From assembly GCF_001510655.1 (NCBI RefSeq), contig NZ_LMVC01000004.1:147459-211458 (forward strand): a stretch of DNA of 64,000 nt, read 5' to 3'. Both the position numbers and the translations under genes were made by a program. Each line of letters starts with the position of its first letter. The first letter of the stretch is position 1. This DNA comes from Fictibacillus sp. FJAT-27399 (GTDB lineage: Bacteria > Bacillota > Bacilli > Bacillales > Fictibacillaceae). Below are positions 1-64,000 of this stretch, in pieces. The notes beneath the pieces were generated by a model. The model made no database searches. It was not told the DNA's origin and saw only the letters and a program-made list of their open reading frames with translations.

Positions 1-190
1 AGTCTCACCTGTCACGCTAGTCCCGCAGGACAAGGAAGGCTCCGGCAGCTTTTTATCGCACGAAGAAAATGTGAAGTTCATTTTCGAGGAGTCTCGCATC
101 TTTCACTTCAATTAACTTTTCATTGAAGATTTTTCAAGCCAAAAAGGGGCTGCCTGAAGGTCAATTTTCGACTTTCTGGACAGCCCCTTT
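1..190 (-). repeat. Family-1 modular intergenic repeat, copy 1 (cut by window edge)
   Basis: This is one of seven copies of a long intergenic repeat in the window, here in reverse orientation and truncated by the window start. The reverse complement contains the family core (GTGCGAGACTCCT) and the optional inner module with the small palindrome CGAAAATG...CATTTTCTTCG. It ends in a strong hairpin at about 148-190 (arms GGGGCTG/CAGCCCC) followed by a T-run, which can also terminate transcription. The same hairpin type ends the copies at 47053 and 50342. Confidence 0.8.
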
Positions 191-196
191 TTTTTA
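148..196 (+). terminator. Hairpin plus T-run at the end of a family-1 repeat
   Basis: The arms AAGGGGCTG and CAGCCCCTT flank an imperfectly paired centre and are followed by eight Ts. It would terminate transcription entering from the left edge. The hairpin belongs to the repeat element, so the element appears to bring its own terminator. Confidence 0.7.
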
Positions 197-231
197 TGTC
201 CAGCGCAAGCGGACAGGCGCTTGCGCTTTTC
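196..231 (+). repeat. Short derivative of the family-2 intergenic repeat
   Basis: It has only the two ends of family 2: a TATGTCCAGCGC start and a GGCGCTTGCGCTTTTC end, with the central hairpins missing. Full copies lie at 16569 and 45232. The tail GGCGCTTGCGC is also self-complementary. Confidence 0.55.
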
Positions 232-284
232 TGGGGGATAAACAGCGTATCACTGGAGACCATAAACGGAGGGAGGAATGCAGA

Positions 285-458
285 ATGAAGCTGGTTATTT
301 TGGCACTGATTACAGGTGCAGCTGTAGGCATTGTTTTTGCCATGCTTAAGCTGCCGATTCCTGCTCCGCCAGCCTTATCGGGCATTGCCGGAATCGTTGG
401 GATTTACCTGGGATACAAGATCTATCTTTGGGCATTTTCGCTTTTTATGAAGCCATGA
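285..458 (+). CDS. Small XapX-domain membrane protein (57 aa)
   Basis: This is a 57-residue hydrophobic protein of the XapX (DUF1427) type, whose function is unknown. It has two predicted membrane segments, at residues 1-20 and about 28-50, joined by a short proline-rich turn (LPIPAPPA), a pattern typical of the family. I chose the ATG at 285 because a strong GGAGGGAGG ribosome site lies just upstream. The same frame is open further upstream but runs through a terminator and a repeat, so it is unlikely to be coding there. The next gene follows 19 bp downstream, so the two may be co-transcribed. Confidence 0.75.
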   Translation: MKLVILALITGAAVGIVFAMLKLPIPAPPALSGIAGIVGIYLGYKIYLWAFSLFMKP

Positions 459-477
459 ATAAAGAGGGGTGGTTTGT

Positions 478-1236
478 ATGGCAGCAAGAGATGTGCATAC
501 ATCTTACAGAGAATCGGGGTCAGGTCTTCCTCTTGTTTTTATCCACCCTCCAGCACTGACTTCCCGTATTTTTAAGTATCAGCATGAAGGGCTAAACCAG
601 AATTTCAAAGTGATTACATACGATATGCGGGGACATGGCAACACGCTGTGCAGGGAGGACTCGTTCACGATTGGAACACTGAGTGATGACCTGCTTGCTT
701 TGCTGGATAAACTGGAAATCGAGAAGGCTATCCTATGCGGTTATTCTGCGGGAGGTACGGTGGCTCAGGATTTTGTTCTGCGCTACCCTGAGAGGGTGCG
801 GGCTCTCGTGTTAAGCGGAGGTTTTCCGCAAGTGGCGTCCTGGTTTTTAGAAAAAGAATTCAGGCTCGGGATCCATCTTGCAGCACATTATCCTCTCTTT
901 TTAATAAACGGTTTGGCTTGGTCCCATAAAGTGGATGGAGAAGACAGGCAAGAAATTGCAGAGGAATGCAAAAAAGGCAGCCAGATGATCTGGCGCCGTT
1001 TTTATGAGGAAAGTATGAAGTATAGCTGCACGGAATCCTTGCCTGAGATCCAAGTACCGCTGTTATTGTTCTACGGTTCCCGGTCCTTTTATTTTTTACC
1101 CTATCAGGAGATTTATCAAAGACTCGTACCGCATACCGATACCATCATCGTTCCGGGAGCATTCCATCAGATCCCGGTTAAACAGTACAGATTCTTTAAC
1201 CACGCACTGACCCATTGGGCCGAGTCCGTCAGATGA
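478..1236 (+). CDS. Alpha/beta hydrolase
   Basis: A 252-residue alpha/beta-hydrolase-fold protein. The nucleophile elbow GYSAGG puts the catalytic serine at about residue 90. The oxyanion region HPPA is near residue 23, and a C-terminal GAFH gives the probable catalytic histidine at about 230. The usual acid after strand 6 (LLxGxxD) is not obvious: the sequence there is LLLFYGSRSF, so the acid may come from another strand. Substrate cannot be predicted. I used the ATG at 478 (AGAGGGG ribosome site) rather than the GTG at 469. The end overlaps the convergent uvsE gene by 8 bp. Confidence 0.85.
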   Translation: MAARDVHTSYRESGSGLPLVFIHPPALTSRIFKYQHEGLNQNFKVITYDMRGHGNTLCREDSFTIGTLSDDLLALLDKLEIEKAILCGYSAGGTVAQDFVLRYPERVRALVLSGGFPQVASWFLEKEFRLGIHLAAHYPLFLINGLAWSHKVDGEDRQEIAEECKKGSQMIWRRFYEESMKYSCTESLPEIQVPLLLFYGSRSFYFLPYQEIYQRLVPHTDTIIVPGAFHQIPVKQYRFFNHALTHWAESVR

Positions 1237-2182
1237 TCAAGGTGCCTCCGCTCATCCGTTTGATTCCCCTTACCTTGGCGAGTTCACCAATCAATCGAAT
1301 GAGGGCGATATCCTTCTGTTTTGCTTCGATCATCACATCCAGCTCATCCGTAAATGGCTTGATCATTTTAAAGAAAGGCATCACATAGTCGAGGCTTACG
1401 AAGTCATGATGGCTTCGGTAGGCCTTTTCTGTTTTTGGTGAAGATAGATGGACTTTAGGCGGCCGCCCGGTGCCTTGCCATGTCGCAATAAAACGGGGAA
1501 GAAGTACTTCCAGCGGAACGGAACTGGGGTTGGCCAGGTGATGATGGTAATCAAACATCATGGGTATCCCTTCAGCTTCACATATGTCCAGCGTTTCTTC
1601 AGTCGTATAGGTTTTATCGTCATTTTCAAGTGTCATGGCCTGTTTAACGGGAGCAGGCAGTTTTTTTATATTTTCATGGAATCGTGCTACGGAAGATTCT
1701 TTATCCCCATAAGTTCCGCCAACATGGATGTTGATCCGTGCTTCCTTTTCAAGACCCATCGCCTGGAGCATGGCGTAATGGTATTCCATGTCTTTCACAG
1801 CATTATCCGTAATATGCTCCTTGGCGCTTGTAAACAGGGTAAACTGGTTTGGGTGCAGACTCACACGGAGGCCGTGGGCTTTCACAAGGTCCCCAACCGC
1901 ACGAAACTCCTCAGCAGTATGCTTTAAATACTCCCATTCGACGTCAGGGTGAGTCGCCAGCGGAACGATCGAGGAAGACATCCGATATAAAGGAAATTGA
2001 GAAGCGATGTTGTAGTGAATGATTCGCAGTGCATTTTTTAAATTTGATTTTGTAATGGAAATTAGTCGCTGTTCCCGTTCCTCTTTTTCAAGCTTTGACC
2101 AAGTGGCAAAAGTCATCGTTTTTGACGGTGATGAATCGAAAAGGGTAAGAGCGGTGGAAACAAAACCAAAAGATACAATCAT
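1229..2182 (-). CDS. uvsE: UV DNA damage endonuclease UvsE (ywjD)
   Basis: A 317-residue UVDE-family endonuclease. The family cuts 5' of cyclobutane dimers, 6-4 photoproducts and some abasic sites, starting an alternative excision repair that often protects spores and germinating cells. Family signatures are the N-terminal FGFVS, SLHPNQF near residue 110, NIHVGG, LENDD and MFDYHHH; these carry the metal-binding His/Glu/Asp residues of a TIM-barrel fold. Length and order agree with B. subtilis YwjD, whose neighbours ywjE and ywjF also follow here. It is convergent with the hydrolase gene and lies downstream of the cardiolipin synthase gene on the same strand. Confidence 0.93.
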   Translation of the reverse strand: MIVSFGFVSTALTLFDSSPSKTMTFATWSKLEKEEREQRLISITKSNLKNALRIIHYNIASQFPLYRMSSSIVPLATHPDVEWEYLKHTAEEFRAVGDLVKAHGLRVSLHPNQFTLFTSAKEHITDNAVKDMEYHYAMLQAMGLEKEARINIHVGGTYGDKESSVARFHENIKKLPAPVKQAMTLENDDKTYTTEETLDICEAEGIPMMFDYHHHLANPSSVPLEVLLPRFIATWQGTGRPPKVHLSSPKTEKAYRSHHDFVSLDYVMPFFKMIKPFTDELDVMIEAKQKDIALIRLIGELAKVRGIKRMSGGTLII

Positions 2183-2249
2183 TGCAGCAGCCCCTTTGAA
2201 GTCAAGTCATACTCGTACATTCACCGTTTAAGCATAACTTAAACAAAAC

Positions 2250-3452
2250 TTATAAAAAAGGTAAAAGAACCCGTGAGATCTGAATTTTTGTTTTTGTCCA
2301 GAGCGACAGCCTGTCCAAAGCCGTGACTTGCAGGGTTTCGGAACGGGCTAAGTCTACTTCAAGGGCCTTCAGCGTCACTTTAATCAATTCCGGATCATGG
2401 AAAATGCAGTTTACTTCTGAATTGGTAAACATGCTTCGCAGATCGAAATTTGTTGTGCCAATATCGCAGATTTTTTCATCGACCATAAAAACTTTCGCAT
2501 GGAAAAAACCTTCATAATACTGGTCGACACGGCATCCGGCTTTTAACAGTTCCCTCAGGTACGGATAGGAAGCTTCTTTTACCAGCGGATGATCGGACTT
2601 CATCGGGACAAGCAAGATTACCTCCACACCGCGTTTCAGTGCATGAAGGAGAGCTCTCTGCAGGCTGGCATCCGGTATAAAATAGGGTGAGCCGATAAAG
2701 ATTCGGGTTTTGGCCTGTTCAATTTGCTGCAAGAAGAACGAATAGATCTGTTTGGATGAGAAAAGGGCCGTAAAAGTCTGAGGCCCCTCTTCAAGTTCCG
2801 GAAAATAAGAATTCCCGCTTAACTTTTCACACGAAGCCTCCTCCCAATCGAGAAGAAATTGGTGCTGCAGGGAATGGATTACAGGGCCATCCAGCTGTAA
2901 ATGATAATCGCGCCAATCCCCAAGCTTCGGATCCCTTCCTAAATATTCGTCTCCTACATTGAATCCCCCGGTAAATCCTTTTTTTCCGTCAATAATCGTT
3001 ATTTTCCGATGGTTTCTACGGTTCAGTTTATAAAAGAAGTAAGGAAATTCGGGCTTAAAGCTATAGGCAAATTGAACCCCTGCCAGCTTCATTTCATGTA
3101 TGGCTTTCTTTTTTAGGAAAAAACTGCCCATATAATCGACGAGCAAACGGACAGCTACTCCTTCTCTCGCCTTTCTTTTCAGAAGAGATGTCATCTCCTT
3201 GCCGATGCAGTCCTCATTGAAAATATAAAATTGAATATGTAAATGATGTTTGGCTTGTTCTATTTCCTCAAACAACGTATCGAAAAAATCCGTACCGGTC
3301 GTGATGAGAACCGCTTCCCCCGTACAGACAGCAGGATCTTCCAGCTCCTTTTTCGCAACATTTTTCTTGCCTAATTGAAAATCGAGCCAAATAAACACTG
3401 CTATTATAACGGCTGCAAGCAGGAGGATCAAAATACTGTATACGATGGCCAT
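2250..3452 (-). CDS. Cardiolipin synthase, phospholipase D family (ywjE/clsB-like)
   Basis: A 400-residue membrane-anchored phospholipase-D-superfamily protein that should make cardiolipin from phosphatidylglycerol. One membrane segment lies at residues 3-24. Two HKD motifs are present: HRKITIIDG (His about 148) and HAKVFMVDE (His about 318). Most major cardiolipin synthases have two N-terminal membrane segments and about 480 residues; the single anchor and shorter length match the minor synthase ClsB/YwjE, which holds this position in B. subtilis. A clear AGGAGT ribosome site precedes the ATG. It is divergent from ywjF. Confidence 0.9.
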   Translation of the reverse strand: MAIVYSILILLLAAVIIAVFIWLDFQLGKKNVAKKELEDPAVCTGEAVLITTGTDFFDTLFEEIEQAKHHLHIQFYIFNEDCIGKEMTSLLKRKAREGVAVRLLVDYMGSFFLKKKAIHEMKLAGVQFAYSFKPEFPYFFYKLNRRNHRKITIIDGKKGFTGGFNVGDEYLGRDPKLGDWRDYHLQLDGPVIHSLQHQFLLDWEEASCEKLSGNSYFPELEEGPQTFTALFSSKQIYSFFLQQIEQAKTRIFIGSPYFIPDASLQRALLHALKRGVEVILLVPMKSDHPLVKEASYPYLRELLKAGCRVDQYYEGFFHAKVFMVDEKICDIGTTNFDLRSMFTNSEVNCIFHDPELIKVTLKALEVDLARSETLQVTALDRLSLWTKTKIQISRVLLPFL

Positions 3453-3515
3453 GGCGGTACTCCTTTCTTGTGGAAATAGGTCTGATTAGTATCTCCAAGA
3501 ATCAAGAGAATCATC

Positions 3516-3528
3516 GGTGTCAGGCACC
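3516..3528. repeat. GGTGTCAGGCACC 13-bp palindromic repeat (family 3)
   Basis: One of five copies in the window of a 13-bp imperfect palindrome, GGTGYCWGRCACC. This one lies between the divergent cls and ywjF genes, next to an A/T-rich hairpin (AAAAAAATTTTTTG). The other copies are at 15592, 15620, 15740 and 15769, plus 27773 in a slightly different context. Confidence 0.7.
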
Positions 3529-3554
3529 CGAAAAAAATTTTTTGAATAATATTG

Positions 3555-3572
3555 ACTGAATGCTCATTCAGT
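3555..3572. promoter_or_regulatory. TetR-type operator upstream of ywjF
   Basis: ACTGAATG-CT-CATTCAGT is a perfect 8-bp inverted repeat with a 2-bp centre, just upstream of a TATAAT at 3587-3592. The half-sites resemble FadR (YsiA) sites of B. subtilis, but the centre is shorter. The same 8+2+8 layout with related half-sites occurs at 6152, before the thiolase operon that encodes a TetR regulator. Confidence 0.65.
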
Positions 3573-3684
3573 TATATTTTTTATGTTATAATGGTTTCAG
3601 AAAATTCTCCCCTTTTTGAATAGTTATTTAAGGTATATATAGGAAAAGGGAAAGCAACAGACAAAGATGAAGGGAGCATAATTG

Positions 3685-5829
3685 ATGAACGGTTTACTGA
3701 TTTTGAACTGGATTGCCTTTATTCTTGTAACCGCTTACGCCATCTATTTGTTTGCATATGTGGTAAAAACGCGGTATGAATTCATCAAAATGGGTAAAAA
3801 AGTCGAATTTGACCATACCGTGCAGGAACGGATTAAAGCTGTGCTTGTCAATGTATTCGGTCAGAAGAAGCTTTTAAAAGATAAAAAGAGCGGGATCATT
3901 CATGTGTTGTTTTTCTATGGATTCCTTCTTGTCCAATTTGGTGCGATTGATTTTATATGGAAAGGGCTTGCCCCTGGGTCTCACCTCCCGCTCGGGCCGC
4001 TTTATCCCGGGTTCACATTTTTTCAGGAAATCGTAACTTTCCTCATACTTGTGGCTGTCGTTTGGGCGTTTTACCGCAGATATGTCGAAAAGTTGGTACG
4101 CCTTAAACGGGGATTTAAAGCAGGACTTGTATTACTGTTCATTGGCGGATTAATGCTTTCCGTCCTTCTTGGCAACGCCATGGAAATCCTTTGGCATAAC
4201 CAGGAACTTGAATGGACGGCACCGATTGCTTCAGGCCTCGCTTATATCCTGGGCGGGCTGCCGGAAGCTGCGGTCGTCACCATATTCTTTATCGCATGGT
4301 GGCTTCATCTGCTGTTCCTTCTCACGTTCCTTGTCTATGTGCCGCAGTCCAAGCATGCTCATTTGATCGCGGGCCCGCTGAATGTTTGGCTGGGAAGGAA
4401 GGATAAAGTAGGAAAACTTTCTTCCATCAATTTTGAAGATGAGACACAAGAAGTTTTCGGCGTCGGTAAAGTGGAAGACTTCAACCAAAAGCAGCTTGTC
4501 GATCTGTATGCTTGTGTAGAATGCGGACGCTGTACAAATGTTTGTCCGGCCACAGGTACAGGCAAAATGCTTTCACCGATGGATATGATAATTAAAATAA
4601 GGGATCACCTCACTGAAAAAGGAGCGGCGGTTACTTCACGCACGCCTTGGATGCCTTCCTTTGCTTTCGCGAATACAAAAGGCAACCAGATTGCTTTTGA
4701 AGCCGCAGGAAAAGGACAGGGCGCCAAAGAAATGGCTGCTGCGACAGACGGAAGCTCCGCGTTAAAGTTTGAATATAATATTGAACTGATCGGCGAAGTC
4801 ATGACGGAAGAAGAGATCTGGGCATGTACCACTTGCCGAAACTGTGAGGATCAATGTCCGGTCATGAATGAGCACGTGGATAAAATCATCGACATGCGCC
4901 GCTATCTTGTCCTTACAGAAGGAAAGATGGACGCAGATTCCAAACGGGCCATCCAAAATATCGAGAAGCAAGGAAACCCTTGGGGAATTTCCAAGAAAGA
5001 AAGAGAAAACTGGCGAGAGCTTCGCGAAGACGTTTCGGTTCCTACAGTAAAAGAAATGGAGAAAGCCGGAGAAGAATTTGAATACTTGTTCTGGGTCAGC
5101 TCGATGGGCGCTTATGACAACCGAAGCCAGAAAATCGCACTTGCTTTTGCAAAAATCATGAATGAGGCTGGCGTCAAGTTTGCCATCCTTGGAAACAAGG
5201 AAAAGAACTCCGGAGATACGCCTCGACGAATCGGAAACGAGTTCCTGTTCCAGGAAATTTGCAACAGCAATATCGCGTTATTTGAAAAACATAATGTGAA
5301 GAAGATTATTACGATTGACCCGCATGCCTATAATTCCTTTAAAAACGAGTATCCGGAGTTTGGCTATGAAGGTGAGGTCTATCACCATACAGAGCTGCTG
5401 GCAGATTGGATCAAGGAAGGACGCATCACACCGAAATTTGAAGTGGATGAAGTCATCACTTACCACGATTCTTGCTATCTGGGACGTTATAACGAGGTTT
5501 ATGAACCGCCTCGTGAGATTTTAAAAGCGATCCCTGGGGTGAAGCTTGTTGAGATGAACCGCAATCGCCAAAACGGCATGTGCTGCGGTGCCGGCGGCGG
5601 GATGATGTGGATGGAAGAAAAAGCCGGTCAGCGCGTCAACGTTGCGAGAACGGAGCAGGCGCTTGAAGTGAATCCAACGATGATCGGAAGCGGATGTCCA
5701 TATTGCTTAACGATGCTGAGCGATGGAACAAAAGCGAAGGAAGTAGAAGACCAAGTCCAGACATTGGACGTAGTCGAAATTCTTGAAAGATCGTTGTTTG
5801 GTTCATCAAAAGAAAAGGCTCTTTCCTAA
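3685..5829 (+). CDS. Membrane Fe-S oxidoreductase with CCG domains (ywjF)
   Basis: A 714-residue protein related to heterodisulfide-reductase subunit D. The N-terminal third has about five membrane segments (residues about 4-25, 70-90, 110-130, 150-168, 200-222). Two 4Fe-4S ferredoxin motifs follow, CVECGRCTNVCP near 275 and CTTCRNCEDQCP near 378. The C-terminus has CCG-type cysteine clusters (HDSCYLGR, GMCCGAGGG). The family is proposed to pass electrons from ETF and acyl-CoA dehydrogenases to menaquinone; the acyl-CoA dehydrogenases downstream and the shared type of operator fit that inference. The ATG at 3685 has AGGGAG 8 nt upstream; the TTG at 3682 is less likely. No hairpin terminator is seen before repeat copy 2. 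Confidence 0.88.
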   Translation: MNGLLILNWIAFILVTAYAIYLFAYVVKTRYEFIKMGKKVEFDHTVQERIKAVLVNVFGQKKLLKDKKSGIIHVLFFYGFLLVQFGAIDFIWKGLAPGSHLPLGPLYPGFTFFQEIVTFLILVAVVWAFYRRYVEKLVRLKRGFKAGLVLLFIGGLMLSVLLGNAMEILWHNQELEWTAPIASGLAYILGGLPEAAVVTIFFIAWWLHLLFLLTFLVYVPQSKHAHLIAGPLNVWLGRKDKVGKLSSINFEDETQEVFGVGKVEDFNQKQLVDLYACVECGRCTNVCPATGTGKMLSPMDMIIKIRDHLTEKGAAVTSRTPWMPSFAFANTKGNQIAFEAAGKGQGAKEMAAATDGSSALKFEYNIELIGEVMTEEEIWACTTCRNCEDQCPVMNEHVDKIIDMRRYLVLTEGKMDADSKRAIQNIEKQGNPWGISKKERENWRELREDVSVPTVKEMEKAGEEFEYLFWVSSMGAYDNRSQKIALAFAKIMNEAGVKFAILGNKEKNSGDTPRRIGNEFLFQEICNSNIALFEKHNVKKIITIDPHAYNSFKNEYPEFGYEGEVYHHTELLADWIKEGRITPKFEVDEVITYHDSCYLGRYNEVYEPPREILKAIPGVKLVEMNRNRQNGMCCGAGGGMMWMEEKAGQRVNVARTEQALEVNPTMIGSGCPYCLTMLSDGTKAKEVEDQVQTLDVVEILERSLFGSSKEKALS

Positions 5830-6110
5830 AAGATGGCTGCTATAGGAACCTTTTTGTAAAGATACTTCATTGACAAGTTGATTGGAGTGCAAGGTGCGAG
5901 ACTCCTCGAAAATGAATTTCACATTTTCTTCGTGCGATATAACGCTGCCGAAACCTTCCTTCTCCTGCGGGAAATGCGGGACAGGTGAGACCCACAGGCG
6001 CCTGCGCCGAGGAGGTAGGCGCTTGCGCCGGTAAGACTCACCGCCCGCCCCGCGGAAAGCGAGCATCTGAAACGGAAATCAACTACTCCTAAGAGCAGCC
6101 AAGGTTAACC
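5828..6110 (+). repeat. Family-1 modular intergenic repeat, copy 2
   Basis: A forward-oriented full copy of about 280 bp. The left end (AAAGATGGCTGCTATAGGAACC) and right end (GAGCAGCCAAGGTTAACC) form the terminal inverted repeat. It contains the inner CGAAAATG...CATTTTC palindrome module and a second small hairpin module, GTAGGCGCTTGCGCCGGTAA, which here sits before ACTCACCGCCCGCC. It separates ywjF from the thiolase operon and is the only thing between ywjF and the TetR operator. Confidence 0.8.
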
Positions 6111-6151
6111 TGCTGTCCACTGGCAGCAGGTTAACCCATGGATCTTCGTTG

Positions 6152-6169
6152 ACCGAGCGTTCGCTCGGT
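6152..6169. promoter_or_regulatory. TetR-type operator before the thiolase-icmF operon
   Basis: ACCGAGCG-TT-CGCTCGGT is a perfect 8-bp inverted repeat with a 2-bp centre, 43 bp before the thiolase start codon. Its half-site differs from the ywjF operator half-site (ACTGAATG) only by transitions at three positions. The TetR gene at 11568 lies in the same operon and is the natural candidate to bind both. Confidence 0.7.
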
Positions 6170-6212
6170 ACATCTTGAAAGCGTTTTAATTTTACAAAAG
6201 GAGAGGATTCTC

Positions 6213-7394
6213 ATGGGTAAAACAGTCATTGTCAGCGGTGTACGTACACCGATCGGTAAGTTTGGCGGATCATTAAGCACATTATCTGCATCTGATCTAG
6301 GTGCAGCAGCGATTAAGGAAGCGCTGCAAAGAGCGGATGTCAGAGCAGACCAAGTAGATGAACTGATCATGGGCTGTGTGCTGCAGGGCGGACAGGGACA
6401 GATCCCTTCTCGCCAGGCTGCCAAGAAAGCGGGATTGCCTTGGGAAGTTAAGACCGAGACCATCAATAAAGTGTGTGCTTCCGGAATGAGGAGCGTAACC
6501 TTGGCGGATCAGATTATCCGTGCTGGTGATGAAGAGGTCATTGTAGCTGGCGGTATGGAATCAATGAGCAATACACCTTACATTCTTCCAAAAGCTCGCT
6601 GGGGCTACCGTATGGGAGACGGCCAGGTGAAGGACTTGATGACACATGACGGGCTTACGTGTTCTTTTACTGGCGTTCACATGGGGACGTACGGAAACCA
6701 AGTGGCGCAAGAGCTTGAAATTTCGCGTGAGAAACAGGATGAGTGGGCATTCAGGAGCCATCAAAGAGCCGTTTCTGCAACCGAGAATGGAACATTTGCT
6801 GAAGAGATTGTCTCTGTAGAGGTGCCACAGCGAAAAGGAGAGCCTGTTTCTGTAACAGCAGATGAAGCACCAAGAAAAGATACGACTGCTGAGCGTTTGG
6901 CTAAACTTGGGCTGGTCTTTTCTCAGGAAGGAACCATTACAGCCGGGAACGCTCCTGGAGTTAACGACGGTGCAGCAGCTCTTGTTCTTATGTCAGAAGA
7001 ACGGGCGCAAAAAGAAGGAAAAGAAGTGATGGCTGCCATTCTCGGGGCTGCGGCAATCGCTCTTGACGCAAAGGATTTCCCAAAAACACCGGGCCTTGTC
7101 ATTAACGAACTGTTGAAAAAAACAGGAAAAACGCTCGAAGAAATCGACCTTTTTGAAATTAACGAAGCTTTTGCAGCAGTGGCGCTGGCAAGTGCAGAGC
7201 TTGCGAACCTTGATCTGGAAAAAGTAAACGTAAACGGCGGAGCGGTAGCCTTAGGGCATCCGATCGGAGCAAGCGGAGCGAGAATCATTGTTTCATTGAT
7301 TCATGAACTGAAAAGACGCGGCGGAGGACTGGGAATCGCATCCATCTGCTCAGGCGGCGGCCAGGGTGATGCAGTTCTTATTGAAGTGAAATAA
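6213..7394 (+). CDS. mmgA: Acetyl-CoA C-acetyltransferase (thiolase)
   Basis: A 393-residue type II thiolase that condenses or cleaves acetoacetyl-CoA. The nucleophilic cysteine is in VCASGM (about Cys88). The His of GHPIGASG (about 349) and the Cys of CSGGGQG (about 379) complete the active site, and NEAFA is present. Strong AAAGGAGAGG ribosome site. It is first in a tightly packed operon with hbd-type dehydrogenase, two acyl-CoA dehydrogenases, meaB, tetR and icmF, so it probably serves the last step of fatty-acid or branched-chain acyl-CoA breakdown. The B. subtilis counterpart is MmgA, although that gene lies elsewhere. Confidence 0.92.
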
Positions 7395-7411
7395 ACAAAG
7401 GGGGAATCAGA

Positions 7412-8263
7412 ATGAACGTCAAGACCATCATGGTAATTGGAGCCGGACAAATGGGCTCAGGTATCGCTCAAGTATGTGCAATGGCAAATTACAAGGTTTT
7501 TCTCCACGATCTCAAAGAAGAATTTGTACAAAAAGGGCTGGATTCTATTTCACGGCAACTCTCTCGCCAGGTGGAAAAGGGAAGAATGGCAGCCGAAGAA
7601 AGAGAGGCTGTTTTAGAACGCCTCCACCCTTCAAGGAGCATTCAAAACGCAGCAGATGCAGACCTGGTCATTGAAGCAGTGGTAGAAAATATGGATGTCA
7701 AAACCCAGATGTTTAAGATGCTTGATGAGATGGCACCGGAACATGCCATTTTGGCGAGTAACACCTCTTCCCTTCCTATTACTGAGATTGCAGCTGTAAC
7801 GAAAAGGCCGGAACGTGTGATCGGCATGCATTTTATGAATCCTGTCCCGGTGATGAAACTCGTTGAAATCATCCGCGGACTGCAAACAAGTGACGAGGTA
7901 TATAACGTCATTGAGACCGTGACGAAACAGGTAGGCAAGGTGCCTGTTGAGGTTAATGATTTTCCTGGCTTTATTTCCAACAGGATCCTGATGCCGATGA
8001 TCAATGAGGCTATTTTTGCACTCTATGAAGGAGTGGCTGAACCGGAAGCTATCGATGAAATTATGAAACTGGGAATGAATCATCCGATGGGGCCGCTGAC
8101 CTTGGCAGATTTTATCGGTCTTGATACATGTCTATACATTATGGAAACACTCCAGGAAGGCTTTGGAGATGACAAATACCGGCCTTGCCCGCTTCTTCGC
8201 AAATATGTGAAAGCTGGCTGGCTCGGAAAGAAATCAGGTAAAGGGTTCTACACCTACAGCTGA
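7412..8263 (+). CDS. mmgB: 3-hydroxybutyryl-CoA dehydrogenase
   Basis: A 283-residue NAD-dependent 3-hydroxyacyl-CoA dehydrogenase of the short (single-function) type. The Rossmann motif GAGQMGSGIAQ lies at residues 9-19. SNTSSLPI and the catalytic His of MHFMNPVP follow, then the C-terminal 3HCDH domain beginning VNDFPGFISNRILMP. It starts 18 bp after the thiolase gene with a GGGGG ribosome site. Together they interconvert 3-hydroxybutyryl-CoA, acetoacetyl-CoA and acetyl-CoA. Confidence 0.92.
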   Translation: MNVKTIMVIGAGQMGSGIAQVCAMANYKVFLHDLKEEFVQKGLDSISRQLSRQVEKGRMAAEEREAVLERLHPSRSIQNAADADLVIEAVVENMDVKTQMFKMLDEMAPEHAILASNTSSLPITEIAAVTKRPERVIGMHFMNPVPVMKLVEIIRGLQTSDEVYNVIETVTKQVGKVPVEVNDFPGFISNRILMPMINEAIFALYEGVAEPEAIDEIMKLGMNHPMGPLTLADFIGLDTCLYIMETLQEGFGDDKYRPCPLLRKYVKAGWLGKKSGKGFYTYS

Positions 8264-8294
8264 TGCAGGAATGCTTGGACAGGGGGAATAAAAC

Positions 8295-9437
8295 GTGAAT
8301 CTCACGTTTACAGAAGAACAGCTCATGATGCAAAAAATGGTGCGCGATTTTGCACAGAAAGAAATTGAACCCATCGTGGATATGATGGATGAAAATGATC
8401 AGTTTCCAACAGAAGTTGTAAAAAAGATGGCTGGACTGGGCCTTATGGGGATTCCCATACCCGAGGAATACGGCGGTGCAGGGATGGACTACACCTCGTA
8501 TATTATTGCCATTCATGAATTGTCAAAGGTGAGTGCAACGGTTGGTGTCATTCTTTCTGTTCATACAAGCGTTGGAACCAATCCGATTTATCATTTTGGA
8601 AATGAAGAGCAAAAGCAGCGGTTTATTCCAAAGCTCGCAAGCGGTGAATATTTAGGTGCTTTCGCTTTAACGGAACCGGGCGCGGGTTCTGATGCAGCAG
8701 CCCTCAAAACAAAAGCCGTAAAAAAGGGCGATAAGTACATTCTGAACGGATCTAAAATCTTTATCACCAATGCGGGTGCGGCAGATACGTATATCGTTTT
8801 TGCTTCGACAAACCCTGAAGCGGGAACAAAGGGAATTTCAGCTTTTATCGTAGAGAAAGGCTCACCAGGCTTTTCGATCGGAAAAAAAGAGAAGAAGATG
8901 GGGCTGAACGGTTCGAATACGTGCGAGATTATCTTCGACCAGGCGGAAATTCCAGAAGAAAACCTGCTCGGGACTGAAGGAGAAGGCTTCAAAATCGCAT
9001 TAAGCAACCTTGAAGCCGGCAGAATTGGCATTGCAGCACAATCACTCGGGATTGCCGAAGCAGGTCTTCAGCATTCCCTGGAATACGCTAAAGGCCGCAA
9101 GCAATTCGGAAAGCCGATCGGTGCCCAGCAAGGACTTGCGTTCATGCTTGCGGACATGGCAACAAAAGTAGAGGCGGCCAAACTTCTGACCTACCGTGCT
9201 GCTAATCTTCGTACCCTGGGCATTCCGTGCAAAAAAGAGGCTTCGATGGCAAAGCTGATCGCTTCACAGACGGCCATGAAGGTGGCGATCGACGCTATTC
9301 AGGTACACGGGGGATACGGCTATACGAAAGAGTACCCGGTAGAGCGTCTGTTCAGGGATGCCAAAGTTTGTGAGATCTATGAAGGAACGAGTGAAATTCA
9401 ACGTATCGTGCTGAGCAAGCACTTATTACAAGATTAA
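8295..9437 (+). CDS. Acyl-CoA dehydrogenase (first of two)
   Basis: A 380-residue FAD-dependent acyl-CoA dehydrogenase of short or branched-chain type. Signatures are FALTEPGAGSDAA around 130, [10 protein letters not shown] around 155 and the C-terminal YEGTSEIQRIVLSKHLL. The glutamate of CEIYEGTSE is the likely catalytic base. It has a GTG start with AGGGGGA upstream. It is similar throughout to the next gene, consistent with tandem duplication followed by specialisation. It would feed electrons to ETF and probably to the ywjF product. Confidence 0.92.
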   Translation: MNLTFTEEQLMMQKMVRDFAQKEIEPIVDMMDENDQFPTEVVKKMAGLGLMGIPIPEEYGGAGMDYTSYIIAIHELSKVSATVGVILSVHTSVGTNPIYHFGNEEQKQRFIPKLASGEYLGAFALTEPGAGSDAAALKTKAVKKGDKYILNGSKIFITNAGAADTYIVFASTNPEAGTKGISAFIVEKGSPGFSIGKKEKKMGLNGSNTCEIIFDQAEIPEENLLGTEGEGFKIALSNLEAGRIGIAAQSLGIAEAGLQHSLEYAKGRKQFGKPIGAQQGLAFMLADMATKVEAAKLLTYRAANLRTLGIPCKKEASMAKLIASQTAMKVAIDAIQVHGGYGYTKEYPVERLFRDAKVCEIYEGTSEIQRIVLSKHLLQD

Positions 9438-9455
9438 ACTGGGAGGCAAAAGAAC

Positions 9456-10598
9456 ATGCAATTTCAACTATCTGAAGAACACGAAATGATCCGCAAAATG
9501 GTGCGTGATTTTGCAAAAAAGGAAGTAGAGCCGACAGCTGCAGAGAGGGATGAAGAAGAGCGGTTTGACCGTGCCCTTTTCGACAAGATGGCAGAGCTTG
9601 GCCTGGCAGGGATTCCTTGGCCGGAAGAATACGGCGGAATCGGCGGGGACTATCTTGGGTATGTCATTGCGGTTGAAGAGCTTTCCCGTGTCTGTGCTTC
9701 AACTGGGGTAACACTATCAGCGCATACTTCACTTGCCGGCTGGCCGATCTTTAAATTTGGTTCAGAAGAGCAAAAACAGAAGTTCCTTCGTCCGATGGCA
9801 GAAGGGCAAAAAATGGGAGCCTATGGCCTGACAGAACCAGGCTCAGGATCTGACGCCTCCAATATGAAAACAACAGCCAGAAAAGACGGCGATGATTACA
9901 TTATCAATGGTTCTAAAATCTTTATCACAAATGCTGGCGAAGCTGAAATTTATGTGGTGTTTGCGATGACAGACCAATCTGCAGCACACCGCGGCATTTC
10001 CGCATTCATCATCGAAAAAGGAACACCGGGCTTCTCCTTCGGTAAGAAAGAGAAAAAACTCGGGATCCGTTCATCACCGACATTGGAGCTCATTATGGAA
10101 GACTGCAGGGTTCCTGCAGAGAACATGCTCGGCAAAGAGGGAGAAGGCTTTAAGATCGCCATGATGACACTTGACGGCGGACGGAACGGAATCGCGGCGC
10201 AGGCTGTCGGAATCGCGCAAGGTGCGTTGGATGCTGCTGTAACCTATGCCAAAGAAAGAAAACAGTTTGGAAAATCCATCGGACAAAATCAGGGAATCGG
10301 GTTTAAATTAGCCGATATGGCCACAAAAGTAGAGGCTGCAAGACTGCTAACCTATCAAGCAGCGTGGCGTGAAAGCGAAGGCCTCCCATATGGAAAAGAA
10401 TCCGCGATGTCCAAACTGTTTGCCGGTGACATCGCCATGGAAGTAACGACGGATGCCGTGCAGGTATTCGGCGGATACGGGTATACAAAAGAGTATCCTG
10501 TTGAACGGTATATGCGCGATGCGAAAATCACTCAAATCTATGAAGGAACACAGGAAATACAGCGACTGGTCATTTCCAAAATGCTTCTGAAAGATTAA
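9456..10598 (+). CDS. acdA: Acyl-CoA dehydrogenase (second of two, AcdA-like)
   Basis: A 380-residue acyl-CoA dehydrogenase, the same length as and clearly paralogous to its upstream neighbour, 18 bp away. It carries [25 protein letters not shown] and the C-terminal [18 protein letters not shown] with the likely catalytic Glu. In B. subtilis acdA lies between ywjF and rpoE, so by position either this gene or its upstream twin is the acdA equivalent. Substrate specificity (butyryl, isobutyryl or 2-methylbutyryl) cannot be told from sequence alone; the mutase downstream suggests C4 branched substrates. Confidence 0.9.
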
Positions 10599-10608
10599 GG
10601 AGGACAAA

Positions 10609-11562
10609 ATGCACCCTTTGGCCGAACGCATCAAAAACAAAGATGAACGAGCGCTTGCGAGAGCCATTTCCTATGTTGAGAACGATCACCCCGAAAAGCT
10701 TGAACTGTTAAAGGACATTCATTCTCTTCAGAAAAAGGCTCATTATGTGGGCCTTACCGGTTCCCCTGGTGCAGGCAAGAGCTCCCTCGTCAACCGGCTG
10801 ATCACCTTTTTGCGCAGCAAGGGCATGACGATTGGTGTGGTGGCGGTTGATCCGACCAGCCCGTTTAGCGGCGGCGCTATTCTTGGTGACCGGGTGAGAA
10901 TGAGTGAACACTTTACAGATCCAGATGTTTTCATCCGCAGCATGGGAACAAGGGGAAGCCTTGGCGGTCTTGCCAGGACAACAAAGGAAACCGTTCGGCT
11001 GATGGATGCTTATGGTTTTGACGTGATCCTCATCGAAACGGTGGGGGTTGGCCAGTCGGAGCTTGATATTATGAAAATTGCCGACAGCATTGCCGTTGTA
11101 CTAAATCCGGGAAGCGGTGATGTGGTTCAAGTTTTCAAAGCAGGGATCATGGAGATTGCCGACTTGTTCATCGTCAATAAAGCCGATCTTCCCGGTGTGC
11201 CAAAGCTTTTGTCTGAAATTGAAGCAATGCTTGATCTTGTGAAACATGATGCACCATACCGTCCGCCGATCGTTCAGACGATCTCTGTTCAGAACAAAGG
11301 GCTCCAGGAGGTATGGGATCAGCTGAGTGCCCACCGCCAATACCTTGATGAAAGTGGTGAGGGAGAAGAGCGGCGGGTCCGCAGCCTGAAACAGGAAGTC
11401 ATAGAAGTCGTGCACTACGAGCTGATGAGAACCCTTCTTATGAGAGAGGAAAGCAACGGGTATTCATGGCTTCCCGATGTGCAGAAAGGGCAGCTTGATC
11501 CGTATTCGGCTGCAGGGAAAATCCTCGAGGATTGGGAGAAAAACCAGGACAGAAAAGAGTGA
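10609..11562 (+). CDS. meaB: MeaB/ArgK-type G3E GTPase, mutase chaperone
   Basis: A 317-residue SIMIBI-class GTPase of the MeaB/ArgK family. Such proteins gate adenosylcobalamin loading and protect B12-dependent acyl-CoA mutases. The P-loop GSPGAGKSS is at 51-59. DPTSPFSGGAILGDRVRM (switch I), ETVGVGQSE (Walker B) and NKAD (base recognition) are all visible. It has a strong AGGAGG ribosome site 11 bp after the acyl-CoA dehydrogenase gene. The mutase in this operon (IcmF) already carries its own fused GTPase domain, so a stand-alone MeaB next to it is redundant on its face. Confidence 0.92.
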   Translation: MHPLAERIKNKDERALARAISYVENDHPEKLELLKDIHSLQKKAHYVGLTGSPGAGKSSLVNRLITFLRSKGMTIGVVAVDPTSPFSGGAILGDRVRMSEHFTDPDVFIRSMGTRGSLGGLARTTKETVRLMDAYGFDVILIETVGVGQSELDIMKIADSIAVVLNPGSGDVVQVFKAGIMEIADLFIVNKADLPGVPKLLSEIEAMLDLVKHDAPYRPPIVQTISVQNKGLQEVWDQLSAHRQYLDESGEGEERRVRSLKQEVIEVVHYELMRTLLMREESNGYSWLPDVQKGQLDPYSAAGKILEDWEKNQDRKE

Positions 11563-11567
11563 TTGCT

Positions 11568-12212
11568 TTGGGAAGAAAGGAAGTACCCTCGCTTGTAAAA
11601 GATGAAAAGCTTATCCAGAAAAGGCGCGGAGAAATGGTAAAGGCAGCGGTTAACCTGTTTAAGGAAAACGGCTTTCACCGAACAACAACCCGGGAAATCG
11701 CAAAGGCCTCCGGGTTCAGCATCGGAACGCTGTACGAGTATATCCGTTCAAAGGAAGACATCTTATACCTGGTCTGTGACAGTATTTATGAAGGGGTAAA
11801 AGAAAAGCTCCATGAACAGATCTCCCTGACAGAGGGCAGCATTGACCATGTAAAAAAAGCGATTGCGGTTTATTTTAATGTAGTCGATGAAATGCAGGAT
11901 GAAGTGCTTGTCATGTATCAGGAAGCCAAATCACTGTCACGGGAAGCCTTGCCGTATGTGCTGAAAAAAGAGCTGGAGATGACAGCCATTTTTGAGGAGC
12001 TCCTGAAACGGACGGTGGAACAGGGTGAACTGGATCTGAATGAGGAAGAAGTTAAGCTTCTGGCCCATAACATTTTAGTTCACGGCCAAATGTGGACCTT
12101 CCGCCGCTGGAGCCTCAGAAAAGAATATACATTAGAAGAGTATACGAACATGCAGACCTATCTGCTTTTATATGGAGTCTTGAACCGCAGCCTTACAGGC
12201 GGAGCCAGGTAA
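11568..12212 (+). CDS. TetR-family regulator of the acyl-CoA operon
   Basis: A TetR-family repressor of about 214 residues. The N-terminal helix-turn-helix is clear: AAVNLFKENGFHRTTTREIAKASG, then GTLYEYIRSKEDIL. The C-terminal ligand domain has the look of a TetR_C acyl-CoA-sensing domain. I chose the TTG at 11568, 5 bp after the meaB stop; a TTG at 11532 would overlap meaB by 31 bp but cannot be excluded. It probably binds the 18-bp palindromes at 3555 and 6152, with an acyl-CoA as inducer (inference). Confidence 0.85.
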   Translation: MGRKEVPSLVKDEKLIQKRRGEMVKAAVNLFKENGFHRTTTREIAKASGFSIGTLYEYIRSKEDILYLVCDSIYEGVKEKLHEQISLTEGSIDHVKKAIAVYFNVVDEMQDEVLVMYQEAKSLSREALPYVLKKELEMTAIFEELLKRTVEQGELDLNEEEVKLLAHNILVHGQMWTFRRWSLRKEYTLEEYTNMQTYLLLYGVLNRSLTGGAR

Positions 12213-12239
12213 TTATGTTGTTTGAGAGGAGAAGGGAAA

Positions 12240-15200
12240 ATGAGTAATCCGAAAGTGTACCAGCCGAAGAACCATATTCGTTTTGTAACCGCTTCCAGTC
12301 TATTTGACGGACATGATGCGTCTATTAACATTATGAGGCGTATTTTGCAGTCAAGCGGCGCTGAGGTCATCCATCTTGGGCATAACCGTTCAGTAGACGA
12401 GGTTGTGAGTGCAGCCATTCAGGAAGATGCTCAGGGGATCGCTATATCTTCCTATCAAGGCGGCCATGTTGAATACTTCAAGTACATGATCGACTTGTTA
12501 AAGGAACGGGGAGCAAGCCATATTAAAGTATTTGGCGGAGGCGGAGGCGTTATTATTCCGCCGGAAATAAAAGAACTGCACAGCTACGGCGTAACCCGCC
12601 TCTTCTCTCCTGAAGACGGCAGGATCAACGGACTGCAGGGTATGATCAATTTTATGCTGCAGGAGTGCGATTTTCAGACCGTTACAGAACTGACAGACGA
12701 ACTTGAGAAGCTTCCTGAAAAGGAAAGCCGTGCGGTCGCCCGCCTGATCACTGTAGCCGAGAACGGGGAGTTCGCTCCAAAGGAAACGGCAGCCACTGCT
12801 GAGCAGGTGCTTCAACAGGTGAAAAGCTCGCAGCAAAACGTGCCTGTACTGGGTATTACGGGAACGGGCGGAGCAGGGAAAAGCTCCTTAACCGATGAGC
12901 TTGTGCGCCGTTACGTGAATGAATTTGAAGATAAGACGGTAGCCATCCTTTCCATCGACCCTACAAAGCAAAAAACAGGCGGAGCCTTGCTTGGCGACCG
13001 CATCCGTATGAATTCCATTTACAATCCTCGCGTATACATGCGCAGTCTCGCAACACGCGGTTCACGGTCAGAGCTTTCTGCGGCTATTCGTGATGCTCTT
13101 TCAGTTGTAAAGGCAGCAGGATATGATCTGGTCATCGTCGAGACGAGCGGGATTGGCCAGGGAGATGCTGGAATTGTAGATATTTCTGATGTCTCCATGT
13201 ATGTCATGACGAGCGAGTTTGGCGCACCTTCACAGCTGGAGAAGATTGACATGATCGACTATGCTGACCTTATCGCGATCAATAAATACGAGCGTAAAGG
13301 TTCAGAAGATGCTCTAAGGGACGTAAGGAAGCAATATCAGCGCTCACGCCAATGGTTTGAAAAAGAATTGGATGGTATGCCCGTATATGGAACCATTGCA
13401 AGCCAGTTTAATGACGAAGGAACGAATACCCTGTTCCGCGCATTGATCCATACCTTAAATGATAAATGTTCATTAGTCTGGCAGCTCAAGCCTCTGGCTG
13501 AAGAAACAGTTGCAAAAAAGAATGTGATCATCCCGGGCGAGCGAAGCCAGTATTTGAATGACCTTGTCTATACAATGAGAGATTACTACAAGACCATGAA
13601 TGAACAAGTGAAGTACGCAAGAAAAAGCTATCAGCTCAAAGGTTCGATCGAAACCATCCAAGAGATCAACGCCAATGGTGAAGTTGTTTCCACCTTAGAA
13701 GAAGCAAGGGATCTAGTAGAGGAGAAGCTTCTTCCGTACTCCAAGAAAACACTCGACAACTGGCCGAAGCTGAGAGAGCAGTACAGCGGCATGGAGTTTG
13801 TGACAAAAATCAGAGACAAAGAGATTGTCACAGAGCTTACAACCAAAAGTCTTTCAGGTTTAAACATACCCAAAGTGTCACTTCCGAAGTTTGAAGACTG
13901 GGGAGAGATCCTAAAATGGGTGATGAAGGAAAATGTGCCGGGCGCTTTCCCTTATACGGCGGGAGTTTTCCCGTTTAAGCGAAAGGGTGAAGATCCGAAG
14001 CGCCAGTTTGCAGGAGAAGGAACGCCGGAACGAACGAACCGACGCTTCCACTATCTTTCAAAAGACGATGATGCCAAGCGCTTAAGCACAGCCTTTGACT
14101 CCGTTACCCTGTACGGCGAGGATCCTGATTATCGTCCGGATATTTATGGAAAAGTCGGAGAAAGCGGAGTCAGCATCTGTACGCTGGAAGATATGAAAAA
14201 GCTTTATGACGGCTTCGATCTGATTGCGCCAAGCACCTCTGTTTCAATGACGATTAACGGTCCAGCGCCAATCATTCTCGCCATGTTCATGAACACAGCG
14301 ATTGATCAGCAGCTTCAACAATTTGAGCAGGAAAATGGCCGCCGTCCGAATGAAGACGAGTACAAGGAAATTGCCGCCAAGACACTGGCTAGTGTACGCG
14401 GAACGGTTCAGGCAGACATATTGAAGGAAGATCAAGGGCAGAATACATGTATCTTCTCAACTGAATTCGCTCTTCGCATGATGGGCGATATCCAGCAATA
14501 CTTTATCGACCATAATGTACGTAACTACTATTCTGTTTCGATCTCCGGCTATCACATTGCAGAAGCCGGCGCTAACCCGATCACACAGCTGGCGTTTACG
14601 TTGGCGAATGGGTTCACCTATGTGGAATATTACTTAAGCCGAGGTATGAACATTGACGATTTCGCACCAAATCTATCGTTCTTTTTCAGTAACGGTTTAG
14701 ATCCGGAATACGCGGTGATAGGCCGGGTCGCACGAAGAATCTGGGCAACAGTAATGAAAAATAAATATGGTGCAAATGAGCGAAGCCAGAAGCTGAAGTA
14801 TCATGTTCAAACGTCTGGAAGATCGCTTCATGCGCAAGAGATCGATTTTAACGACATCCGTACGACCCTGCAAGCGTTGATGGCACTTTATGATAACTGT
14901 AATTCTTTGCATACCAATTCCTATGATGAAGCAATCACGACACCGACAGAGGAATCTGTTCGCCGAGCGATGGCCATCCAGCTTATTATTACGAAGGAAA
15001 TGGGTCTCGCCCGCAATGAAAATTCACTTCAAGGATCCTTTATTATTGAGGAGCTGACTGACCTTGTAGAAGAAGCAGTCCTTCAGGAATTTGAAAGGCT
15101 GAATGCAAGGGGCGGTGTCTTAGGCTCGATGGAAACACAGTATCAGCGAGGAAAGATACAGGAAGAGTCCATGTATTATGAGATGAAAAAGCATAATGGA

Positions 15201-15500
15201 GAGCTGCCGATCATCGGTGTCAATACGTACCTGAATCCCAACCCTCCAAAAGATGAAGAATTTAACATGCAGCTGGCACGGGCAACGAAGGAAGAGAAGG
15301 AACAGCAGATCGCCAGCCTCAATGATTTCAAAAACAGGCATGTTGAACAATCGGTTCAAGCACTGCGCAAACTTCAGGAAACAGCCTTGAACGGCGGGAA
15401 CATTTTTGAAGAACTGATGAAGACCGTCAGAGTAGCAAGCCTTGGCCAAATCACATCTGCTTTATATGAAGTGGGCGGCAAATACCGTAGAAATATGTAA
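12240..15500 (+). CDS. icmF: Fused isobutyryl-CoA mutase IcmF (adenosylcobalamin-dependent)
   Basis: A 1086-residue fusion with the IcmF domain order. An N-terminal cobalamin-binding domain (about 15-140, beginning with the DGHDAS region and including the FGGGGGVI loop) is followed by a MeaB-like GTPase domain with P-loop GTGGAGKSS near 208. Then come a linker and the large acyl-CoA-binding mutase barrel (about 560-1086). The family interconverts isobutyryl-CoA and n-butyryl-CoA, and some members act on pivalyl- or isovaleryl-CoA. ATG 12240 has AGGAGAAGG upstream. It is last in the operon, followed by a perfect terminator. It links valine-derived isobutyryl-CoA to the butyryl-CoA pathway genes upstream. 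Confidence 0.95.
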
Positions 15501-15508
15501 AAACAAAA

Positions 15509-15548
15509 AATAGAAAAAGAGGGTTAACCCTCTTTTTCTATTTTTAGC
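15509..15548 (+). terminator. Terminator after icmF
   Basis: A perfect palindrome centred on GTTAAC (arms TAGAAAAAGAGGG/CCCTCTTTTTCTA), with A-rich and T-rich flanks, so it can work on both strands. It closes the thiolase-icmF operon. Confidence 0.85.
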
Positions 15549-15591
15549 TTACTCAATGTTGCAAAAACATCACTAAAGGCATCATCGAACG

Positions 15592-15632
15592 GGTGTCAGG
15601 CACCCGAAGTTAACCCAAAGGTGCCTGACACC
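15592..15632. repeat. Inverted pair of 13-bp GGTGTCAGGCACC repeats
   Basis: GGTGTCAGGCACC at 15592-15604 and its exact reverse complement at 15620-15632 are separated by 15 bp. One more flanking base also pairs, giving 14-bp arms. Two further direct copies (GGTGCCAGGCACC) are at 15740 and 15769. Confidence 0.8.
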
Positions 15633-15644
15633 CAAATAAACAAA

Positions 15645-15729
15645 ACTAATTGCTTCGATGAATAAAAACATTGCGATTCCAGCCGAATTTGGCTAGAGAA
15701 CCAAAGTTTCATGCTACGTAGCAATTAGT
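15645..15729. other. Nested inverted repeat between icmF and rpoE, possible structured RNA
   Basis: The outer arms ACTAATTGC and GCAATTAGT pair perfectly. Inside are a second pair, ATGAA/TTCAT, and an apical AGCC-GAATTT-GGCT hairpin. There is no coding potential. The element sits between two sets of 13-bp palindromes. Whether it is transcribed is unknown. Confidence 0.4.
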
Positions 15730-15739
15730 CTATTTAGGG

Positions 15740-15781
15740 GGTGCCAGGCACCTTTTGAGTTAATTGATGGTGCCAGGCACC
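15740..15781. repeat. Two direct copies of GGTGCCAGGCACC
   Basis: Copies at 15740-15752 and 15769-15781 are 29 bp apart, upstream of the rpoE promoter region (TATAAT at 15846-15851). Each is a 13-bp palindrome with a central A. Confidence 0.75.
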
Positions 15782-15930
15782 CGTGCAGTGATGTGATTTT
15801 AAAAAAAAGATGTCATTCATCTAGCATATCCTTGGAAGATTTGTTTATAATGAAGAGTATAATTCTTCTAGAACAAAACTTGTGCATCTATGACATAAAT
15901 AGATTTATTGATTTGAAAGGAAGTGCCAAC

Positions 15931-16506
15931 TTGAGTTTAGTCAAATCTTATTCAAAAGATGACATCGTGGAAATGGCCATGGTTGAGATCGCTTTTGAAA
16001 TTTTAAAAGAAGAAAAACAAACAGTTCCTTTTTATGAGCTAGTTCAGCGTATTAAAGATATGAAGGGATTATCTGATGCTGCAGTCGAACGCCGTCTATC
16101 ACATTTTTATACAGACATGAACATCGACGGCCGTTTTGTTTCTCTCGGTGACAACAAGTGGGGTCTTAAAGCTTGGTATCCGATTGAGAGCAGTGAAGAA
16201 GAGCTTGGGAACACGAACAAGCCAACGAAACGCAAAAAGGTTGTCGCTGAAGATGAAGAATTTGACGAGTTCGAAGAAGACTTTGATGAAGAAGACTTCG
16301 ATGCTCTCGACGTTGAAGATGAGTTTGCGAAAGCGAGCAGCAGTGACGACGAGGATGACGAAGAGGACGAAGAGGAATTGGACGAGGACTTCGACGAATT
16401 TGAAGACAGCGAAGAAGAGCTGGATGAAGATATCGAAGACGAAGAAGACGAGGCAGCTGAAGAGGAATTATACGAGGTTGAAAACGAAGATAAAGAAGAC
16501 AAGTAA
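15931..16506 (+). CDS. rpoE: RNA polymerase delta subunit RpoE
   Basis: A 191-residue RNA polymerase delta subunit. Delta speeds release of nucleic acids from core polymerase and sharpens promoter selection in Gram-positives. The N-terminal HARE-HTH fold (residues 1-90) has MAMVEIAFEIL, FYTDMNIDGRF and WGLKAWYP, all close to B. subtilis RpoE. The C-terminal half is an almost unbroken Asp/Glu tail. The TTG at 15931 with GAAAGGAAGTG upstream lines up with the known N-terminus; an upstream in-frame start at 15793 adds an unrelated leader. Monocistronic, with a terminator after it. Confidence 0.93.
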   Translation: MSLVKSYSKDDIVEMAMVEIAFEILKEEKQTVPFYELVQRIKDMKGLSDAAVERRLSHFYTDMNIDGRFVSLGDNKWGLKAWYPIESSEEELGNTNKPTKRKKVVAEDEEFDEFEEDFDEEDFDALDVEDEFAKASSSDDEDDEEDEEELDEDFDEFEDSEEELDEDIEDEEDEAAEEELYEVENEDKEDK

Positions 16507-16524
16507 CACATATGAGATATTCTG

Positions 16525-16568
16525 CCCGGTGGAGCCTGAAAACAGCGCCCGCCGGGTTTTTTTTATAA
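16525..16568 (+). terminator. Terminator after rpoE
   Basis: Arms GCCCGGTGG and CCCGCCGGG are followed by eight Ts. Confidence 0.8.
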
Positions 16569-16750
16569 TGTCTAGCTCAGCGTCCAGGACGAAATATGAA
16601 ACACCATTTCGTCATAAGTCCTCGCAGGACGAAATTTAAAATATAATTTCGTCTTTGGTCGCTTCACTCTTACTCCTTAACACAAAGAGCGTGTTGTTGT
16701 GTAAAAGTTCCAGCACTTGTCGGACTTTAGCAGGACGCATCCGCTTTTCC
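16569..16750 (+). repeat. Family-2 intergenic repeat, full copy
   Basis: It begins TGTCTAGCTCAGCG and ends near CATCCGCTTTTCC. Three internal hairpins are visible: GACGAAAT/ATTTCGTC, GACGAAAT/ATTTCGTC again, and a CTCTTAC...GTGTAAAAG region with an inner AACAC/GTGTT. The conserved words GGTCGCTTCACTCTTAC and GTTCCAGCACTTGTCGGAC link it to the copies at 45232 and 56861. Confidence 0.75.
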
Positions 16751-16786
16751 TGTTATTTCTTACTTTTGCAAATTTCTTTCTAGTCC

Positions 16787-16823
16787 TTGACATTCGATTG
16801 GAAAGCCGATAAAATCATTTTTG
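16787..16823 (+). promoter_or_regulatory. pyrG promoter with GGGCT start
   Basis: The -35 TTGACA (16787-16792) and -10 TAAAAT (16810-16815) are 17 bp apart. Seven bases later comes GGGCT, with the first G at about 16823. This initial sequence matches the one B. subtilis pyrG uses for CTP-sensitive reiterative G addition. Confidence 0.8.
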
Positions 16824-16860
16824 GGCTAAACGTATATATAAATAATTTTTTGCGGATAAA

Positions 16861-16911
16861 AACAAAAGTGCCCCCTTTATTGGGGAGGAGTCACTTTTGT
16901 TTTTTTTTATT
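16861..16911 (+). terminator. pyrG leader attenuator
   Basis: The hairpin ACAAAAGTG...CACTTTTGT is followed by nine Ts and lies between the promoter and pyrG. The left strand holds a C/U-rich run (GCCCCCTTT). In B. subtilis, extra Gs added to the transcript start under low CTP pair with such a run and prevent termination. The sequence here has all the parts of that mechanism. Confidence 0.82.
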
Positions 16912-16996
16912 TTAAGCTTCTTATACTATATTGTCCTTTCTGCTTGAAACAGAAGCAGAGGGGTATACTTAATTGTGAAATCCAGAGGGGGAATAA

Positions 16997-18601
<1,605 letters not shown>

Positions 18602-18604
18602 TAA

Positions 18605-18642
18605 GAAAAGCGTAAGCGCACTTTGCGCTGAAACTGGACATA
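18605..18642 (-). repeat. Short derivative of the family-2 repeat
   Basis: The reverse complement reads TATGTCCAGTTTCAGCGC...GCGCTTACGCTTTTC, that is, the ends of family 2 without the middle. It lies directly after the pyrG stop codon. Confidence 0.45.
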
Positions 18643-18647
18643 GCAAA

Positions 18648-18681
18648 CAGAAAACCCGGCTGATTTCAGCCGGGTTTTTTA
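18648..18681 (+). terminator. Terminator after pyrG
   Basis: A perfect hairpin AAAACCCGGCTG/CAGCCGGGTTTT with a T-run. Confidence 0.9.
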
Positions 18682-19026
18682 TGATTTTAAGATTAATTTT
18701 GCCGGTTGAAACTCAGCATTACCGGCCCTAATTAGTTCTCCGCGTACGGTTTGAGAGGGGGGCGACCGCAGGACAGTGGACGAATATAGGGCCATGCTTT
18801 GCTGAATGCGCTCTGACTTGCTGCTGACCTTGGCTGTAAGCACTTTGTAAGAAGGGGCTTATGAAGGAGGCTTTTGCTTGCTCGAAGGAAGGTTGAGGTT
18901 ATTAAGGGGCTGGATAAGGATTAGGACGTTCCTCCCTCCTTATTACAGAGAATTCGGCAAATATTGACATATTCCTTCATTGTTTTTAAATTTTTTTGGT
19001 AAGGTAATTAGTTTACATAATGGCGG
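18682..19026. other. Non-coding stretch after pyrG, possible group II intron remnant
   Basis: About 345 bp without a supportable gene. At 18738-18770 the words CGCGTACGGTTTGAGAGGGGGG resemble the 3' half of domain V and the downstream run of bacterial group II introns. Class C introns often insert just after terminators, as here. The 5' half of domain V and any reverse-transcriptase gene are missing, so at best this is a decayed end. The remainder shows nothing I can name. Confidence 0.2.
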
Positions 19027-19124
19027 TTTGGACAGTAAATATGCGATTTTGGACAGTAAATTTAAATTTTGGCTCGTATTTTACGCTTTTTGGACAGTAA
19101 ATCCTGCATCCCCGCCAGTAAATC
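19027..19124. repeat. Short direct-repeat array, unit TTTGGACAGTAAAT, 21-bp period
   Basis: GGACAGTAAAT starts at 19030, 19051 and 19092. A degenerate unit lies at about 19071 and CCAGTAAAT is in register at 19113. The spacers between units are unrelated in sequence. The array lies between the convergent pyrG and ywjG genes and runs up to the ywjG stop codon. Confidence 0.75.
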
Positions 19125-19653
19125 AATCTTCGTACTCTTCCAGGATCTCTTTTGCCGTTAAAAACAAGGCATAATAGGCGAATAACCCTGCCATGGCCGA
19201 AGGAATGCCGATTCGTTCTCCATTTTCAGCCGGAACAAGGCCTTTTTTCACCATTAAATCAATAAATGCATCGCAATGTGGAGCCGCTTCTTCCCCTTTT
19301 TCCTTGCGTGAGGCAAGAAAAATGATGCTCGCATCTGTGTTTTGTTTGATTTCCTGAAGCAGGCTGAGGACAGGCTCATCGTCATGAAAACGGGCGGAGG
19401 CAAGCACGGTATCTACCCTCGTTAACTGGCTGATCTCTTTTGTGTTCAGCGGCTTCGCATTTGAAAAAGCCTCTTGGCCATACAGCCCTTCCGCATTTAC
19501 TGCCTCCATCTCATCTTTTCCTGTAAAATAGACAGTGCCATGCGATAGAACAGTCTGCGCTAAGAGCCTGGCTGCGTCTTCAAAGGCAAATTCATTATCC
19601 TGCTGGATTTTAGAAAAAATCCCATTAAGCTGGGTGGAAAATATCTTTAACAT
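19123..19653 (-). CDS. ywjG: DUF2529 protein YwjG
   Basis: A 176-residue DUF2529 protein, the YwjG family found between pyrG and spo0F in Bacillus. The pattern of alternating helices and short strands, with GTVYFTGKDE and SIIFLASRK, suggests a SIS-like sugar-phosphate-binding fold, but no reaction is known. Strand and position are the same as in B. subtilis, divergent from spo0F. An AGGAGAT ribosome site precedes the ATG. Confidence 0.85.
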   Translation of the reverse strand: MLKIFSTQLNGIFSKIQQDNEFAFEDAARLLAQTVLSHGTVYFTGKDEMEAVNAEGLYGQEAFSNAKPLNTKEISQLTRVDTVLASARFHDDEPVLSLLQEIKQNTDASIIFLASRKEKGEEAAPHCDAFIDLMVKKGLVPAENGERIGIPSAMAGLFAYYALFLTAKEILEEYED

Positions 19654-19735
19654 AAGATCTCCTCTTCATTTCGGTAGTTTGGTTTAGTATAACGCATTGT
19701 TTTTTTTATTTCACTCGAAGCAGCAGGAAAACGAC

Positions 19736-19759
19736 AGGATTCACAGAATTAGTTAGAAT
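19736..19759 (+). promoter_or_regulatory. Probable sigma-H promoter of spo0F
   Basis: AGGATTC (19736-19742) and GAAT (19756-19759), 13 bp apart, fit the sigma-H consensus (AGGAWWW and RNNGAAT). B. subtilis spo0F is known to have a sigma-H promoter. It lies 40 bp upstream of the chosen start codon. Confidence 0.6.
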
Positions 19760-19798
19760 ATGGAATTGATCGAAAAAATTATGTCAGAGGTGAGCAGG

Positions 19799-20167
19799 TT
19801 GAGTAAAATATTGATTGTGGATGACCAATACGGAATTCGGATTCTTTTAAATGAGATTTTTCAAAAAGAGGGGTATCAGACGTTTCAGGCTGCAAACGGC
19901 GTGCAGGCTCTTTCGATCGTTGAAGAGGAAACACCGGATCTTGTGATTTTGGATATGAAAATTCCAGGGATGGACGGACTGGAAATTTTACGCCATGTCA
20001 AAAAAATGAATTCCTCCATTCAAGTCATCATCATGACCGCTTATGGCGAATTGGATATGATCCATGAAGCGATAAAGCTCGGGGCCATCACCCATTTTGC
20101 GAAACCGTTCGACATTGACGAAATTCGCGCAGCGGTGAGGAAAGAATTACCAATTAGCGCAGGATAA
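19799..20167 (+). CDS. spo0F: Sporulation phosphorelay response regulator Spo0F
   Basis: A 122-residue single-domain response regulator. It takes phosphate from sporulation kinases and passes it to Spo0B. Acidic pocket residues are in IVDDQYG (Asp8, Asp9), the phosphorylated Asp is about 52 ([10 protein letters not shown]), and TAYGE and FAKPFD give the conserved Thr and Lys. Nearly identical in these blocks to B. subtilis Spo0F. The TTG at 19799 with AGAGGTG upstream gives the known N-terminus; a longer in-frame ATG at 19760 begins inside the predicted sigma-H promoter and is unlikely. Confidence 0.96.
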
Positions 20168-20204
20168 GAAAAAATTCTACAAATCATTGACATATCGGCA
20201 TTGG

Positions 20205-20252
20205 TAGCGCTTGCACGCAAAAAGCCTGATTTATTGCGGTTTTCAAGCGCTA
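20205..20252. promoter_or_regulatory. Inverted repeat upstream of the fbaA promoter
   Basis: TAGCGCTTG (20205-20213) and CAAGCGCTA (20244-20252) are perfect 9-bp inverted arms, 30 bp apart, just upstream of an extended -10 (TGCTATAAT, 20259-20267). Each arm contains the palindrome AGCGCT. It looks like an operator or a looped pair of half-sites; the binding protein is unknown. Confidence 0.45.
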
Positions 20253-20258
20253 TTGGTA

Positions 20259-20267
20259 TGCTATAAT
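20259..20267 (+). promoter_or_regulatory. Extended -10 promoter of fbaA
   Basis: TGCTATAAT with a weak -35 (TTTTCA, 16 bp upstream). Transcription would start about 100 nt before the fbaA start codon. Confidence 0.6.
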
Positions 20268-20315
20268 AGGTTTGAAAAAAGACTAACTAATGTTTAACAT
20301 ATGGCATTTTCGGAA

Positions 20316-20352
20316 AAAGATTGAAGATGATTCTTTTTTCGTTTTTTTGTGC
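20316..20352 (+). terminator. Hairpin with T-run in the fbaA leader
   Basis: TCGGAAAAAGA pairs imperfectly with TTCTTTTTTCG and is followed by seven Ts, between the fbaA promoter and gene. It could be a partial terminator or attenuator; no competing structure is evident. Confidence 0.5.
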
Positions 20353-20377
20353 CAATAGTAAAGGGAGGACATGAAAC

Positions 20378-21241
20378 ATGCCTTTAGTGTCAATGAAAGA
20401 AATGCTCGAAAAAGGAAAAGCGGAAGGATATGCTGTCGGTCAATTCAACATTAATAACCTTGAATTTACCCAAGCGATTCTCAAAGCTGCTCAGGAAGAA
20501 AAATCTCCGGTAATTCTTGGCGTTTCAGAAGGCGCTGCTCGTTACATGGGTGGTTTTAAACTTGTCGTCAGCATGGTTAAAGAACTAATCGAAGAATATA
20601 AAGTAACTGTACCGGTTGCGATCCACTTGGATCATGGCTCCAGCTACCAAAAATGTGCTGAAGCAATCCATGCCGGTTTCACTTCCGTTATGATTGACGG
20701 ATCTCATTTCCCGCTTGAGGAAAACATTGCATTAACGAAAAAAGTTGTAGAACTTGCTCACTTCCACGGTGTGTCAGTTGAAGCTGAACTAGGCCGTATC
20801 GGCGGACAGGAAGATGATCTTGTAGTTGATGATGCTGAAGCAGCATACGCTATTCCTTCTGAATGTGATCAGCTTGTACGCGAAACAGGTGTAGATTGCT
20901 TTGCTCCTGCATTAGGAAGCGTGCACGGACCTTACAAAGGTGAGCCGAACCTTGGCTTCGGCCGCATGAAAGAAGTAAATGAATTAACTGGTGTTCCTCT
21001 TGTACTTCATGGCGGAACAGGAATCCCTACACACGATATCCAAAAAGCAATCTCTCTAGGTACAGCTAAAATCAACGTAAACACTGAAAACCAAATTGCG
21101 TCTTTCAATGCAGTAAAAGAATTTATTGCTGCCAACCCAGATAAATACGATCCACGTAAATACCTTACTGCTGCCCGTGATGCAATCCAGGAAACAGTTC
21201 AAGGTAAAATGCGCGAGTTCGGTTCTTCAAACAAGGCGTAA
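20378..21241 (+). CDS. fbaA: Class II fructose-1,6-bisphosphate aldolase
   Basis: A 287-residue zinc-dependent aldolase cleaving fructose-1,6-bisphosphate to DHAP and glyceraldehyde-3-phosphate. IHLDHGS carries the Asp and a zinc-ligand His (about 82-87). [16 protein letters not shown] and LHGGTGIP supply further zinc and phosphate-binding residues. AAAGGGAGG ribosome site. Length and position match B. subtilis FbaA, with transaldolase next. Confidence 0.95.
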
Positions 21242-21252
21242 GAATGATATGA

Positions 21253-21321
21253 AAATAAAAACGGCTCGTGCCGTTTTTATTTCTCTGCATGAAACCGCCT
21301 ATACATTATAGGCGGTTTCAT
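21253..21321 (+). terminator. Two consecutive hairpins after fbaA
   Basis: The first is AAAAACGGC-TCGT-GCCGTTTTT with a T-run (21253-21285). The second is GAAACCGCCTATA/TATAGGCGGTTTC (21290-21320). The first is a standard terminator; the second has a perfect 13-bp stem and little T-run. Confidence 0.8.
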
Positions 21322-21445
21322 TTACAATGAAGATGTAAAAAAAGGGTTACTAATTTCGGGTATGAAAGTTGTTGTGTGGAAAAGACTAAAAGGGAATTTA
21401 GACATCGTGTCTGTACAACCACTTTAATATAGGAGTGAATGAATA

Positions 21446-22096
21446 ATGAAATTTTTTATTGATACTGCAAATATTGACGAAATCCGCGAAGCACATGAGC
21501 TTGGCATCTTATCAGGGGTTACAACAAACCCAACTTTAGTGGCGAAAGAAGGCGTTGATTTTCATGACCGCATTCGTGAGATCGCTGCTCTTGTTCCTGG
21601 CTCTGTTAGTGCCGAAGTTATTTCATTAAAAGCGGAAGAAATGATTGAAGAAGGAAAAGTGCTTGCTGCTATCGCACCGAACATTACGGTTAAAGTTCCG
21701 ATGACTACAGAAGGCTTGAAAGCAGTAAAGGCGTTTAGTGAAATGAACATTAAAACCAATGTTACATTGATCTTTAATGCCAACCAGGCGTTATTGGCTG
21801 CAAGAGCGGGTGCTACTTATGTATCACCATTCCTTGGAAGACTCGATGACATCGGACAAGATGGTTTAGGATTGATTTCACAAATCGCTGAAATCTTTGC
21901 GATCCACGAACTTCCTGCCCAAATCATCGCAGCTTCTGTCCGCCATCCGGTGCACGTAACAGAAGCAGCCCTTCGTGGAGCACACATTGCAACGATTCCG
22001 CTCAAGGTCATCAAGGGCCTCGTGAGCCACCCATTAACTGACCAAGGGATTGAGCGTTTCTTAAGCGATTGGGAAGCTGTTAAAAACCGCGGCTAG
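21446..22096 (+). CDS. tal: Transaldolase (small TalC/YwjH type)
   Basis: A 216-residue transaldolase of the small single-domain class. [13 protein letters not shown] is the family N-terminus. The Schiff-base lysine is in NITVKVPMT (about Lys83), and [13 protein letters not shown] and [11 protein letters not shown] are conserved. It moves dihydroxyacetone units in the pentose phosphate pathway. It has its own leader and terminator, between fbaA and murA as in B. subtilis. Confidence 0.93.
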
Positions 22097-22115
22097 AAGA
22101 TACTATAACCTATCC

Positions 22116-22147
22116 AAGCACCACCTCCCGTGGTGCTTGTTTTTGGT
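22116..22147 (+). terminator. Terminator after tal
   Basis: Arms AAGCACCAC and GTGGTGCTT, then a T-rich run. Confidence 0.85.
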
Positions 22148-22189
22148 TTTTTACCATAACAAACACAGTTTTCTTATCAAAGGTTCTTT

Positions 22190-22455
22190 TCTAAAAGATT
22201 GTTGCTTTGGAACCTTCTTGCAAAGAGGCTTCAATGACAAGTTGATTGGAGTGCAAGGTGCGAGACTCCTCGAAAATGAATTTCACATTTTCTTCGTGCG
22301 ATATAACGCTGCCGAAGCCTTCCTTGTCCTGCGGGGGAAGCGTGACAGGTGAGACACGCAGACGCTTGCGCCGAGGGGCTCAGCGCACGCCCCGCGGAAA
22401 GCGAGCATCCTGAAGCGGAAATCAACCACTCTCAAGAGCAACAAAGGTTACGAAA
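22190..22455 (+). repeat. Family-1 modular intergenic repeat, copy 3
   Basis: A forward copy. The terminal inverted repeat is AAAGATTGTTGCTTTGGAACC at the left and AGAGCAACAAAGGTTACG at the right. It has the CGAAAATG...CATTTTC inner module but lacks the GTAGGCG..CGCCGGTAA module (GCGGAAAGCGAGC is uninterrupted). Confidence 0.85.
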
Positions 22456-22561
22456 TAGATTACCATAAAAAACCAAAATATTAGCATGATATTCCAGTTG
22501 TTGAGAATACTACAAGCAACAACGACTGGAGTTAACCGCTTGATGCAGAAGGGAGCAAACC

Positions 22562-23854
22562 ATGGAACAGAAGCTTATGATTGAAGGGGGTTATCCCCTT
22601 GAAGGAACCGTTCATATTAGCGGAGCCAAGAACAGTGCGGTTGCATTAATCCCTGCTACCATTCTTGCAGAATCCCAAGTCATCATAGATCAGCTGCCTA
22701 ATATATCAGATGTACGTTTGTTAAGAGATTTGTTGGAAGAAATCGGCGGAGAAGCCGAATTGGATGAAAATAATTCATTGACTGTTAATCCGGAAAAAAT
22801 GATTGCTATGCCGCTTCCCAACGGAAAGGTTAAGAAACTTAGAGCCTCTTATTACCTCATGGGTGCTATGCTTGGCCGTTTCAAAAAAGCTGTCATCGGT
22901 CTTCCGGGAGGCTGTAATCTTGGCCCAAGGCCTATTGATCAGCATATTAAAGGATTTGAGGCATTAGGTGCAAAAGTTACCAATGAGCAAGGAGCCATCT
23001 ACCTACGTGCAGATGAGCTCATCGGCGCACGAATCTATTTAGACGTAGTGAGTGTCGGCGCGACAATTAACATTATGCTTGCTGCGGTTAGAGCCAAGGG
23101 CCAAACCATCATTGAAAACGCGGCAAAAGAGCCTGAAATTATTGATGTTGCCACTCTTCTTACGAGTATGGGAGCAAAAATTAAAGGTGCAGGTACAGAT
23201 GTGATCCGAATCGATGGAGTTGACCATCTTCACGGATGCCGGCACTCTATCATTCCGGACCGAATCGAAGCAGGTACCTACATGATATTGGCAGCAGCGG
23301 TTGGCCAGCAAGTATTAATAGATAATGTTATTCCGCTTCATTTAGAGTCATTGATTGCCAAGCTCCGGGAAATGGGCGTTCATATAGAAACAAAAGATGA
23401 TCAAGTCCTTATTCATAACAGCGGAAATCCGTTAAAAAGTGTAGATATTAAGACTCTGGTTTATCCTGGTTTTCCTACGGATCTTCAGCAGCCGTTCACT
23501 TCATTGCTCACGAAAGCGGAAGGAACGAGTATCGTAACGGATACCATTTATTCTGCACGATTTAAGCATATTGATGAGTTGAGAAGAATGGGTGCCAACG
23601 TGAAGGTAGAAGGCCGATCTGCCATAATTAATGGACAGGCCCGCCTTGAGGGTGCCAAAGTAAAAGCCAGTGATCTCCGTGCAGGAGCGGCTCTTGTGGT
23701 TGCCGGTCTTATGTCAGAAGGTATCACAGAAGTTTCAGGTCTTGAACATATTGATCGCGGCTACGAATCACTTGTTGATAAACTGTTGGGGCTTGGCGCG
23801 AAAATCTGGCGTGAAAACCTTGATGTCGAGGAAATGGAAGAGATCGAGAAATAG
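22562..23854 (+). CDS. murAB: UDP-N-acetylglucosamine 1-carboxyvinyltransferase (MurAB/MurZ)
   Basis: A 430-residue enolpyruvyl transferase, first committed step of peptidoglycan synthesis. The fosfomycin-sensitive Cys is at about 118 in [14 protein letters not shown]. The N-terminus [18 protein letters not shown] is typical. Neighbours (tal before, glpX after) match the B. subtilis murAB locus; the other paralogue, murAA, is elsewhere. Confidence 0.94.
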
Positions 23855-23890
23855 GCGCTTTCGACAGGCGTCTCAGCTTTTCAATATGAT

Positions 23891-24037
23891 TCAGCTTCAG
23901 TGTCCTGGTCCTCGATGGATGAAAAGGAACATCTCTTTTCATCCTTGGCCACTTCGTTCTTGAGCAGAAAACAAAGAACGTTTTATGCTCAAGACCTCCA
24001 GTGCTAGTCGGACCATAACGGCCACTTCAGCATTTCT
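23891..24037 (+). repeat. Family-2 intergenic repeat, diverged copy
   Basis: The framework TCCTGG..CCTCGA, GGCCACTTC and CTCCAGTGCTAGTCGGACC is retained. The two inner hairpins have different arms from other copies but remain paired: GATGAAAAG/CTTTTCATC and TTGAGCA/TGCTCAA. It lies between murAB and glpX. Confidence 0.65.
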
Positions 24038-24078
24038 AATTTTTGTAAGCGTTTTTCTAGAAGGGGGAAGTTATTTCA

Positions 24079-25047
24079 ATGGAACGTAGTTTATCAATGG
24101 AACTAGTACGTGTTACAGAAGCCGCAGCACTTGCTTCAGCCCGTTGGATGGGCCGGGGCGTAAAGGATGAAGCAGATGATGCAGCAACAACTGCCATGCG
24201 CGATGTTTTTGATACTGTCCCGATGAAGGGAACGGTCGTCATTGGCGAGGGAGAAATGGATGAGGCTCCTATGCTTTATATTGGTGAAAAGCTGGGAACA
24301 GGCTATGGCCCGCGTGTAGATGTAGCGGTAGATCCTCTCGAAGGAACGAACATTGTGGCTTCCGGAACTTGGAATGCTTTAGCTGTTTTGGCTGTGGCGG
24401 ACCACGGAAACCTTCTGCATGCACCGGATATGTATATGGATAAAATTGCCGTAGGTCCAGAAGCGGTAGGCCAGATCGACATCGATGCACCAACCATCGA
24501 CAACCTAAGAGCCGTTGCCAAAGCACGTAATAAGGACATTGAGGACCTTGTTGCCATCGTCCTTAACCGCCCAAGACATGAGAAAGTCATCCAGGAGATC
24601 AGAGAAGCTGGTGCAAGAATTAAGCTGATTTCAGATGGTGATGTGGCTGCAGCCATTAATACAGCATTTGAAGGAACAGGCGTGGATATCTTATTTGGAT
24701 CAGGAGGAGCTCCTGAAGGTGTCATTGCCGCAGTAGCTTTAAAGTGCCTTGGTGGAGAAATACAAGGTAAGTTGCTTCCTCAAAATGACTCAGAATTAGA
24801 ACGCTGCCGCAGAATGGGGATCACCGACATTAATAAAGTCCTCCGTATGGAAGATCTCGTCAAAGGCGATGATGCGATTTTTGCTGCAACAGGTGTAACA
24901 GACGGAGAACTCTTAAAAGGTGTCCAGTTTAAAGGGACGATCGGTACGACGCACTCTGTCGTCATGCGTGCAAAGTCAGGTACCGTTCGATTTATCGATG
25001 GGCGCCACAGTCTGAAAAAGAAACCTGATCTTGTCATTAGACCATAG
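24079..25047 (+). CDS. glpX: Class II fructose-1,6-bisphosphatase GlpX
   Basis: A 322-residue GlpX-type fructose-1,6-bisphosphatase for gluconeogenesis. The metal and phosphate motifs [15 protein letters not shown] (about 57-71) and VDPLEGT (about 87-93) are clear, and [10 protein letters not shown] is conserved. Ribosome site AGAAGGGGGAAG. In B. subtilis this is ywjI, just before rho, as here. Confidence 0.93.
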
Positions 25048-25336
25048 TTCTTTTTATATAGTCCGGCGCCTATCTCTTCTGCATCATTTGTTCGGAAGAG
25101 GAAGTGTCCGGATTTTTACTTTTTTCATCCTGTCTTTATCTATGACTTGATTAAACCCACCATTTGTGGTTAAAATATGAAGTACTGTTTATTTATAATA
25201 TGAAATGTCCACTTCTGGTTTACTTACTTCAATAGTATCCTTCCAACCCTTCATTTCTGTTGCCCTGTTCTTTCATAAAAAACGATTAAAACAGAAAACA
25301 CAGTGTTTAGAAAATAGAATAAAGTGTGGTGTCATT

Positions 25337-26626
25337 ATGGGCTTAGTATTATCTGAATTAGAAACAAAAAAATTAAAAGAATTATATGAACTTGCAAGAC
25401 AATATAGAGTTCCTTATTATGGGAAATTAACGAAAAGAGAATTGATGTTTTCCATTCTTAAAGCACAGGCTGAACAGGATGGATATTCATTTATGGAAGG
25501 GATTCTCGAAGTTATTCCGAATGAAGGCTTTGGATTTTTGCGTCCGATCAACTACTCTCCAAGTTCCCAGGATATTTATATTTCAGCCTCGCAGATCCGC
25601 AGGTTTGATCTAAGAAACGGGGACAAGGTTTCCGGTAAAGTCCGTCCTCCAAAGGAAAATGAACGTTATTATGGATTGCTTCAGGTTGAAGCGGTAAACG
25701 GCGAGGATCCAGACACAGCAAAAGAACGTGTTCACTTCCCTGCATTAACGGCTCTTTATCCTGAAAAGAAAATGGTGCTTGAAACCGAGCGCACGAACCT
25801 TTCAACCCGTATCATGGACATGATTGCACCGGTTGGCTTCGGTCAGCGCGGATTGATTGTCGCGCCTCCTAAAGCTGGTAAGACCAGTCTTTTAAAAGAG
25901 GTCGCACACAGCATTTCGACTAACCATCCTGATACTGAACTGATTGTCCTGCTGATCGACGAGCGTCCGGAAGAAGTAACAGATATTGAGCGGTCCGTTA
26001 AAGGCGATGTCGTCAGCTCTACGTTTGACGAGGTACCGGAAAACCACATTAAAGTTGCAGAGCTCGTATTAGAACGTGCAATGCGCCTTGTGGAACATAA
26101 AAAAGATGTTGTTATCCTGTTGGATAGCATTACACGTCTTGCCCGTGCGTACAACCTTGTCATTCCTCCAAGCGGACGTACATTATCCGGGGGGATTGAC
26201 CCGGCTGCTTTCCATCGTCCGAAGCGCTTTTTCGGGGCTGCCCGAAACATTGAAGAAGGCGGGAGCTTAACGATTTTGGCAACGGCTTTGGTTGAGACGG
26301 GCTCTCGGATGGATGATGTGATCTATGAAGAGTTTAAAGGGACAGGCAACATGGAGCTGCACCTTGACCGTAAGCTTGCTGAACGACGAATCTTCCCTGC
26401 AATCGATATTCGCCGATCAGGTACGAGAAAAGAAGAAATGCTTATCCAGAAGGATCACCTTGAATCGTTATGGGCGATCCGAAAAACAATGGATGATTCG
26501 TACGATTTCGTAGATACGTTCATGAAGCGTTTACGAAAAACAACCAACAATGAGGATTTCTTCGCGATGTTTGAGGCTGAGAAGTCAGGCACGAACAAGC
26601 GCGTAAAATCATTGTCGAATTCCTGA
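25337..26626 (+). CDS. rho: Transcription termination factor Rho
   Basis: A 429-residue Rho helicase. The N-terminal Rho_N and cold-shock-like RNA-binding domains ([19 protein letters not shown]) are followed by the ATPase core. Walker A is in [13 protein letters not shown], and the Q-loop, [11 protein letters not shown] and [20 protein letters not shown] are almost identical to B. subtilis Rho. The ATG at 25337 gives the known N-terminal layout. The frame is open upstream to 25205, but that leader has no family match and I consider it untranslated. No strong ribosome site is visible, so the start is less certain than the gene. Confidence 0.95.
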
Positions 26627-26646
26627 GGAATATAAAGGGAATGCTG

Positions 26647-26675
26647 TTGCAAAATGAACAGCACCCTGTTATACT
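26647..26675 (+). promoter_or_regulatory. Promoter of rpmE
   Basis: -35 TTGCAA (26647-26652) and -10 TATACT (26670-26675) with a 17-bp spacer, just after rho. Confidence 0.65.
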
Positions 26676-26739
26676 ACTGCTATGTGCTTATTTTAACTCT
26701 GGGTCCTCAGGATTCAGGGCAGAAGGAGTTGAGAACGAA

Positions 26740-26985
26740 ATGAAACCAAATTTACATCCGACTTATAATAAAGTTGTATTTGTTGATGCGAGCAGCGGTT
26801 ATAAGTTCTTATCCGGCTCTACAATGTCTTCTAGCGAAACCATTGAATGGGAAGATGGAAATACTTATCCTGTCATCAAAGTGGATGTTAGTTCCGATAC
26901 ACACCCTTTCTATACTGGGCGTCAGAAGTTTACAGATGTCGGCGGACGTGTTGACCGTTTCAAAAAGAAATACAATCTTAAGTAA
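26740..26985 (+). CDS. rpmE2: Ribosomal protein L31, zinc-independent type B
   Basis: An 81-residue L31. It has the type B insertion ([20 protein letters not shown] and [20 protein letters not shown]) and no CxxC zinc site, so it is the zinc-independent form (RpmE2/YtiA-like). In B. subtilis the gene after rho encodes the zinc-binding form. The ATG at 26740 has AGAAGGAG upstream; a longer open frame begins inside the promoter and is discarded. Confidence 0.92.
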
Positions 26986-26997
26986 TATGCTGCAAGT

Positions 26998-27035
26998 TGT
27001 AAGGGGCAAGAGAACTTCTTGCTCCTTTTTTTTGT
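26998..27035 (+). terminator. Terminator after rpmE2
   Basis: AAGGGGCAAG pairs with CTTGCTCCTT and is followed by a run of Ts. Confidence 0.85.
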
Positions 27036-27133
27036 AAATAAAGAGAAATTTGCCGCCTCGTTATAAGGCGTTCAGCTAAATAGATGAGTACATAATATAT
27101 GTAAATACCATGCATGGGAAGGGGAACAGAAAC

Positions 27134-27751
27134 ATGTACGTAATGAAGCAGAATGGCTGGGTAGAAGTCATTTGTGGAAGCATGTTTTCAGGAAAATCAG
27201 AAGAATTGATACGCAGGGTGCGCCGGGCGAAATATGGAAAGCTTGAAGTTCAAGTCTTTAAACCACTGATCGACAACCGTTACAGTGAAGAGTCAGTGGT
27301 TTCTCATAACGGTACCGCAGTCATTGCCCGACCGGTCGAAAAATCAGTTGATATCCTGAAAAGTGTTTCTCCTGACACTGAAGTGGTAGCCATAGATGAA
27401 ATTCAGTTCTTTGATGAGGATGTCATTTCTGTCGTTCAGGAATTAGCCGACCATGGAATTCGGGTAATAGTTGCAGGACTTGACCAGGATTTCAGAGGCG
27501 AACCATTTGGCCCGATGCCAAAGCTTATGGCGCTTGCTGAAAGTGTAACGAAGCTGCACGCGATCTGCATGGTATGCGGATCACCGGCCAGCCGTACACA
27601 AAGGCTGATCAACGGAAAACCGGCTTCTTATGATGATCCCATTATTTTGGTAGGTGCATCAGAATCATATGAACCACGCTGCCGCCATTGTCATGAAGTG
27701 CCGGGAAAGCCGAATAATCTGCTCGCAAGCTTAGCAGAACAATCAGAATAA
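27134..27751 (+). CDS. tdk: Thymidine kinase
   Basis: A 205-residue type II thymidine kinase of the salvage pathway. P-loop [14 protein letters not shown] is near residue 13, Walker [10 protein letters not shown] at about 86, and [10 protein letters not shown] is the lid region. Two zinc-binding Cys pairs, CMVCG and CRHCH, are in the C-terminal part. ATG at 27134 matches the B. subtilis N-terminus (MYxMKQ). Confidence 0.95.
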
Positions 27752-27754
27752 ATG

Positions 27755-27808
27755 AAGGATGATTCTCTTTAAGGTGCCAGGCACCTCATGGAGATTCATC
27801 CTTTTTTT
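27755..27808 (+). terminator. Terminator after tdk with a family-3 palindrome at its tip
   Basis: AAGGATGATTCTC pairs with GAGATTCATCCTT (12 of 13) and is followed by Ts. The apex is the palindrome GGTGCCAGGCACC (27773-27785), which extends the hairpin. The 13-bp repeat has therefore been placed symmetrically inside a terminator. Confidence 0.75.
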
Positions 27809-27862
27809 GTCTGTATTTTTTTAGGCTTAACACAAACCCTAAGATTACGGGAGGTGTTTTCT

Positions 27863-28321
27863 GTGAAAAATACAGGAGTTTTCCTTATCCTTGCTTTACT
27901 GCTGACGGCATGTTCTCCGACGTCTAAAGATCATTTTGAACCGACGGCGAATGAATCAGCCAAGAATATGAAAGACAACATGTTGGGACATGGGATTATT
28001 AATTACCATGTGACAAAAAATAACCCAAAGTTCAACTATAGTTCTGAAACGAATAAGAATCCCAATGACTATCAGAAATTGAATACAGCCCGATTTGATA
28101 TCTCTGATGATCAGGACAAAATTCGTGAGGCGGTCGTCAGCCAGACGGGCATCAACCCTCAGATGGTGACCATCAATGGAAACTATGCACATATTCATTT
28201 AAACGTGCCTTCAAGTGTATCTGACCGTAAAAAAGAGAAGATGCGCCGAGATATTAAATCAGCAGCAGAGCAGGCCGTTCCACGCTATAAGTTTTCAGTT
28301 AAAGTGGACAGCAGAAGGTGA
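27863..28321 (+). CDS. YhcN/YlaJ-like lipoprotein
   Basis: A 152-residue predicted lipoprotein. The signal peptide has a hydrophobic core, GVFLILALLLTAC, with lipobox LLTAC, so lipidation at Cys is expected. The rest resembles YhcN/YlaJ-type sporulation or spore-surface lipoproteins (QTGINPQMVTINGNYAHIHL); that assignment is tentative. The GTG at 27863 follows a CGGGAGGTG ribosome site. Confidence 0.7.
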   Translation: MKNTGVFLILALLLTACSPTSKDHFEPTANESAKNMKDNMLGHGIINYHVTKNNPKFNYSSETNKNPNDYQKLNTARFDISDDQDKIREAVVSQTGINPQMVTINGNYAHIHLNVPSSVSDRKKEKMRRDIKSAAEQAVPRYKFSVKVDSRR

Positions 28322-28373
28322 AAAAACGGCAAATGTCCGTGCTTCCCGCACAGACAAATGCCGTTTTATTTTT
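28322..28373. terminator. Bidirectional terminator between the lipoprotein and CoADR genes
   Basis: AAAACGGCAAATGTC pairs with GACAAATGCCGTTTT (one bulge) and is followed by a T-rich run; A-rich on the other side. It serves the two convergent genes. Confidence 0.8.
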
Positions 28374-29700
28374 TGGCTCTTCTCGCAGCCTGCTGAATCG
28401 GATCCCATACCCCGTTATATGGAGGAGCATAGCAAAGATCCAAATCCTCGAGTTCGTGCAGGTCCATTTTGTGAAACATGGCTGTGGCCAAAACATCCAC
28501 TCTTTTGTCCACCCCATGCTTGCCGATAAACTGCCCGCCCAGAATGCGCTGGTTGTTGGCGTCAAATATGATTTTGACGTGCAGCGGTTCAACTCCAGGA
28601 AAATAGCCGGCAATGTCTTTTGCACGCGTCATTACTGTTTCAACCGGGAAATGGAGCCTTTCCGCTTCTTTCTCGGATATTCCTGTTTTTCCAAGAGAAA
28701 GGTCCATGAACTTAATGATTGAGGAGCCGACAATTCCTTTGAACGTCTGCCTCTTTCCTGACATGTTCAGGCCTGCAATCCGGCCTTGCTTGTTCGCTGT
28801 TGTGCCAAGAGGAATATGATCATCCATTTCTTTGATCAGGTGGTAATGGCTCGCGCAATCTCCAGCAGCATAGACATCTTTCACATTGGTCCCCATGTAC
28901 CGGTTGACAAGGATGGCTCCGCTCTCGTGAAGCCGGATCTCCGTATCTTCGATCAATGATGTATTTGGCTTTACACCAACAGACACGATGACCATGTCCG
29001 TTGGATAGTCCCGTTTGTTCGTCTTTACGAATTGAACCCGGTCATCTCCCTTAAACCGCTGAACTTCTTCATTCAAACAAACCTCTATGTCATGTTTTTG
29101 GGCTTCTTCATGGATCAGTTCTGCCATATCGGAATCAAAGATGGCGCCTAGCTGGGGCCCTCTTTGGATAATCCTTACCCTTTTCCCTAAAAGCCTAAGA
29201 TTTTCTGCCATCTCAAGCCCGATATAGCCTCCGCCGATAATGGTGACGTCCTGGATGGAAGGATCAAGGTCCTTCTTGATTTTCTCAACGTCAGGAATCG
29301 TTTTCACAACATGGATGCCTGGCAGGTGCCTTCCTTCCCATTGCGGCATGACAGGGCTGACCCCCGTTGCAATCAGAAGCTTGTCATATGAAAAAACAAA
29401 TTCCTCATTCGTTTTTGTATGTATGCCGTAAATGGTCTTTTCCCCTGGATCAACCCGGGTCACTTCATGATAGGTTCTGGCGTCCATTCCATACTTCTCC
29501 CTGAAGGAAGTTACATCGCGGGCAATAAGTTCTTCAGAAGATGGAATGAGTCCGCTCACTACATAGGGGAGTCCGCATTGGCCGTAAGAATAGATGCCCC
29601 CTTTTTCAAAAATGGTGATGCTGGCCTCCGGATCGTTGCGGACGATTTGCATCGCAGCACTCATCCCGGCCGCATCTCCGCCGATAATACAATAGTTCAT
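28366..29700 (-). CDS. cdr: CoA-disulfide reductase
   Basis: A 444-residue FAD- and NAD(P)H-dependent single-cysteine disulfide reductase. The FAD motif [12 protein letters not shown] starts at residue 5, and the redox-active Cys is at about 42 in [12 protein letters not shown]. The second nucleotide-binding motif [13 protein letters not shown] is near 155, followed by a dimerisation domain. The family keeps CoA or a related thiol reduced; a specific thiol substrate cannot be read from sequence. It stands alone, with its own ribosome site. Confidence 0.87.
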
Positions 29701-29869
29701 AATCTATCCCCTTTCTGTTCTTCTATAGTATTCCCCTTCGTTTTCTTTTAGTCATCGTTAAATGGGTGTTCGCTATTCTTGCACCGTATCCTTTTTTTCT
29801 TTCAACACTATCTGTACCAACAAGAACCTGCCGGCGCTGTCGAACAATCATAATAGAGAGGTGTAGAAA

Positions 29870-30199
29870 ATGCTGGATATCTTATCGAACGGAACGGACT
29901 GGAACGACCATCCTGTTCCGATCACCACACTTATCAAAAAGTTGAAAGAGAAGCCGCTGGATCCTATCTATGAATCCATGGGAAATTTTATTGTGAAAGT
30001 CAATCCGGTTACTGATACGCAGCACGACATACGGCACAAAGGGTGTACCCAATTTTTTGGCCACTTTGCAACCATTCCCTTTGTTTTCAATATTATAACC
30101 GATGAAAAAGTCGTGATTGAAGAACTGACAAAGGCCATCCGCATGAATCAGCAGCGACTGGATTACGAAGCGCTGAAAAACCATACATCCATGTATTAA
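29870..30199 (+). CDS. Uncharacterised 109-aa protein
   Basis: I do not recognise this protein. It is soluble, with no signal peptide or membrane segment, and has a central HKGCTQFFGHFATIPFVFNI stretch and a charged helical C-terminus. The ATG at 29870 has a good AGAGGTG ribosome site. It stands alone between the divergent CoADR gene and a MOSC protein gene. The 170 bp upstream shows no clear element. Confidence 0.6.
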   Translation: MLDILSNGTDWNDHPVPITTLIKKLKEKPLDPIYESMGNFIVKVNPVTDTQHDIRHKGCTQFFGHFATIPFVFNIITDEKVVIEELTKAIRMNQQRLDYEALKNHTSMY

Positions 30200-30258
30200 A
30201 AACCTTTGCCCAGCGCATCCCTATAGAGTACGATAAAAGAAAGAGCGGGGGTGCAGTT

Positions 30259-30918
30259 GTGGAAGGATCCATTATAGCTTTGAATACTGGAAAGGCAGAT
30301 GTTCTTTCGTGGCAGGGAAAAGACATAAGCTCGGCGATCAATAAAAAGCCGTCCCGTGGTCCATTATTCTTGTCAAATCTTCAATTTGAAGGAGATATAC
30401 AGGCGGACACCGTGCACCATGGCGGTCCGGATAAAGCAGTCTGTGTCTATTCTCATGATCATTATGCGTATTGGGAGAAAGGGCTGGGAATCTCTCTGGA
30501 CGTACCATCTTTCGGTGAGAATCTTACCGTTGAAGGCCTTACCGAAAAAGAGGTCTTTATCGGTGACATCTTCCGGCTTGGGGAGGCACTGGTCCAAGTG
30601 AGCCAGCCGCGCCAGCCTTGTTTTAAGGTGGCTGCCAAACTCAAACAGCCGTTGATGGTCAAATATATTCAGGATACCAGTTTCTCCGGCTATTACTTGC
30701 GCGTACTGGAAGAAGGCACTGTCAGCCCGGGAGATAAGCTTGTTATTGAAGAAAAACATCGAGCCGGGATCTCTGTCGAATTTGTTAACAGAATGACATA
30801 CATAGACAAGGAAAACAGAGAAGGGCTTACCATGCTTGCCGGTCTGAATGAACTGGCAGAAGGCTGGCGCTCAGCTATGAAAAAGAGATTAGACTCTCTC
30901 CTCGGGCAGTACCTGTAG
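30259..30918 (+). CDS. MOSC-domain protein (YiiM-like)
   Basis: A 219-residue MOSC-domain protein of the YiiM type. The conserved GDIQADTVHHGGPDKAVCVYS and the Cys of QPRQPCFKVAAKL (about 121) are the family marks. YiiM-like proteins reduce N-hydroxylated compounds using a molybdenum cofactor bound through that Cys. GTG start after GCGGGGG. No molybdenum-cofactor genes are in the window. Confidence 0.85.
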   Translation: MEGSIIALNTGKADVLSWQGKDISSAINKKPSRGPLFLSNLQFEGDIQADTVHHGGPDKAVCVYSHDHYAYWEKGLGISLDVPSFGENLTVEGLTEKEVFIGDIFRLGEALVQVSQPRQPCFKVAAKLKQPLMVKYIQDTSFSGYYLRVLEEGTVSPGDKLVIEEKHRAGISVEFVNRMTYIDKENREGLTMLAGLNELAEGWRSAMKKRLDSLLGQYL

Positions 30919-30936
30919 CTCCGGGGATTTCTTTTT

Positions 30937-30977
30937 GCCTTCAAACCGTCAAAACACAGTCTGAAGGCTTTTGACGG
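30937..30977 (+). terminator. Mutually exclusive hairpins between the MOSC gene and prfA
   Basis: Two stems are interleaved: GCCTTCA (30937-30943) with TGAAGGC (30962-30968), and CCGTCAAAA (30946-30954) with TTTTGACGG (30969-30977). The first stem followed by TTTT looks like a weak terminator. The right arm of the second contains the prfA -35 element. Confidence 0.45.
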
Positions 30978-30999
30978 GTGACCTCCCCTGTATTATAAT
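30971..30999 (+). promoter_or_regulatory. Promoter of prfA
   Basis: -35 TTGACG (30971-30976) and -10 TATAAT (30994-30999) with a 17-bp spacer. Confidence 0.75.
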
Positions 31000-31033
31000 T
31001 AGAATGTTATGCCATTAAAATGAGGTGAAAAGC

Positions 31034-32107
31034 GTGTTAGAACGTTTAGAAACGATAGAAGCCCGATACAATAAATTAAATGATCTATTAAGTGACCCAG
31101 AAGTCATTAGCGATACGAATAAATTAAGGGAATACTCCAAAGAACAGTCTTCTCTTCAAGATACAGTAGCGGTTTACCGCGAGTATAAAGAAGCAAAAGA
31201 AGGGCTCGACGAAGCAAAAGCAATGCTCGAAGAAAAGCTTGATGCCGAGATGACCGCCATGGTGAAAGAGGAAGTTTCCGAGCTTGAAGATAAGATTGAA
31301 GAGTACATTCAGCAGCTGAAAATCTTGCTTCTTCCAAAAGACCCGAACGATGATAAGAACGTAATCGTCGAGGTACGCGGAGCAGCAGGCGGTGACGAAG
31401 CCGCCCTATTTGCAGGCGACCTTTACAAAATGTACAGCCGCTATGCCGAGGTGCAAGGCTGGAAAACAGAAGTAATCGAAGCAAGCTACACCGAGCTTGG
31501 CGGCTACAAAGAGATCATCTTCTTGATCAACGGCAACGGGGCATACTCCAAGCTGAAGTATGAAAACGGAGCACACCGCGTACAGCGTGTTCCTGCTACA
31601 GAGTCCGGCGGCCGTATCCATACGTCTACAGCGACAGTAGCGATCCTTCCTGAAGCAGAAGAAGTGGAAGTTGAAATTCATGATAAGGACGTCCGTGTAG
31701 ACACGTTTACGTCAAGCGGACCGGGCGGACAATCGGTTAACACGACTCAATCCGCTGTTCGTCTGACGCATATTCCAACTGGAACAGTTGTTTCCTGTCA
31801 GGATGAAAAATCACAGATCAAAAACAAGGAAAAAGCGATGAAGGTTCTTCGCGCACGTGTTTATGATAAAATTCAGCAGGAAAAACAAAAAGAATACGAT
31901 GAAAACCGTAAATCTGCAGTGGGTACCGGTGACCGTTCAGAACGGATCCGTACGTACAACTTCCCGCAAAACCGTGTAACGGACCATCGCATAGGCCTGA
32001 CTCTTCAAAAACTGGATCAAATTTTGCTCGGCAAGCTGGACGAATTCATTGAAGCATTAATTACAGAAGACCAGACAAGCAAAATGAAGGCCCAGACGGA
32101 AGCATAA
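31034..32107 (+). CDS. prfA: Peptide chain release factor 1
   Basis: A 357-residue class I release factor recognising UAA and UAG. The RF1-type codon-recognition tripeptide is PAT (in RVPATESGG) and the catalytic GGQ is in [11 protein letters not shown]. The GTG at 31034 has GAGGTG at a proper distance and aligns with B. subtilis PrfA; an in-frame GTG at 31025 overlaps that ribosome site. The downstream prmC methylates the GGQ glutamine. Confidence 0.95.
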
Positions 32108-32108
32108 G

Positions 32109-32978
32109 ATGAAAGCGATGAAACGGCATGAAGCCCTGAACTGGGCTTCATCTTTTTTAACGAAAAAGAGACGGGAACCTCAAGCTGGGGAGCTTCTGCT
32201 TCGTCATGTACTTGGCGATCTGAGCCGGACGGAGCTGCTTCTTGGTTTGGATGAAGAGCTTCTTCCAAAGCAGCAAGAGGCATTTGAAGCAGCTGTACAA
32301 AAGCATGGCGATGGAGTGCCTGTCCAATACATTATTGGTTTTGAAGAGTTTTACGGAAGACGCTTTTCGGTGAATAAAGAGGTGCTCATTCCTCGGCCGG
32401 AAACAGAAGAGCTCGTATATGAAGTGCTTCAGCGCTCCATGATGAGGTTCCCTGGCATAGAAAAGATCCAGACAGTCGATGTCGGGACGGGGAGCGGTGC
32501 CATTGCCATTACACTGGCACTGGAAAATTCTCGTTTTTCGGTAACCACGATCGATATTGCTGAGGGATCCCTGGAAGTCGCAAAGAAAAATGCTGAAGAC
32601 CTTGAGGCATCTGTTCGTTTTATTCATGGAGACCTCCTTCAGCCTCTGATCGAGGGCGGAGAAAAAGCAGATATCGTTGTGTCGAATCCTCCTTACATTC
32701 CTGATCGTGAAATAATGGAGCTTGAGACGATCGTTAAGGATCAAGAGCCTTTCCGTGCACTTAGCGGCGGTGAGGACGGCTACGTATTTTACAGAAGGTT
32801 TATGGAAGAGCTGCCCCTCGTTCTGAACGCACAAAGCATTGTTGCCTTTGAAGTCGGCCATGATCAGGGCCAGACGGTGGCTGAAATGCTCAGGGTCACG
32901 TTCCCTGGGTCGGTTGTTTCGGTAGTAAAGGATATCAGCCAAAAAGAACGGATGGTTATCGCGGAGATTGGCTTTTAA
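32109..32978 (+). CDS. prmC: Release factor glutamine methyltransferase PrmC
   Basis: A 289-residue class I SAM-dependent methyltransferase modifying the GGQ glutamine of release factors. The SAM motif DVGTGSGAIAI is near 123, and the substrate-binding NPPY is in VSNPPYIPD near 195. The start codon follows the prfA stop by one base, so the two are translationally coupled. A hairpin terminator follows. Confidence 0.94.
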   Translation: MKAMKRHEALNWASSFLTKKRREPQAGELLLRHVLGDLSRTELLLGLDEELLPKQQEAFEAAVQKHGDGVPVQYIIGFEEFYGRRFSVNKEVLIPRPETEELVYEVLQRSMMRFPGIEKIQTVDVGTGSGAIAITLALENSRFSVTTIDIAEGSLEVAKKNAEDLEASVRFIHGDLLQPLIEGGEKADIVVSNPPYIPDREIMELETIVKDQEPFRALSGGEDGYVFYRRFMEELPLVLNAQSIVAFEVGHDQGQTVAEMLRVTFPGSVVSVVKDISQKERMVIAEIGF

Positions 32979-32984
32979 GAAGAG

Positions 32985-33022
32985 TGGAGAGGGCTCTCAG
33001 CTGTGCTGGGGGCTTCTTTTTT
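32985..33022 (+). terminator. Probable terminator after prmC
   Basis: AGGGCTCTCAGC pairs with GCTGGGGGCTTCT with mismatches, then six Ts. Confidence 0.6.
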
Positions 33023-33036
33023 GTGGCCGGAAGAAC

Positions 33037-33131
33037 GGAATTGAACGAAACTGGCGCTGAATTGAGCCGAACGGAGAATAATTGAGCGCAATTTAAAATA
33101 ATTGAGCGAAACAAGCAATAATTGATCCGAA
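33037..33131. repeat. Short direct-repeat array, unit AATTGAGCGAA, 20-21 bp period
   Basis: AATTGA starts at 33039, 33060, 33080, 33100 and 33120; full units read AATTGAGCGNA or close variants. The spacers are unrelated. It lies between the prmC terminator and the S-box riboswitch. Confidence 0.75.
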
Positions 33132-33244
33132 CTGAATCTTCAGACTTATTCTCCAGTCAAACGCAACTCAATATCATCTATTCTCACATCCTAAAAATTG
33201 ACGAAATACCTACTTCTATTGTAGGATTACTATTAATTAAATAA

Positions 33245-33388
33245 ATCTTATCCAGAGCGGTGGAGGGACTGGCCCTATGAAACCCGGCAACCTATTTTTA
33301 GAAGGTGCTAAATCCAGCAGGAGTAGATCCTGGAAGATAAGATGGAGCGGTCAAAAACTTCCCCTTATCTAAAGGGGAAGTTTTTTTT
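33245..33388 (+). promoter_or_regulatory. SAM-I (S-box) riboswitch with terminator
   Basis: P1 is ATCTTATC (33245-33252) with GATAAGAT (33336-33343). The core words AGAGCGGTGGAGGGACTGGC, CCTATGAAACCCGGCAACC and AAGGTGCTAAATCC are those of the S-box aptamer. A terminator (AACTTCCCCTT/AAGGGGAAGTT plus eight Ts) follows at 33355-33388. Its left side contains CTTATCT, complementary to AGATAAG of the P1 3' strand, giving the expected antiterminator. High SAM should shut off the two genes downstream. Confidence 0.95.
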
Positions 33389-33505
33389 AGATAGTCGGAG
33401 GGTCAGGCCGTTGTCCTGACCGCTCCTCCGCACTGAAGGGATGGACTTTCAGGGTCTCTTTTAGTGGCAGAATGTTTTTAAAAGGCAGAGGGGAGAAAAA
33501 GGTAG

Positions 33506-34555
33506 ATGAGATTTGGATTTTGGTTGCCGATCTTTGGTGGATGGCTGAGAAATGTGGAAGATGAGAACATGCCGCCGACGTTTGATTATGCGAAGAAGGT
33601 TATTCAGTCCGCGGAAAAATGGGGGTTTGACACGACGCTGATCGCGGAACTGTATTTGAATGATATAAAAGGGCCGGAGCAGGACTCTCTTGAGGCTTGG
33701 ACAACGGCAGCGGGTCTCGCGGCCGTAACGGAGAAAATAGAAATTATGACAGCGGTAAGGCCGGGATTCCATAATCCTGCTGTAACGGCGAAAATGACGG
33801 CGAACATAGACCAAATGAGCGGCGGGAGGTTTACACTTAATGTCGTCTCCGCCTGGTGGGAAGAGGAAGCGAAGCAGTATGGCGGCATTTTTACTGCCCA
33901 CGACGAAAGATATGAGCGTACGCAAGAGTTTCTTGATGTTCTAAAGGGGCTGTGGACAGAAGAAACCTTCAATTATTCCGGCAAGTTTTATCAGTTTAGC
34001 GATACGAAACTTTTCCCTAAACCTGTTCAGCGGCCAAATCCCATTTTGTATGCTGGCGGAGAAAGTGAAAGGGGTAAACAGGTTATCTCTTCCTCCTGTG
34101 ACGCTTACGTCATGCATGGCGGCACTGTCGAAGAGATCGCCGTTAAGATTAATGACATGAAGAACCGCCGCGGGCTAACAGGGAAAGAACCTTTATCTTC
34201 GTTCGGCATGGCGGCCTATGTGATCTGCCGGGATACTGAAGAAGAAGCCCAAGCGGAACTGCAGAGGATTACAGATGTAAAAGAGTCCAGCGCATATGCT
34301 GGGTTTAAAGATTTTACGAGCAAGTCGCAGCTTGAACAGCAGATTCAGCTGTACGACTACTCTGTTTCCAACCGGGGGCTGAGGCCGAATCTGATCGGCA
34401 CACCTGAACAGATTGCGGAGCGGATTGCAGCATATGAAGAAGCCGGCCTTGGACTCCTTTTACTGCAATTCTCCCCTCAGTTAGAAGAGATGGAACGTTT
34501 CTCAAAACAGGTGATGCCTTTGGTAAAGAGCTATCGGAAAGAACATGCGAAATAA
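33506..34555 (+). CDS. Flavin-dependent (di)alkylsulfone/sulfonate monooxygenase, SfnG/SsuD-like
   Basis: A 349-residue bacterial luciferase-family (LLM) monooxygenase using reduced FMN. The stretches MSGGRFTLNVVSAWW, HDERYERTQEFL and LWTEETFNYSGKFYQF are closest in my memory to dimethylsulfone monooxygenase SfnG and alkanesulfonate monooxygenase SsuD. Such enzymes release sulfite from organosulfur compounds. Control by an S-box riboswitch supports a role in sulfur scavenging. No partner flavin reductase or transporter is adjacent, so reduced FMN must come from elsewhere. Forms an operon with the ATP-grasp gene 11 bp downstream. Confidence 0.85.
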   Translation: MRFGFWLPIFGGWLRNVEDENMPPTFDYAKKVIQSAEKWGFDTTLIAELYLNDIKGPEQDSLEAWTTAAGLAAVTEKIEIMTAVRPGFHNPAVTAKMTANIDQMSGGRFTLNVVSAWWEEEAKQYGGIFTAHDERYERTQEFLDVLKGLWTEETFNYSGKFYQFSDTKLFPKPVQRPNPILYAGGESERGKQVISSSCDAYVMHGGTVEEIAVKINDMKNRRGLTGKEPLSSFGMAAYVICRDTEEEAQAELQRITDVKESSAYAGFKDFTSKSQLEQQIQLYDYSVSNRGLRPNLIGTPEQIAERIAAYEEAGLGLLLLQFSPQLEEMERFSKQVMPLVKSYRKEHAK

Positions 34556-34566
34556 GGAGGATGACC

Positions 34567-35520
34567 ATGAAAAAAGTATATATCATACATGAGAACGATG
34601 AATGGACAGATCATCTCACAAAGAGACTGGATGAGCTGCAAGTGCCTTATGAGGCATGGCATCTCGATCAGGGAACAGTTAATCTGGCAGAAGCCCCGCC
34701 CGAGGGCATTTTTTACAGCCGCATGAGTGCTTCCTCACATACAAGAGGACACCGTTATGCACCGGAACTTGCTGCCGGTGTCATTGCCTGGCTGGAAGCA
34801 CATGGCCGAAAAGTGCTGAATGGCAGCCGCGCCCTTCAGCTTGAGGTGAGCAAGGTCGTTCAATATTTAGAGCTTGAGGCGCATGGGGTGAAGACGCCCA
34901 AAACCATTGCGGCTGTTGGCAAGGACCAAATTCTGCAGGCAGCTGAGCAGTTCAGCGGCAAACCGTTTATTACAAAGCATAACCGTGCGGGAAAAGGCCT
35001 TGGTGTTCAGCTTTTCCATTCATATCATGGATTGAAAGAGTATGTGCTCGGACCTGATTTCGAAGAGCCGGTGGATGGCATCACATTGATACAGGAATAT
35101 ATTGAATCGCCGGAATCTTATATTACACGATGCGAATTTGTCGGCGGCAAGTTTGTTTATGCGGTTCGGGTGGATACCTCAGAAGGCTTTGAACTCTGTC
35201 CGGCAGACGCCTGCCAGATCGGTGACCTGTTTTGTCCTGCAGGAGAGGAAACGCCAGCCAAGCCGAAGTTTCAAATTCAGGAGAACTTCAATGAGTCAAT
35301 CATTGAAAACTATATGAGGGTTCTGGCAGACAACAAGATTCATGTTGCCGGGATCGAATTTATAAAAGATAAAGACGGCACGATCTATACGTATGATATC
35401 AATACGAACACCAATTACAACTCTGATGCTGAAGCGGCTGCCGGAAAATATGGCATGCTGGAGCTTGCGAAATTTTTGCAGCAGCAGCTTGATTCATTGA
35501 ATGCAGCAACCGTGCAATAA
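34567..35520 (+). CDS. RimK-type ATP-grasp ligase
   Basis: A 317-residue ATP-grasp protein resembling RimK-type carboxylate-amine ligases. The ATP-binding core KPFITKHNRAGKGLGVQLF (near 140) and the metal-binding end IEFIKDKDGTIYTYDINTNTNYN (near 270) are clear. Such enzymes form amide or peptide bonds through an acyl phosphate; the substrates here are unknown. I chose the ATG at 34567 because the AGGAGG abuts the other ATG at 34561 and leaves no spacing. Co-transcribed under the S-box with the sulfur monooxygenase. Confidence 0.82.
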   Translation: MKKVYIIHENDEWTDHLTKRLDELQVPYEAWHLDQGTVNLAEAPPEGIFYSRMSASSHTRGHRYAPELAAGVIAWLEAHGRKVLNGSRALQLEVSKVVQYLELEAHGVKTPKTIAAVGKDQILQAAEQFSGKPFITKHNRAGKGLGVQLFHSYHGLKEYVLGPDFEEPVDGITLIQEYIESPESYITRCEFVGGKFVYAVRVDTSEGFELCPADACQIGDLFCPAGEETPAKPKFQIQENFNESIIENYMRVLADNKIHVAGIEFIKDKDGTIYTYDINTNTNYNSDAEAAAGKYGMLELAKFLQQQLDSLNAATVQ

Positions 35521-35522
35521 GA

Positions 35523-35563
35523 CAAAAAGAGCCTCCCGCCAGTAGCGGGAGGCTCTTTGTTTT
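35523..35563 (+). terminator. Terminator of the S-box operon
   Basis: A perfect stem AAAGAGCCTCCCGC/GCGGGAGGCTCTTT, then T-rich. Confidence 0.9.
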
Positions 35564-35797
35564 TTCATTATCTACATGAAAAAGGGGGTGATAGGGATGT
35601 CCTTACTATAGCAGACCTCCTACACTACAGAGGAAATATGTGACCTTTTTGATATGTTTAATAAATTTGTGACAAAGTCCGTTGTTTCACAGCCGGTTTC
35701 TGTCATATTTTTCCGGTATTTGTTTACTAGATTCATAGTATGATTTCTCCTTTCCGTGGCCACAATGAGGATAGAAAAGGAAAGGGGAGTTTTAAAC

Positions 35798-36472
35798 ATG
35801 AAAAGATCAAAAAAATCGCTAATGACTATACTATTCCTATCGCTGATCGCGATGCTGCTGTTTTTTGAAACCCAAACGAAGGTGGCCGATGCCACCATGA
35901 ATGCCTCTGCTAAAATTCCAAGTGATGCCATCAGGCTACGGATTCTGGCAAACAGTGACGCGGAAAAAGATCAGGCACTGAAAAGGAGAATCCGGGATAA
36001 AGTGAACGAACAGATCACAACCTGGGTGGGTGGCCTGGATTCACATGATCAGGCTGAAAAAGTGATCCGAAAACATTTGCCTGAAGTTGAAAACGTGGTA
36101 AAGTCCTACTTGAAAGATGCCGGGCTCAACATTCCCTACAAAGTTCAATTCAACAATCATGTCGCCTTCCCGACAAAAATGTACGGAAATAATATCTACC
36201 CTGCCGGAAAGTATGAAGCGGTCCTCATTACACTTGGTAAAGGTAAAGGAGCCAATTGGTGGTGTGTATTGTTTCCGCCTCTATGTTTCCTTGATTTTGA
36301 AAACGGAGACGCGGTTAAAGCAGATCAGAAGGGTGTAAAGGAAGTAGCCTCAGGAACTGCTCAGGACGTACCCGTTGTTCAAAAGCCTGAGGAAGAAAAA
36401 ATAGAAGTTAAATTCTTTCTGGCAGACTTCTTTACCACCATCGCAGATAAGATCGGGAGTCTTTTCTCTTAA
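35798..36472 (+). CDS. spoIIR: Stage II sporulation protein R
   Basis: A 224-residue secreted sporulation signal protein. SpoIIR is made in the forespore under sigma-F and triggers processing of pro-sigma-E in the mother cell through SpoIIGA. An N-terminal signal segment (SLMTILFLSLIAMLLFF) precedes the conserved region IRLRILANSDAEKDQALKRRIRD and GANWWCVLFPPLCF. ATG 35798 with AAAGGGGAG upstream. No sigma-F promoter was convincing by eye. Confidence 0.93.
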   Translation: MKRSKKSLMTILFLSLIAMLLFFETQTKVADATMNASAKIPSDAIRLRILANSDAEKDQALKRRIRDKVNEQITTWVGGLDSHDQAEKVIRKHLPEVENVVKSYLKDAGLNIPYKVQFNNHVAFPTKMYGNNIYPAGKYEAVLITLGKGKGANWWCVLFPPLCFLDFENGDAVKADQKGVKEVASGTAQDVPVVQKPEEEKIEVKFFLADFFTTIADKIGSLFS

Positions 36473-36538
36473 AAGCCCTGCATAACTTTCATGGTTGTTT
36501 CATAGACTTTTATAAAAAATGCTAGAGGGGTGAACACC

Positions 36539-36982
36539 ATGACAATTCGTTTACGGGCGGCTATGCCGCATGAAGCAGGAAGTCTCGGTGACCTGGTAAA
36601 GCAGGCAGGTCTCGGAACGGACGGGATCAGAGAGGGAATCGAGAACTATCTGGTTGTGGAAAATGATGAAGGAGATACGATCGGAACAGTGGGCCTGGAA
36701 AGAGTTGGCCAGGACGGGCTGCTGCGTTCCTTCGTCATCAAGAAAGAATATTCGAATGAACAACTATTTCTGCGATTGATTCAAAGAATTTTGCTATACT
36801 GTAAGGAAAAAGGAGTGGAAACCCTGTATCTGCTTACGAAAGCTGTTCACCTTTTTGAGCCTTTATCGTTTCAGCCGGTAGCCGAAAAAGGAACTCCTTC
36901 CCATATTGAGAATACCGCCCACTACAAGAAAACAGCTGAAAAAGATGTTGTACTCCTGTACTGCACCTTGAATGACAAATGA
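36539..36982 (+). CDS. ywlB: GNAT-family acetyltransferase YwlB
   Basis: A 147-residue GNAT protein in the position of B. subtilis ywlB. A GLERVGQDGLLRSFVIKKEY block and the central LFLRLIQRILLYCKEKGVE helix fit the acetyl-CoA-binding fold, though the Q/RxxGxG loop is poor. Some relatives are annotated as N-acetylglutamate synthase-like; the substrate here is unknown. ATG 36539 with AGAGGGG upstream. Its stop lies inside the first DnaA box region. Confidence 0.75.
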   Translation: MTIRLRAAMPHEAGSLGDLVKQAGLGTDGIREGIENYLVVENDEGDTIGTVGLERVGQDGLLRSFVIKKEYSNEQLFLRLIQRILLYCKEKGVETLYLLTKAVHLFEPLSFQPVAEKGTPSHIENTAHYKKTAEKDVVLLYCTLNDK

Positions 36983-37464
36983 TTATCCACAAGTTATGCA
37001 CATTTCTGGAGCGTTTGTGTATAACTTGTGGATGATGTTCGAAATGAGCGTCAGAACACAGATTGGGCGGTTTGAAAGGATTTTTCACATGATAGAGTAT
37101 AAAACCGAAGTATGGTCTGTGGATAAAAAAATGGATGAAGAAAAAGAATATCCACAAATTACGCAAGCTTCCTTGTGGATAAAGAAAAATGAAGTGGTGG
37201 CGTTCCCTACAGAAACAGTATATGGACTTGGAGGAAACGCGCTCAGTGATGAAGCCATCGAGAAAATTTTCCGGGCAAAGGGAAGACCGAGTGATAATCC
37301 GCTGATTGTTCATATCGCAAGTACTGAACAGCTTGAGGGGATTGTTGCTTCCATCCCGGAACGTGCAAAAAAACTGATGGATGCGTTCTGGCCGGGTCCC
37401 CTGACACTGGTTCTGCCCAAGGGAGAGGATGTGGCCGGCCGGGTGACAGCGGGGTTATCCACAG
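36983..37464. promoter_or_regulatory. DnaA-box cluster at the ywlB-ywlC junction
   Basis: Perfect TTATCCACA boxes are at 36983-36991 (+), 37118-37126 (-), 37174-37182 (-) and 37456-37464 (+). TTATNCACA boxes are at 36994-37002 (+) and 37016-37024 (-). One-mismatch boxes are at 37027-37035 (-) and 37148-37156 (+), with another (TGTGGACAA) further on at about 37871. B. subtilis is known to have an oriC-proximal DnaA-box cluster at ywlC. Confidence 0.88.
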
Positions 37465-38138
37465 TGGGTGTTCGTATGCCTGATCATCCCGTTGCCATGA
37501 AACTGATCAAGGAATGCGGCCTTCCGCTGGCGGCTCCCAGCGCCAATGTCTCTGGAAGGCCTTCTCCAACGACTGCCCAGCATGTTTATGAGGATTTAAA
37601 AGGTAGAATCCCTGGTATTCTGGACGGAGGGGCAACAGGGGTCGGTGTGGAATCCACAGTGGTCGACTGCACGGCCGAAACACTTGTCATCCTTCGCCCG
37701 GGAGGAGTCACAAAAGAGCAGCTTGAAGAGGCGGCGGGTGAAACATCCATGGATCCTGGACTCCTCAATGAGAAGGAAGCACCCAAATCTCCGGGCATGA
37801 AATACACGCATTATGCGCCGGATGCTCCACTTTATCTTGTGGATGGCTCTCCTGCGTTTTTGCAGGAGCTTGTGGACAAGCAAAAAGAAGCAGGGCGAAA
37901 AATCGGAGTTCTCACTTCAGAAGAAAATGCATCCTTTTATCAGGCAGATACGATTATTCCGTGCGGGTCACGTGAAAAGCTGGAAAGTGTCGCACATCAT
38001 CTGTACGACGCTTTGCGGGCGTTTAACGAGAGTGATGTGGATATCATTTATGGAGAAGTGTTCCCGAAAAAGGGCGTAGGTGCAGCCATTATGAACAGGC
38101 TTGAGAAATCGGCAGGCGGACAGATCATTAAAGAATAG
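37089..38138 (+). CDS. ywlC: Threonylcarbamoyl-AMP synthase YwlC (Sua5 family)
   Basis: A 349-residue Sua5-type enzyme making threonylcarbamoyl-AMP for tRNA t6A at position 37. The YrdC domain holds NEVVAFPTETVYGLGGNA and GRPSDNPLIVHI; the C-terminal Sua5 domain is linked by a PGMKYTHYAP motif. I chose ATG 37089 (AAAGGA upstream) as matching the B. subtilis length; the frame is open to 36972 but that part is covered by DnaA boxes. Several boxes lie inside the coding sequence, so DnaA binding may affect its transcription. Confidence 0.9.
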   Translation: MIEYKTEVWSVDKKMDEEKEYPQITQASLWIKKNEVVAFPTETVYGLGGNALSDEAIEKIFRAKGRPSDNPLIVHIASTEQLEGIVASIPERAKKLMDAFWPGPLTLVLPKGEDVAGRVTAGLSTVGVRMPDHPVAMKLIKECGLPLAAPSANVSGRPSPTTAQHVYEDLKGRIPGILDGGATGVGVESTVVDCTAETLVILRPGGVTKEQLEEAAGETSMDPGLLNEKEAPKSPGMKYTHYAPDAPLYLVDGSPAFLQELVDKQKEAGRKIGVLTSEENASFYQADTIIPCGSREKLESVAHHLYDALRAFNESDVDIIYGEVFPKKGVGAAIMNRLEKSAGGQIIKE

Positions 38139-38148
38139 AGCAAAGAAG

Positions 38149-38180
38149 AACAGGACAGCTGACTGTCCTGTTTATTTATG
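38149..38180. terminator. Bidirectional terminator between ywlC and the kinase gene
   Basis: A perfect stem AACAGGACAG-CTGA-CTGTCCTGTT between convergent genes. Confidence 0.8.
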
Positions 38181-40409
38181 GTCAGACAATAAAGAGGCGC
38201 CCTCCTGATCGATCGAGAGCATGGGAAGCACCACTTTAAAGGTGCTGCCTTGTCCCAGCTCGCTCTTCACGTGGATCCTCCCGCCATGGTCCTCAATAAT
38301 CTTATAGCAGACCATAAGGCCGAGCCCTGTCCCTTTCTCTTTTGTTGTATAAAAGGGTTCACCGAGTGAAGGGAGCTTATCAGAAGGAATTCCGCACCCT
38401 TCATCCGCAAACGACACCACCAGATCGTTCTCTTTCCGTTCAATGGAAATAAACACGTTTCCGCCATCCGGCATCGCTTCTATCGCATTTTTCAGCAGAT
38501 TGATAAATACCTGTTTAAGCTGGTTGTCCACACTGGAGATTACAGGCAGATCATCCTCTGCTTTAAAATAAATCTGCACGTTCATCAATATGGCCTGTGT
38601 TTCAATCAGTGAGATGACATGGCGCATCAGTTCAGTGATGTTGGTCGGCACGAGATTCATAACCTGCGGCTTGGCCAAGACCATAAATTCGCTGACAATG
38701 GAATTGATCCTGTCAATTTCAGAGAGCATGATTTCATAGTACTCATAGTCATTCTCTGCTTTCGATTCAAGCAGCTGCAAGAACCCTTTTATAGAGGTTA
38801 AAGGGTTGCGGATCTCATGGGCGACACCAGCAGCCAGCTGGCCCAGAACAGAAAGCTTATCGGATTTTCTAAGCATTTCTTCTGTTTTTTTCCGCTCGGT
38901 GAGATCTCTGGATACAACCACGACGCTTTCCACATGGCCTTTTTCATTGATGACTGGTGTTGCGTTTGTTTCCAATACAACATAGGAACCATCGTTATGT
39001 TTCCAGCGAGCTTCATATTTTACAGGCTGTCTCGATTGGACCATGCGGCGCATGAGGAGAGTTACCCGTTTTTTGTCATCTTCATGCAGGAAATCAATGG
39101 CATTTTTTCCTAGATGATCTGCAGGATCCACACCTAAAATCATCTTGTTGGAAGGTGAGGAGTATGTGACCTTCCCCTGCCTGTCGGATGTTGCGATTAA
39201 ATCCATCGTATTTTCGGCAATGATGCGGTATTTTTCTTCGCTCTCACGCAAGGCTTTTTCCTGTCGTTTTTTTTCAGTGATATCACGCGAAATACCCGAG
39301 TATGCGTGTACTCGGCCGTTTTGATCAAATATGGGAAACAGCGTGACACTCGAGTTTAGCAGGGATCCATCTTTGCGCTGACAAACCATCTCGTGGCCTA
39401 TAATGGGAATTCCCTTTTTCACCGTCTGGATCATCTGCAGTGATTCCTGTAAATATTGATCAAGGACAATAGGGAAAATCGGGCTTCTGCAGTCCCTTAA
39501 TTCTTCCTCTGTCCACCCGAACGTTTTTTCAAAAGCGGGGTTCAGCTTGATCGTTTGTTTATCGAAATCATAGATGGCGATCATGTCTGCGGAATGAGTA
39601 AACAGCGACTCCAGTTTTTCTTTTGTTTCCCTCAGTTCGGCTTCCTGCTTCTTCTTTTCCGTAATATCCTTTCCGATACAATACAGTCCCAGTACGTCAT
39701 CGCTTACGATAATCGGTGTGATGGTCAGATTTACAAACCGAATTTCTCCGTCTTTTCTTTTCATCTTCATATCGTATGTTTTGGGAGTGCCTTTAAGGGC
39801 CTCCTCAAAATCTTGGACTGATTTTTCCAGATGTTCTTCCATCAGCAGGGGATGAAAGGTCATGCTGAGCAGTTCTTTCCCCGTGTAGCCGGTAAGAAGT
39901 TCTGCAGCCGGATTGACGGTCGTAAACTTCCCTTGGGAATCAAGGGAAAATAGTGCATCGATGTTATGCTCGATCAGCGAGCGGAACCTTTGCTCACTTT
40001 CTTCCAGCTGCCTCTCCATCATAACCCTATGGATCAGATCGATGCTTAAGCCCCGTACCTCGACGACTTTTCCATTTTCAAAGACTGGATTTAACGATAC
40101 GAGGAATGGGACATTGTTCAGTTGGGCTTCATATGTAATATGCTCTCCCTTCCAGGCCTGTTCGTAACAATCCATTTTAAAGGCGGCGAGCTCTTTCGGA
40201 AAAATTTCTTCAGGCGTCTTTCCGATCACCCATTCTTCTGTATAGCCCAATGAGTCAGAGAGTTCACCGCTGCACTCGGTCATCACGAAAGTTTCGCCTG
40301 ATTTAATAAACTTGAACGTCATGCTCTGCTGTTTTGTAATCTCCATTCGGTGTGCTTTCTTTTTTGATTCAGCAACTGCCGGATGAATCGATTTCCCGTT
40401 TTCAGCCAT
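38172..40409 (-). CDS. Multi-PAS sensor histidine kinase (sporulation-kinase-like)
   Basis: A 745-residue cytoplasmic histidine kinase with no membrane segment. Four PAS domains are visible at about 30-125, 138-255, 262-385 and 388-508, the last three closing with (D)ITEKK or DLTERK. The HisKA region has phospho-acceptor His at about 531 in AAGVAHEIRNPLTSIKG, and an HATPase domain follows (N box NLLKNAIEAMPDGG, GCGIP, GTGLGLMVCYKIIEDHGG). The HEIRNPL-TSIKGFLQLL block is that of Bacillus KinA/KinE kinases, so Spo0F, encoded in this window, is a plausible partner (inference). No cognate response regulator is adjacent. It interrupts the ywlC-ywlD order known in B. subtilis. Confidence 0.9.
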   Translation of the reverse strand: MAENGKSIHPAVAESKKKAHRMEITKQQSMTFKFIKSGETFVMTECSGELSDSLGYTEEWVIGKTPEEIFPKELAAFKMDCYEQAWKGEHITYEAQLNNVPFLVSLNPVFENGKVVEVRGLSIDLIHRVMMERQLEESEQRFRSLIEHNIDALFSLDSQGKFTTVNPAAELLTGYTGKELLSMTFHPLLMEEHLEKSVQDFEEALKGTPKTYDMKMKRKDGEIRFVNLTITPIIVSDDVLGLYCIGKDITEKKKQEAELRETKEKLESLFTHSADMIAIYDFDKQTIKLNPAFEKTFGWTEEELRDCRSPIFPIVLDQYLQESLQMIQTVKKGIPIIGHEMVCQRKDGSLLNSSVTLFPIFDQNGRVHAYSGISRDITEKKRQEKALRESEEKYRIIAENTMDLIATSDRQGKVTYSSPSNKMILGVDPADHLGKNAIDFLHEDDKKRVTLLMRRMVQSRQPVKYEARWKHNDGSYVVLETNATPVINEKGHVESVVVVSRDLTERKKTEEMLRKSDKLSVLGQLAAGVAHEIRNPLTSIKGFLQLLESKAENDYEYYEIMLSEIDRINSIVSEFMVLAKPQVMNLVPTNITELMRHVISLIETQAILMNVQIYFKAEDDLPVISSVDNQLKQVFINLLKNAIEAMPDGGNVFISIERKENDLVVSFADEGCGIPSDKLPSLGEPFYTTKEKGTGLGLMVCYKIIEDHGGRIHVKSELGQGSTFKVVLPMLSIDQEGASLLSDHK

Positions 40410-40589
40410 GAAAATTTCCCCTCCGATTCTTCCCGTTTTTCTATAACCTTTATTTACGGTAAAAAAAACTATATCCCTGCTAATGTCGAAAATTGCTTTA
40501 TATTTGGTTTTTTCGAAGAACGGAAACGTCGATTCTAATCAATGGCGGACGTGCATAAGGTTGTACTAGCGGAGTTAGGGGGAAAGTAA

Positions 40590-41147
40590 ATGGACGTCGT
40601 AACAATCGGTGAATGGCTGACGCTGTGGCTCATGTCTTTTGCTCTTGGTATGGATGCTTTTTCTATTGGGATCGGCATGGGAATGCTGCAATTAAGGCTG
40701 AGGCAGATTGTGAAAATAGGAGTAGTCATCGGACTGTTTCATATTGGGATGCCTCTTGCAGGACTATTGCTTGGCAAGCAGATTTCTTCTCACTTTGGGG
40801 GCATTGCAGTCATCATCGGCGGTTGTTTGCTGCTCCTTCTTGGTTTGCAGATGATCCATTCTTCATTCAAGCCTGAGAATGAGCCGTTTGTGAATCCTGT
40901 CGGGTTTGGTCTGCTGCTTTTTGCTGTGAGCGCCAGCCTGGATAGTTTCTCTGTTGGACTAAGTCTGGGAATTTACGGAGCCCGTACGTTTCTCACCATA
41001 TTCATGTTCGGAATCATGAGCATGCTGCTGACATGGGGAGGTCTGATGATGGGTAGAAAAGTTCAAAAGTGGCTCGGATCCTACAGTGAAGCGCTCGGCG
41101 GATTGATTCTGCTTGCTTTTGGGATCAAGCTCCTGCTTCCCTTATAA
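40590..41147 (+). CDS. mntP: Manganese efflux pump MntP (YwlD)
   Basis: A 185-residue six-helix membrane protein of the MntP family. The two repeat halves each contain an Asp motif, [13 protein letters not shown] and [13 protein letters not shown], for metal binding. It exports Mn(II). Six hydrophobic segments are visible. I looked for a yybP-ykoY manganese riboswitch in the 180 bp upstream and did not see its core, so manganese control is not shown here. Confidence 0.92.
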
Positions 41148-41167
41148 TGCTGAAACAATAAATGAAC

Positions 41168-41193
41168 GATTGGCATTGAGCCAATCTTTTTTT
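41168..41193 (+). terminator. Terminator after mntP
   Basis: GATTGGC-ATTGA-GCCAATC followed by seven Ts. Confidence 0.8.
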
Positions 41194-41234
41194 ATACTTG
41201 TAAATAAAGACATTGAAGCTGAGGGTGGGAAATC

Positions 41235-41852
41235 ATGAAAAAGATCTTATTTGTCTGTACAGGAAATACGTGCCGAAGTCCGATGGCGGCTGCATTGCTT
41301 AAATACCTGGGAAAAGGAAAAGTTGAAGTAAGGTCAGCTGGCGTCTTTGCCGCAGAGGGGGCAGGGGCGAGCACCCATGCGGTGACGGCGATGTCGGAAA
41401 AAGGCATCCCATTCAAACATGAATCCAAACCCTTAACTGAAACACTTGTCCGTTGGGCCGACCTTGTCCTGACGATGACAGAAAGCCATAAACATACGGT
41501 TTGCCATCAATATCCGGAGGCTGTGGAGAAAGCATACACACTTAAAGAATACATCTATCAAAACGATGACTATGAAAAGCAGCTTTCAGAGCTTCATCAG
41601 GCGTATGCTGAAATTGAAACAATAAGAGCTTTCTATAAAAATAAATGGGATCAGGCCGATACTAATGACAAGCAAGCGGTTCAGGAGAAATTTGAAGCTG
41701 ATATTCAGCCTTTCAAAAAAAAAATTATCTCGCTGGAAAACAGCTTGCCTTCCCTGGACATCATTGACCCGTTTGGCGGAAGTATCGATCTTTATCGCGA
41801 GACGAGAGCCGAGCTTGAAAGCCTCATTGAAAAACTCATAAAAAAGATTTAA
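41235..41852 (+). CDS. ywlE: Low-molecular-weight protein arginine phosphatase YwlE with an inserted segment
   Basis: A 205-residue LMW phosphatase. The P-loop is VCTGNTCRS, with nucleophile Cys8 and Arg14; T at position 12 is the YwlE mark for phosphoarginine selectivity. The general acid is in DPFGGS (178-183). B. subtilis YwlE has about 150 residues; this one has about 58 extra, highly charged, probably helical residues (about 110-170) between LKEYI and DPFGG. The frame is intact throughout, so it is an insertion and not an error. It should remove McsB-made phosphoarginine and oppose ClpCP targeting. Confidence 0.88.
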   Translation: MKKILFVCTGNTCRSPMAAALLKYLGKGKVEVRSAGVFAAEGAGASTHAVTAMSEKGIPFKHESKPLTETLVRWADLVLTMTESHKHTVCHQYPEAVEKAYTLKEYIYQNDDYEKQLSELHQAYAEIETIRAFYKNKWDQADTNDKQAVQEKFEADIQPFKKKIISLENSLPSLDIIDPFGGSIDLYRETRAELESLIEKLIKKI

Positions 41853-41960
41853 ACAGAGATGGCCTCTTCATATTTCCGTTATCACCGGTTTAATCGGTTG
41901 AAACAATGTAAAATTCAATTTAAAATTGAAGTAGAATACGGAAATATACAGGAGGATCAG

Positions 41961-42410
41961 ATGAGAGTAGCGATTGGTTCAGACCATGCAGGAGTAGAGC
42001 TTCGTCAGGAAATTGTGAGCATGATGCAGGAGATGGGCATGGATGTAAAAGATATGGGCTGTGAATGCAGCACCTCGGTAGATTATCCGGATTACGCCAT
42101 TCCCGTAGCGGAAATGGTGGCAAGCGGAGAGGCTGATCGGGGCATATTAATCTGCGGTACGGGAATAGGTATGAGTATAGCGGCAAACAAAGTAAAAGGA
42201 ATCCGCTGTGCCCTTGTGCACGATTTGTTCAGCGCCAAAGCGACACGCCTGCACAATGACAGCAACGTGCTGGCGATGGGTGAACGGGTCATCGGACCTG
42301 GACTGGCTTTGGAAATTGCAAAGGTATGGCTGACGACAGAATATGAAGGCGGCCGCCACAGCAAACGAGTCGGAAAAATTTCTGATTATGAAGCGCAGGG
42401 TGCAAAATAG
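41961..42410 (+). CDS. rpiB: Ribose-5-phosphate isomerase B
   Basis: A 149-residue RpiB (YwlF). GSDHAGVELR and the catalytic Cys in ILICGTGIGMSIAANK (about 66), then RCALVHDLFSAKATRLHND, define the family. It interconverts ribose-5-P and ribulose-5-P. The ATG at 41961 has a perfect AGGAGG site; a longer upstream frame has none. Confidence 0.94.
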   Translation: MRVAIGSDHAGVELRQEIVSMMQEMGMDVKDMGCECSTSVDYPDYAIPVAEMVASGEADRGILICGTGIGMSIAANKVKGIRCALVHDLFSAKATRLHNDSNVLAMGERVIGPGLALEIAKVWLTTEYEGGRHSKRVGKISDYEAQGAK

Positions 42411-42488
42411 GCGGAAGTACCGCAACGAAAGGGTGACAGAAGAGGCTGGACGCTGATTCTCACCTCAAAAGAAGGGACGATTCAACCA

Positions 42489-43061
42489 ATGAGTGACCAG
42501 CTGCAAACTGTTGAGAAGCAGGTCTTTCATGCACTATCTGATTTGCAAAAACAAGCCCAGTTAAAGCCGGGACAGCTGCTGGTCGTAGGGGCCAGTACGA
42601 GTGAAGTAACCGGAGGGAAAATTGGCACTTCCGGAACGATGGAAGCGGCTCAAGCTCTTTATAACGGGGTAAAAACCTTTCAGGAAGAAAGTCAGGTCGC
42701 TCTTGCCTTTCAATGCTGTGAGCATTTGAACAGAGCACTTGTGATGGAGCGTGAGATCGCTGACAGGCTTCGATATGAAGAAGTCCGGGTTGTGCCTGCG
42801 CGTTCGGCAGGCGGCGCACTCGCCACCTATGCCTTCCATCATCTAAATGATCCAGTCGTCGTCGAATACATTAAAGCAGATGCCGGAATTGATATCGGGG
42901 ATACCTTTATCGGCATGCATCTGAAGCATGTTGCTGTACCCGTAAGAACGGAAGTAAAAAGCATCGGGGAAGCCCACGTTACCCTCGCCAAAACAAGGCC
43001 AAAGCTGATTGGCGGAGAGCGTGCTGTATATCCATCCAAGGAAGACATCCGCTGCTTTTAA
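42489..43061 (+). CDS. ywlG: YwlG family protein (TIGR01440)
   Basis: A 190-residue protein of the YwlG/DUF436 family, function unknown. Conserved blocks are [37 protein letters not shown] and [14 protein letters not shown]. It sits between rpiB and glyA in Bacillus, and here directly after rpiB. A terminator follows. Confidence 0.87.
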
Positions 43062-43068
43062 TAGATAA

Positions 43069-43103
43069 AGAAAAAAACCGCCTGTAGAAGGGCGGTTTTT
43101 TTT
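43069..43103 (+). terminator. Terminator after ywlG
   Basis: AAAACCGCC and GGGCGGTTTT with a T-run. Confidence 0.9.
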
Positions 43104-43140
43104 GTACTGGAGCGGGTGGTTTTTTATGAAAATGATGGGT

Positions 43141-43257
43141 TTTGCAAGTATTTGAAGCATTTTTGCAAGTAAGTGGGCGGTTTTCGCAAGTAAACGCAGA
43201 GTTTCCGCAAGTAAACCATGTCGAACCGCAAGTAAAAGTATCAATTCCGCAAGTAAT
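43141..43257. repeat. Short direct-repeat array, unit CCGCAAGTAA, exact 21-bp period
   Basis: GCAAGTA starts at 43144, 43165, 43186, 43207, 43228 and 43249: six units at exactly 21 bp. The intervening 12-13 bp are unrelated to each other. It lies between the convergent ywlG and RpiR genes, after the ywlG terminator. Some frames stay open through it with a seven-codon periodicity, but there is no other sign of coding. Confidence 0.88.
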
Positions 43258-43279
43258 TCTTCCCATCTGCAGTTTCTTG

Positions 43280-44128
43280 TTAGAACTTCTTCTCCGAAAT
43301 CGCCGACCGCATGCGCTGCAGCGATTTTTTTGCTTCTTCCTTGCCAGCCATCATCACATTCACATAGAGTGCATCGATAATACTGAGCTGTGCAATCCGG
43401 GAAGAGAGTGCTTCAGACCGGAATTCAGTCTCCCTCGAGATCGTATGCAGGGAGATATCAGCCTTCTCACTGAGCGGAGACTTTGCATAATCGGTAAGCG
43501 AGATGGTGCGGCAGCCGTTCTCTTTCGCCACCCTCATGACGTGCAGCAAATCCTTATTTGTTCCGGAATGGGAGATAAAGAGAGCCACATCCCGCTTCGT
43601 CAGCTGGGAGGCAGACATCAGCTGAAAGTGCGTATCGGTATAAGCGATGCTTGGTTTGCCGGTACGGATAAATTTATGATGAGCGTCCATAGCGATGATG
43701 CCTGATCCGCCGTTTCCGTAGAATTCGATCTTTTGAGCGGCGAGCAGGCAATCGACAGCCGCCTGAAAACTTTTTTCATCCAGCATCTGCCGGGTATCTT
43801 CGAGTGTGCCGATGTTAGATTGAAATACTTTTTCGGCGATCTGGGCAGGTGTGTCGCTTTCTAATATGGTCTCATGGATATCCTGAAGCGGGCCGACAAT
43901 ATCAGAGGCAAGTGCAATTTTTAATGCTTGAAATCCCTTGAAGCCCAGCCTTTTACAAAACCGGAAGACCGTCGCATCCGCTACCTCCAAGTGATCAGCC
44001 ACTTCATTAATGCTCGAGTGGATGATATTTTGAGGATCCTCCAATATAAAGTCAGCAATCTTTTTTTCTTTTTCGCTTAATATGCCATAAGAAGAGCGAA
44101 TTTTGGATAAACAGTTTGAAGCTGCCAT
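43280..44128 (-). CDS. RpiR/MurR-family regulator, probably of gluconate genes
   Basis: A 282-residue RpiR-family regulator. N-terminal HTH_6 domain (EVADHLEVADATVFRFCKRLGFKGFQALK, residues about 42-75) and C-terminal SIS sugar-phosphate domain (GNGGSGIIAMDAH, LFISHSGTNKDLL). Divergent from gnd-gntK, so it probably senses a gluconate intermediate such as 6-phosphogluconate (inference). This replaces the GntR-type repressor that controls gluconate genes in B. subtilis. Confidence 0.87.
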   Translation of the reverse strand: MAASNCLSKIRSSYGILSEKEKKIADFILEDPQNIIHSSINEVADHLEVADATVFRFCKRLGFKGFQALKIALASDIVGPLQDIHETILESDTPAQIAEKVFQSNIGTLEDTRQMLDEKSFQAAVDCLLAAQKIEFYGNGGSGIIAMDAHHKFIRTGKPSIAYTDTHFQLMSASQLTKRDVALFISHSGTNKDLLHVMRVAKENGCRTISLTDYAKSPLSEKADISLHTISRETEFRSEALSSRIAQLSIIDALYVNVMMAGKEEAKKSLQRMRSAISEKKF

Positions 44129-44175
44129 GTTCGTTCTTCCTTTCTTGTACCGTGACGTTTGGCTCTATCATAATA

Positions 44176-44243
44176 TGAAATTTATTTTCTTGTAAACGGA
44201 AAAAATTTTAGTATATAATAGCGATGGAAGAAAAAAATTTTCA
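44176..44243 (+). promoter_or_regulatory. gnd promoter and candidate RpiR operators
   Basis: -35 TTGTAA (44190-44195) and -10 TATAAT (44214-44219), 18-bp spacer. Three similar A/T-rich palindrome-like words flank or overlap it: TGAAATTTATTTTC (44176), GGAAAAAATTTTA (44198) and GAAAAAAATTTTC (44230). Such GAAA..TTTC words are typical of RpiR-family sites. Confidence 0.6.
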
Positions 44244-44283
44244 CAAACCGTAATCATGGTTTGTTTGAAAGGGGCATTTATAA

Positions 44284-45180
44284 ATGCAAATCGGAATGAT
44301 CGGCCTAGGTAAAATGGGTTACAATCTTGTTCTTAATCTGCTCGACCACAACCATGAGGTAGTAGCGACAGACGTGAACAAAGAACAGGTGAAAAATATT
44401 ACGAACGATGGAGCAACAGGCGTTGAATCGATCAAAGAACTAGTCAGCGGACTAAGCACACCGCGTGTGGTTTGGATGATGGTACCTGCGGGAAACATAA
44501 CGGAAGATGTTCTTGCTGAACTGAAAAACGTATTGGAGCCTGGAGATATTGTGATCGACGGCGGAAACTCCAACTATAAAGATACACTGCGGCGTGCAGA
44601 AGAGTTAAAAGAAAAAGAGCTTCACTTTGTCGATGTAGGGACAAGCGGAGGCACTGACGGAGCACGAAACGGTGCTTGTACAATGATCGGTGCAGAGCCT
44701 GAAGTATTTGAAATCATCGAACCGATTTTCAAAGATCTTTCCGTGGAAAACGGCTACCTCTATACAGGAAAAGTCGGAAGCGGACATTTCTTGAAAATGG
44801 TTCATAACGGCATCGAGTACGGTATGATGCAGGCGATCGCTGAAGGATTCGAAGTTCTTGAGAAAAGCCAGTTTGATTATGACTATGAAGCGGTTGCGAA
44901 AATGTGGAACCACGGTTCAGTTGTCCGCTCTTGGCTCATGGAGCTGACTCAGAGCGCATTCTCCAAAGATCCTAAGCTTGAAGGCATTAAAGGTGTGATG
45001 AACTCTTCTGGAGAAGGAAAATGGACAGTGGAAGCTGCCCTGGACCTTCAAGTTCCAGCACCGGTTATCGCTCTTTCCCTCATGATGCGCTACCGTTCAC
45101 TTGAGGACGATACGTTCACAGGCAAGGTAGTAGCTGCTCTTCGCAATGAATTCGGCGGGCACGCAGTGGTAAAAAAATAA
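44284..45180 (+). CDS. gnd: 6-phosphogluconate dehydrogenase, short YqeC/GndA type
   Basis: A 298-residue decarboxylating 6-phosphogluconate dehydrogenase. NAD(P)-binding GMIGLGKMGYN is at 4-14, VDVGTSGGTDGA and catalytic Lys in GHFLKMVHNGIEYG are conserved. This short class lacks the long C-terminal extension of the NADP-dependent enzyme of about 470 residues and often prefers NAD. Paired with gntK under the divergent RpiR regulator. Confidence 0.93.
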   Translation: MQIGMIGLGKMGYNLVLNLLDHNHEVVATDVNKEQVKNITNDGATGVESIKELVSGLSTPRVVWMMVPAGNITEDVLAELKNVLEPGDIVIDGGNSNYKDTLRRAEELKEKELHFVDVGTSGGTDGARNGACTMIGAEPEVFEIIEPIFKDLSVENGYLYTGKVGSGHFLKMVHNGIEYGMMQAIAEGFEVLEKSQFDYDYEAVAKMWNHGSVVRSWLMELTQSAFSKDPKLEGIKGVMNSSGEGKWTVEAALDLQVPAPVIALSLMMRYRSLEDDTFTGKVVAALRNEFGGHAVVKK

Positions 45181-45191
45181 TTTCAAGCAAA

Positions 45192-45230
45192 GGGGGTGAC
45201 TTATTGTAATAGTGTCACCCTCTCTTTTTG
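45192..45230 (+). terminator. Terminator-like hairpin after gnd
   Basis: GGGTGAC pairs with GTCACCC, then TCTCTTTTTG. If efficient, it would separate gnd from gntK, or allow partial read-through. Confidence 0.65.
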
Positions 45231-45231
45231 A

Positions 45232-45413
45232 TGTCTAGCTCAGCGCCCAGGATGAAAACATGTTCTTGTTTTCAGCATAGGTTCTCGATAGATGAAAAGT
45301 ATGATCTTCTTTTCATCATTGGTCGCTTCACTCTTACCCCTCAACACAAAAAGCGTGTTGCTGTATAAGAGTTCCAGCGCTTGTCGAACCTTAGCAGGGC
45401 GCTTGCGCTTTTC
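45232..45413 (+). repeat. Family-2 intergenic repeat, full copy
   Basis: Starts TGTCTAGCTCAGCG and ends GGCGCTTGCGCTTTTC. Internal hairpins are GAAAAC/GTTTTC, GATGAAAAG/CTTTTCATC and CTCTTAC/GTATAAGAG. It sits between gnd and gntK. Confidence 0.8.
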
Positions 45414-45495
45414 TTTTTATCATGTAATTTCAAACGGACTTCGTTACATACTAAGCTATAGACAGGCAAGTGTAAGATCGGAAAGGATGGTAGGT

Positions 45496-47043
45496 ATGGA
45501 TTCAAAAAAGTACTTGATGGGTGTGGACATCGGGACAACGAGTACGAAAGCAGTGATATTTGACCGAAAAGGAGCTGTCATTTCTCAGCATACAGTGGGC
45601 TATCCGCTGTTAAGTCCAACGCCGTCTACAGCAGAGCAGGAGCCGGAAGAAATTTTGAGAGCCGTATTTACCTGTATTAAACAAAATATGGCAGAGAGTC
45701 TCGTTTCTCCGGATGATCTGGAGCTGATCTCATTCAGTTCAGCGATGCATAGTGTCATTGCAGTGGATGCCAAGGGGAATGCACTGACGAAGAGTATCAC
45801 GTGGGCGGATAACAGAAGTGCTTCCTATGCCGAAAAAATTAAGGAAGAACTGAACGGCCATGAAGTTTACTTAAGAACAGGTACACCGATCCACCCGATG
45901 TCGCCGCTGTCAAAGCTTCTCTGGATGAAGCATGAACTGAATGAAGCCTATACGCTTGCACATAAGTTCATCGGGATCAAAGAGTATGTGTTTTACAAGC
46001 TTTTCGGAGAGTTTCTTATCGACTACTCCATCGCATCATCAACAGGAATGATGAACCTTGAAAAGCTGGAATGGGATGAGGAAGCATTGAGCATTGCCGG
46101 CATTACGAGTGAAAAACTTTCCACGCTTGTTCCGACTACCCAAGTTGTAAAAGGGCTTGCGCCTGAACTTGCCGAGAAACTGGGCTTACGCACGGAAACT
46201 CCGTTTATTATTGGAGCCAGTGACGGCGTGCTTTCCAACCTTGGTGTTAACGCGATTGAACCGGGTGTTGTTGCGGTTACGATCGGGACAAGCGGTGCCA
46301 TCCGTACGGTCAGTGACAGGCCGATCACCGACCAGAAAGGCCGGACGTTCTGTTATGCGCTGACAGATAAACATTGGGTGATCGGGGGACCTGTAAACAA
46401 CGGCGGCATGACGTTCCGGTGGGTCAGAGACCAGTTCGGTGCCGCTGAAGCAGAAACAGCAAAGCGCCTTGGAGTCGATCCTTACGAGATGCTGACTGAG
46501 ATCGCAAAAAAGGTCTCTCCCGGAGCCGACGGGCTTTTATTTCACCCGTACATGGCAGGAGAACGAGCGCCGCTCTGGAACGCCAATGCGCGCGGCTCAT
46601 TCTTTGGGCTTGCTCTCTACCATAAAAAAGAGCATATGATCCGGGCGGTGCTCGAAGGAGTTATTTTCAACCTTTACAGTGTCTTGCTCGCTCTTCAGGA
46701 ATTAATCGGGATTCCAAAAGGGGTGCAGGCGACTGGCGGGTTTGCCCGTTCTGCTCTTTGGCGGCAGATGATGGCTGACATCTTCAATCAAGATGTGACG
46801 ATTCCTGAGAGTTTCGAAAGCTCTTGTCTCGGGGCGGTCATCCTTGGATTGTATGCATTAGAAGAAATTGATGATTTCTCCATCGTATCCGAGATGGTCG
46901 GCAGCACGTATCAGCACAAGCCAAACCCTGAAAACGTCGATACGTATCAGGAGCTGATGTCCATCTTCCTATCCGTCTCACGGAGCCTGGAGGATGAGTA
47001 TAAACAGATTGCCGATTTCCAAAGAAAAAGGCTGGAACAATAA
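45496..47043 (+). CDS. gntK: Gluconokinase (FGGY family)
   Basis: A 515-residue FGGY-family kinase. The N-terminal phosphate motif is MGVDIGTTSTKAV, SFSSAMHSVIAVD and the ATP-site GVVAVTIGTSGAIR follow, and ATGGFARSALWRQMMADIF is near the C-terminus. It phosphorylates gluconate to 6-phosphogluconate, the substrate of the gnd product. ATG 45496 has GAAAGGATGG upstream; the frame is open back through the family-2 repeat but that is not coding. Confidence 0.9.
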   Translation: MDSKKYLMGVDIGTTSTKAVIFDRKGAVISQHTVGYPLLSPTPSTAEQEPEEILRAVFTCIKQNMAESLVSPDDLELISFSSAMHSVIAVDAKGNALTKSITWADNRSASYAEKIKEELNGHEVYLRTGTPIHPMSPLSKLLWMKHELNEAYTLAHKFIGIKEYVFYKLFGEFLIDYSIASSTGMMNLEKLEWDEEALSIAGITSEKLSTLVPTTQVVKGLAPELAEKLGLRTETPFIIGASDGVLSNLGVNAIEPGVVAVTIGTSGAIRTVSDRPITDQKGRTFCYALTDKHWVIGGPVNNGGMTFRWVRDQFGAAEAETAKRLGVDPYEMLTEIAKKVSPGADGLLFHPYMAGERAPLWNANARGSFFGLALYHKKEHMIRAVLEGVIFNLYSVLLALQELIGIPKGVQATGGFARSALWRQMMADIFNQDVTIPESFESSCLGAVILGLYALEEIDDFSIVSEMVGSTYQHKPNPENVDTYQELMSIFLSVSRSLEDEYKQIADFQRKRLEQ

Positions 47044-47052
47044 CCGTAAGGA

Positions 47053-47312
47053 GGAGCTGTTCAGAAAGTCATAGTAAACTGACCTTCTGGCAGCTCCTTT
47101 GTTTAGAAAGGCATCTTCTTTGATTAGTTGATTGGAGTGGAAGGTGCGAGACTCCCGCGGGATGAGCGTGACAGGTGAAACCCGCAGGCGCAAGCGCCGA
47201 GGGGTTCAGCGCACGCCCCGCGGAAAGCGAGCTGCCTGGAACGGAAATTAACTGCTGCCAGATAGACATCCTGTTTCTATGCTTGCTAACGGCTTATTGG
47301 ACAGCTCCTACT
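47053..47312 (+). repeat. Family-1 modular intergenic repeat, copy 4 (hairpin-ended type)
   Basis: It starts with the hairpin GGAGCTGTTCAGAAAGTC.../GACCTTCTGGCAGCTCC (47053-47097) that also serves as gntK terminator and ends ATTGGACAGCTCC. The core lacks the CGAAAATG palindrome module: GCGAGACTCCCGCGGGATGAGCG runs straight on. It shares the hairpin ends with copies 1 and 6. Confidence 0.85.
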
Positions 47313-47432
47313 TACCTGAAAAAATGGAAGCGGCTACTCTTTTTTAAATTAAAAGAGACGTAACAAATCCCCGGAAGGCTATGTTACAATGGGTTTGAAT
47401 TAAGGACTTTTACACGAAGGGGATGCGCACAC

Positions 47433-48668
47433 TTGGAAAAGCTAGCTGTTCAAGATCAAGAAGTTTTTGCTGCTATACAGGACGAACTAGGCCGTCAGCG
47501 GAATAAGATTGAGCTTATTGCATCAGAAAACTTTGTAAGTCAGGCGGTAATGGAGGCTCAAGGATCCGTACTGACCAACAAGTACGCGGAAGGATATCCT
47601 GGACGCCGTTATTACGGAGGATGCGAATATGTTGACGTAGCTGAGGATTTAGCAAGAGACCGTGCCAAGAAAATCTTTGGAGCGGAACATGTCAACGTTC
47701 AGCCTCATTCCGGTGCACAGGCGAATATGGCTGTGTATTTTACCGTATTGGAGCCAGGTGACACTGTCCTCGGAATGAATCTATCACACGGAGGGCATTT
47801 GACTCACGGAAGCCCAGTTAACTTTTCCGGCGTTTTGTACAATTTTGTTGAGTACGGGGTGGACAAAGAAACTCATCTCATCAACTATGAGGATGTCCGC
47901 CAAAAGGCACTTGAGCATAAGCCGAAAGTGATTGTGGCTGGTGCGAGTGCCTATCCAAGAGCTATTGATTTCAAAAAGTTCCGTGAGATTGCCGATGAAG
48001 CAGGAGCGTATCTCATGGTAGACATGGCGCATATCGCTGGGCTTGTGGCAGCGGGGCTTCATGAGAATCCGGTTCCTTACGCTGATTTTGTAACAACAAC
48101 TACGCATAAAACATTGCGCGGCCCTCGCGGCGGAATGATTTTCTGTAAAGAAGAGTTTGCCAAGAAAATTGATAAATCCATTTTCCCTGGAATCCAGGGT
48201 GGACCCCTTATGCATGTCATTGCAGCTAAAGCTGTCGCATTTGGCGAAGCATTAAGCGAAGACTTTAAAACGTATGCCGGACAAATCATTGATAACGCAA
48301 AAAGGCTGGCTGATTCTCTTAAAAAAGAAGGAATCACGCTTGTGTCCGATGGCACAGACAATCATTTGATCCTGATTGACGTAAGCAAGCTCGGCATTAC
48401 GGGCAAGATTGCTGAAAAAGCATTGGATGATGTCGGTATTACCGTAAACAAAAACACGATTCCATTCGATACTGAAAGCCCGTTTGTAACAAGCGGAATC
48501 CGTATCGGTACTGCTGCTGTTACATCCCGTGGCTTCGGACTTGAAGACATGGATGAAATTGCATCCCTGATCGCGCTTGTTGTTAAAAATCCTGAAGGTG
48601 AAGAAGCATTGAAGGAAGCAAGCGAGCGTGTAGCTGCTCTTGCCGGGAAGTATAAGCTGTACGAGTAA
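47433..48668 (+). CDS. glyA: Serine hydroxymethyltransferase
   Basis: A 411-residue PLP enzyme converting serine and tetrahydrofolate to glycine and methylene-tetrahydrofolate. The PLP lysine is in [15 protein letters not shown] (about 226). [34 protein letters not shown] is the substrate-binding block. TTG start with GAAGGGGATG upstream, matching the B. subtilis N-terminus. Its own terminator follows. Confidence 0.96.
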
Positions 48669-48682
48669 GAAAAGAGATGAAA

Positions 48683-48714
48683 GAAAAAGGCGCCCTTAAA
48701 GGCGTCTTTTTTTG
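48683..48714 (+). terminator. Terminator after glyA
   Basis: AAGGCGCC-CTTAAA-GGCGTCTT followed by Ts. Confidence 0.8.
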
Positions 48715-48719
48715 TAGCT

Positions 48720-48993
48720 GGCTGTTTCGTAACCTTTGTTGCTCCTTAGGAGTGGTTGATTTCCGTTTCAGGATGCTCGCTTTTACCGGCGTAAACGCCT
48801 ACTTTCGCGGGGCGTGCGTTAAGCCCCACGGCGCAAGCGCCTTTGGGTCTTACCTGTCACGCTACCCCCGCAGGACAAGGAAGGCTTCGGCAGCGTTATA
48901 TCGCACGAAGAAAATGTGAAATTCATTTTCGAGGAGTCTCGCACCTTGCACTCGAATCAACTAAATGTTCCCAAAGCAACAATCTTTTAGAAT
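48720..48993 (-). repeat. Family-1 modular intergenic repeat, copy 5 (reverse)
   Basis: In reverse complement it starts AAAAGATTGTTGCTTTGGGAAC and ends GGAGCAACAAAGGTTACG. It has both optional modules: the CGAAAATG..CATTTTC palindrome and GTAGGCGTTTACGCCGGTAA between CCGCGAAA and AGCGAGC. The region between it and 49178 has a weak hairpin (GAGGTGA/TCACACCTC, 49023-49055) and the bdbD leader. Confidence 0.85.
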
Positions 48994-49178
48994 AGCCCCC
49001 AAGTCTTTTACCTCAAAGGCGGGAGGTGATAGCTGGCGGTTCAATCACACCTCGCTTAAATTCCGTAAAGTTAAGAGAATGTTCATTTGTAAATTGCAGA
49101 AAACTTGTATACTCTTAAGGAGAATTGATCTGTGATTGAATAGTTAGTATATAAATTTAAGGTAGTAGAGGTGAAAAG

Positions 49179-49925
49179 ATGGCTAAACAAAAACCAAAAG
49201 GAAAGAGCAAGGCAAAGTCTCAGACGAAGAACTATGTTCGAAACAAGAACCAGAAATCATCAAGCTGGATTTTCTGGATGATCGGTATTATTGCGTTAGG
49301 TATCATTGTCGTCTTGTTTGTGGGCAATCCTGGGGACAAGGGGAAAGACTCGAATCAAAATGTCTCGATTGATTATAAAGGGCAGCCTTACTTAGGTGAT
49401 CAATCTGCTGATGTGAAGGTTATTGAATTTGGGGATTATAAATGCCCGATCTGCAAAAATTTCAACATGTCATTTTTCCCTGAAGTTGATAAAGACCTGA
49501 TTAAAACAGGAAAAATAAAGTTTTATTTTATCAACTACCCGTTCATCAACGTAGATTCAAGGCGATCGGCACAGTTTGCGGAAACCGTGTATGCGGAACT
49601 AGGCAACGACAGCTTTTGGAAGTTCCACGAGCTCTTATATAAAAAGCAGCCCGCAGACCCAAAAGACGAACACCGGGATATCTTTAAAGAGGACTTCCTG
49701 GTGAAGACGCTGGCAGAAGCGACGTCTGAAAAAGATGCGGCCAAAGTGAAAAAGGCTTTCAGCAGCTCGAATCATGATGAGGACGTAAAGAAGGATGAGG
49801 CACTCGTAAGCAAGCTAAACGTGGACTCTACTCCGACACTCTTTGTAAACGGCAAAAGGTTTACAGGAAGCACGTACGGAGACTTTAAGAAACAAGTAGA
49901 AGAAGCAGCGAAAGGGAAGAAGTAA
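49179..49925 (+). CDS. bdbD: Membrane-anchored thiol-disulfide oxidoreductase BdbD
   Basis: A 248-residue DsbA-family protein. A very basic N-terminus (residues 1-28) is followed by one membrane anchor (30-48), then an extracellular thioredoxin-fold domain with CPIC at 89-92 and the cis-Pro in DSTPTLFVNGK. It oxidises secreted thiols and is re-oxidised by BdbC. Paired with bdbC one base downstream. In B. subtilis glyA and upp are adjacent, so this pair is an insertion relative to that order. Confidence 0.92.
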   Translation: MAKQKPKGKSKAKSQTKNYVRNKNQKSSSWIFWMIGIIALGIIVVLFVGNPGDKGKDSNQNVSIDYKGQPYLGDQSADVKVIEFGDYKCPICKNFNMSFFPEVDKDLIKTGKIKFYFINYPFINVDSRRSAQFAETVYAELGNDSFWKFHELLYKKQPADPKDEHRDIFKEDFLVKTLAEATSEKDAAKVKKAFSSSNHDEDVKKDEALVSKLNVDSTPTLFVNGKRFTGSTYGDFKKQVEEAAKGKK

Positions 49926-49926
49926 G

Positions 49927-50328
49927 ATGAACAAGCCTTTGTTGCTGAGCTGGCTGACGGCCATCATCGCGGTCATCGGCTCACTTTACTTCAGTGAGGT
50001 CATGCATTACGTTCCGTGTACGTTTTGCTGGTACCAGAGGATCCTGATGTACCCGCTCGCCGTATTTCTCGGTGTGGCTTTCTACCATCAGGACAGCAGA
50101 ATTGCCCGTTATGTGCTGCCTCTCTCTGTTTTAGGTATATTTGTGTCAGGCTATCACATCGCACTGCAAAAGATTCCGGCATTGCAGGAATTTGAAGTAT
50201 GCACATCAGGTGTGCCTTGTTCGCAGGATTATATCAACTGGCTGGGCTTTATTACGATCCCGATGCTCGCCTTCACAGCCTTTGTGATCATTACAGTGAG
50301 CATGATCATATTGAGCAGAAAAGGATAA
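49927..50328 (+). CDS. bdbC: Disulfide bond formation protein BdbC
   Basis: A 133-residue four-helix DsbB-family membrane protein. First redox pair CTFC at 31-34, second Cys92 and Cys98 (VCTSGVPC). It passes electrons from BdbD to quinone. It starts just after bdbD. The hairpin beginning repeat copy 6 is 14 bp after its stop and probably terminates the pair. Confidence 0.93.
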   Translation: MNKPLLLSWLTAIIAVIGSLYFSEVMHYVPCTFCWYQRILMYPLAVFLGVAFYHQDSRIARYVLPLSVLGIFVSGYHIALQKIPALQEFEVCTSGVPCSQDYINWLGFITIPMLAFTAFVIITVSMIILSRKG

Positions 50329-50341
50329 CCGTCTTGCCGCA

Positions 50342-50614
50342 GGAGCTGCCAGAAAGTCATAAACTGACCTTCTGGCAGCTCCTTTTAAAAAATTTTGATT
50401 GTGGAGTCATTACTTGCAAAACAATCTCCATTGACAAGTTGATTGGAGTGTAAGGTGTGAGACTCCAGCGGGATGCGCGTGACAGGTGAAACCCGCAGGC
50501 GCTTGCGACGAGGGGTTCAGCGCACGCCCCGCGGAAAACGAGCAGCCTGGAACGGAGATCCACTACTTCCAGATAGACAGCACCTTTTAGTGTTATAGCC
50601 ATATTGGACAGCCT
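50342..50614 (+). repeat. Family-1 modular intergenic repeat, copy 6 (hairpin-ended type)
   Basis: Begins with GGAGCTGCCAGAAAGTCA.../GACCTTCTGGCAGCTCC (50342-50382) plus TTTT, a near-perfect terminator. Ends ATTGGACAGCC. It lacks the CGAAAATG module; has AGACTCCAGCGGGATGCGCGTGACAGG. The region after it to upp (50615-50744) shows only the upp ribosome site and leader. Confidence 0.85.
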
Positions 50615-50744
50615 CATGTTTTTCGAATTGGAAGCTTTTTAGACCTTGAAGTGGCTCCTTTTTTTCTGTAAAATGCGGAAGAGGTTATGTGCAAAGAAAA
50701 AGCTCGGGTGGACAAGCCCGTTGTGAAAAAGGAGAGGTAGCAGG

Positions 50745-51374
50745 ATGGGTAATGTTTTTGTTCTGGATCATCCATTGATACAGCATAAATTAACACATAT
50801 TCGTGACGTTGAAACAGGAACAAAGGAATTTCGTGAGCTTGTGGATGAAGTAGCGGGATTGATGGCTTTTGAAATCACGCGGGATCTTCCGCTTGAGGAG
50901 GTAACCATTCAAACTCCTGTAGCTGAAGCGCAAATGAAAGTAATTGCAGGGAAAAAGCTGGGACTTGTACCGATTCTCCGTGCTGGTCTTGGAATGGTAG
51001 ATGGCATCTTAAAATTGATTCCAGCAGCGAAAGTTGGACATGTAGGTCTATATCGCGACCCGGAAACACTTTTGCCAGTTGAATACTACGTTAAGCTTCC
51101 ATCCGATGTGGAAGAGCGCGACTTTATTGTGATCGATCCGATGCTGGCAACTGGCGGTTCAGCTGCTGCAGCTATTACTTCCCTGAAGAACCGCGGTGCG
51201 AAAAACATTAAGTTGATGTGTCTCGTTGCTGCTCCTGAAGGAATCGAATTGATCCACAAGGACCATCCTGAAGTGGACATCTATTTGGCAGCCCTTGATG
51301 AGAAACTCAATGACCACGGCTATATCGTTCCTGGTCTTGGTGATGCAGGGGATCGTCTTTTCGGAACAAAATAA
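50745..51374 (+). CDS. upp: Uracil phosphoribosyltransferase
   Basis: A 209-residue uracil salvage enzyme converting uracil and PRPP to UMP. PRPP-binding [18 protein letters not shown] (near 126) and the uracil-binding [16 protein letters not shown] at the C-terminus are clear. ATG 50745 with GGAGAGG upstream. Between glyA and atp as in B. subtilis. Confidence 0.96.
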
Positions 51375-51379
51375 GCGAA

Positions 51380-51421
51380 GTTGAAGAAGCACCGGCGGAA
51401 GTCTCCGATGCTTCTTTTTTT
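51380..51421 (+). terminator. Terminator after upp
   Basis: AAGAAGCA...GGCGGA/TCCG...TGCTTCTT with a T-run. Confidence 0.8.
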
Positions 51422-51486
51422 GTGGGCGAAATGATGGAAGGGGGTATAAATGTAGCGAATCGCGTCGAATGTGTCGTGGATAAACG

Positions 51487-51582
51487 GTTCGATAAAAAAT
51501 GTGGACGTTTCGATAATATATCAACGTTTTCAATAATAAAAAGAGATTTTCGATAATAAAATCAGGAATTCGATAATAAAAA
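51487..51582. repeat. Short direct-repeat array, unit TTTTCGATAATAAAA, 20-21 bp period
   Basis: The C of TTCGATAATA starts at 51490, 51511, 51531 (CAATAATA), 51551 and 51571. The spacers are unrelated. It lies between the convergent upp and lipoprotein genes. The following 51583-51760 is AT-rich and shows nothing further. Confidence 0.8.
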
Positions 51583-51759
51583 TCCAGGTCACCCTAGCTT
51601 TCCTCTATTTTGACTGATTTTTTTATTTGAAGCTGGATTTCTCCCCCCTTATAGAGTTCCTTCATGCAATTCGAGCTAAAAATACAGCAACTAAACTCCT
51701 TTTGCCTGCTTTTTAAAGAAAATCCCCTAATAAGTCCATCAACTTGCCCGCAAAAATTA

Positions 51760-51815
51760 AAAACGCCCCTCCGCTCACCCCGGGCATCCCGGAATGAACA
51801 GAAACGGAGCGTTCC
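51760..51815 (-). terminator. Terminator of the lipoprotein gene
   Basis: On the minus strand, AACGCTCCG pairs with CGGAGGGGCGTT across a GGGATGCCCGGG-type inner hairpin and is followed by a T-rich run. Confidence 0.6.
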
Positions 51816-51829
51816 TTACTAAAATCCAA

Positions 51830-52234
51830 TCAACTAATCTCCTCAAACGCTACGGAAATAAGCTTTCCGTTGTCCGGGTTATGGAGAACTTTTACTTTAA
51901 TGTCTTTTTCAACATTGTTCTCGGTTACGATGAAGTCAAAGAAATCAATGACGGTTCCGTCAGCATTGACGCGGCGAGTATCGTACTGATAGTCGCTGAT
52001 CGCGCTGTTCGGATACTTCTCTTTTGTCCGTTCAAGAGCGATTTTCCCCCACTTTGCGTAATCCTGCCGCATGGGCTCGGTTGATATGTTGACCCTGTTG
52101 TTCCGGTTCTGGTCTTCGTAGTAACCGGTCTGATGGGGTTCCACATTATTTTTCCGGTCGTTTGCATTGTTCATGCATGCCCCTAAAATCATCAAAAAGA
52201 AAGCAAATAAAAATCCTGTTTTAGTAAGTTTCAA
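51830..52234 (-). CDS. Predicted lipoprotein of unknown function (134 aa)
   Basis: A short lipoprotein. N-terminal signal with GFLFAFFLMILGAC gives a lipobox ILGAC. The mature part is hydrophilic, with a conserved-looking end (YQYDTRRVNADGTVIDFFDFIVTENN, then KVKVLHNPDNGKLISVAFEE) that may form a small beta domain. I do not recognise a family. The TTG start follows a strong AGGAGG, so I reject the longer upstream GTG. Divergent from the atp operon. Confidence 0.7.
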   Translation of the reverse strand: MKLTKTGFLFAFFLMILGACMNNANDRKNNVEPHQTGYYEDQNRNNRVNISTEPMRQDYAKWGKIALERTKEKYPNSAISDYQYDTRRVNADGTVIDFFDFIVTENNVEKDIKVKVLHNPDNGKLISVAFEEIS

Positions 52235-52431
52235 GTGATAGCCTCCTCGTGATTCGATATCACTCAAAAGTGTCTGCAAAAACCTGAATTTTATACATAA
52301 ATGAACATTTAATATTGTGTAATATACGGGGGTTTTCCTAGGGAAAAGCAATATTATAGAGCATTTGAATAAACATATAGGAATTGTGACAGATTTTCCA
52401 CAATTTATATGATATTTAACCCCTAATTGCG

Positions 52432-52460
52432 TTGACACCGGGGGACCGCTATTGTATCCT
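52432..52460 (+). promoter_or_regulatory. Promoter of the atp operon
   Basis: -35 TTGACA (52432-52437) and -10 TATCCT (52455-52460) with a 17-bp spacer; a leader of about 85 nt precedes atpZ. Confidence 0.7.
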
Positions 52461-52554
52461 TACAAAGGGAATATGGTAAGGTTTTCATACTAGGAGACTA
52501 GCGCGTTTCCTAATATTTTGAACTCTTGCTTATATTTCGGAAGGAGTCCATGCG

Positions 52555-52779
52555 ATGAGCACCGGGAAACGGCCTTATAAAGCAATGGCATTAATGTCAG
52601 GTATATTGTCAACACTAGTTGGAGGTATATTGCTTGGACTTTTCGGCGGTATGTGGCTGGATCGCTTCACGGGAACAGGTCCTTTGTTCCTCATCATTGG
52701 CTTGTTTCTAGGGCTTGGAGCCGGCGTTTATGGCATGATCCGTTTATTATCCAACCAATCAGGAGAAGAACGCAAATGA
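52555..52779 (+). CDS. atpZ: AtpZ/AtpI-family small membrane protein
   Basis: A 74-residue two-helix membrane protein of the AtpZ family, first in the ATP synthase operon. Helices at about 10-33 and 42-63 with GGILLGLFGGMWLD and GLFLGLGAGVYG. The family has been linked to magnesium/calcium handling and assembly with AtpI. B. subtilis lacks this gene in its atp operon, while several other Bacillaceae have it. Its stop overlaps the atpI start (ATGA). Confidence 0.85.
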   Translation: MSTGKRPYKAMALMSGILSTLVGGILLGLFGGMWLDRFTGTGPLFLIIGLFLGLGAGVYGMIRLLSNQSGEERK

Positions 52780-53159
52780 CCGAGTACACCATGACCTACA
52801 GAAGATACATAAAGTATACACTCTTTATGCTCTCTTTTTTTGTCCTCGGATACGGAGTAACGTCCTGCAAATCCATCTTCCTCGGTTTATCATTCGGCAC
52901 CCTGTTCAGTCTATTTAATCTCTGGAGTATGTACTCCAGTATCGAGCGGCTCGGACAAGCAGTCATTAACCAGCAGAAAGTCAGGACAATGGGCTCATTA
53001 TCAAGACTTCTCATGGGAGGTCTCGCGGCGCTAATTGCCATTAGATTCCCGCAATTCTTCAATTTGTTAAGTGTGGTAATTGGATTGATGACGGTCTATA
53101 TTATCATGTTAATAGATTCACTAACTAAAACCATACGTACTCCAAAGGAAAAGAGGTGA
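52776..53159 (+). CDS. atpI: ATP synthase subunit I
   Basis: A 127-residue four-helix AtpI protein, involved in c-ring assembly. ATG 52776 overlaps the atpZ stop by 4 bp, with AGGAGAAG upstream, so translational coupling is expected. The frame remains open further upstream inside atpZ but has no start signal. Hydrophobic segments at about 14-30, 34-50, 74-90 and 94-115. Confidence 0.88.
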   Translation: MTEYTMTYRRYIKYTLFMLSFFVLGYGVTSCKSIFLGLSFGTLFSLFNLWSMYSSIERLGQAVINQQKVRTMGSLSRLLMGGLAALIAIRFPQFFNLLSVVIGLMTVYIIMLIDSLTKTIRTPKEKR

Positions 53160-53876
<717 letters not shown>

Positions 53877-53880
53877 TTAA

Positions 53881-54171
<291 letters not shown>

Positions 54172-54201
54172 TAACAGCAAGATTTAAAAAGATCTCAATA
54201 A

Positions 54202-56859
<2,658 letters not shown>

Positions 56860-56860
56860 G

Positions 56861-56966
56861 AAAAGCTGAAGTGCTCGCTTAGGCCCGACAAGCGCTGGAA
56901 CTCTCACACAGTGTTGCTGTGTGAGAGTGAAGCGACCTCGAGGGCCTGAGCACTGAAGCTAGATCC
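56861..56966 (-). repeat. Family-2 intergenic repeat inside the atp operon
   Basis: In reverse complement: GGATCTAGCTTCAGTGCTCAGGCCCTCGAGGTCGCTTC, hairpin CTCTCACACAG/CTGTGTGAGAG, GTTCCAGCGCTTGTCGGGCC, then AGCACTTCAGCTTTT. The 202-bp atpA-atpG gap is longer than usual because of it. A second small stem, GGATGCACCCATGCATCC, follows at about 57010-57027. Confidence 0.8.
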
Positions 56967-57055
56967 AGTGCTAACAGTAACGATATGTTTTTCAATAGAT
57001 AACTGCGCAGGATGCACCCATGCATCCTGCAACCAGCTTAAATAAAAGGTGGTGA

Positions 57056-57919
<864 letters not shown>

Positions 57920-57965
57920 ATTTTTTATGCCTCATTCAGGCATGCACGGCACAAACTTGTGCTAG

Positions 57966-59372
<1,407 letters not shown>

Positions 59373-59388
59373 ACCTATAAGGGGGTAA

Positions 59389-59799
<411 letters not shown>

Positions 59800-59809
59800 A
59801 TAAAGTAAG

Positions 59810-59846
59810 AAGCCTCCCTGGCTTTGGCCAGGGAGGCTTTTTTTTG
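59810..59846 (+). terminator. Terminator of the atp operon
   Basis: A perfect stem AAGCCTCCCTGGC/GCCAGGGAGGCTT with eight Ts. Confidence 0.95.
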
Positions 59847-59986
59847 CACAAGAAGGGATATTTCGGGTGACTATAGGAAGAATCCTGGCAGCATCGTGAA
59901 GTTTCCGGGCGACTTACCAAGTCTTTTTCTTTTTTTTTACGAAAAAGTATATAATAAGGGAAACCCGCATGTTGGAGGAAAAACAA

Positions 59987-60529
59987 ATGAGCTTTAGAAA
60001 CCAAACCATATTACCGGCTGTTCGCAAATGGAAGGAACTTGAGCAGTTACTGAACAGCGAGTATACATACATCGTCATTCTCGACAGCCACATTGCTCAG
60101 TTGAAAAGTATGGTGAAAATTGCCGGCCAGGCCAATAAAAAGCTATTTGTCCATGCGGATTTGATCAATGGTTTAAAAGCAGATGAATATGCTGCGGAAT
60201 TTATCTGCCAGGAAATCAAGCCGGCTGGCATCATTTCAACACGTTCAAATGTCATTGCGACGGCAAAAAAGAAAGGTGTAACCGCCATACAGCGGTTATT
60301 TTTGCTTGATTCCATCGCACTGGAAACAAGCTATAAAATTATCGGGAAGACACAGCCTGATTTTATCGAAGTCTTGCCTGGATTGATGCCGAACATCATC
60401 AAAGAAGTTCATGAAAAAACGTGTATTCCTGTGTTTGCAGGCGGATTGATCCGGACAAAAGAAGAGATCGATCTGGCGATCCAAGGAGGGGCAGTGGCGG
60501 TGACCACTTCCGATAAGGAACTCTGGTAA
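59987..60529 (+). CDS. glpP: Glycerol uptake operon antiterminator GlpP
   Basis: A 180-residue GlpP antiterminator. With glycerol-3-phosphate it binds glp leader RNAs, prevents termination and stabilises glpD mRNA. Conserved blocks are [49 protein letters not shown] and [17 protein letters not shown] 59987 with GGAGGA upstream. Directly followed by its targets. Confidence 0.94.
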
Positions 60530-60562
60530 AGCTGATGCATGAATTTTCCATATCCTTACCCA

Positions 60563-60591
60563 TTGACAGCGTTTTCAGGATGTGATTAAAT
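60563..60591 (+). promoter_or_regulatory. glpF promoter overlapped by a cre site
   Basis: -35 TTGACA (60563-60568) and -10 TTAAAT (60586-60591), 17-bp spacer. TGACAGCGTTTTCA (60564-60577) matches the optimal cre TGAAAGCGCTTTCA at 12 of 14, so CcpA repression during growth on glucose is expected. Confidence 0.7.
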
Positions 60592-60600
60592 ATTAGACAA

Positions 60601-60683
60601 GTTAATAATTTGATGGAGAATCGGAGATCAGCGAAAGCCCTTACAATAACTTAAGGGATATTTTTGCTGGTCTTTTTTTTCAC
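60601..60683 (+). promoter_or_regulatory. GlpP-responsive leader of glpFK
   Basis: The leader element GTTAATAA...GGAGAATCGGAGA precedes a long stem (AGATCAGCGAAA.../...TTTTTGCTGGTCT with an inner CCCTT/AAGGG) ending in eight Ts. The same arrangement occurs before glpD (63442). Confidence 0.75.
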
Positions 60684-60756
60684 CAAATGTCATTAATGGG
60701 GCAGGCTAAGAGAAATTTTCCATTCTCTTGTCTAATTTGGAAAGGAGTGTAGAAGG

Positions 60757-61584
60757 ATGTCACCGATACTCGGAGAAATTATCGGAACGATGATCTTAAT
60801 TATTTTTGGTGGCGGCGTTGTTGCCAATGTTAGCTTAAAGAAATCCAAGGCAGAAGGCGGAGGGTGGATTGTTGTGGCCCTTGGCTGGGGTCTTGCTGTA
60901 TCGATGGCTGTATACGCTGTCGGTAAGTTCAGCGGTGCACATTTAAATCCAGCGGTTACGTTAGGATTGGCTGCAATTGGAGACTTTAGCTGGTCACAGG
61001 TTCCAGGGTATATTGCTGCACAGATGCTTGGTGGTTTCCTGGGCGGAATTATTGTTTATTTTCAATTTCTGCCTCACTGGGAACAGACAGAGGATCCAGC
61101 TGTGAAACTTGGCGTTTTTTCTACGGACCCTGCAATTCCACATACATTATCGAATCTTTTAAGTGAGTTTATTGGAACAGCTGTTTTACTGGTAGGACTT
61201 TTGTCTATTGGAGCGAATAAATTTACAGAAGGATTAAATCCTTTGATCGTCGGTTTCCTGATTGTAGCGATTGGATTATCTCTCGGAGGACCTACCGGAT
61301 ATGCGATTAACCCGGCACGTGACCTTGGGCCGAGACTGGCACATTTCTTTTTGCCGATCAGCGGCAAGGGAGGATCTAACTGGAAGTATGCCTGGATTCC
61401 TGTTGTCGGCCCGATTTTAGGCGGAGTATTTGGCGCACTTCTTTATCAAGCATTGTTTGAAGGCAAGGTAACCGCTTTCTTTTGGAGCTGGACCGTATTA
61501 TCGGCAATGATATTTGCAGCGGCTCATCTTGCCGGCAAGAGCGGTACACAAGGACTCAGACACGGTGAGAGAATAAAGAATTAA
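60757..61584 (+). CDS. glpF: Glycerol uptake facilitator
   Basis: A 275-residue aquaglyceroporin. Two NPA motifs, HLNPAVTLG (near 68) and INPARDLGPR (near 188), form the channel. Six membrane helices. The Asp after the second NPA (NPARD) is typical of glycerol-conducting members. AAAGGAGTG ribosome site. Confidence 0.95.
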   Translation: MSPILGEIIGTMILIIFGGGVVANVSLKKSKAEGGGWIVVALGWGLAVSMAVYAVGKFSGAHLNPAVTLGLAAIGDFSWSQVPGYIAAQMLGGFLGGIIVYFQFLPHWEQTEDPAVKLGVFSTDPAIPHTLSNLLSEFIGTAVLLVGLLSIGANKFTEGLNPLIVGFLIVAIGLSLGGPTGYAINPARDLGPRLAHFFLPISGKGGSNWKYAWIPVVGPILGGVFGALLYQALFEGKVTAFFWSWTVLSAMIFAAAHLAGKSGTQGLRHGERIKN

Positions 61585-61630
61585 CACACAAAAAACAAAT
61601 TAGAATGCATAAAAACCAGTTCATTTGTAA

Positions 61631-63139
<1,509 letters not shown>

Positions 63140-63146
63140 GGGGTGG

Positions 63147-63375
63147 TTTCTAAAAGATTGTTGCTTTGGGAACATTTTTGTAAAGTGCCTTCTTTGACAA
63201 GTTGATTGTAGTGCAAGGTGCGAGACTCCTGCGGGACAAGCGTGACAGGTGAAACCCGCAGGCGCTTGCGCCGAGGGGTTCAGCGCACGCCCCGCGAAAG
63301 TAGGCGTTTACGCCGGTAAAAGCGAGCATCCTGGAACGGAAATCAACTACTATCAAGAGCAACAAAAGTTACGAA
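63147..63375 (+). repeat. Family-1 modular intergenic repeat, copy 7
   Basis: Forward copy between glpK and glpD: left end CTAAAAGATTGTTGCTTTGGG, right end AAGAGCAACAAAAGTTACGA. Lacks the CGAAAATG module but has GTAGGCGTTTACGCCGGTAA between CCGCGAAA and AGCGAGC. Confidence 0.85.
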
Positions 63376-63405
63376 TACAGCCTAAAAAAAATTCGAGCGC
63401 ACCAT

Positions 63406-63434
63406 TTGCAAACTTCATCATAACTTGTTATGAT
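63406..63434 (+). promoter_or_regulatory. Promoter of glpD
   Basis: -35 TTGCAA (63406-63411) and -10 TATGAT (63429-63434), 17-bp spacer. Confidence 0.75.
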
Positions 63435-63441
63435 AGCATTA

Positions 63442-63518
63442 AGTTAATAACGGTCGGAGCTACGGAGAGACCACAATACCCTGAGATAGGTTCAGGGGTA
63501 TTGTGGTCTCTTTTTTGT
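63442..63518 (+). promoter_or_regulatory. GlpP-responsive leader of glpD
   Basis: GTTAATAACGGTCGGAGCTACGGAGA is followed by a strong terminator (GAGACCACAATACCC/GGGGTATTGTGGTCTC, then six Ts). It parallels the glpF leader in word order and spacing. GlpP bound to glycerol-3-phosphate is expected to allow read-through. Confidence 0.8.
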
Positions 63519-63600
63519 TCTCTCGACAAAAATATACGCTTTAATTTGAGTGCTTTAGGAAAAGAATAACATTGAGGGATAAAAGAAGGAGCGGCGTGAT

Positions 63601-64000
63601 ATGGATAATAATCAATTTTCAAGCAATAAAAGAGAACAATATATAGAGGATATGAAAACTGCTTCCCTGGATTTATTAGTGATCGGGGGCGGAGTGACAG
63701 GAGCAGGAATTCTACTTGATGCCACGACTCGCGGGATGAAAGCAGGCGTTTTGGAAATGCAGGACTTCGCAGGAGGTACATCCAGCCGTTCTACTAAGCT
63801 TGTCCATGGCGGACTTCGCTACTTAAAACAGTTCGAAGTCGGCCTGGTTGCAGAAGTAGGTAAAGAGCGTGCAATCGTTTATGAGAATGCACCCCATGTA
63901 ACGACACCGGAGTGGATGCTTCTTCCAATGTACAAAAAAGGGACATTCGGCAAATTTTCTACTTCCATCGGTCTTAAGGTTTATGACTTTTTGGCAGGTG
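63601..64000 (+). CDS. glpD: Glycerol-3-phosphate dehydrogenase GlpD (5' part)
   Basis: The gene starts at ATG 63601 (AAGGAG upstream) and is cut by the window end; 133 codons are present, all open. The FAD motif [19 protein letters not shown] (about 27-45) and [17 protein letters not shown] are those of the membrane-associated, quinone-linked aerobic glycerol-3-phosphate dehydrogenase. It completes glycerol breakdown to DHAP. Confidence 0.93.

What the first reader, a model, noticed from the sequence alone, without database searches (positions are those of the whole stretch)
19027..51582. Four arrays, four different words, one common period: a class of phased intergenic arrays
Arrays at 19027 (GGACAGTAAAT), 33037 (AATTGAGCGAA), 43141 (CGCAAGTAA) and 51487 (TTCGATAATAAAA) share a 20-21 bp period, unrelated spacers, 5-6 units and a position just after a transcription terminator. 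Three of four lie between convergent genes. The words differ completely, so they are not copies of one mobile element. What is conserved is the architecture. This is the strongest candidate here for an undescribed system.
Basis: partly seen in the sequence, partly recalled or inferred. Interest (0 to 1): 0.75.

Follow-up and report, generated by a model that had tools for sequence, protein, structure and literature searches.

The report
Nuclease-linked phased DNA repeat arrays
Short DNA words repeated every two turns of the helix between genes turn out to be families of matching sites, each family apparently tied to its own nuclease-like gene that carries the same word just in front of it, which looks like an undescribed partnership of repeats and proteins in Bacillus-like bacteria.

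Summary
The arrays are real. In 851 kb (19%) of this Fictibacillus genome, 33 word arrays have a 20-21 bp period; nine other period pairs give 0-2 each. The window's four words belong to genome-wide families sharing a skeleton (TTT-[C/G]G-NNN-TAA).

The key finding lies outside the window. The genome has six intact paralogues and one pseudogene of a ~325-aa protein with a NERD nuclease-like domain and a zinc ribbon. All seven have an array just upstream, each with a different word. Of 91 such loci from 39 genomes, 84 have a flanking 20-21 bp array, against 2-6 at other periods. In the three words tested this way, the word beside the gene predicted which genomes hold most arrays of it. Words change four times slower than spacers. 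At two loci gene and word differ together between near-identical flanks.

I infer a cognate protein/array system that works like RAYT/REP but is unrelated to it (no hairpins, no Y1 transposase). Binding, cutting and spreading are inferred, not shown; one array family here (GATAATAAA) lacks an exact partner gene.

The parts
19009..19123 (+). Array of the GGACAGTAAAT family: leader AGTTTACATAATGGCGGTTT, then words at 19030, 19051, 19071 (degenerate), 19092 and 19113 (divergent)
   Evidence: Sequence; same leader and word in two arrays of C7; present in G004 with changes. No own NERD gene has an array of this word alone; the array before the NERD gene C7:237566 holds two GGACAGTAA units among GGCATGTAA and CGCACGTAA units. 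NERD genes of G030 and G068 carry this word.
33039..33131 (-). Array of five units, AATTGAGC(C/G)AA on +, read TTCG(C/G)CTCAATT on -
   Evidence: Same word in the array upstream of the NERD gene C7:463404-464330. The G004 copy lacks one unit of about 20 bp.
43123..43257 (+). Array of the GCAAGTAA family: leader TTTATGAAAATGATGGGTTTT (43123-43143) and six words every 21 bp from 43144
   Evidence: 99 pair matches genome-wide, 0 in the reversed-pattern control; same leader and word upstream of the NERD gene C7:127547; four units in F. terranigra, two remnants in F. enclensis, none in F. fluitans.
51450..51581 (+). Array of the GATAATAA family: leader with GTCG motifs ending ATAAACGG (51450-51487), five words from 51488
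   Evidence: In G004 the leader is kept but words and spacers differ (TTTGAA(A/C)ATAAA). Nearest own NERD gene by word is C6:54124 (TTCGAGAATAAA), not an exact match.
32991..33023 (+). Terminator-like stem and T-run before the 33039 array
   Evidence: consensus scan only
43071..43110 (+). Terminator-like, near-palindromic stem and T-run before the 43141 array
   Evidence: One search lists it on the - strand; the + strand reading is

Best explanation
The arrays are dispersed cognate sites of a multi-paralogue protein family. Each family member is a chromosomal gene for a ~325-aa protein with a NERD (PD-(D/E)xK nuclease-like) domain, a zinc ribbon and a conserved C-terminal region. Shown: most such genes carry, about 100 bp upstream, an array of a word that differs between paralogues; for the words tested, dispersed arrays of that word are found mainly in genomes that have that gene; words are constrained while spacers drift. 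Inferred: the protein binds one word per two helical turns along one face of the DNA, regulates itself through its own array, and its nuclease lets arrays spread, expand and be replaced through repair, as proposed for RAYT and REP. Dispersed arrays then persist where they do little harm: 3' of genes, between convergent genes, after rRNA operons. My odds: cognate link of arrays and NERD protein about 0.95; the RAYT-like spreading mechanism about 0.5.
For: Seven of seven own NERD-family loci (six intact, one pseudogene) have an upstream array, seven different words. 84 of 91 loci in 39 genomes have an array in the 1.5-kb flanks and 69 of 91 one that ends within 330 bp 5'; nine control periods give 2-6 and 0-2; own non-NERD genes 162 of 760 and 22 of 760. 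Prediction test: GAACATAAA-type pairs 32 in G004 against 1 in own; GGACAGTAAA 20 and 10 in the two genomes with that NERD word against 3, 1 and 26 zeros; TCGCGGATA 26 and 34 against 1, 1 and 26 zeros; reversed controls 0. Without the array beside the gene these counts are 29, 17, 7, 22 and 30. Word constraint: 10/627 against 41/659 in spacers, p 2e-5. At two loci gene (76.5%, 70.4% DNA identity) and word differ between flanks of 94.5-97.5%. E46, D79, E92, K94 invariant in 40 aligned members. Family not found in 50,697 phage records; only six hits of at most 25% identity in 72,556 plasmids.
Against: No binding or cutting was tested. Own GATAATAAA arrays (29 pairs) and own GGACAGTAAA arrays have no NERD gene with exactly that word in the own genome. 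In G004 the GCAAGTAA gene is cut short (253-aa frame) while 63 pair matches remain. Seven of 91 loci have no array, and 15 more have none ending within 330 bp upstream. G002 and G005 have NERD genes with GCAAGTA words but only one strict CGCAAGTAA pair each. No clean insertion edges or target duplications were seen. Spacers of a family mostly differ, so recent whole-array copying is not visible outside the rRNA-linked arrays. Over all pairs, protein and word similarity correlate weakly (rho 0.09).
Confidence: 0.65

Rival explanations
1. Host chromosome elements: NERD proteins coat arrays at the 3' ends of transcription units and act as insulators, roadblocks to read-through or nucleoid organisers.
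For: Convergent excess 15 of 36. Arrays after the 5S gene of rRNA operons: GGCATGTAA arrays 73 bp and GCAAGTAA arrays 334-355 bp after 5S in three G004 operons, GCAAGTAA 71 bp after 5S in own C3, and a TCGCGGATA array after 5S in another genus, G070. Word constraint.
Against: Arrays are lost or replaced between strains of one species. Several words and proteins per genome are not needed for one structural role. An active-site signature would be unnecessary.
Confidence: 0.2
2. Defence or self-marking: the nuclease attacks incoming DNA and the arrays mark or titrate it on the chromosome.
For: Nuclease signature; many paralogues, pseudogenes and fast allele change; NERD domains occur in phage-defence proteins (weak NERD-part matches to PglW and MAD6).
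Against: No match to a defence model near its cut-off; absent from phages and nearly so from plasmids; defence-island context was not examined.
Confidence: 0.1
3. Ordinary regulon: the NERD protein is a regulator and each array is an operator.
For: Array at a regular distance upstream of its own gene (median 102 bp to the matched coding region).
Against: Dispersed arrays are not in promoter positions: 4 of 36 divergent against 104 of 432 gaps (p 0.07 against the other gaps), 15 of 36 convergent.
Confidence: 0.08
4. Plain minisatellites made by replication slippage, without function.
For: Whole-unit gains and losses; some arrays beside NERD genes are long and nearly uniform (54 units in L194).
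Against: Constrained words between drifting spacers, shared leaders and the association with NERD genes do not follow from slippage.
Confidence: 0.02

Closest known systems
RAYT / REP (BIME, REPIN) systems (PMC2817692 and PMC3116915: abstracts and section lists seen)
   Same: Chromosomal nuclease-type gene next to its cognate repeat; several groups per genome with different repeats; presence of the gene correlates with abundance of its repeat; extragenic dispersal; gene and repeat change together; gene changes faster than its neighbours at two loci here.
   Different: Protein is NERD/PD-(D/E)xK plus zinc ribbon, not a Y1 tyrosine transposase; sites are non-palindromic short words in one orientation with a 20-21 bp period, no hairpins; the array is mostly upstream only (arrays on both sides in 16 of 91 loci).
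TAACTGA direct repeats of Beggiatoaceae (PMC4679880: abstract and section list seen)
   Same: Short intergenic words in direct sets, many per genome, suspected protein sites.
   Different: One heptamer shared over distant taxa, mostly just upstream of start codons, no partner gene known; here many words, 3' positions and a partner gene.
Iterons and multi-site transposon ends (recalled, no call)
   Same: Direct repeats about 20-22 bp apart that bind one protein copy each.
   Different: No origin, Rep protein or transposon body was recognised at these sites; dozens to hundreds of dispersed copies per chromosome.
Stoperators of mycobacteriophage L5 (recalled, no call)
   Same: Oriented short asymmetric sites scattered between genes and bound by one protein that blocks transcription.
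   Different: Phage repressor system; single sites and not phased arrays; no nuclease.

Membership tests
RAYT/REP | Partner protein is a Y1 (HUH) tyrosine transposase | tested here: not met
   Pfam finds NERD (PF08378) in 40 of 40 members and no transposase domain apart from weak zinc-ribbon matches
RAYT/REP | Repeat is a palindrome that folds into a hairpin | tested here: not met
   Six arrays folded as single-stranded DNA: z-scores -0.47 to +1.08
RAYT/REP | Gene lies beside its cognate repeats | tested here: met
   84 of 91 loci have a flanking array; both sides in only 16 of 91, so the RAYT rule 'always flanked by two' is not met
RAYT/REP | Presence of the gene goes with abundance of its repeat | tested here: met
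   Three words tested over 7, 30 and 30 genomes; exceptions: own GATAATAAA and GGACAGTAAA arrays without exact gene, few strict GCAAGTAA pairs in G002 and G005
RAYT/REP | Repeats are mobilised by the protein | not testable with these tools
   Presence/absence between strains seen, without clean edges
NERD domain proteins (PF08378) | Match over Pfam's cut-off | tested here: met
   77.2 bits against cut-off 22.1 for C7:127547; 40 of 40 members matched
PD-(D/E)xK nucleases | Conserved E, D, ExK residues | tested here: met
   E46, D79, E92, K94 invariant in 40 sequences; that these are the catalytic residues is recalled from the superfamily signature
PD-(D/E)xK nucleases | DNA cleavage | not testable with these tools
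   Needs purified protein
Known anti-phage defence systems (PADLOC, NCBIfam) | Match to a defence protein model | tested here: not met
   Only weak partial matches: PglW (5 of 6 members, best E 2.3e-4) and MAD6 (6 of 6, best E 9.7e-11; 32 bits against cut-off 460 for the first member)
Conserved structured RNA (Rfam) | Family match at an array | tested here: not met
   Two matches in the window, neither at an array

The most novel reading that the evidence does not exclude
NERD alleles are word-writing systems: when the NERD gene at a locus is replaced by an allele of another specificity, dispersed arrays are rewritten in place to the new word, keeping leader, unit number and phase. This genome and G004 would be caught on the two sides of such a switch (TTCGAGAATAAA gene with GATAATAAA arrays, against TTTGAACATAAA gene and arrays), with the array at window 51487 rewritten under a kept leader.
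Probability: 0.25. Interest if true: 0.95.

Novelty: categorically new. Interest (0 to 1): 0.85.

Why it matters
It would tie a nuclease-related protein family of unknown role to specific DNA words and to many intergenic sites, and give a second, unrelated case of a REP/RAYT-like partnership between a protein and a repeat. With 71 gene-word pairs in hand (intact gene plus array), the protein-DNA code and the role of the arrays become directly testable. The family is common in this order: 86 of 120 genomes and 54 of 74 genera searched.

Tried and rejected
Coding origin: 21-bp GCAAGTAA arrays keep a reading frame, but arrays with mixed 20/21 spacing do not (read). DNA relatives of one array in plasmids: only weak matches of 11-15% coverage among those listed. 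Clean transposon edges: not found. Which protein segment sets the word: correlations by segment are too weak to say (rho 0.02-0.10); only the two switched pairs hint at residues about 176-250, before and in the zinc ribbon. Solved relatives by sequence: only ribosomal-protein zinc ribbons at E 0.38-0.89. Literature: nine searches ran in open-licence PMC papers; in the listings I saw no description of this system; one passage notes a NERD gene near upp in Bacillus methanolicus (PMC12802215, passage seen).

Rows dropped or doubtful. Of 41 arrays listed for context four fell inside crude ORF calls and one at a contig end, leaving 36; two of the 41 (C7:231982, C7:266342) match no family and are probably chance, and C7:231982 is among the 36 with arbitrary orientation. 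The 91-locus table includes a pseudogene, truncated genes and three distant G293 loci (two without array, the third with an unrelated-looking one); it leaves out six fragment loci, of which four have an array (two of them one gene) and two do not. Loci outside the genus were best hits or from multi-copy genomes, not a random draw; the match list was capped. could use only 13 same-family orthologous pairs; replaced or missing arrays could not enter. The patterns are three of many possible words and also match the array beside the gene itself (3, 3, 3, 4 and 4 of the matches in G004, G030, G068, G104 and G070). Similar words do occur in paralogues of one genome (L250/L251 in G035).
Full report
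CHECK OF THE OBSERVATION. The window lies in a 4,503,641-base genome (G000:C8:147459-211458) of Fictibacillus; by one window protein the nearest named relative is F. terranigra (98%). Three of the four arrays pass a strict scan, the fourth is weaker. On 464 kb the scan finds 18 arrays and none in 10 local dinucleotide shuffles. On 851 kb a looser chain scan finds 33 arrays at period 20-21 and 0-2 at each of nine other period pairs. Three of the four lie between convergent genes; in the sample 15 of 36 intergenic arrays do, against 69 of 432 gaps (p values).

WHAT THE ARRAYS ARE. The words form families: GCAAGTAA (99 pair matches in the genome, control 0), TTCGATAATAAA, TTTGGACAGTAAAT, CGCC(A/C)GTAAAT, TTGGCGGGTA, TTCGAGAATAAA and TTCGCTCAATT. 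In one orientation they share a TTT-[C/G]G-NNN-(T/A)AA skeleton. Several families have a conserved leader before unit 1: TTTATGAAAATGATGTGTTTTG for GCAAGTAA, GTCG motifs ending TATAAACGG for GATAATAA and its relatives, TAGTTT(A/C)CCATAAT for GGACAGTA and GGCGGGTA. GCAAGTAA arrays mostly have six units, GATAATAA arrays mostly five. In 13 GCAAGTAA arrays, spacers at the same index are a little more alike than at other indices (0.40 against 0.36, permutation p 0.0025) and alternate in type, which suggests old common descent of whole arrays. Folding as single strands gives no hairpin signal in six arrays. In 78 ten-kb loci of other Firmicutes taken for another gene, 14 arrays of at least four units were seen at period 20-21 and 0-4 at eight other period pairs, so the class is not confined to Fictibacillus.

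WORDS ARE CONSTRAINED, ARRAYS TURN OVER. In 13 orthologous pairs between this genome and G004 (same species) words differ at 10 of 627 positions, spacers at 41 of 659, leaders at 18 of 315 and flanks at 258 of 3,906 (word against spacer p 2e-5). Selection or homogenising conversion could both give this. Whole units are gained or lost. At C7:171132, C7:175851 and window 51487 G004 has an array of another family; at C7:147753 and C7:197294 none; at C7:143961 none was matched but the flanks are interrupted. At window 51487 the leader is kept while words and spacers differ. Window arrays 19027, 33037 and 43141 are present in G004.

THE NERD LINK. Among 763 crude ORFs of the sample, one family had three paralogues of 324-328 aa, all directly downstream of arrays with three different words. 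They carry a NERD domain (PF08378, E 1.7e-21). The whole genome has six intact members and one pseudogene. All seven have an array just upstream, in gene orientation, each with its own word: GCAAGTAA, GGCATGTAA (mixed with CGCACGTAA and GGACAGTAA), CGCCAGTAA, GGCGCGTA, TTCGAGAATAAA, GGCTCAATT, GGCGGGTA. A NERD protein of another architecture in the same genome (C9:307485) has only a weak three-unit match about 2.4 kb from its NERD domain. In six other Fictibacillus genomes, 12 of 13 long NERD loci have an upstream array and the thirteenth (L162) has two downstream. In the order 86 of 120 genomes have members at E up to 1e-20; across the phylum 3 of 249 at 1e-30, own included. In all, 84 of 91 loci from 39 genomes have a 20-21 bp array in the 1.5-kb flanks and 69 have one ending within 330 bp upstream. 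Nine other period pairs give 2-6 and 0-2. Ordinary genes of the own sample give 162 of 760 and 22 of 760. The median distance from array end to the matched coding region is 102 bp.

PREDICTION TEST. Words read beside NERD genes were searched in whole genomes. GAACATAAA-type pairs: 32 in G004, which has that gene, 1 in own, 4 in G002, 0 in four others. GGACAGTAAA: 20 in G030 and 10 in G068, which have it; 3 in own, 1 in G074 (NERD word GGATAGTAAA), 0 in 26. TCGCGGATA: 26 in G104 and 34 in G070, which have it; 1 each in G002 and G025; 0 in 26. Reversed-pattern controls were 0. The array beside the gene itself gives 3-4 of these in each positive genome. Against a perfect fit: GATAATAAA pairs (29 in own, 7 in G004, 4 in G006) have no exact partner gene in own; G002 and G005 have genes with GCAAGTA words but one strict CGCAAGTAA pair each; G004 keeps 63 such pairs while its gene for that word is cut to a 253-aa frame.

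WORD SWITCHING. Of seven NERD loci judged orthologous between own and G004, five keep their word and two do not: GGCGCGTA against GGCATGTA, and TTCGAGAATAAA against TTTGAACATAAA. There the flanks are 94.5-97.5% identical and the gene 76.5% and 70.4%, against 93.5-98.7% for the gene at four unswitched loci. Divergence is highest around residues 176-250. Among 71 gene-word pairs, 19 pairs of proteins 60-92% identical have similar words (mean 0.67; 0 of 5000 permutations reach it), and below 50% identity the median is about 0.30; over all pairs the correlation is weak (rho 0.09).

HOW IT MAY WORK. Shown: the association, its word specificity in the cases tested, constraint on words, joint change of gene and word, invariant E46/D79/E92/K94 and three of four zinc cysteines with the fourth in at least 90%, and a chromosomal habit. 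Inferred: the protein binds its word; the two-turn period lets copies sit on one face of the helix; the upstream array gives feedback; cutting and repair make arrays spread, grow and be replaced. Placement after 5S in rRNA operons of two genera with unrelated words is the best point for a host role; the near-identical rRNA-linked arrays of G004 may owe their spacers to exchange between rRNA operons.

COMPARISON AND NOVELTY. It resembles RAYT/REP in the features listed under membership, but fails the Y1 transposase and palindrome features, so it is not a member. In the listings of nine literature searches of open-licence PMC papers I saw no description of it. The label 'categorically new' rests on that limited search and on unrelated parts; a reader who counts every repeat with a cognate nuclease as one kind would call it a new variant.

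Noticed in passing
L264-L266 (G004), L258 (own C3), L262 (G070 C4): rRNA operons are followed by arrays: in three G004 operons a GGCATGTAA array 73 bp and a GCAAGTAA array 334-355 bp after 5S; own C3 GCAAGTAA 71 bp after 5S; in another genus a TCGCGGATA array after 5S. In G104 C9 (L261) the array lies before the 5S instead; L263 has 5S but no called array.
   Followed up: partly
G004:C2 (4,354,756 bp): The 20 GCAAGTAA arrays are all outside 1.25-3.15 Mb (largest gap 1.9 Mb, uniform placement p 2.5e-4), so they avoid one half of the chromosome; GAACATAAA arrays do occur there.
   Followed up: no
spacers of GCAAGTAA arrays, e.g. the fifth unit boundary near window 43220: A second motif, TGTCGAA(C/T)C, recurs in spacers of alternate units and resembles GTCG motifs in the leader of the GATAATAA family.
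   Followed up: partly
L194 (G046), L187 and L221 (G110): Arrays beside some NERD genes are very long: 54, 24 and 31 units, with partly uniform spacers.
   Followed up: no
window 33245-33343 and 26697-26728: SAM riboswitch and L31 ribosomal protein leader; the riboswitch begins about 110 bp after the 33039 array.
   Followed up: no
window 15740-15797: Two copies of a 29-bp repeat, 75% matches.
   Followed up: no
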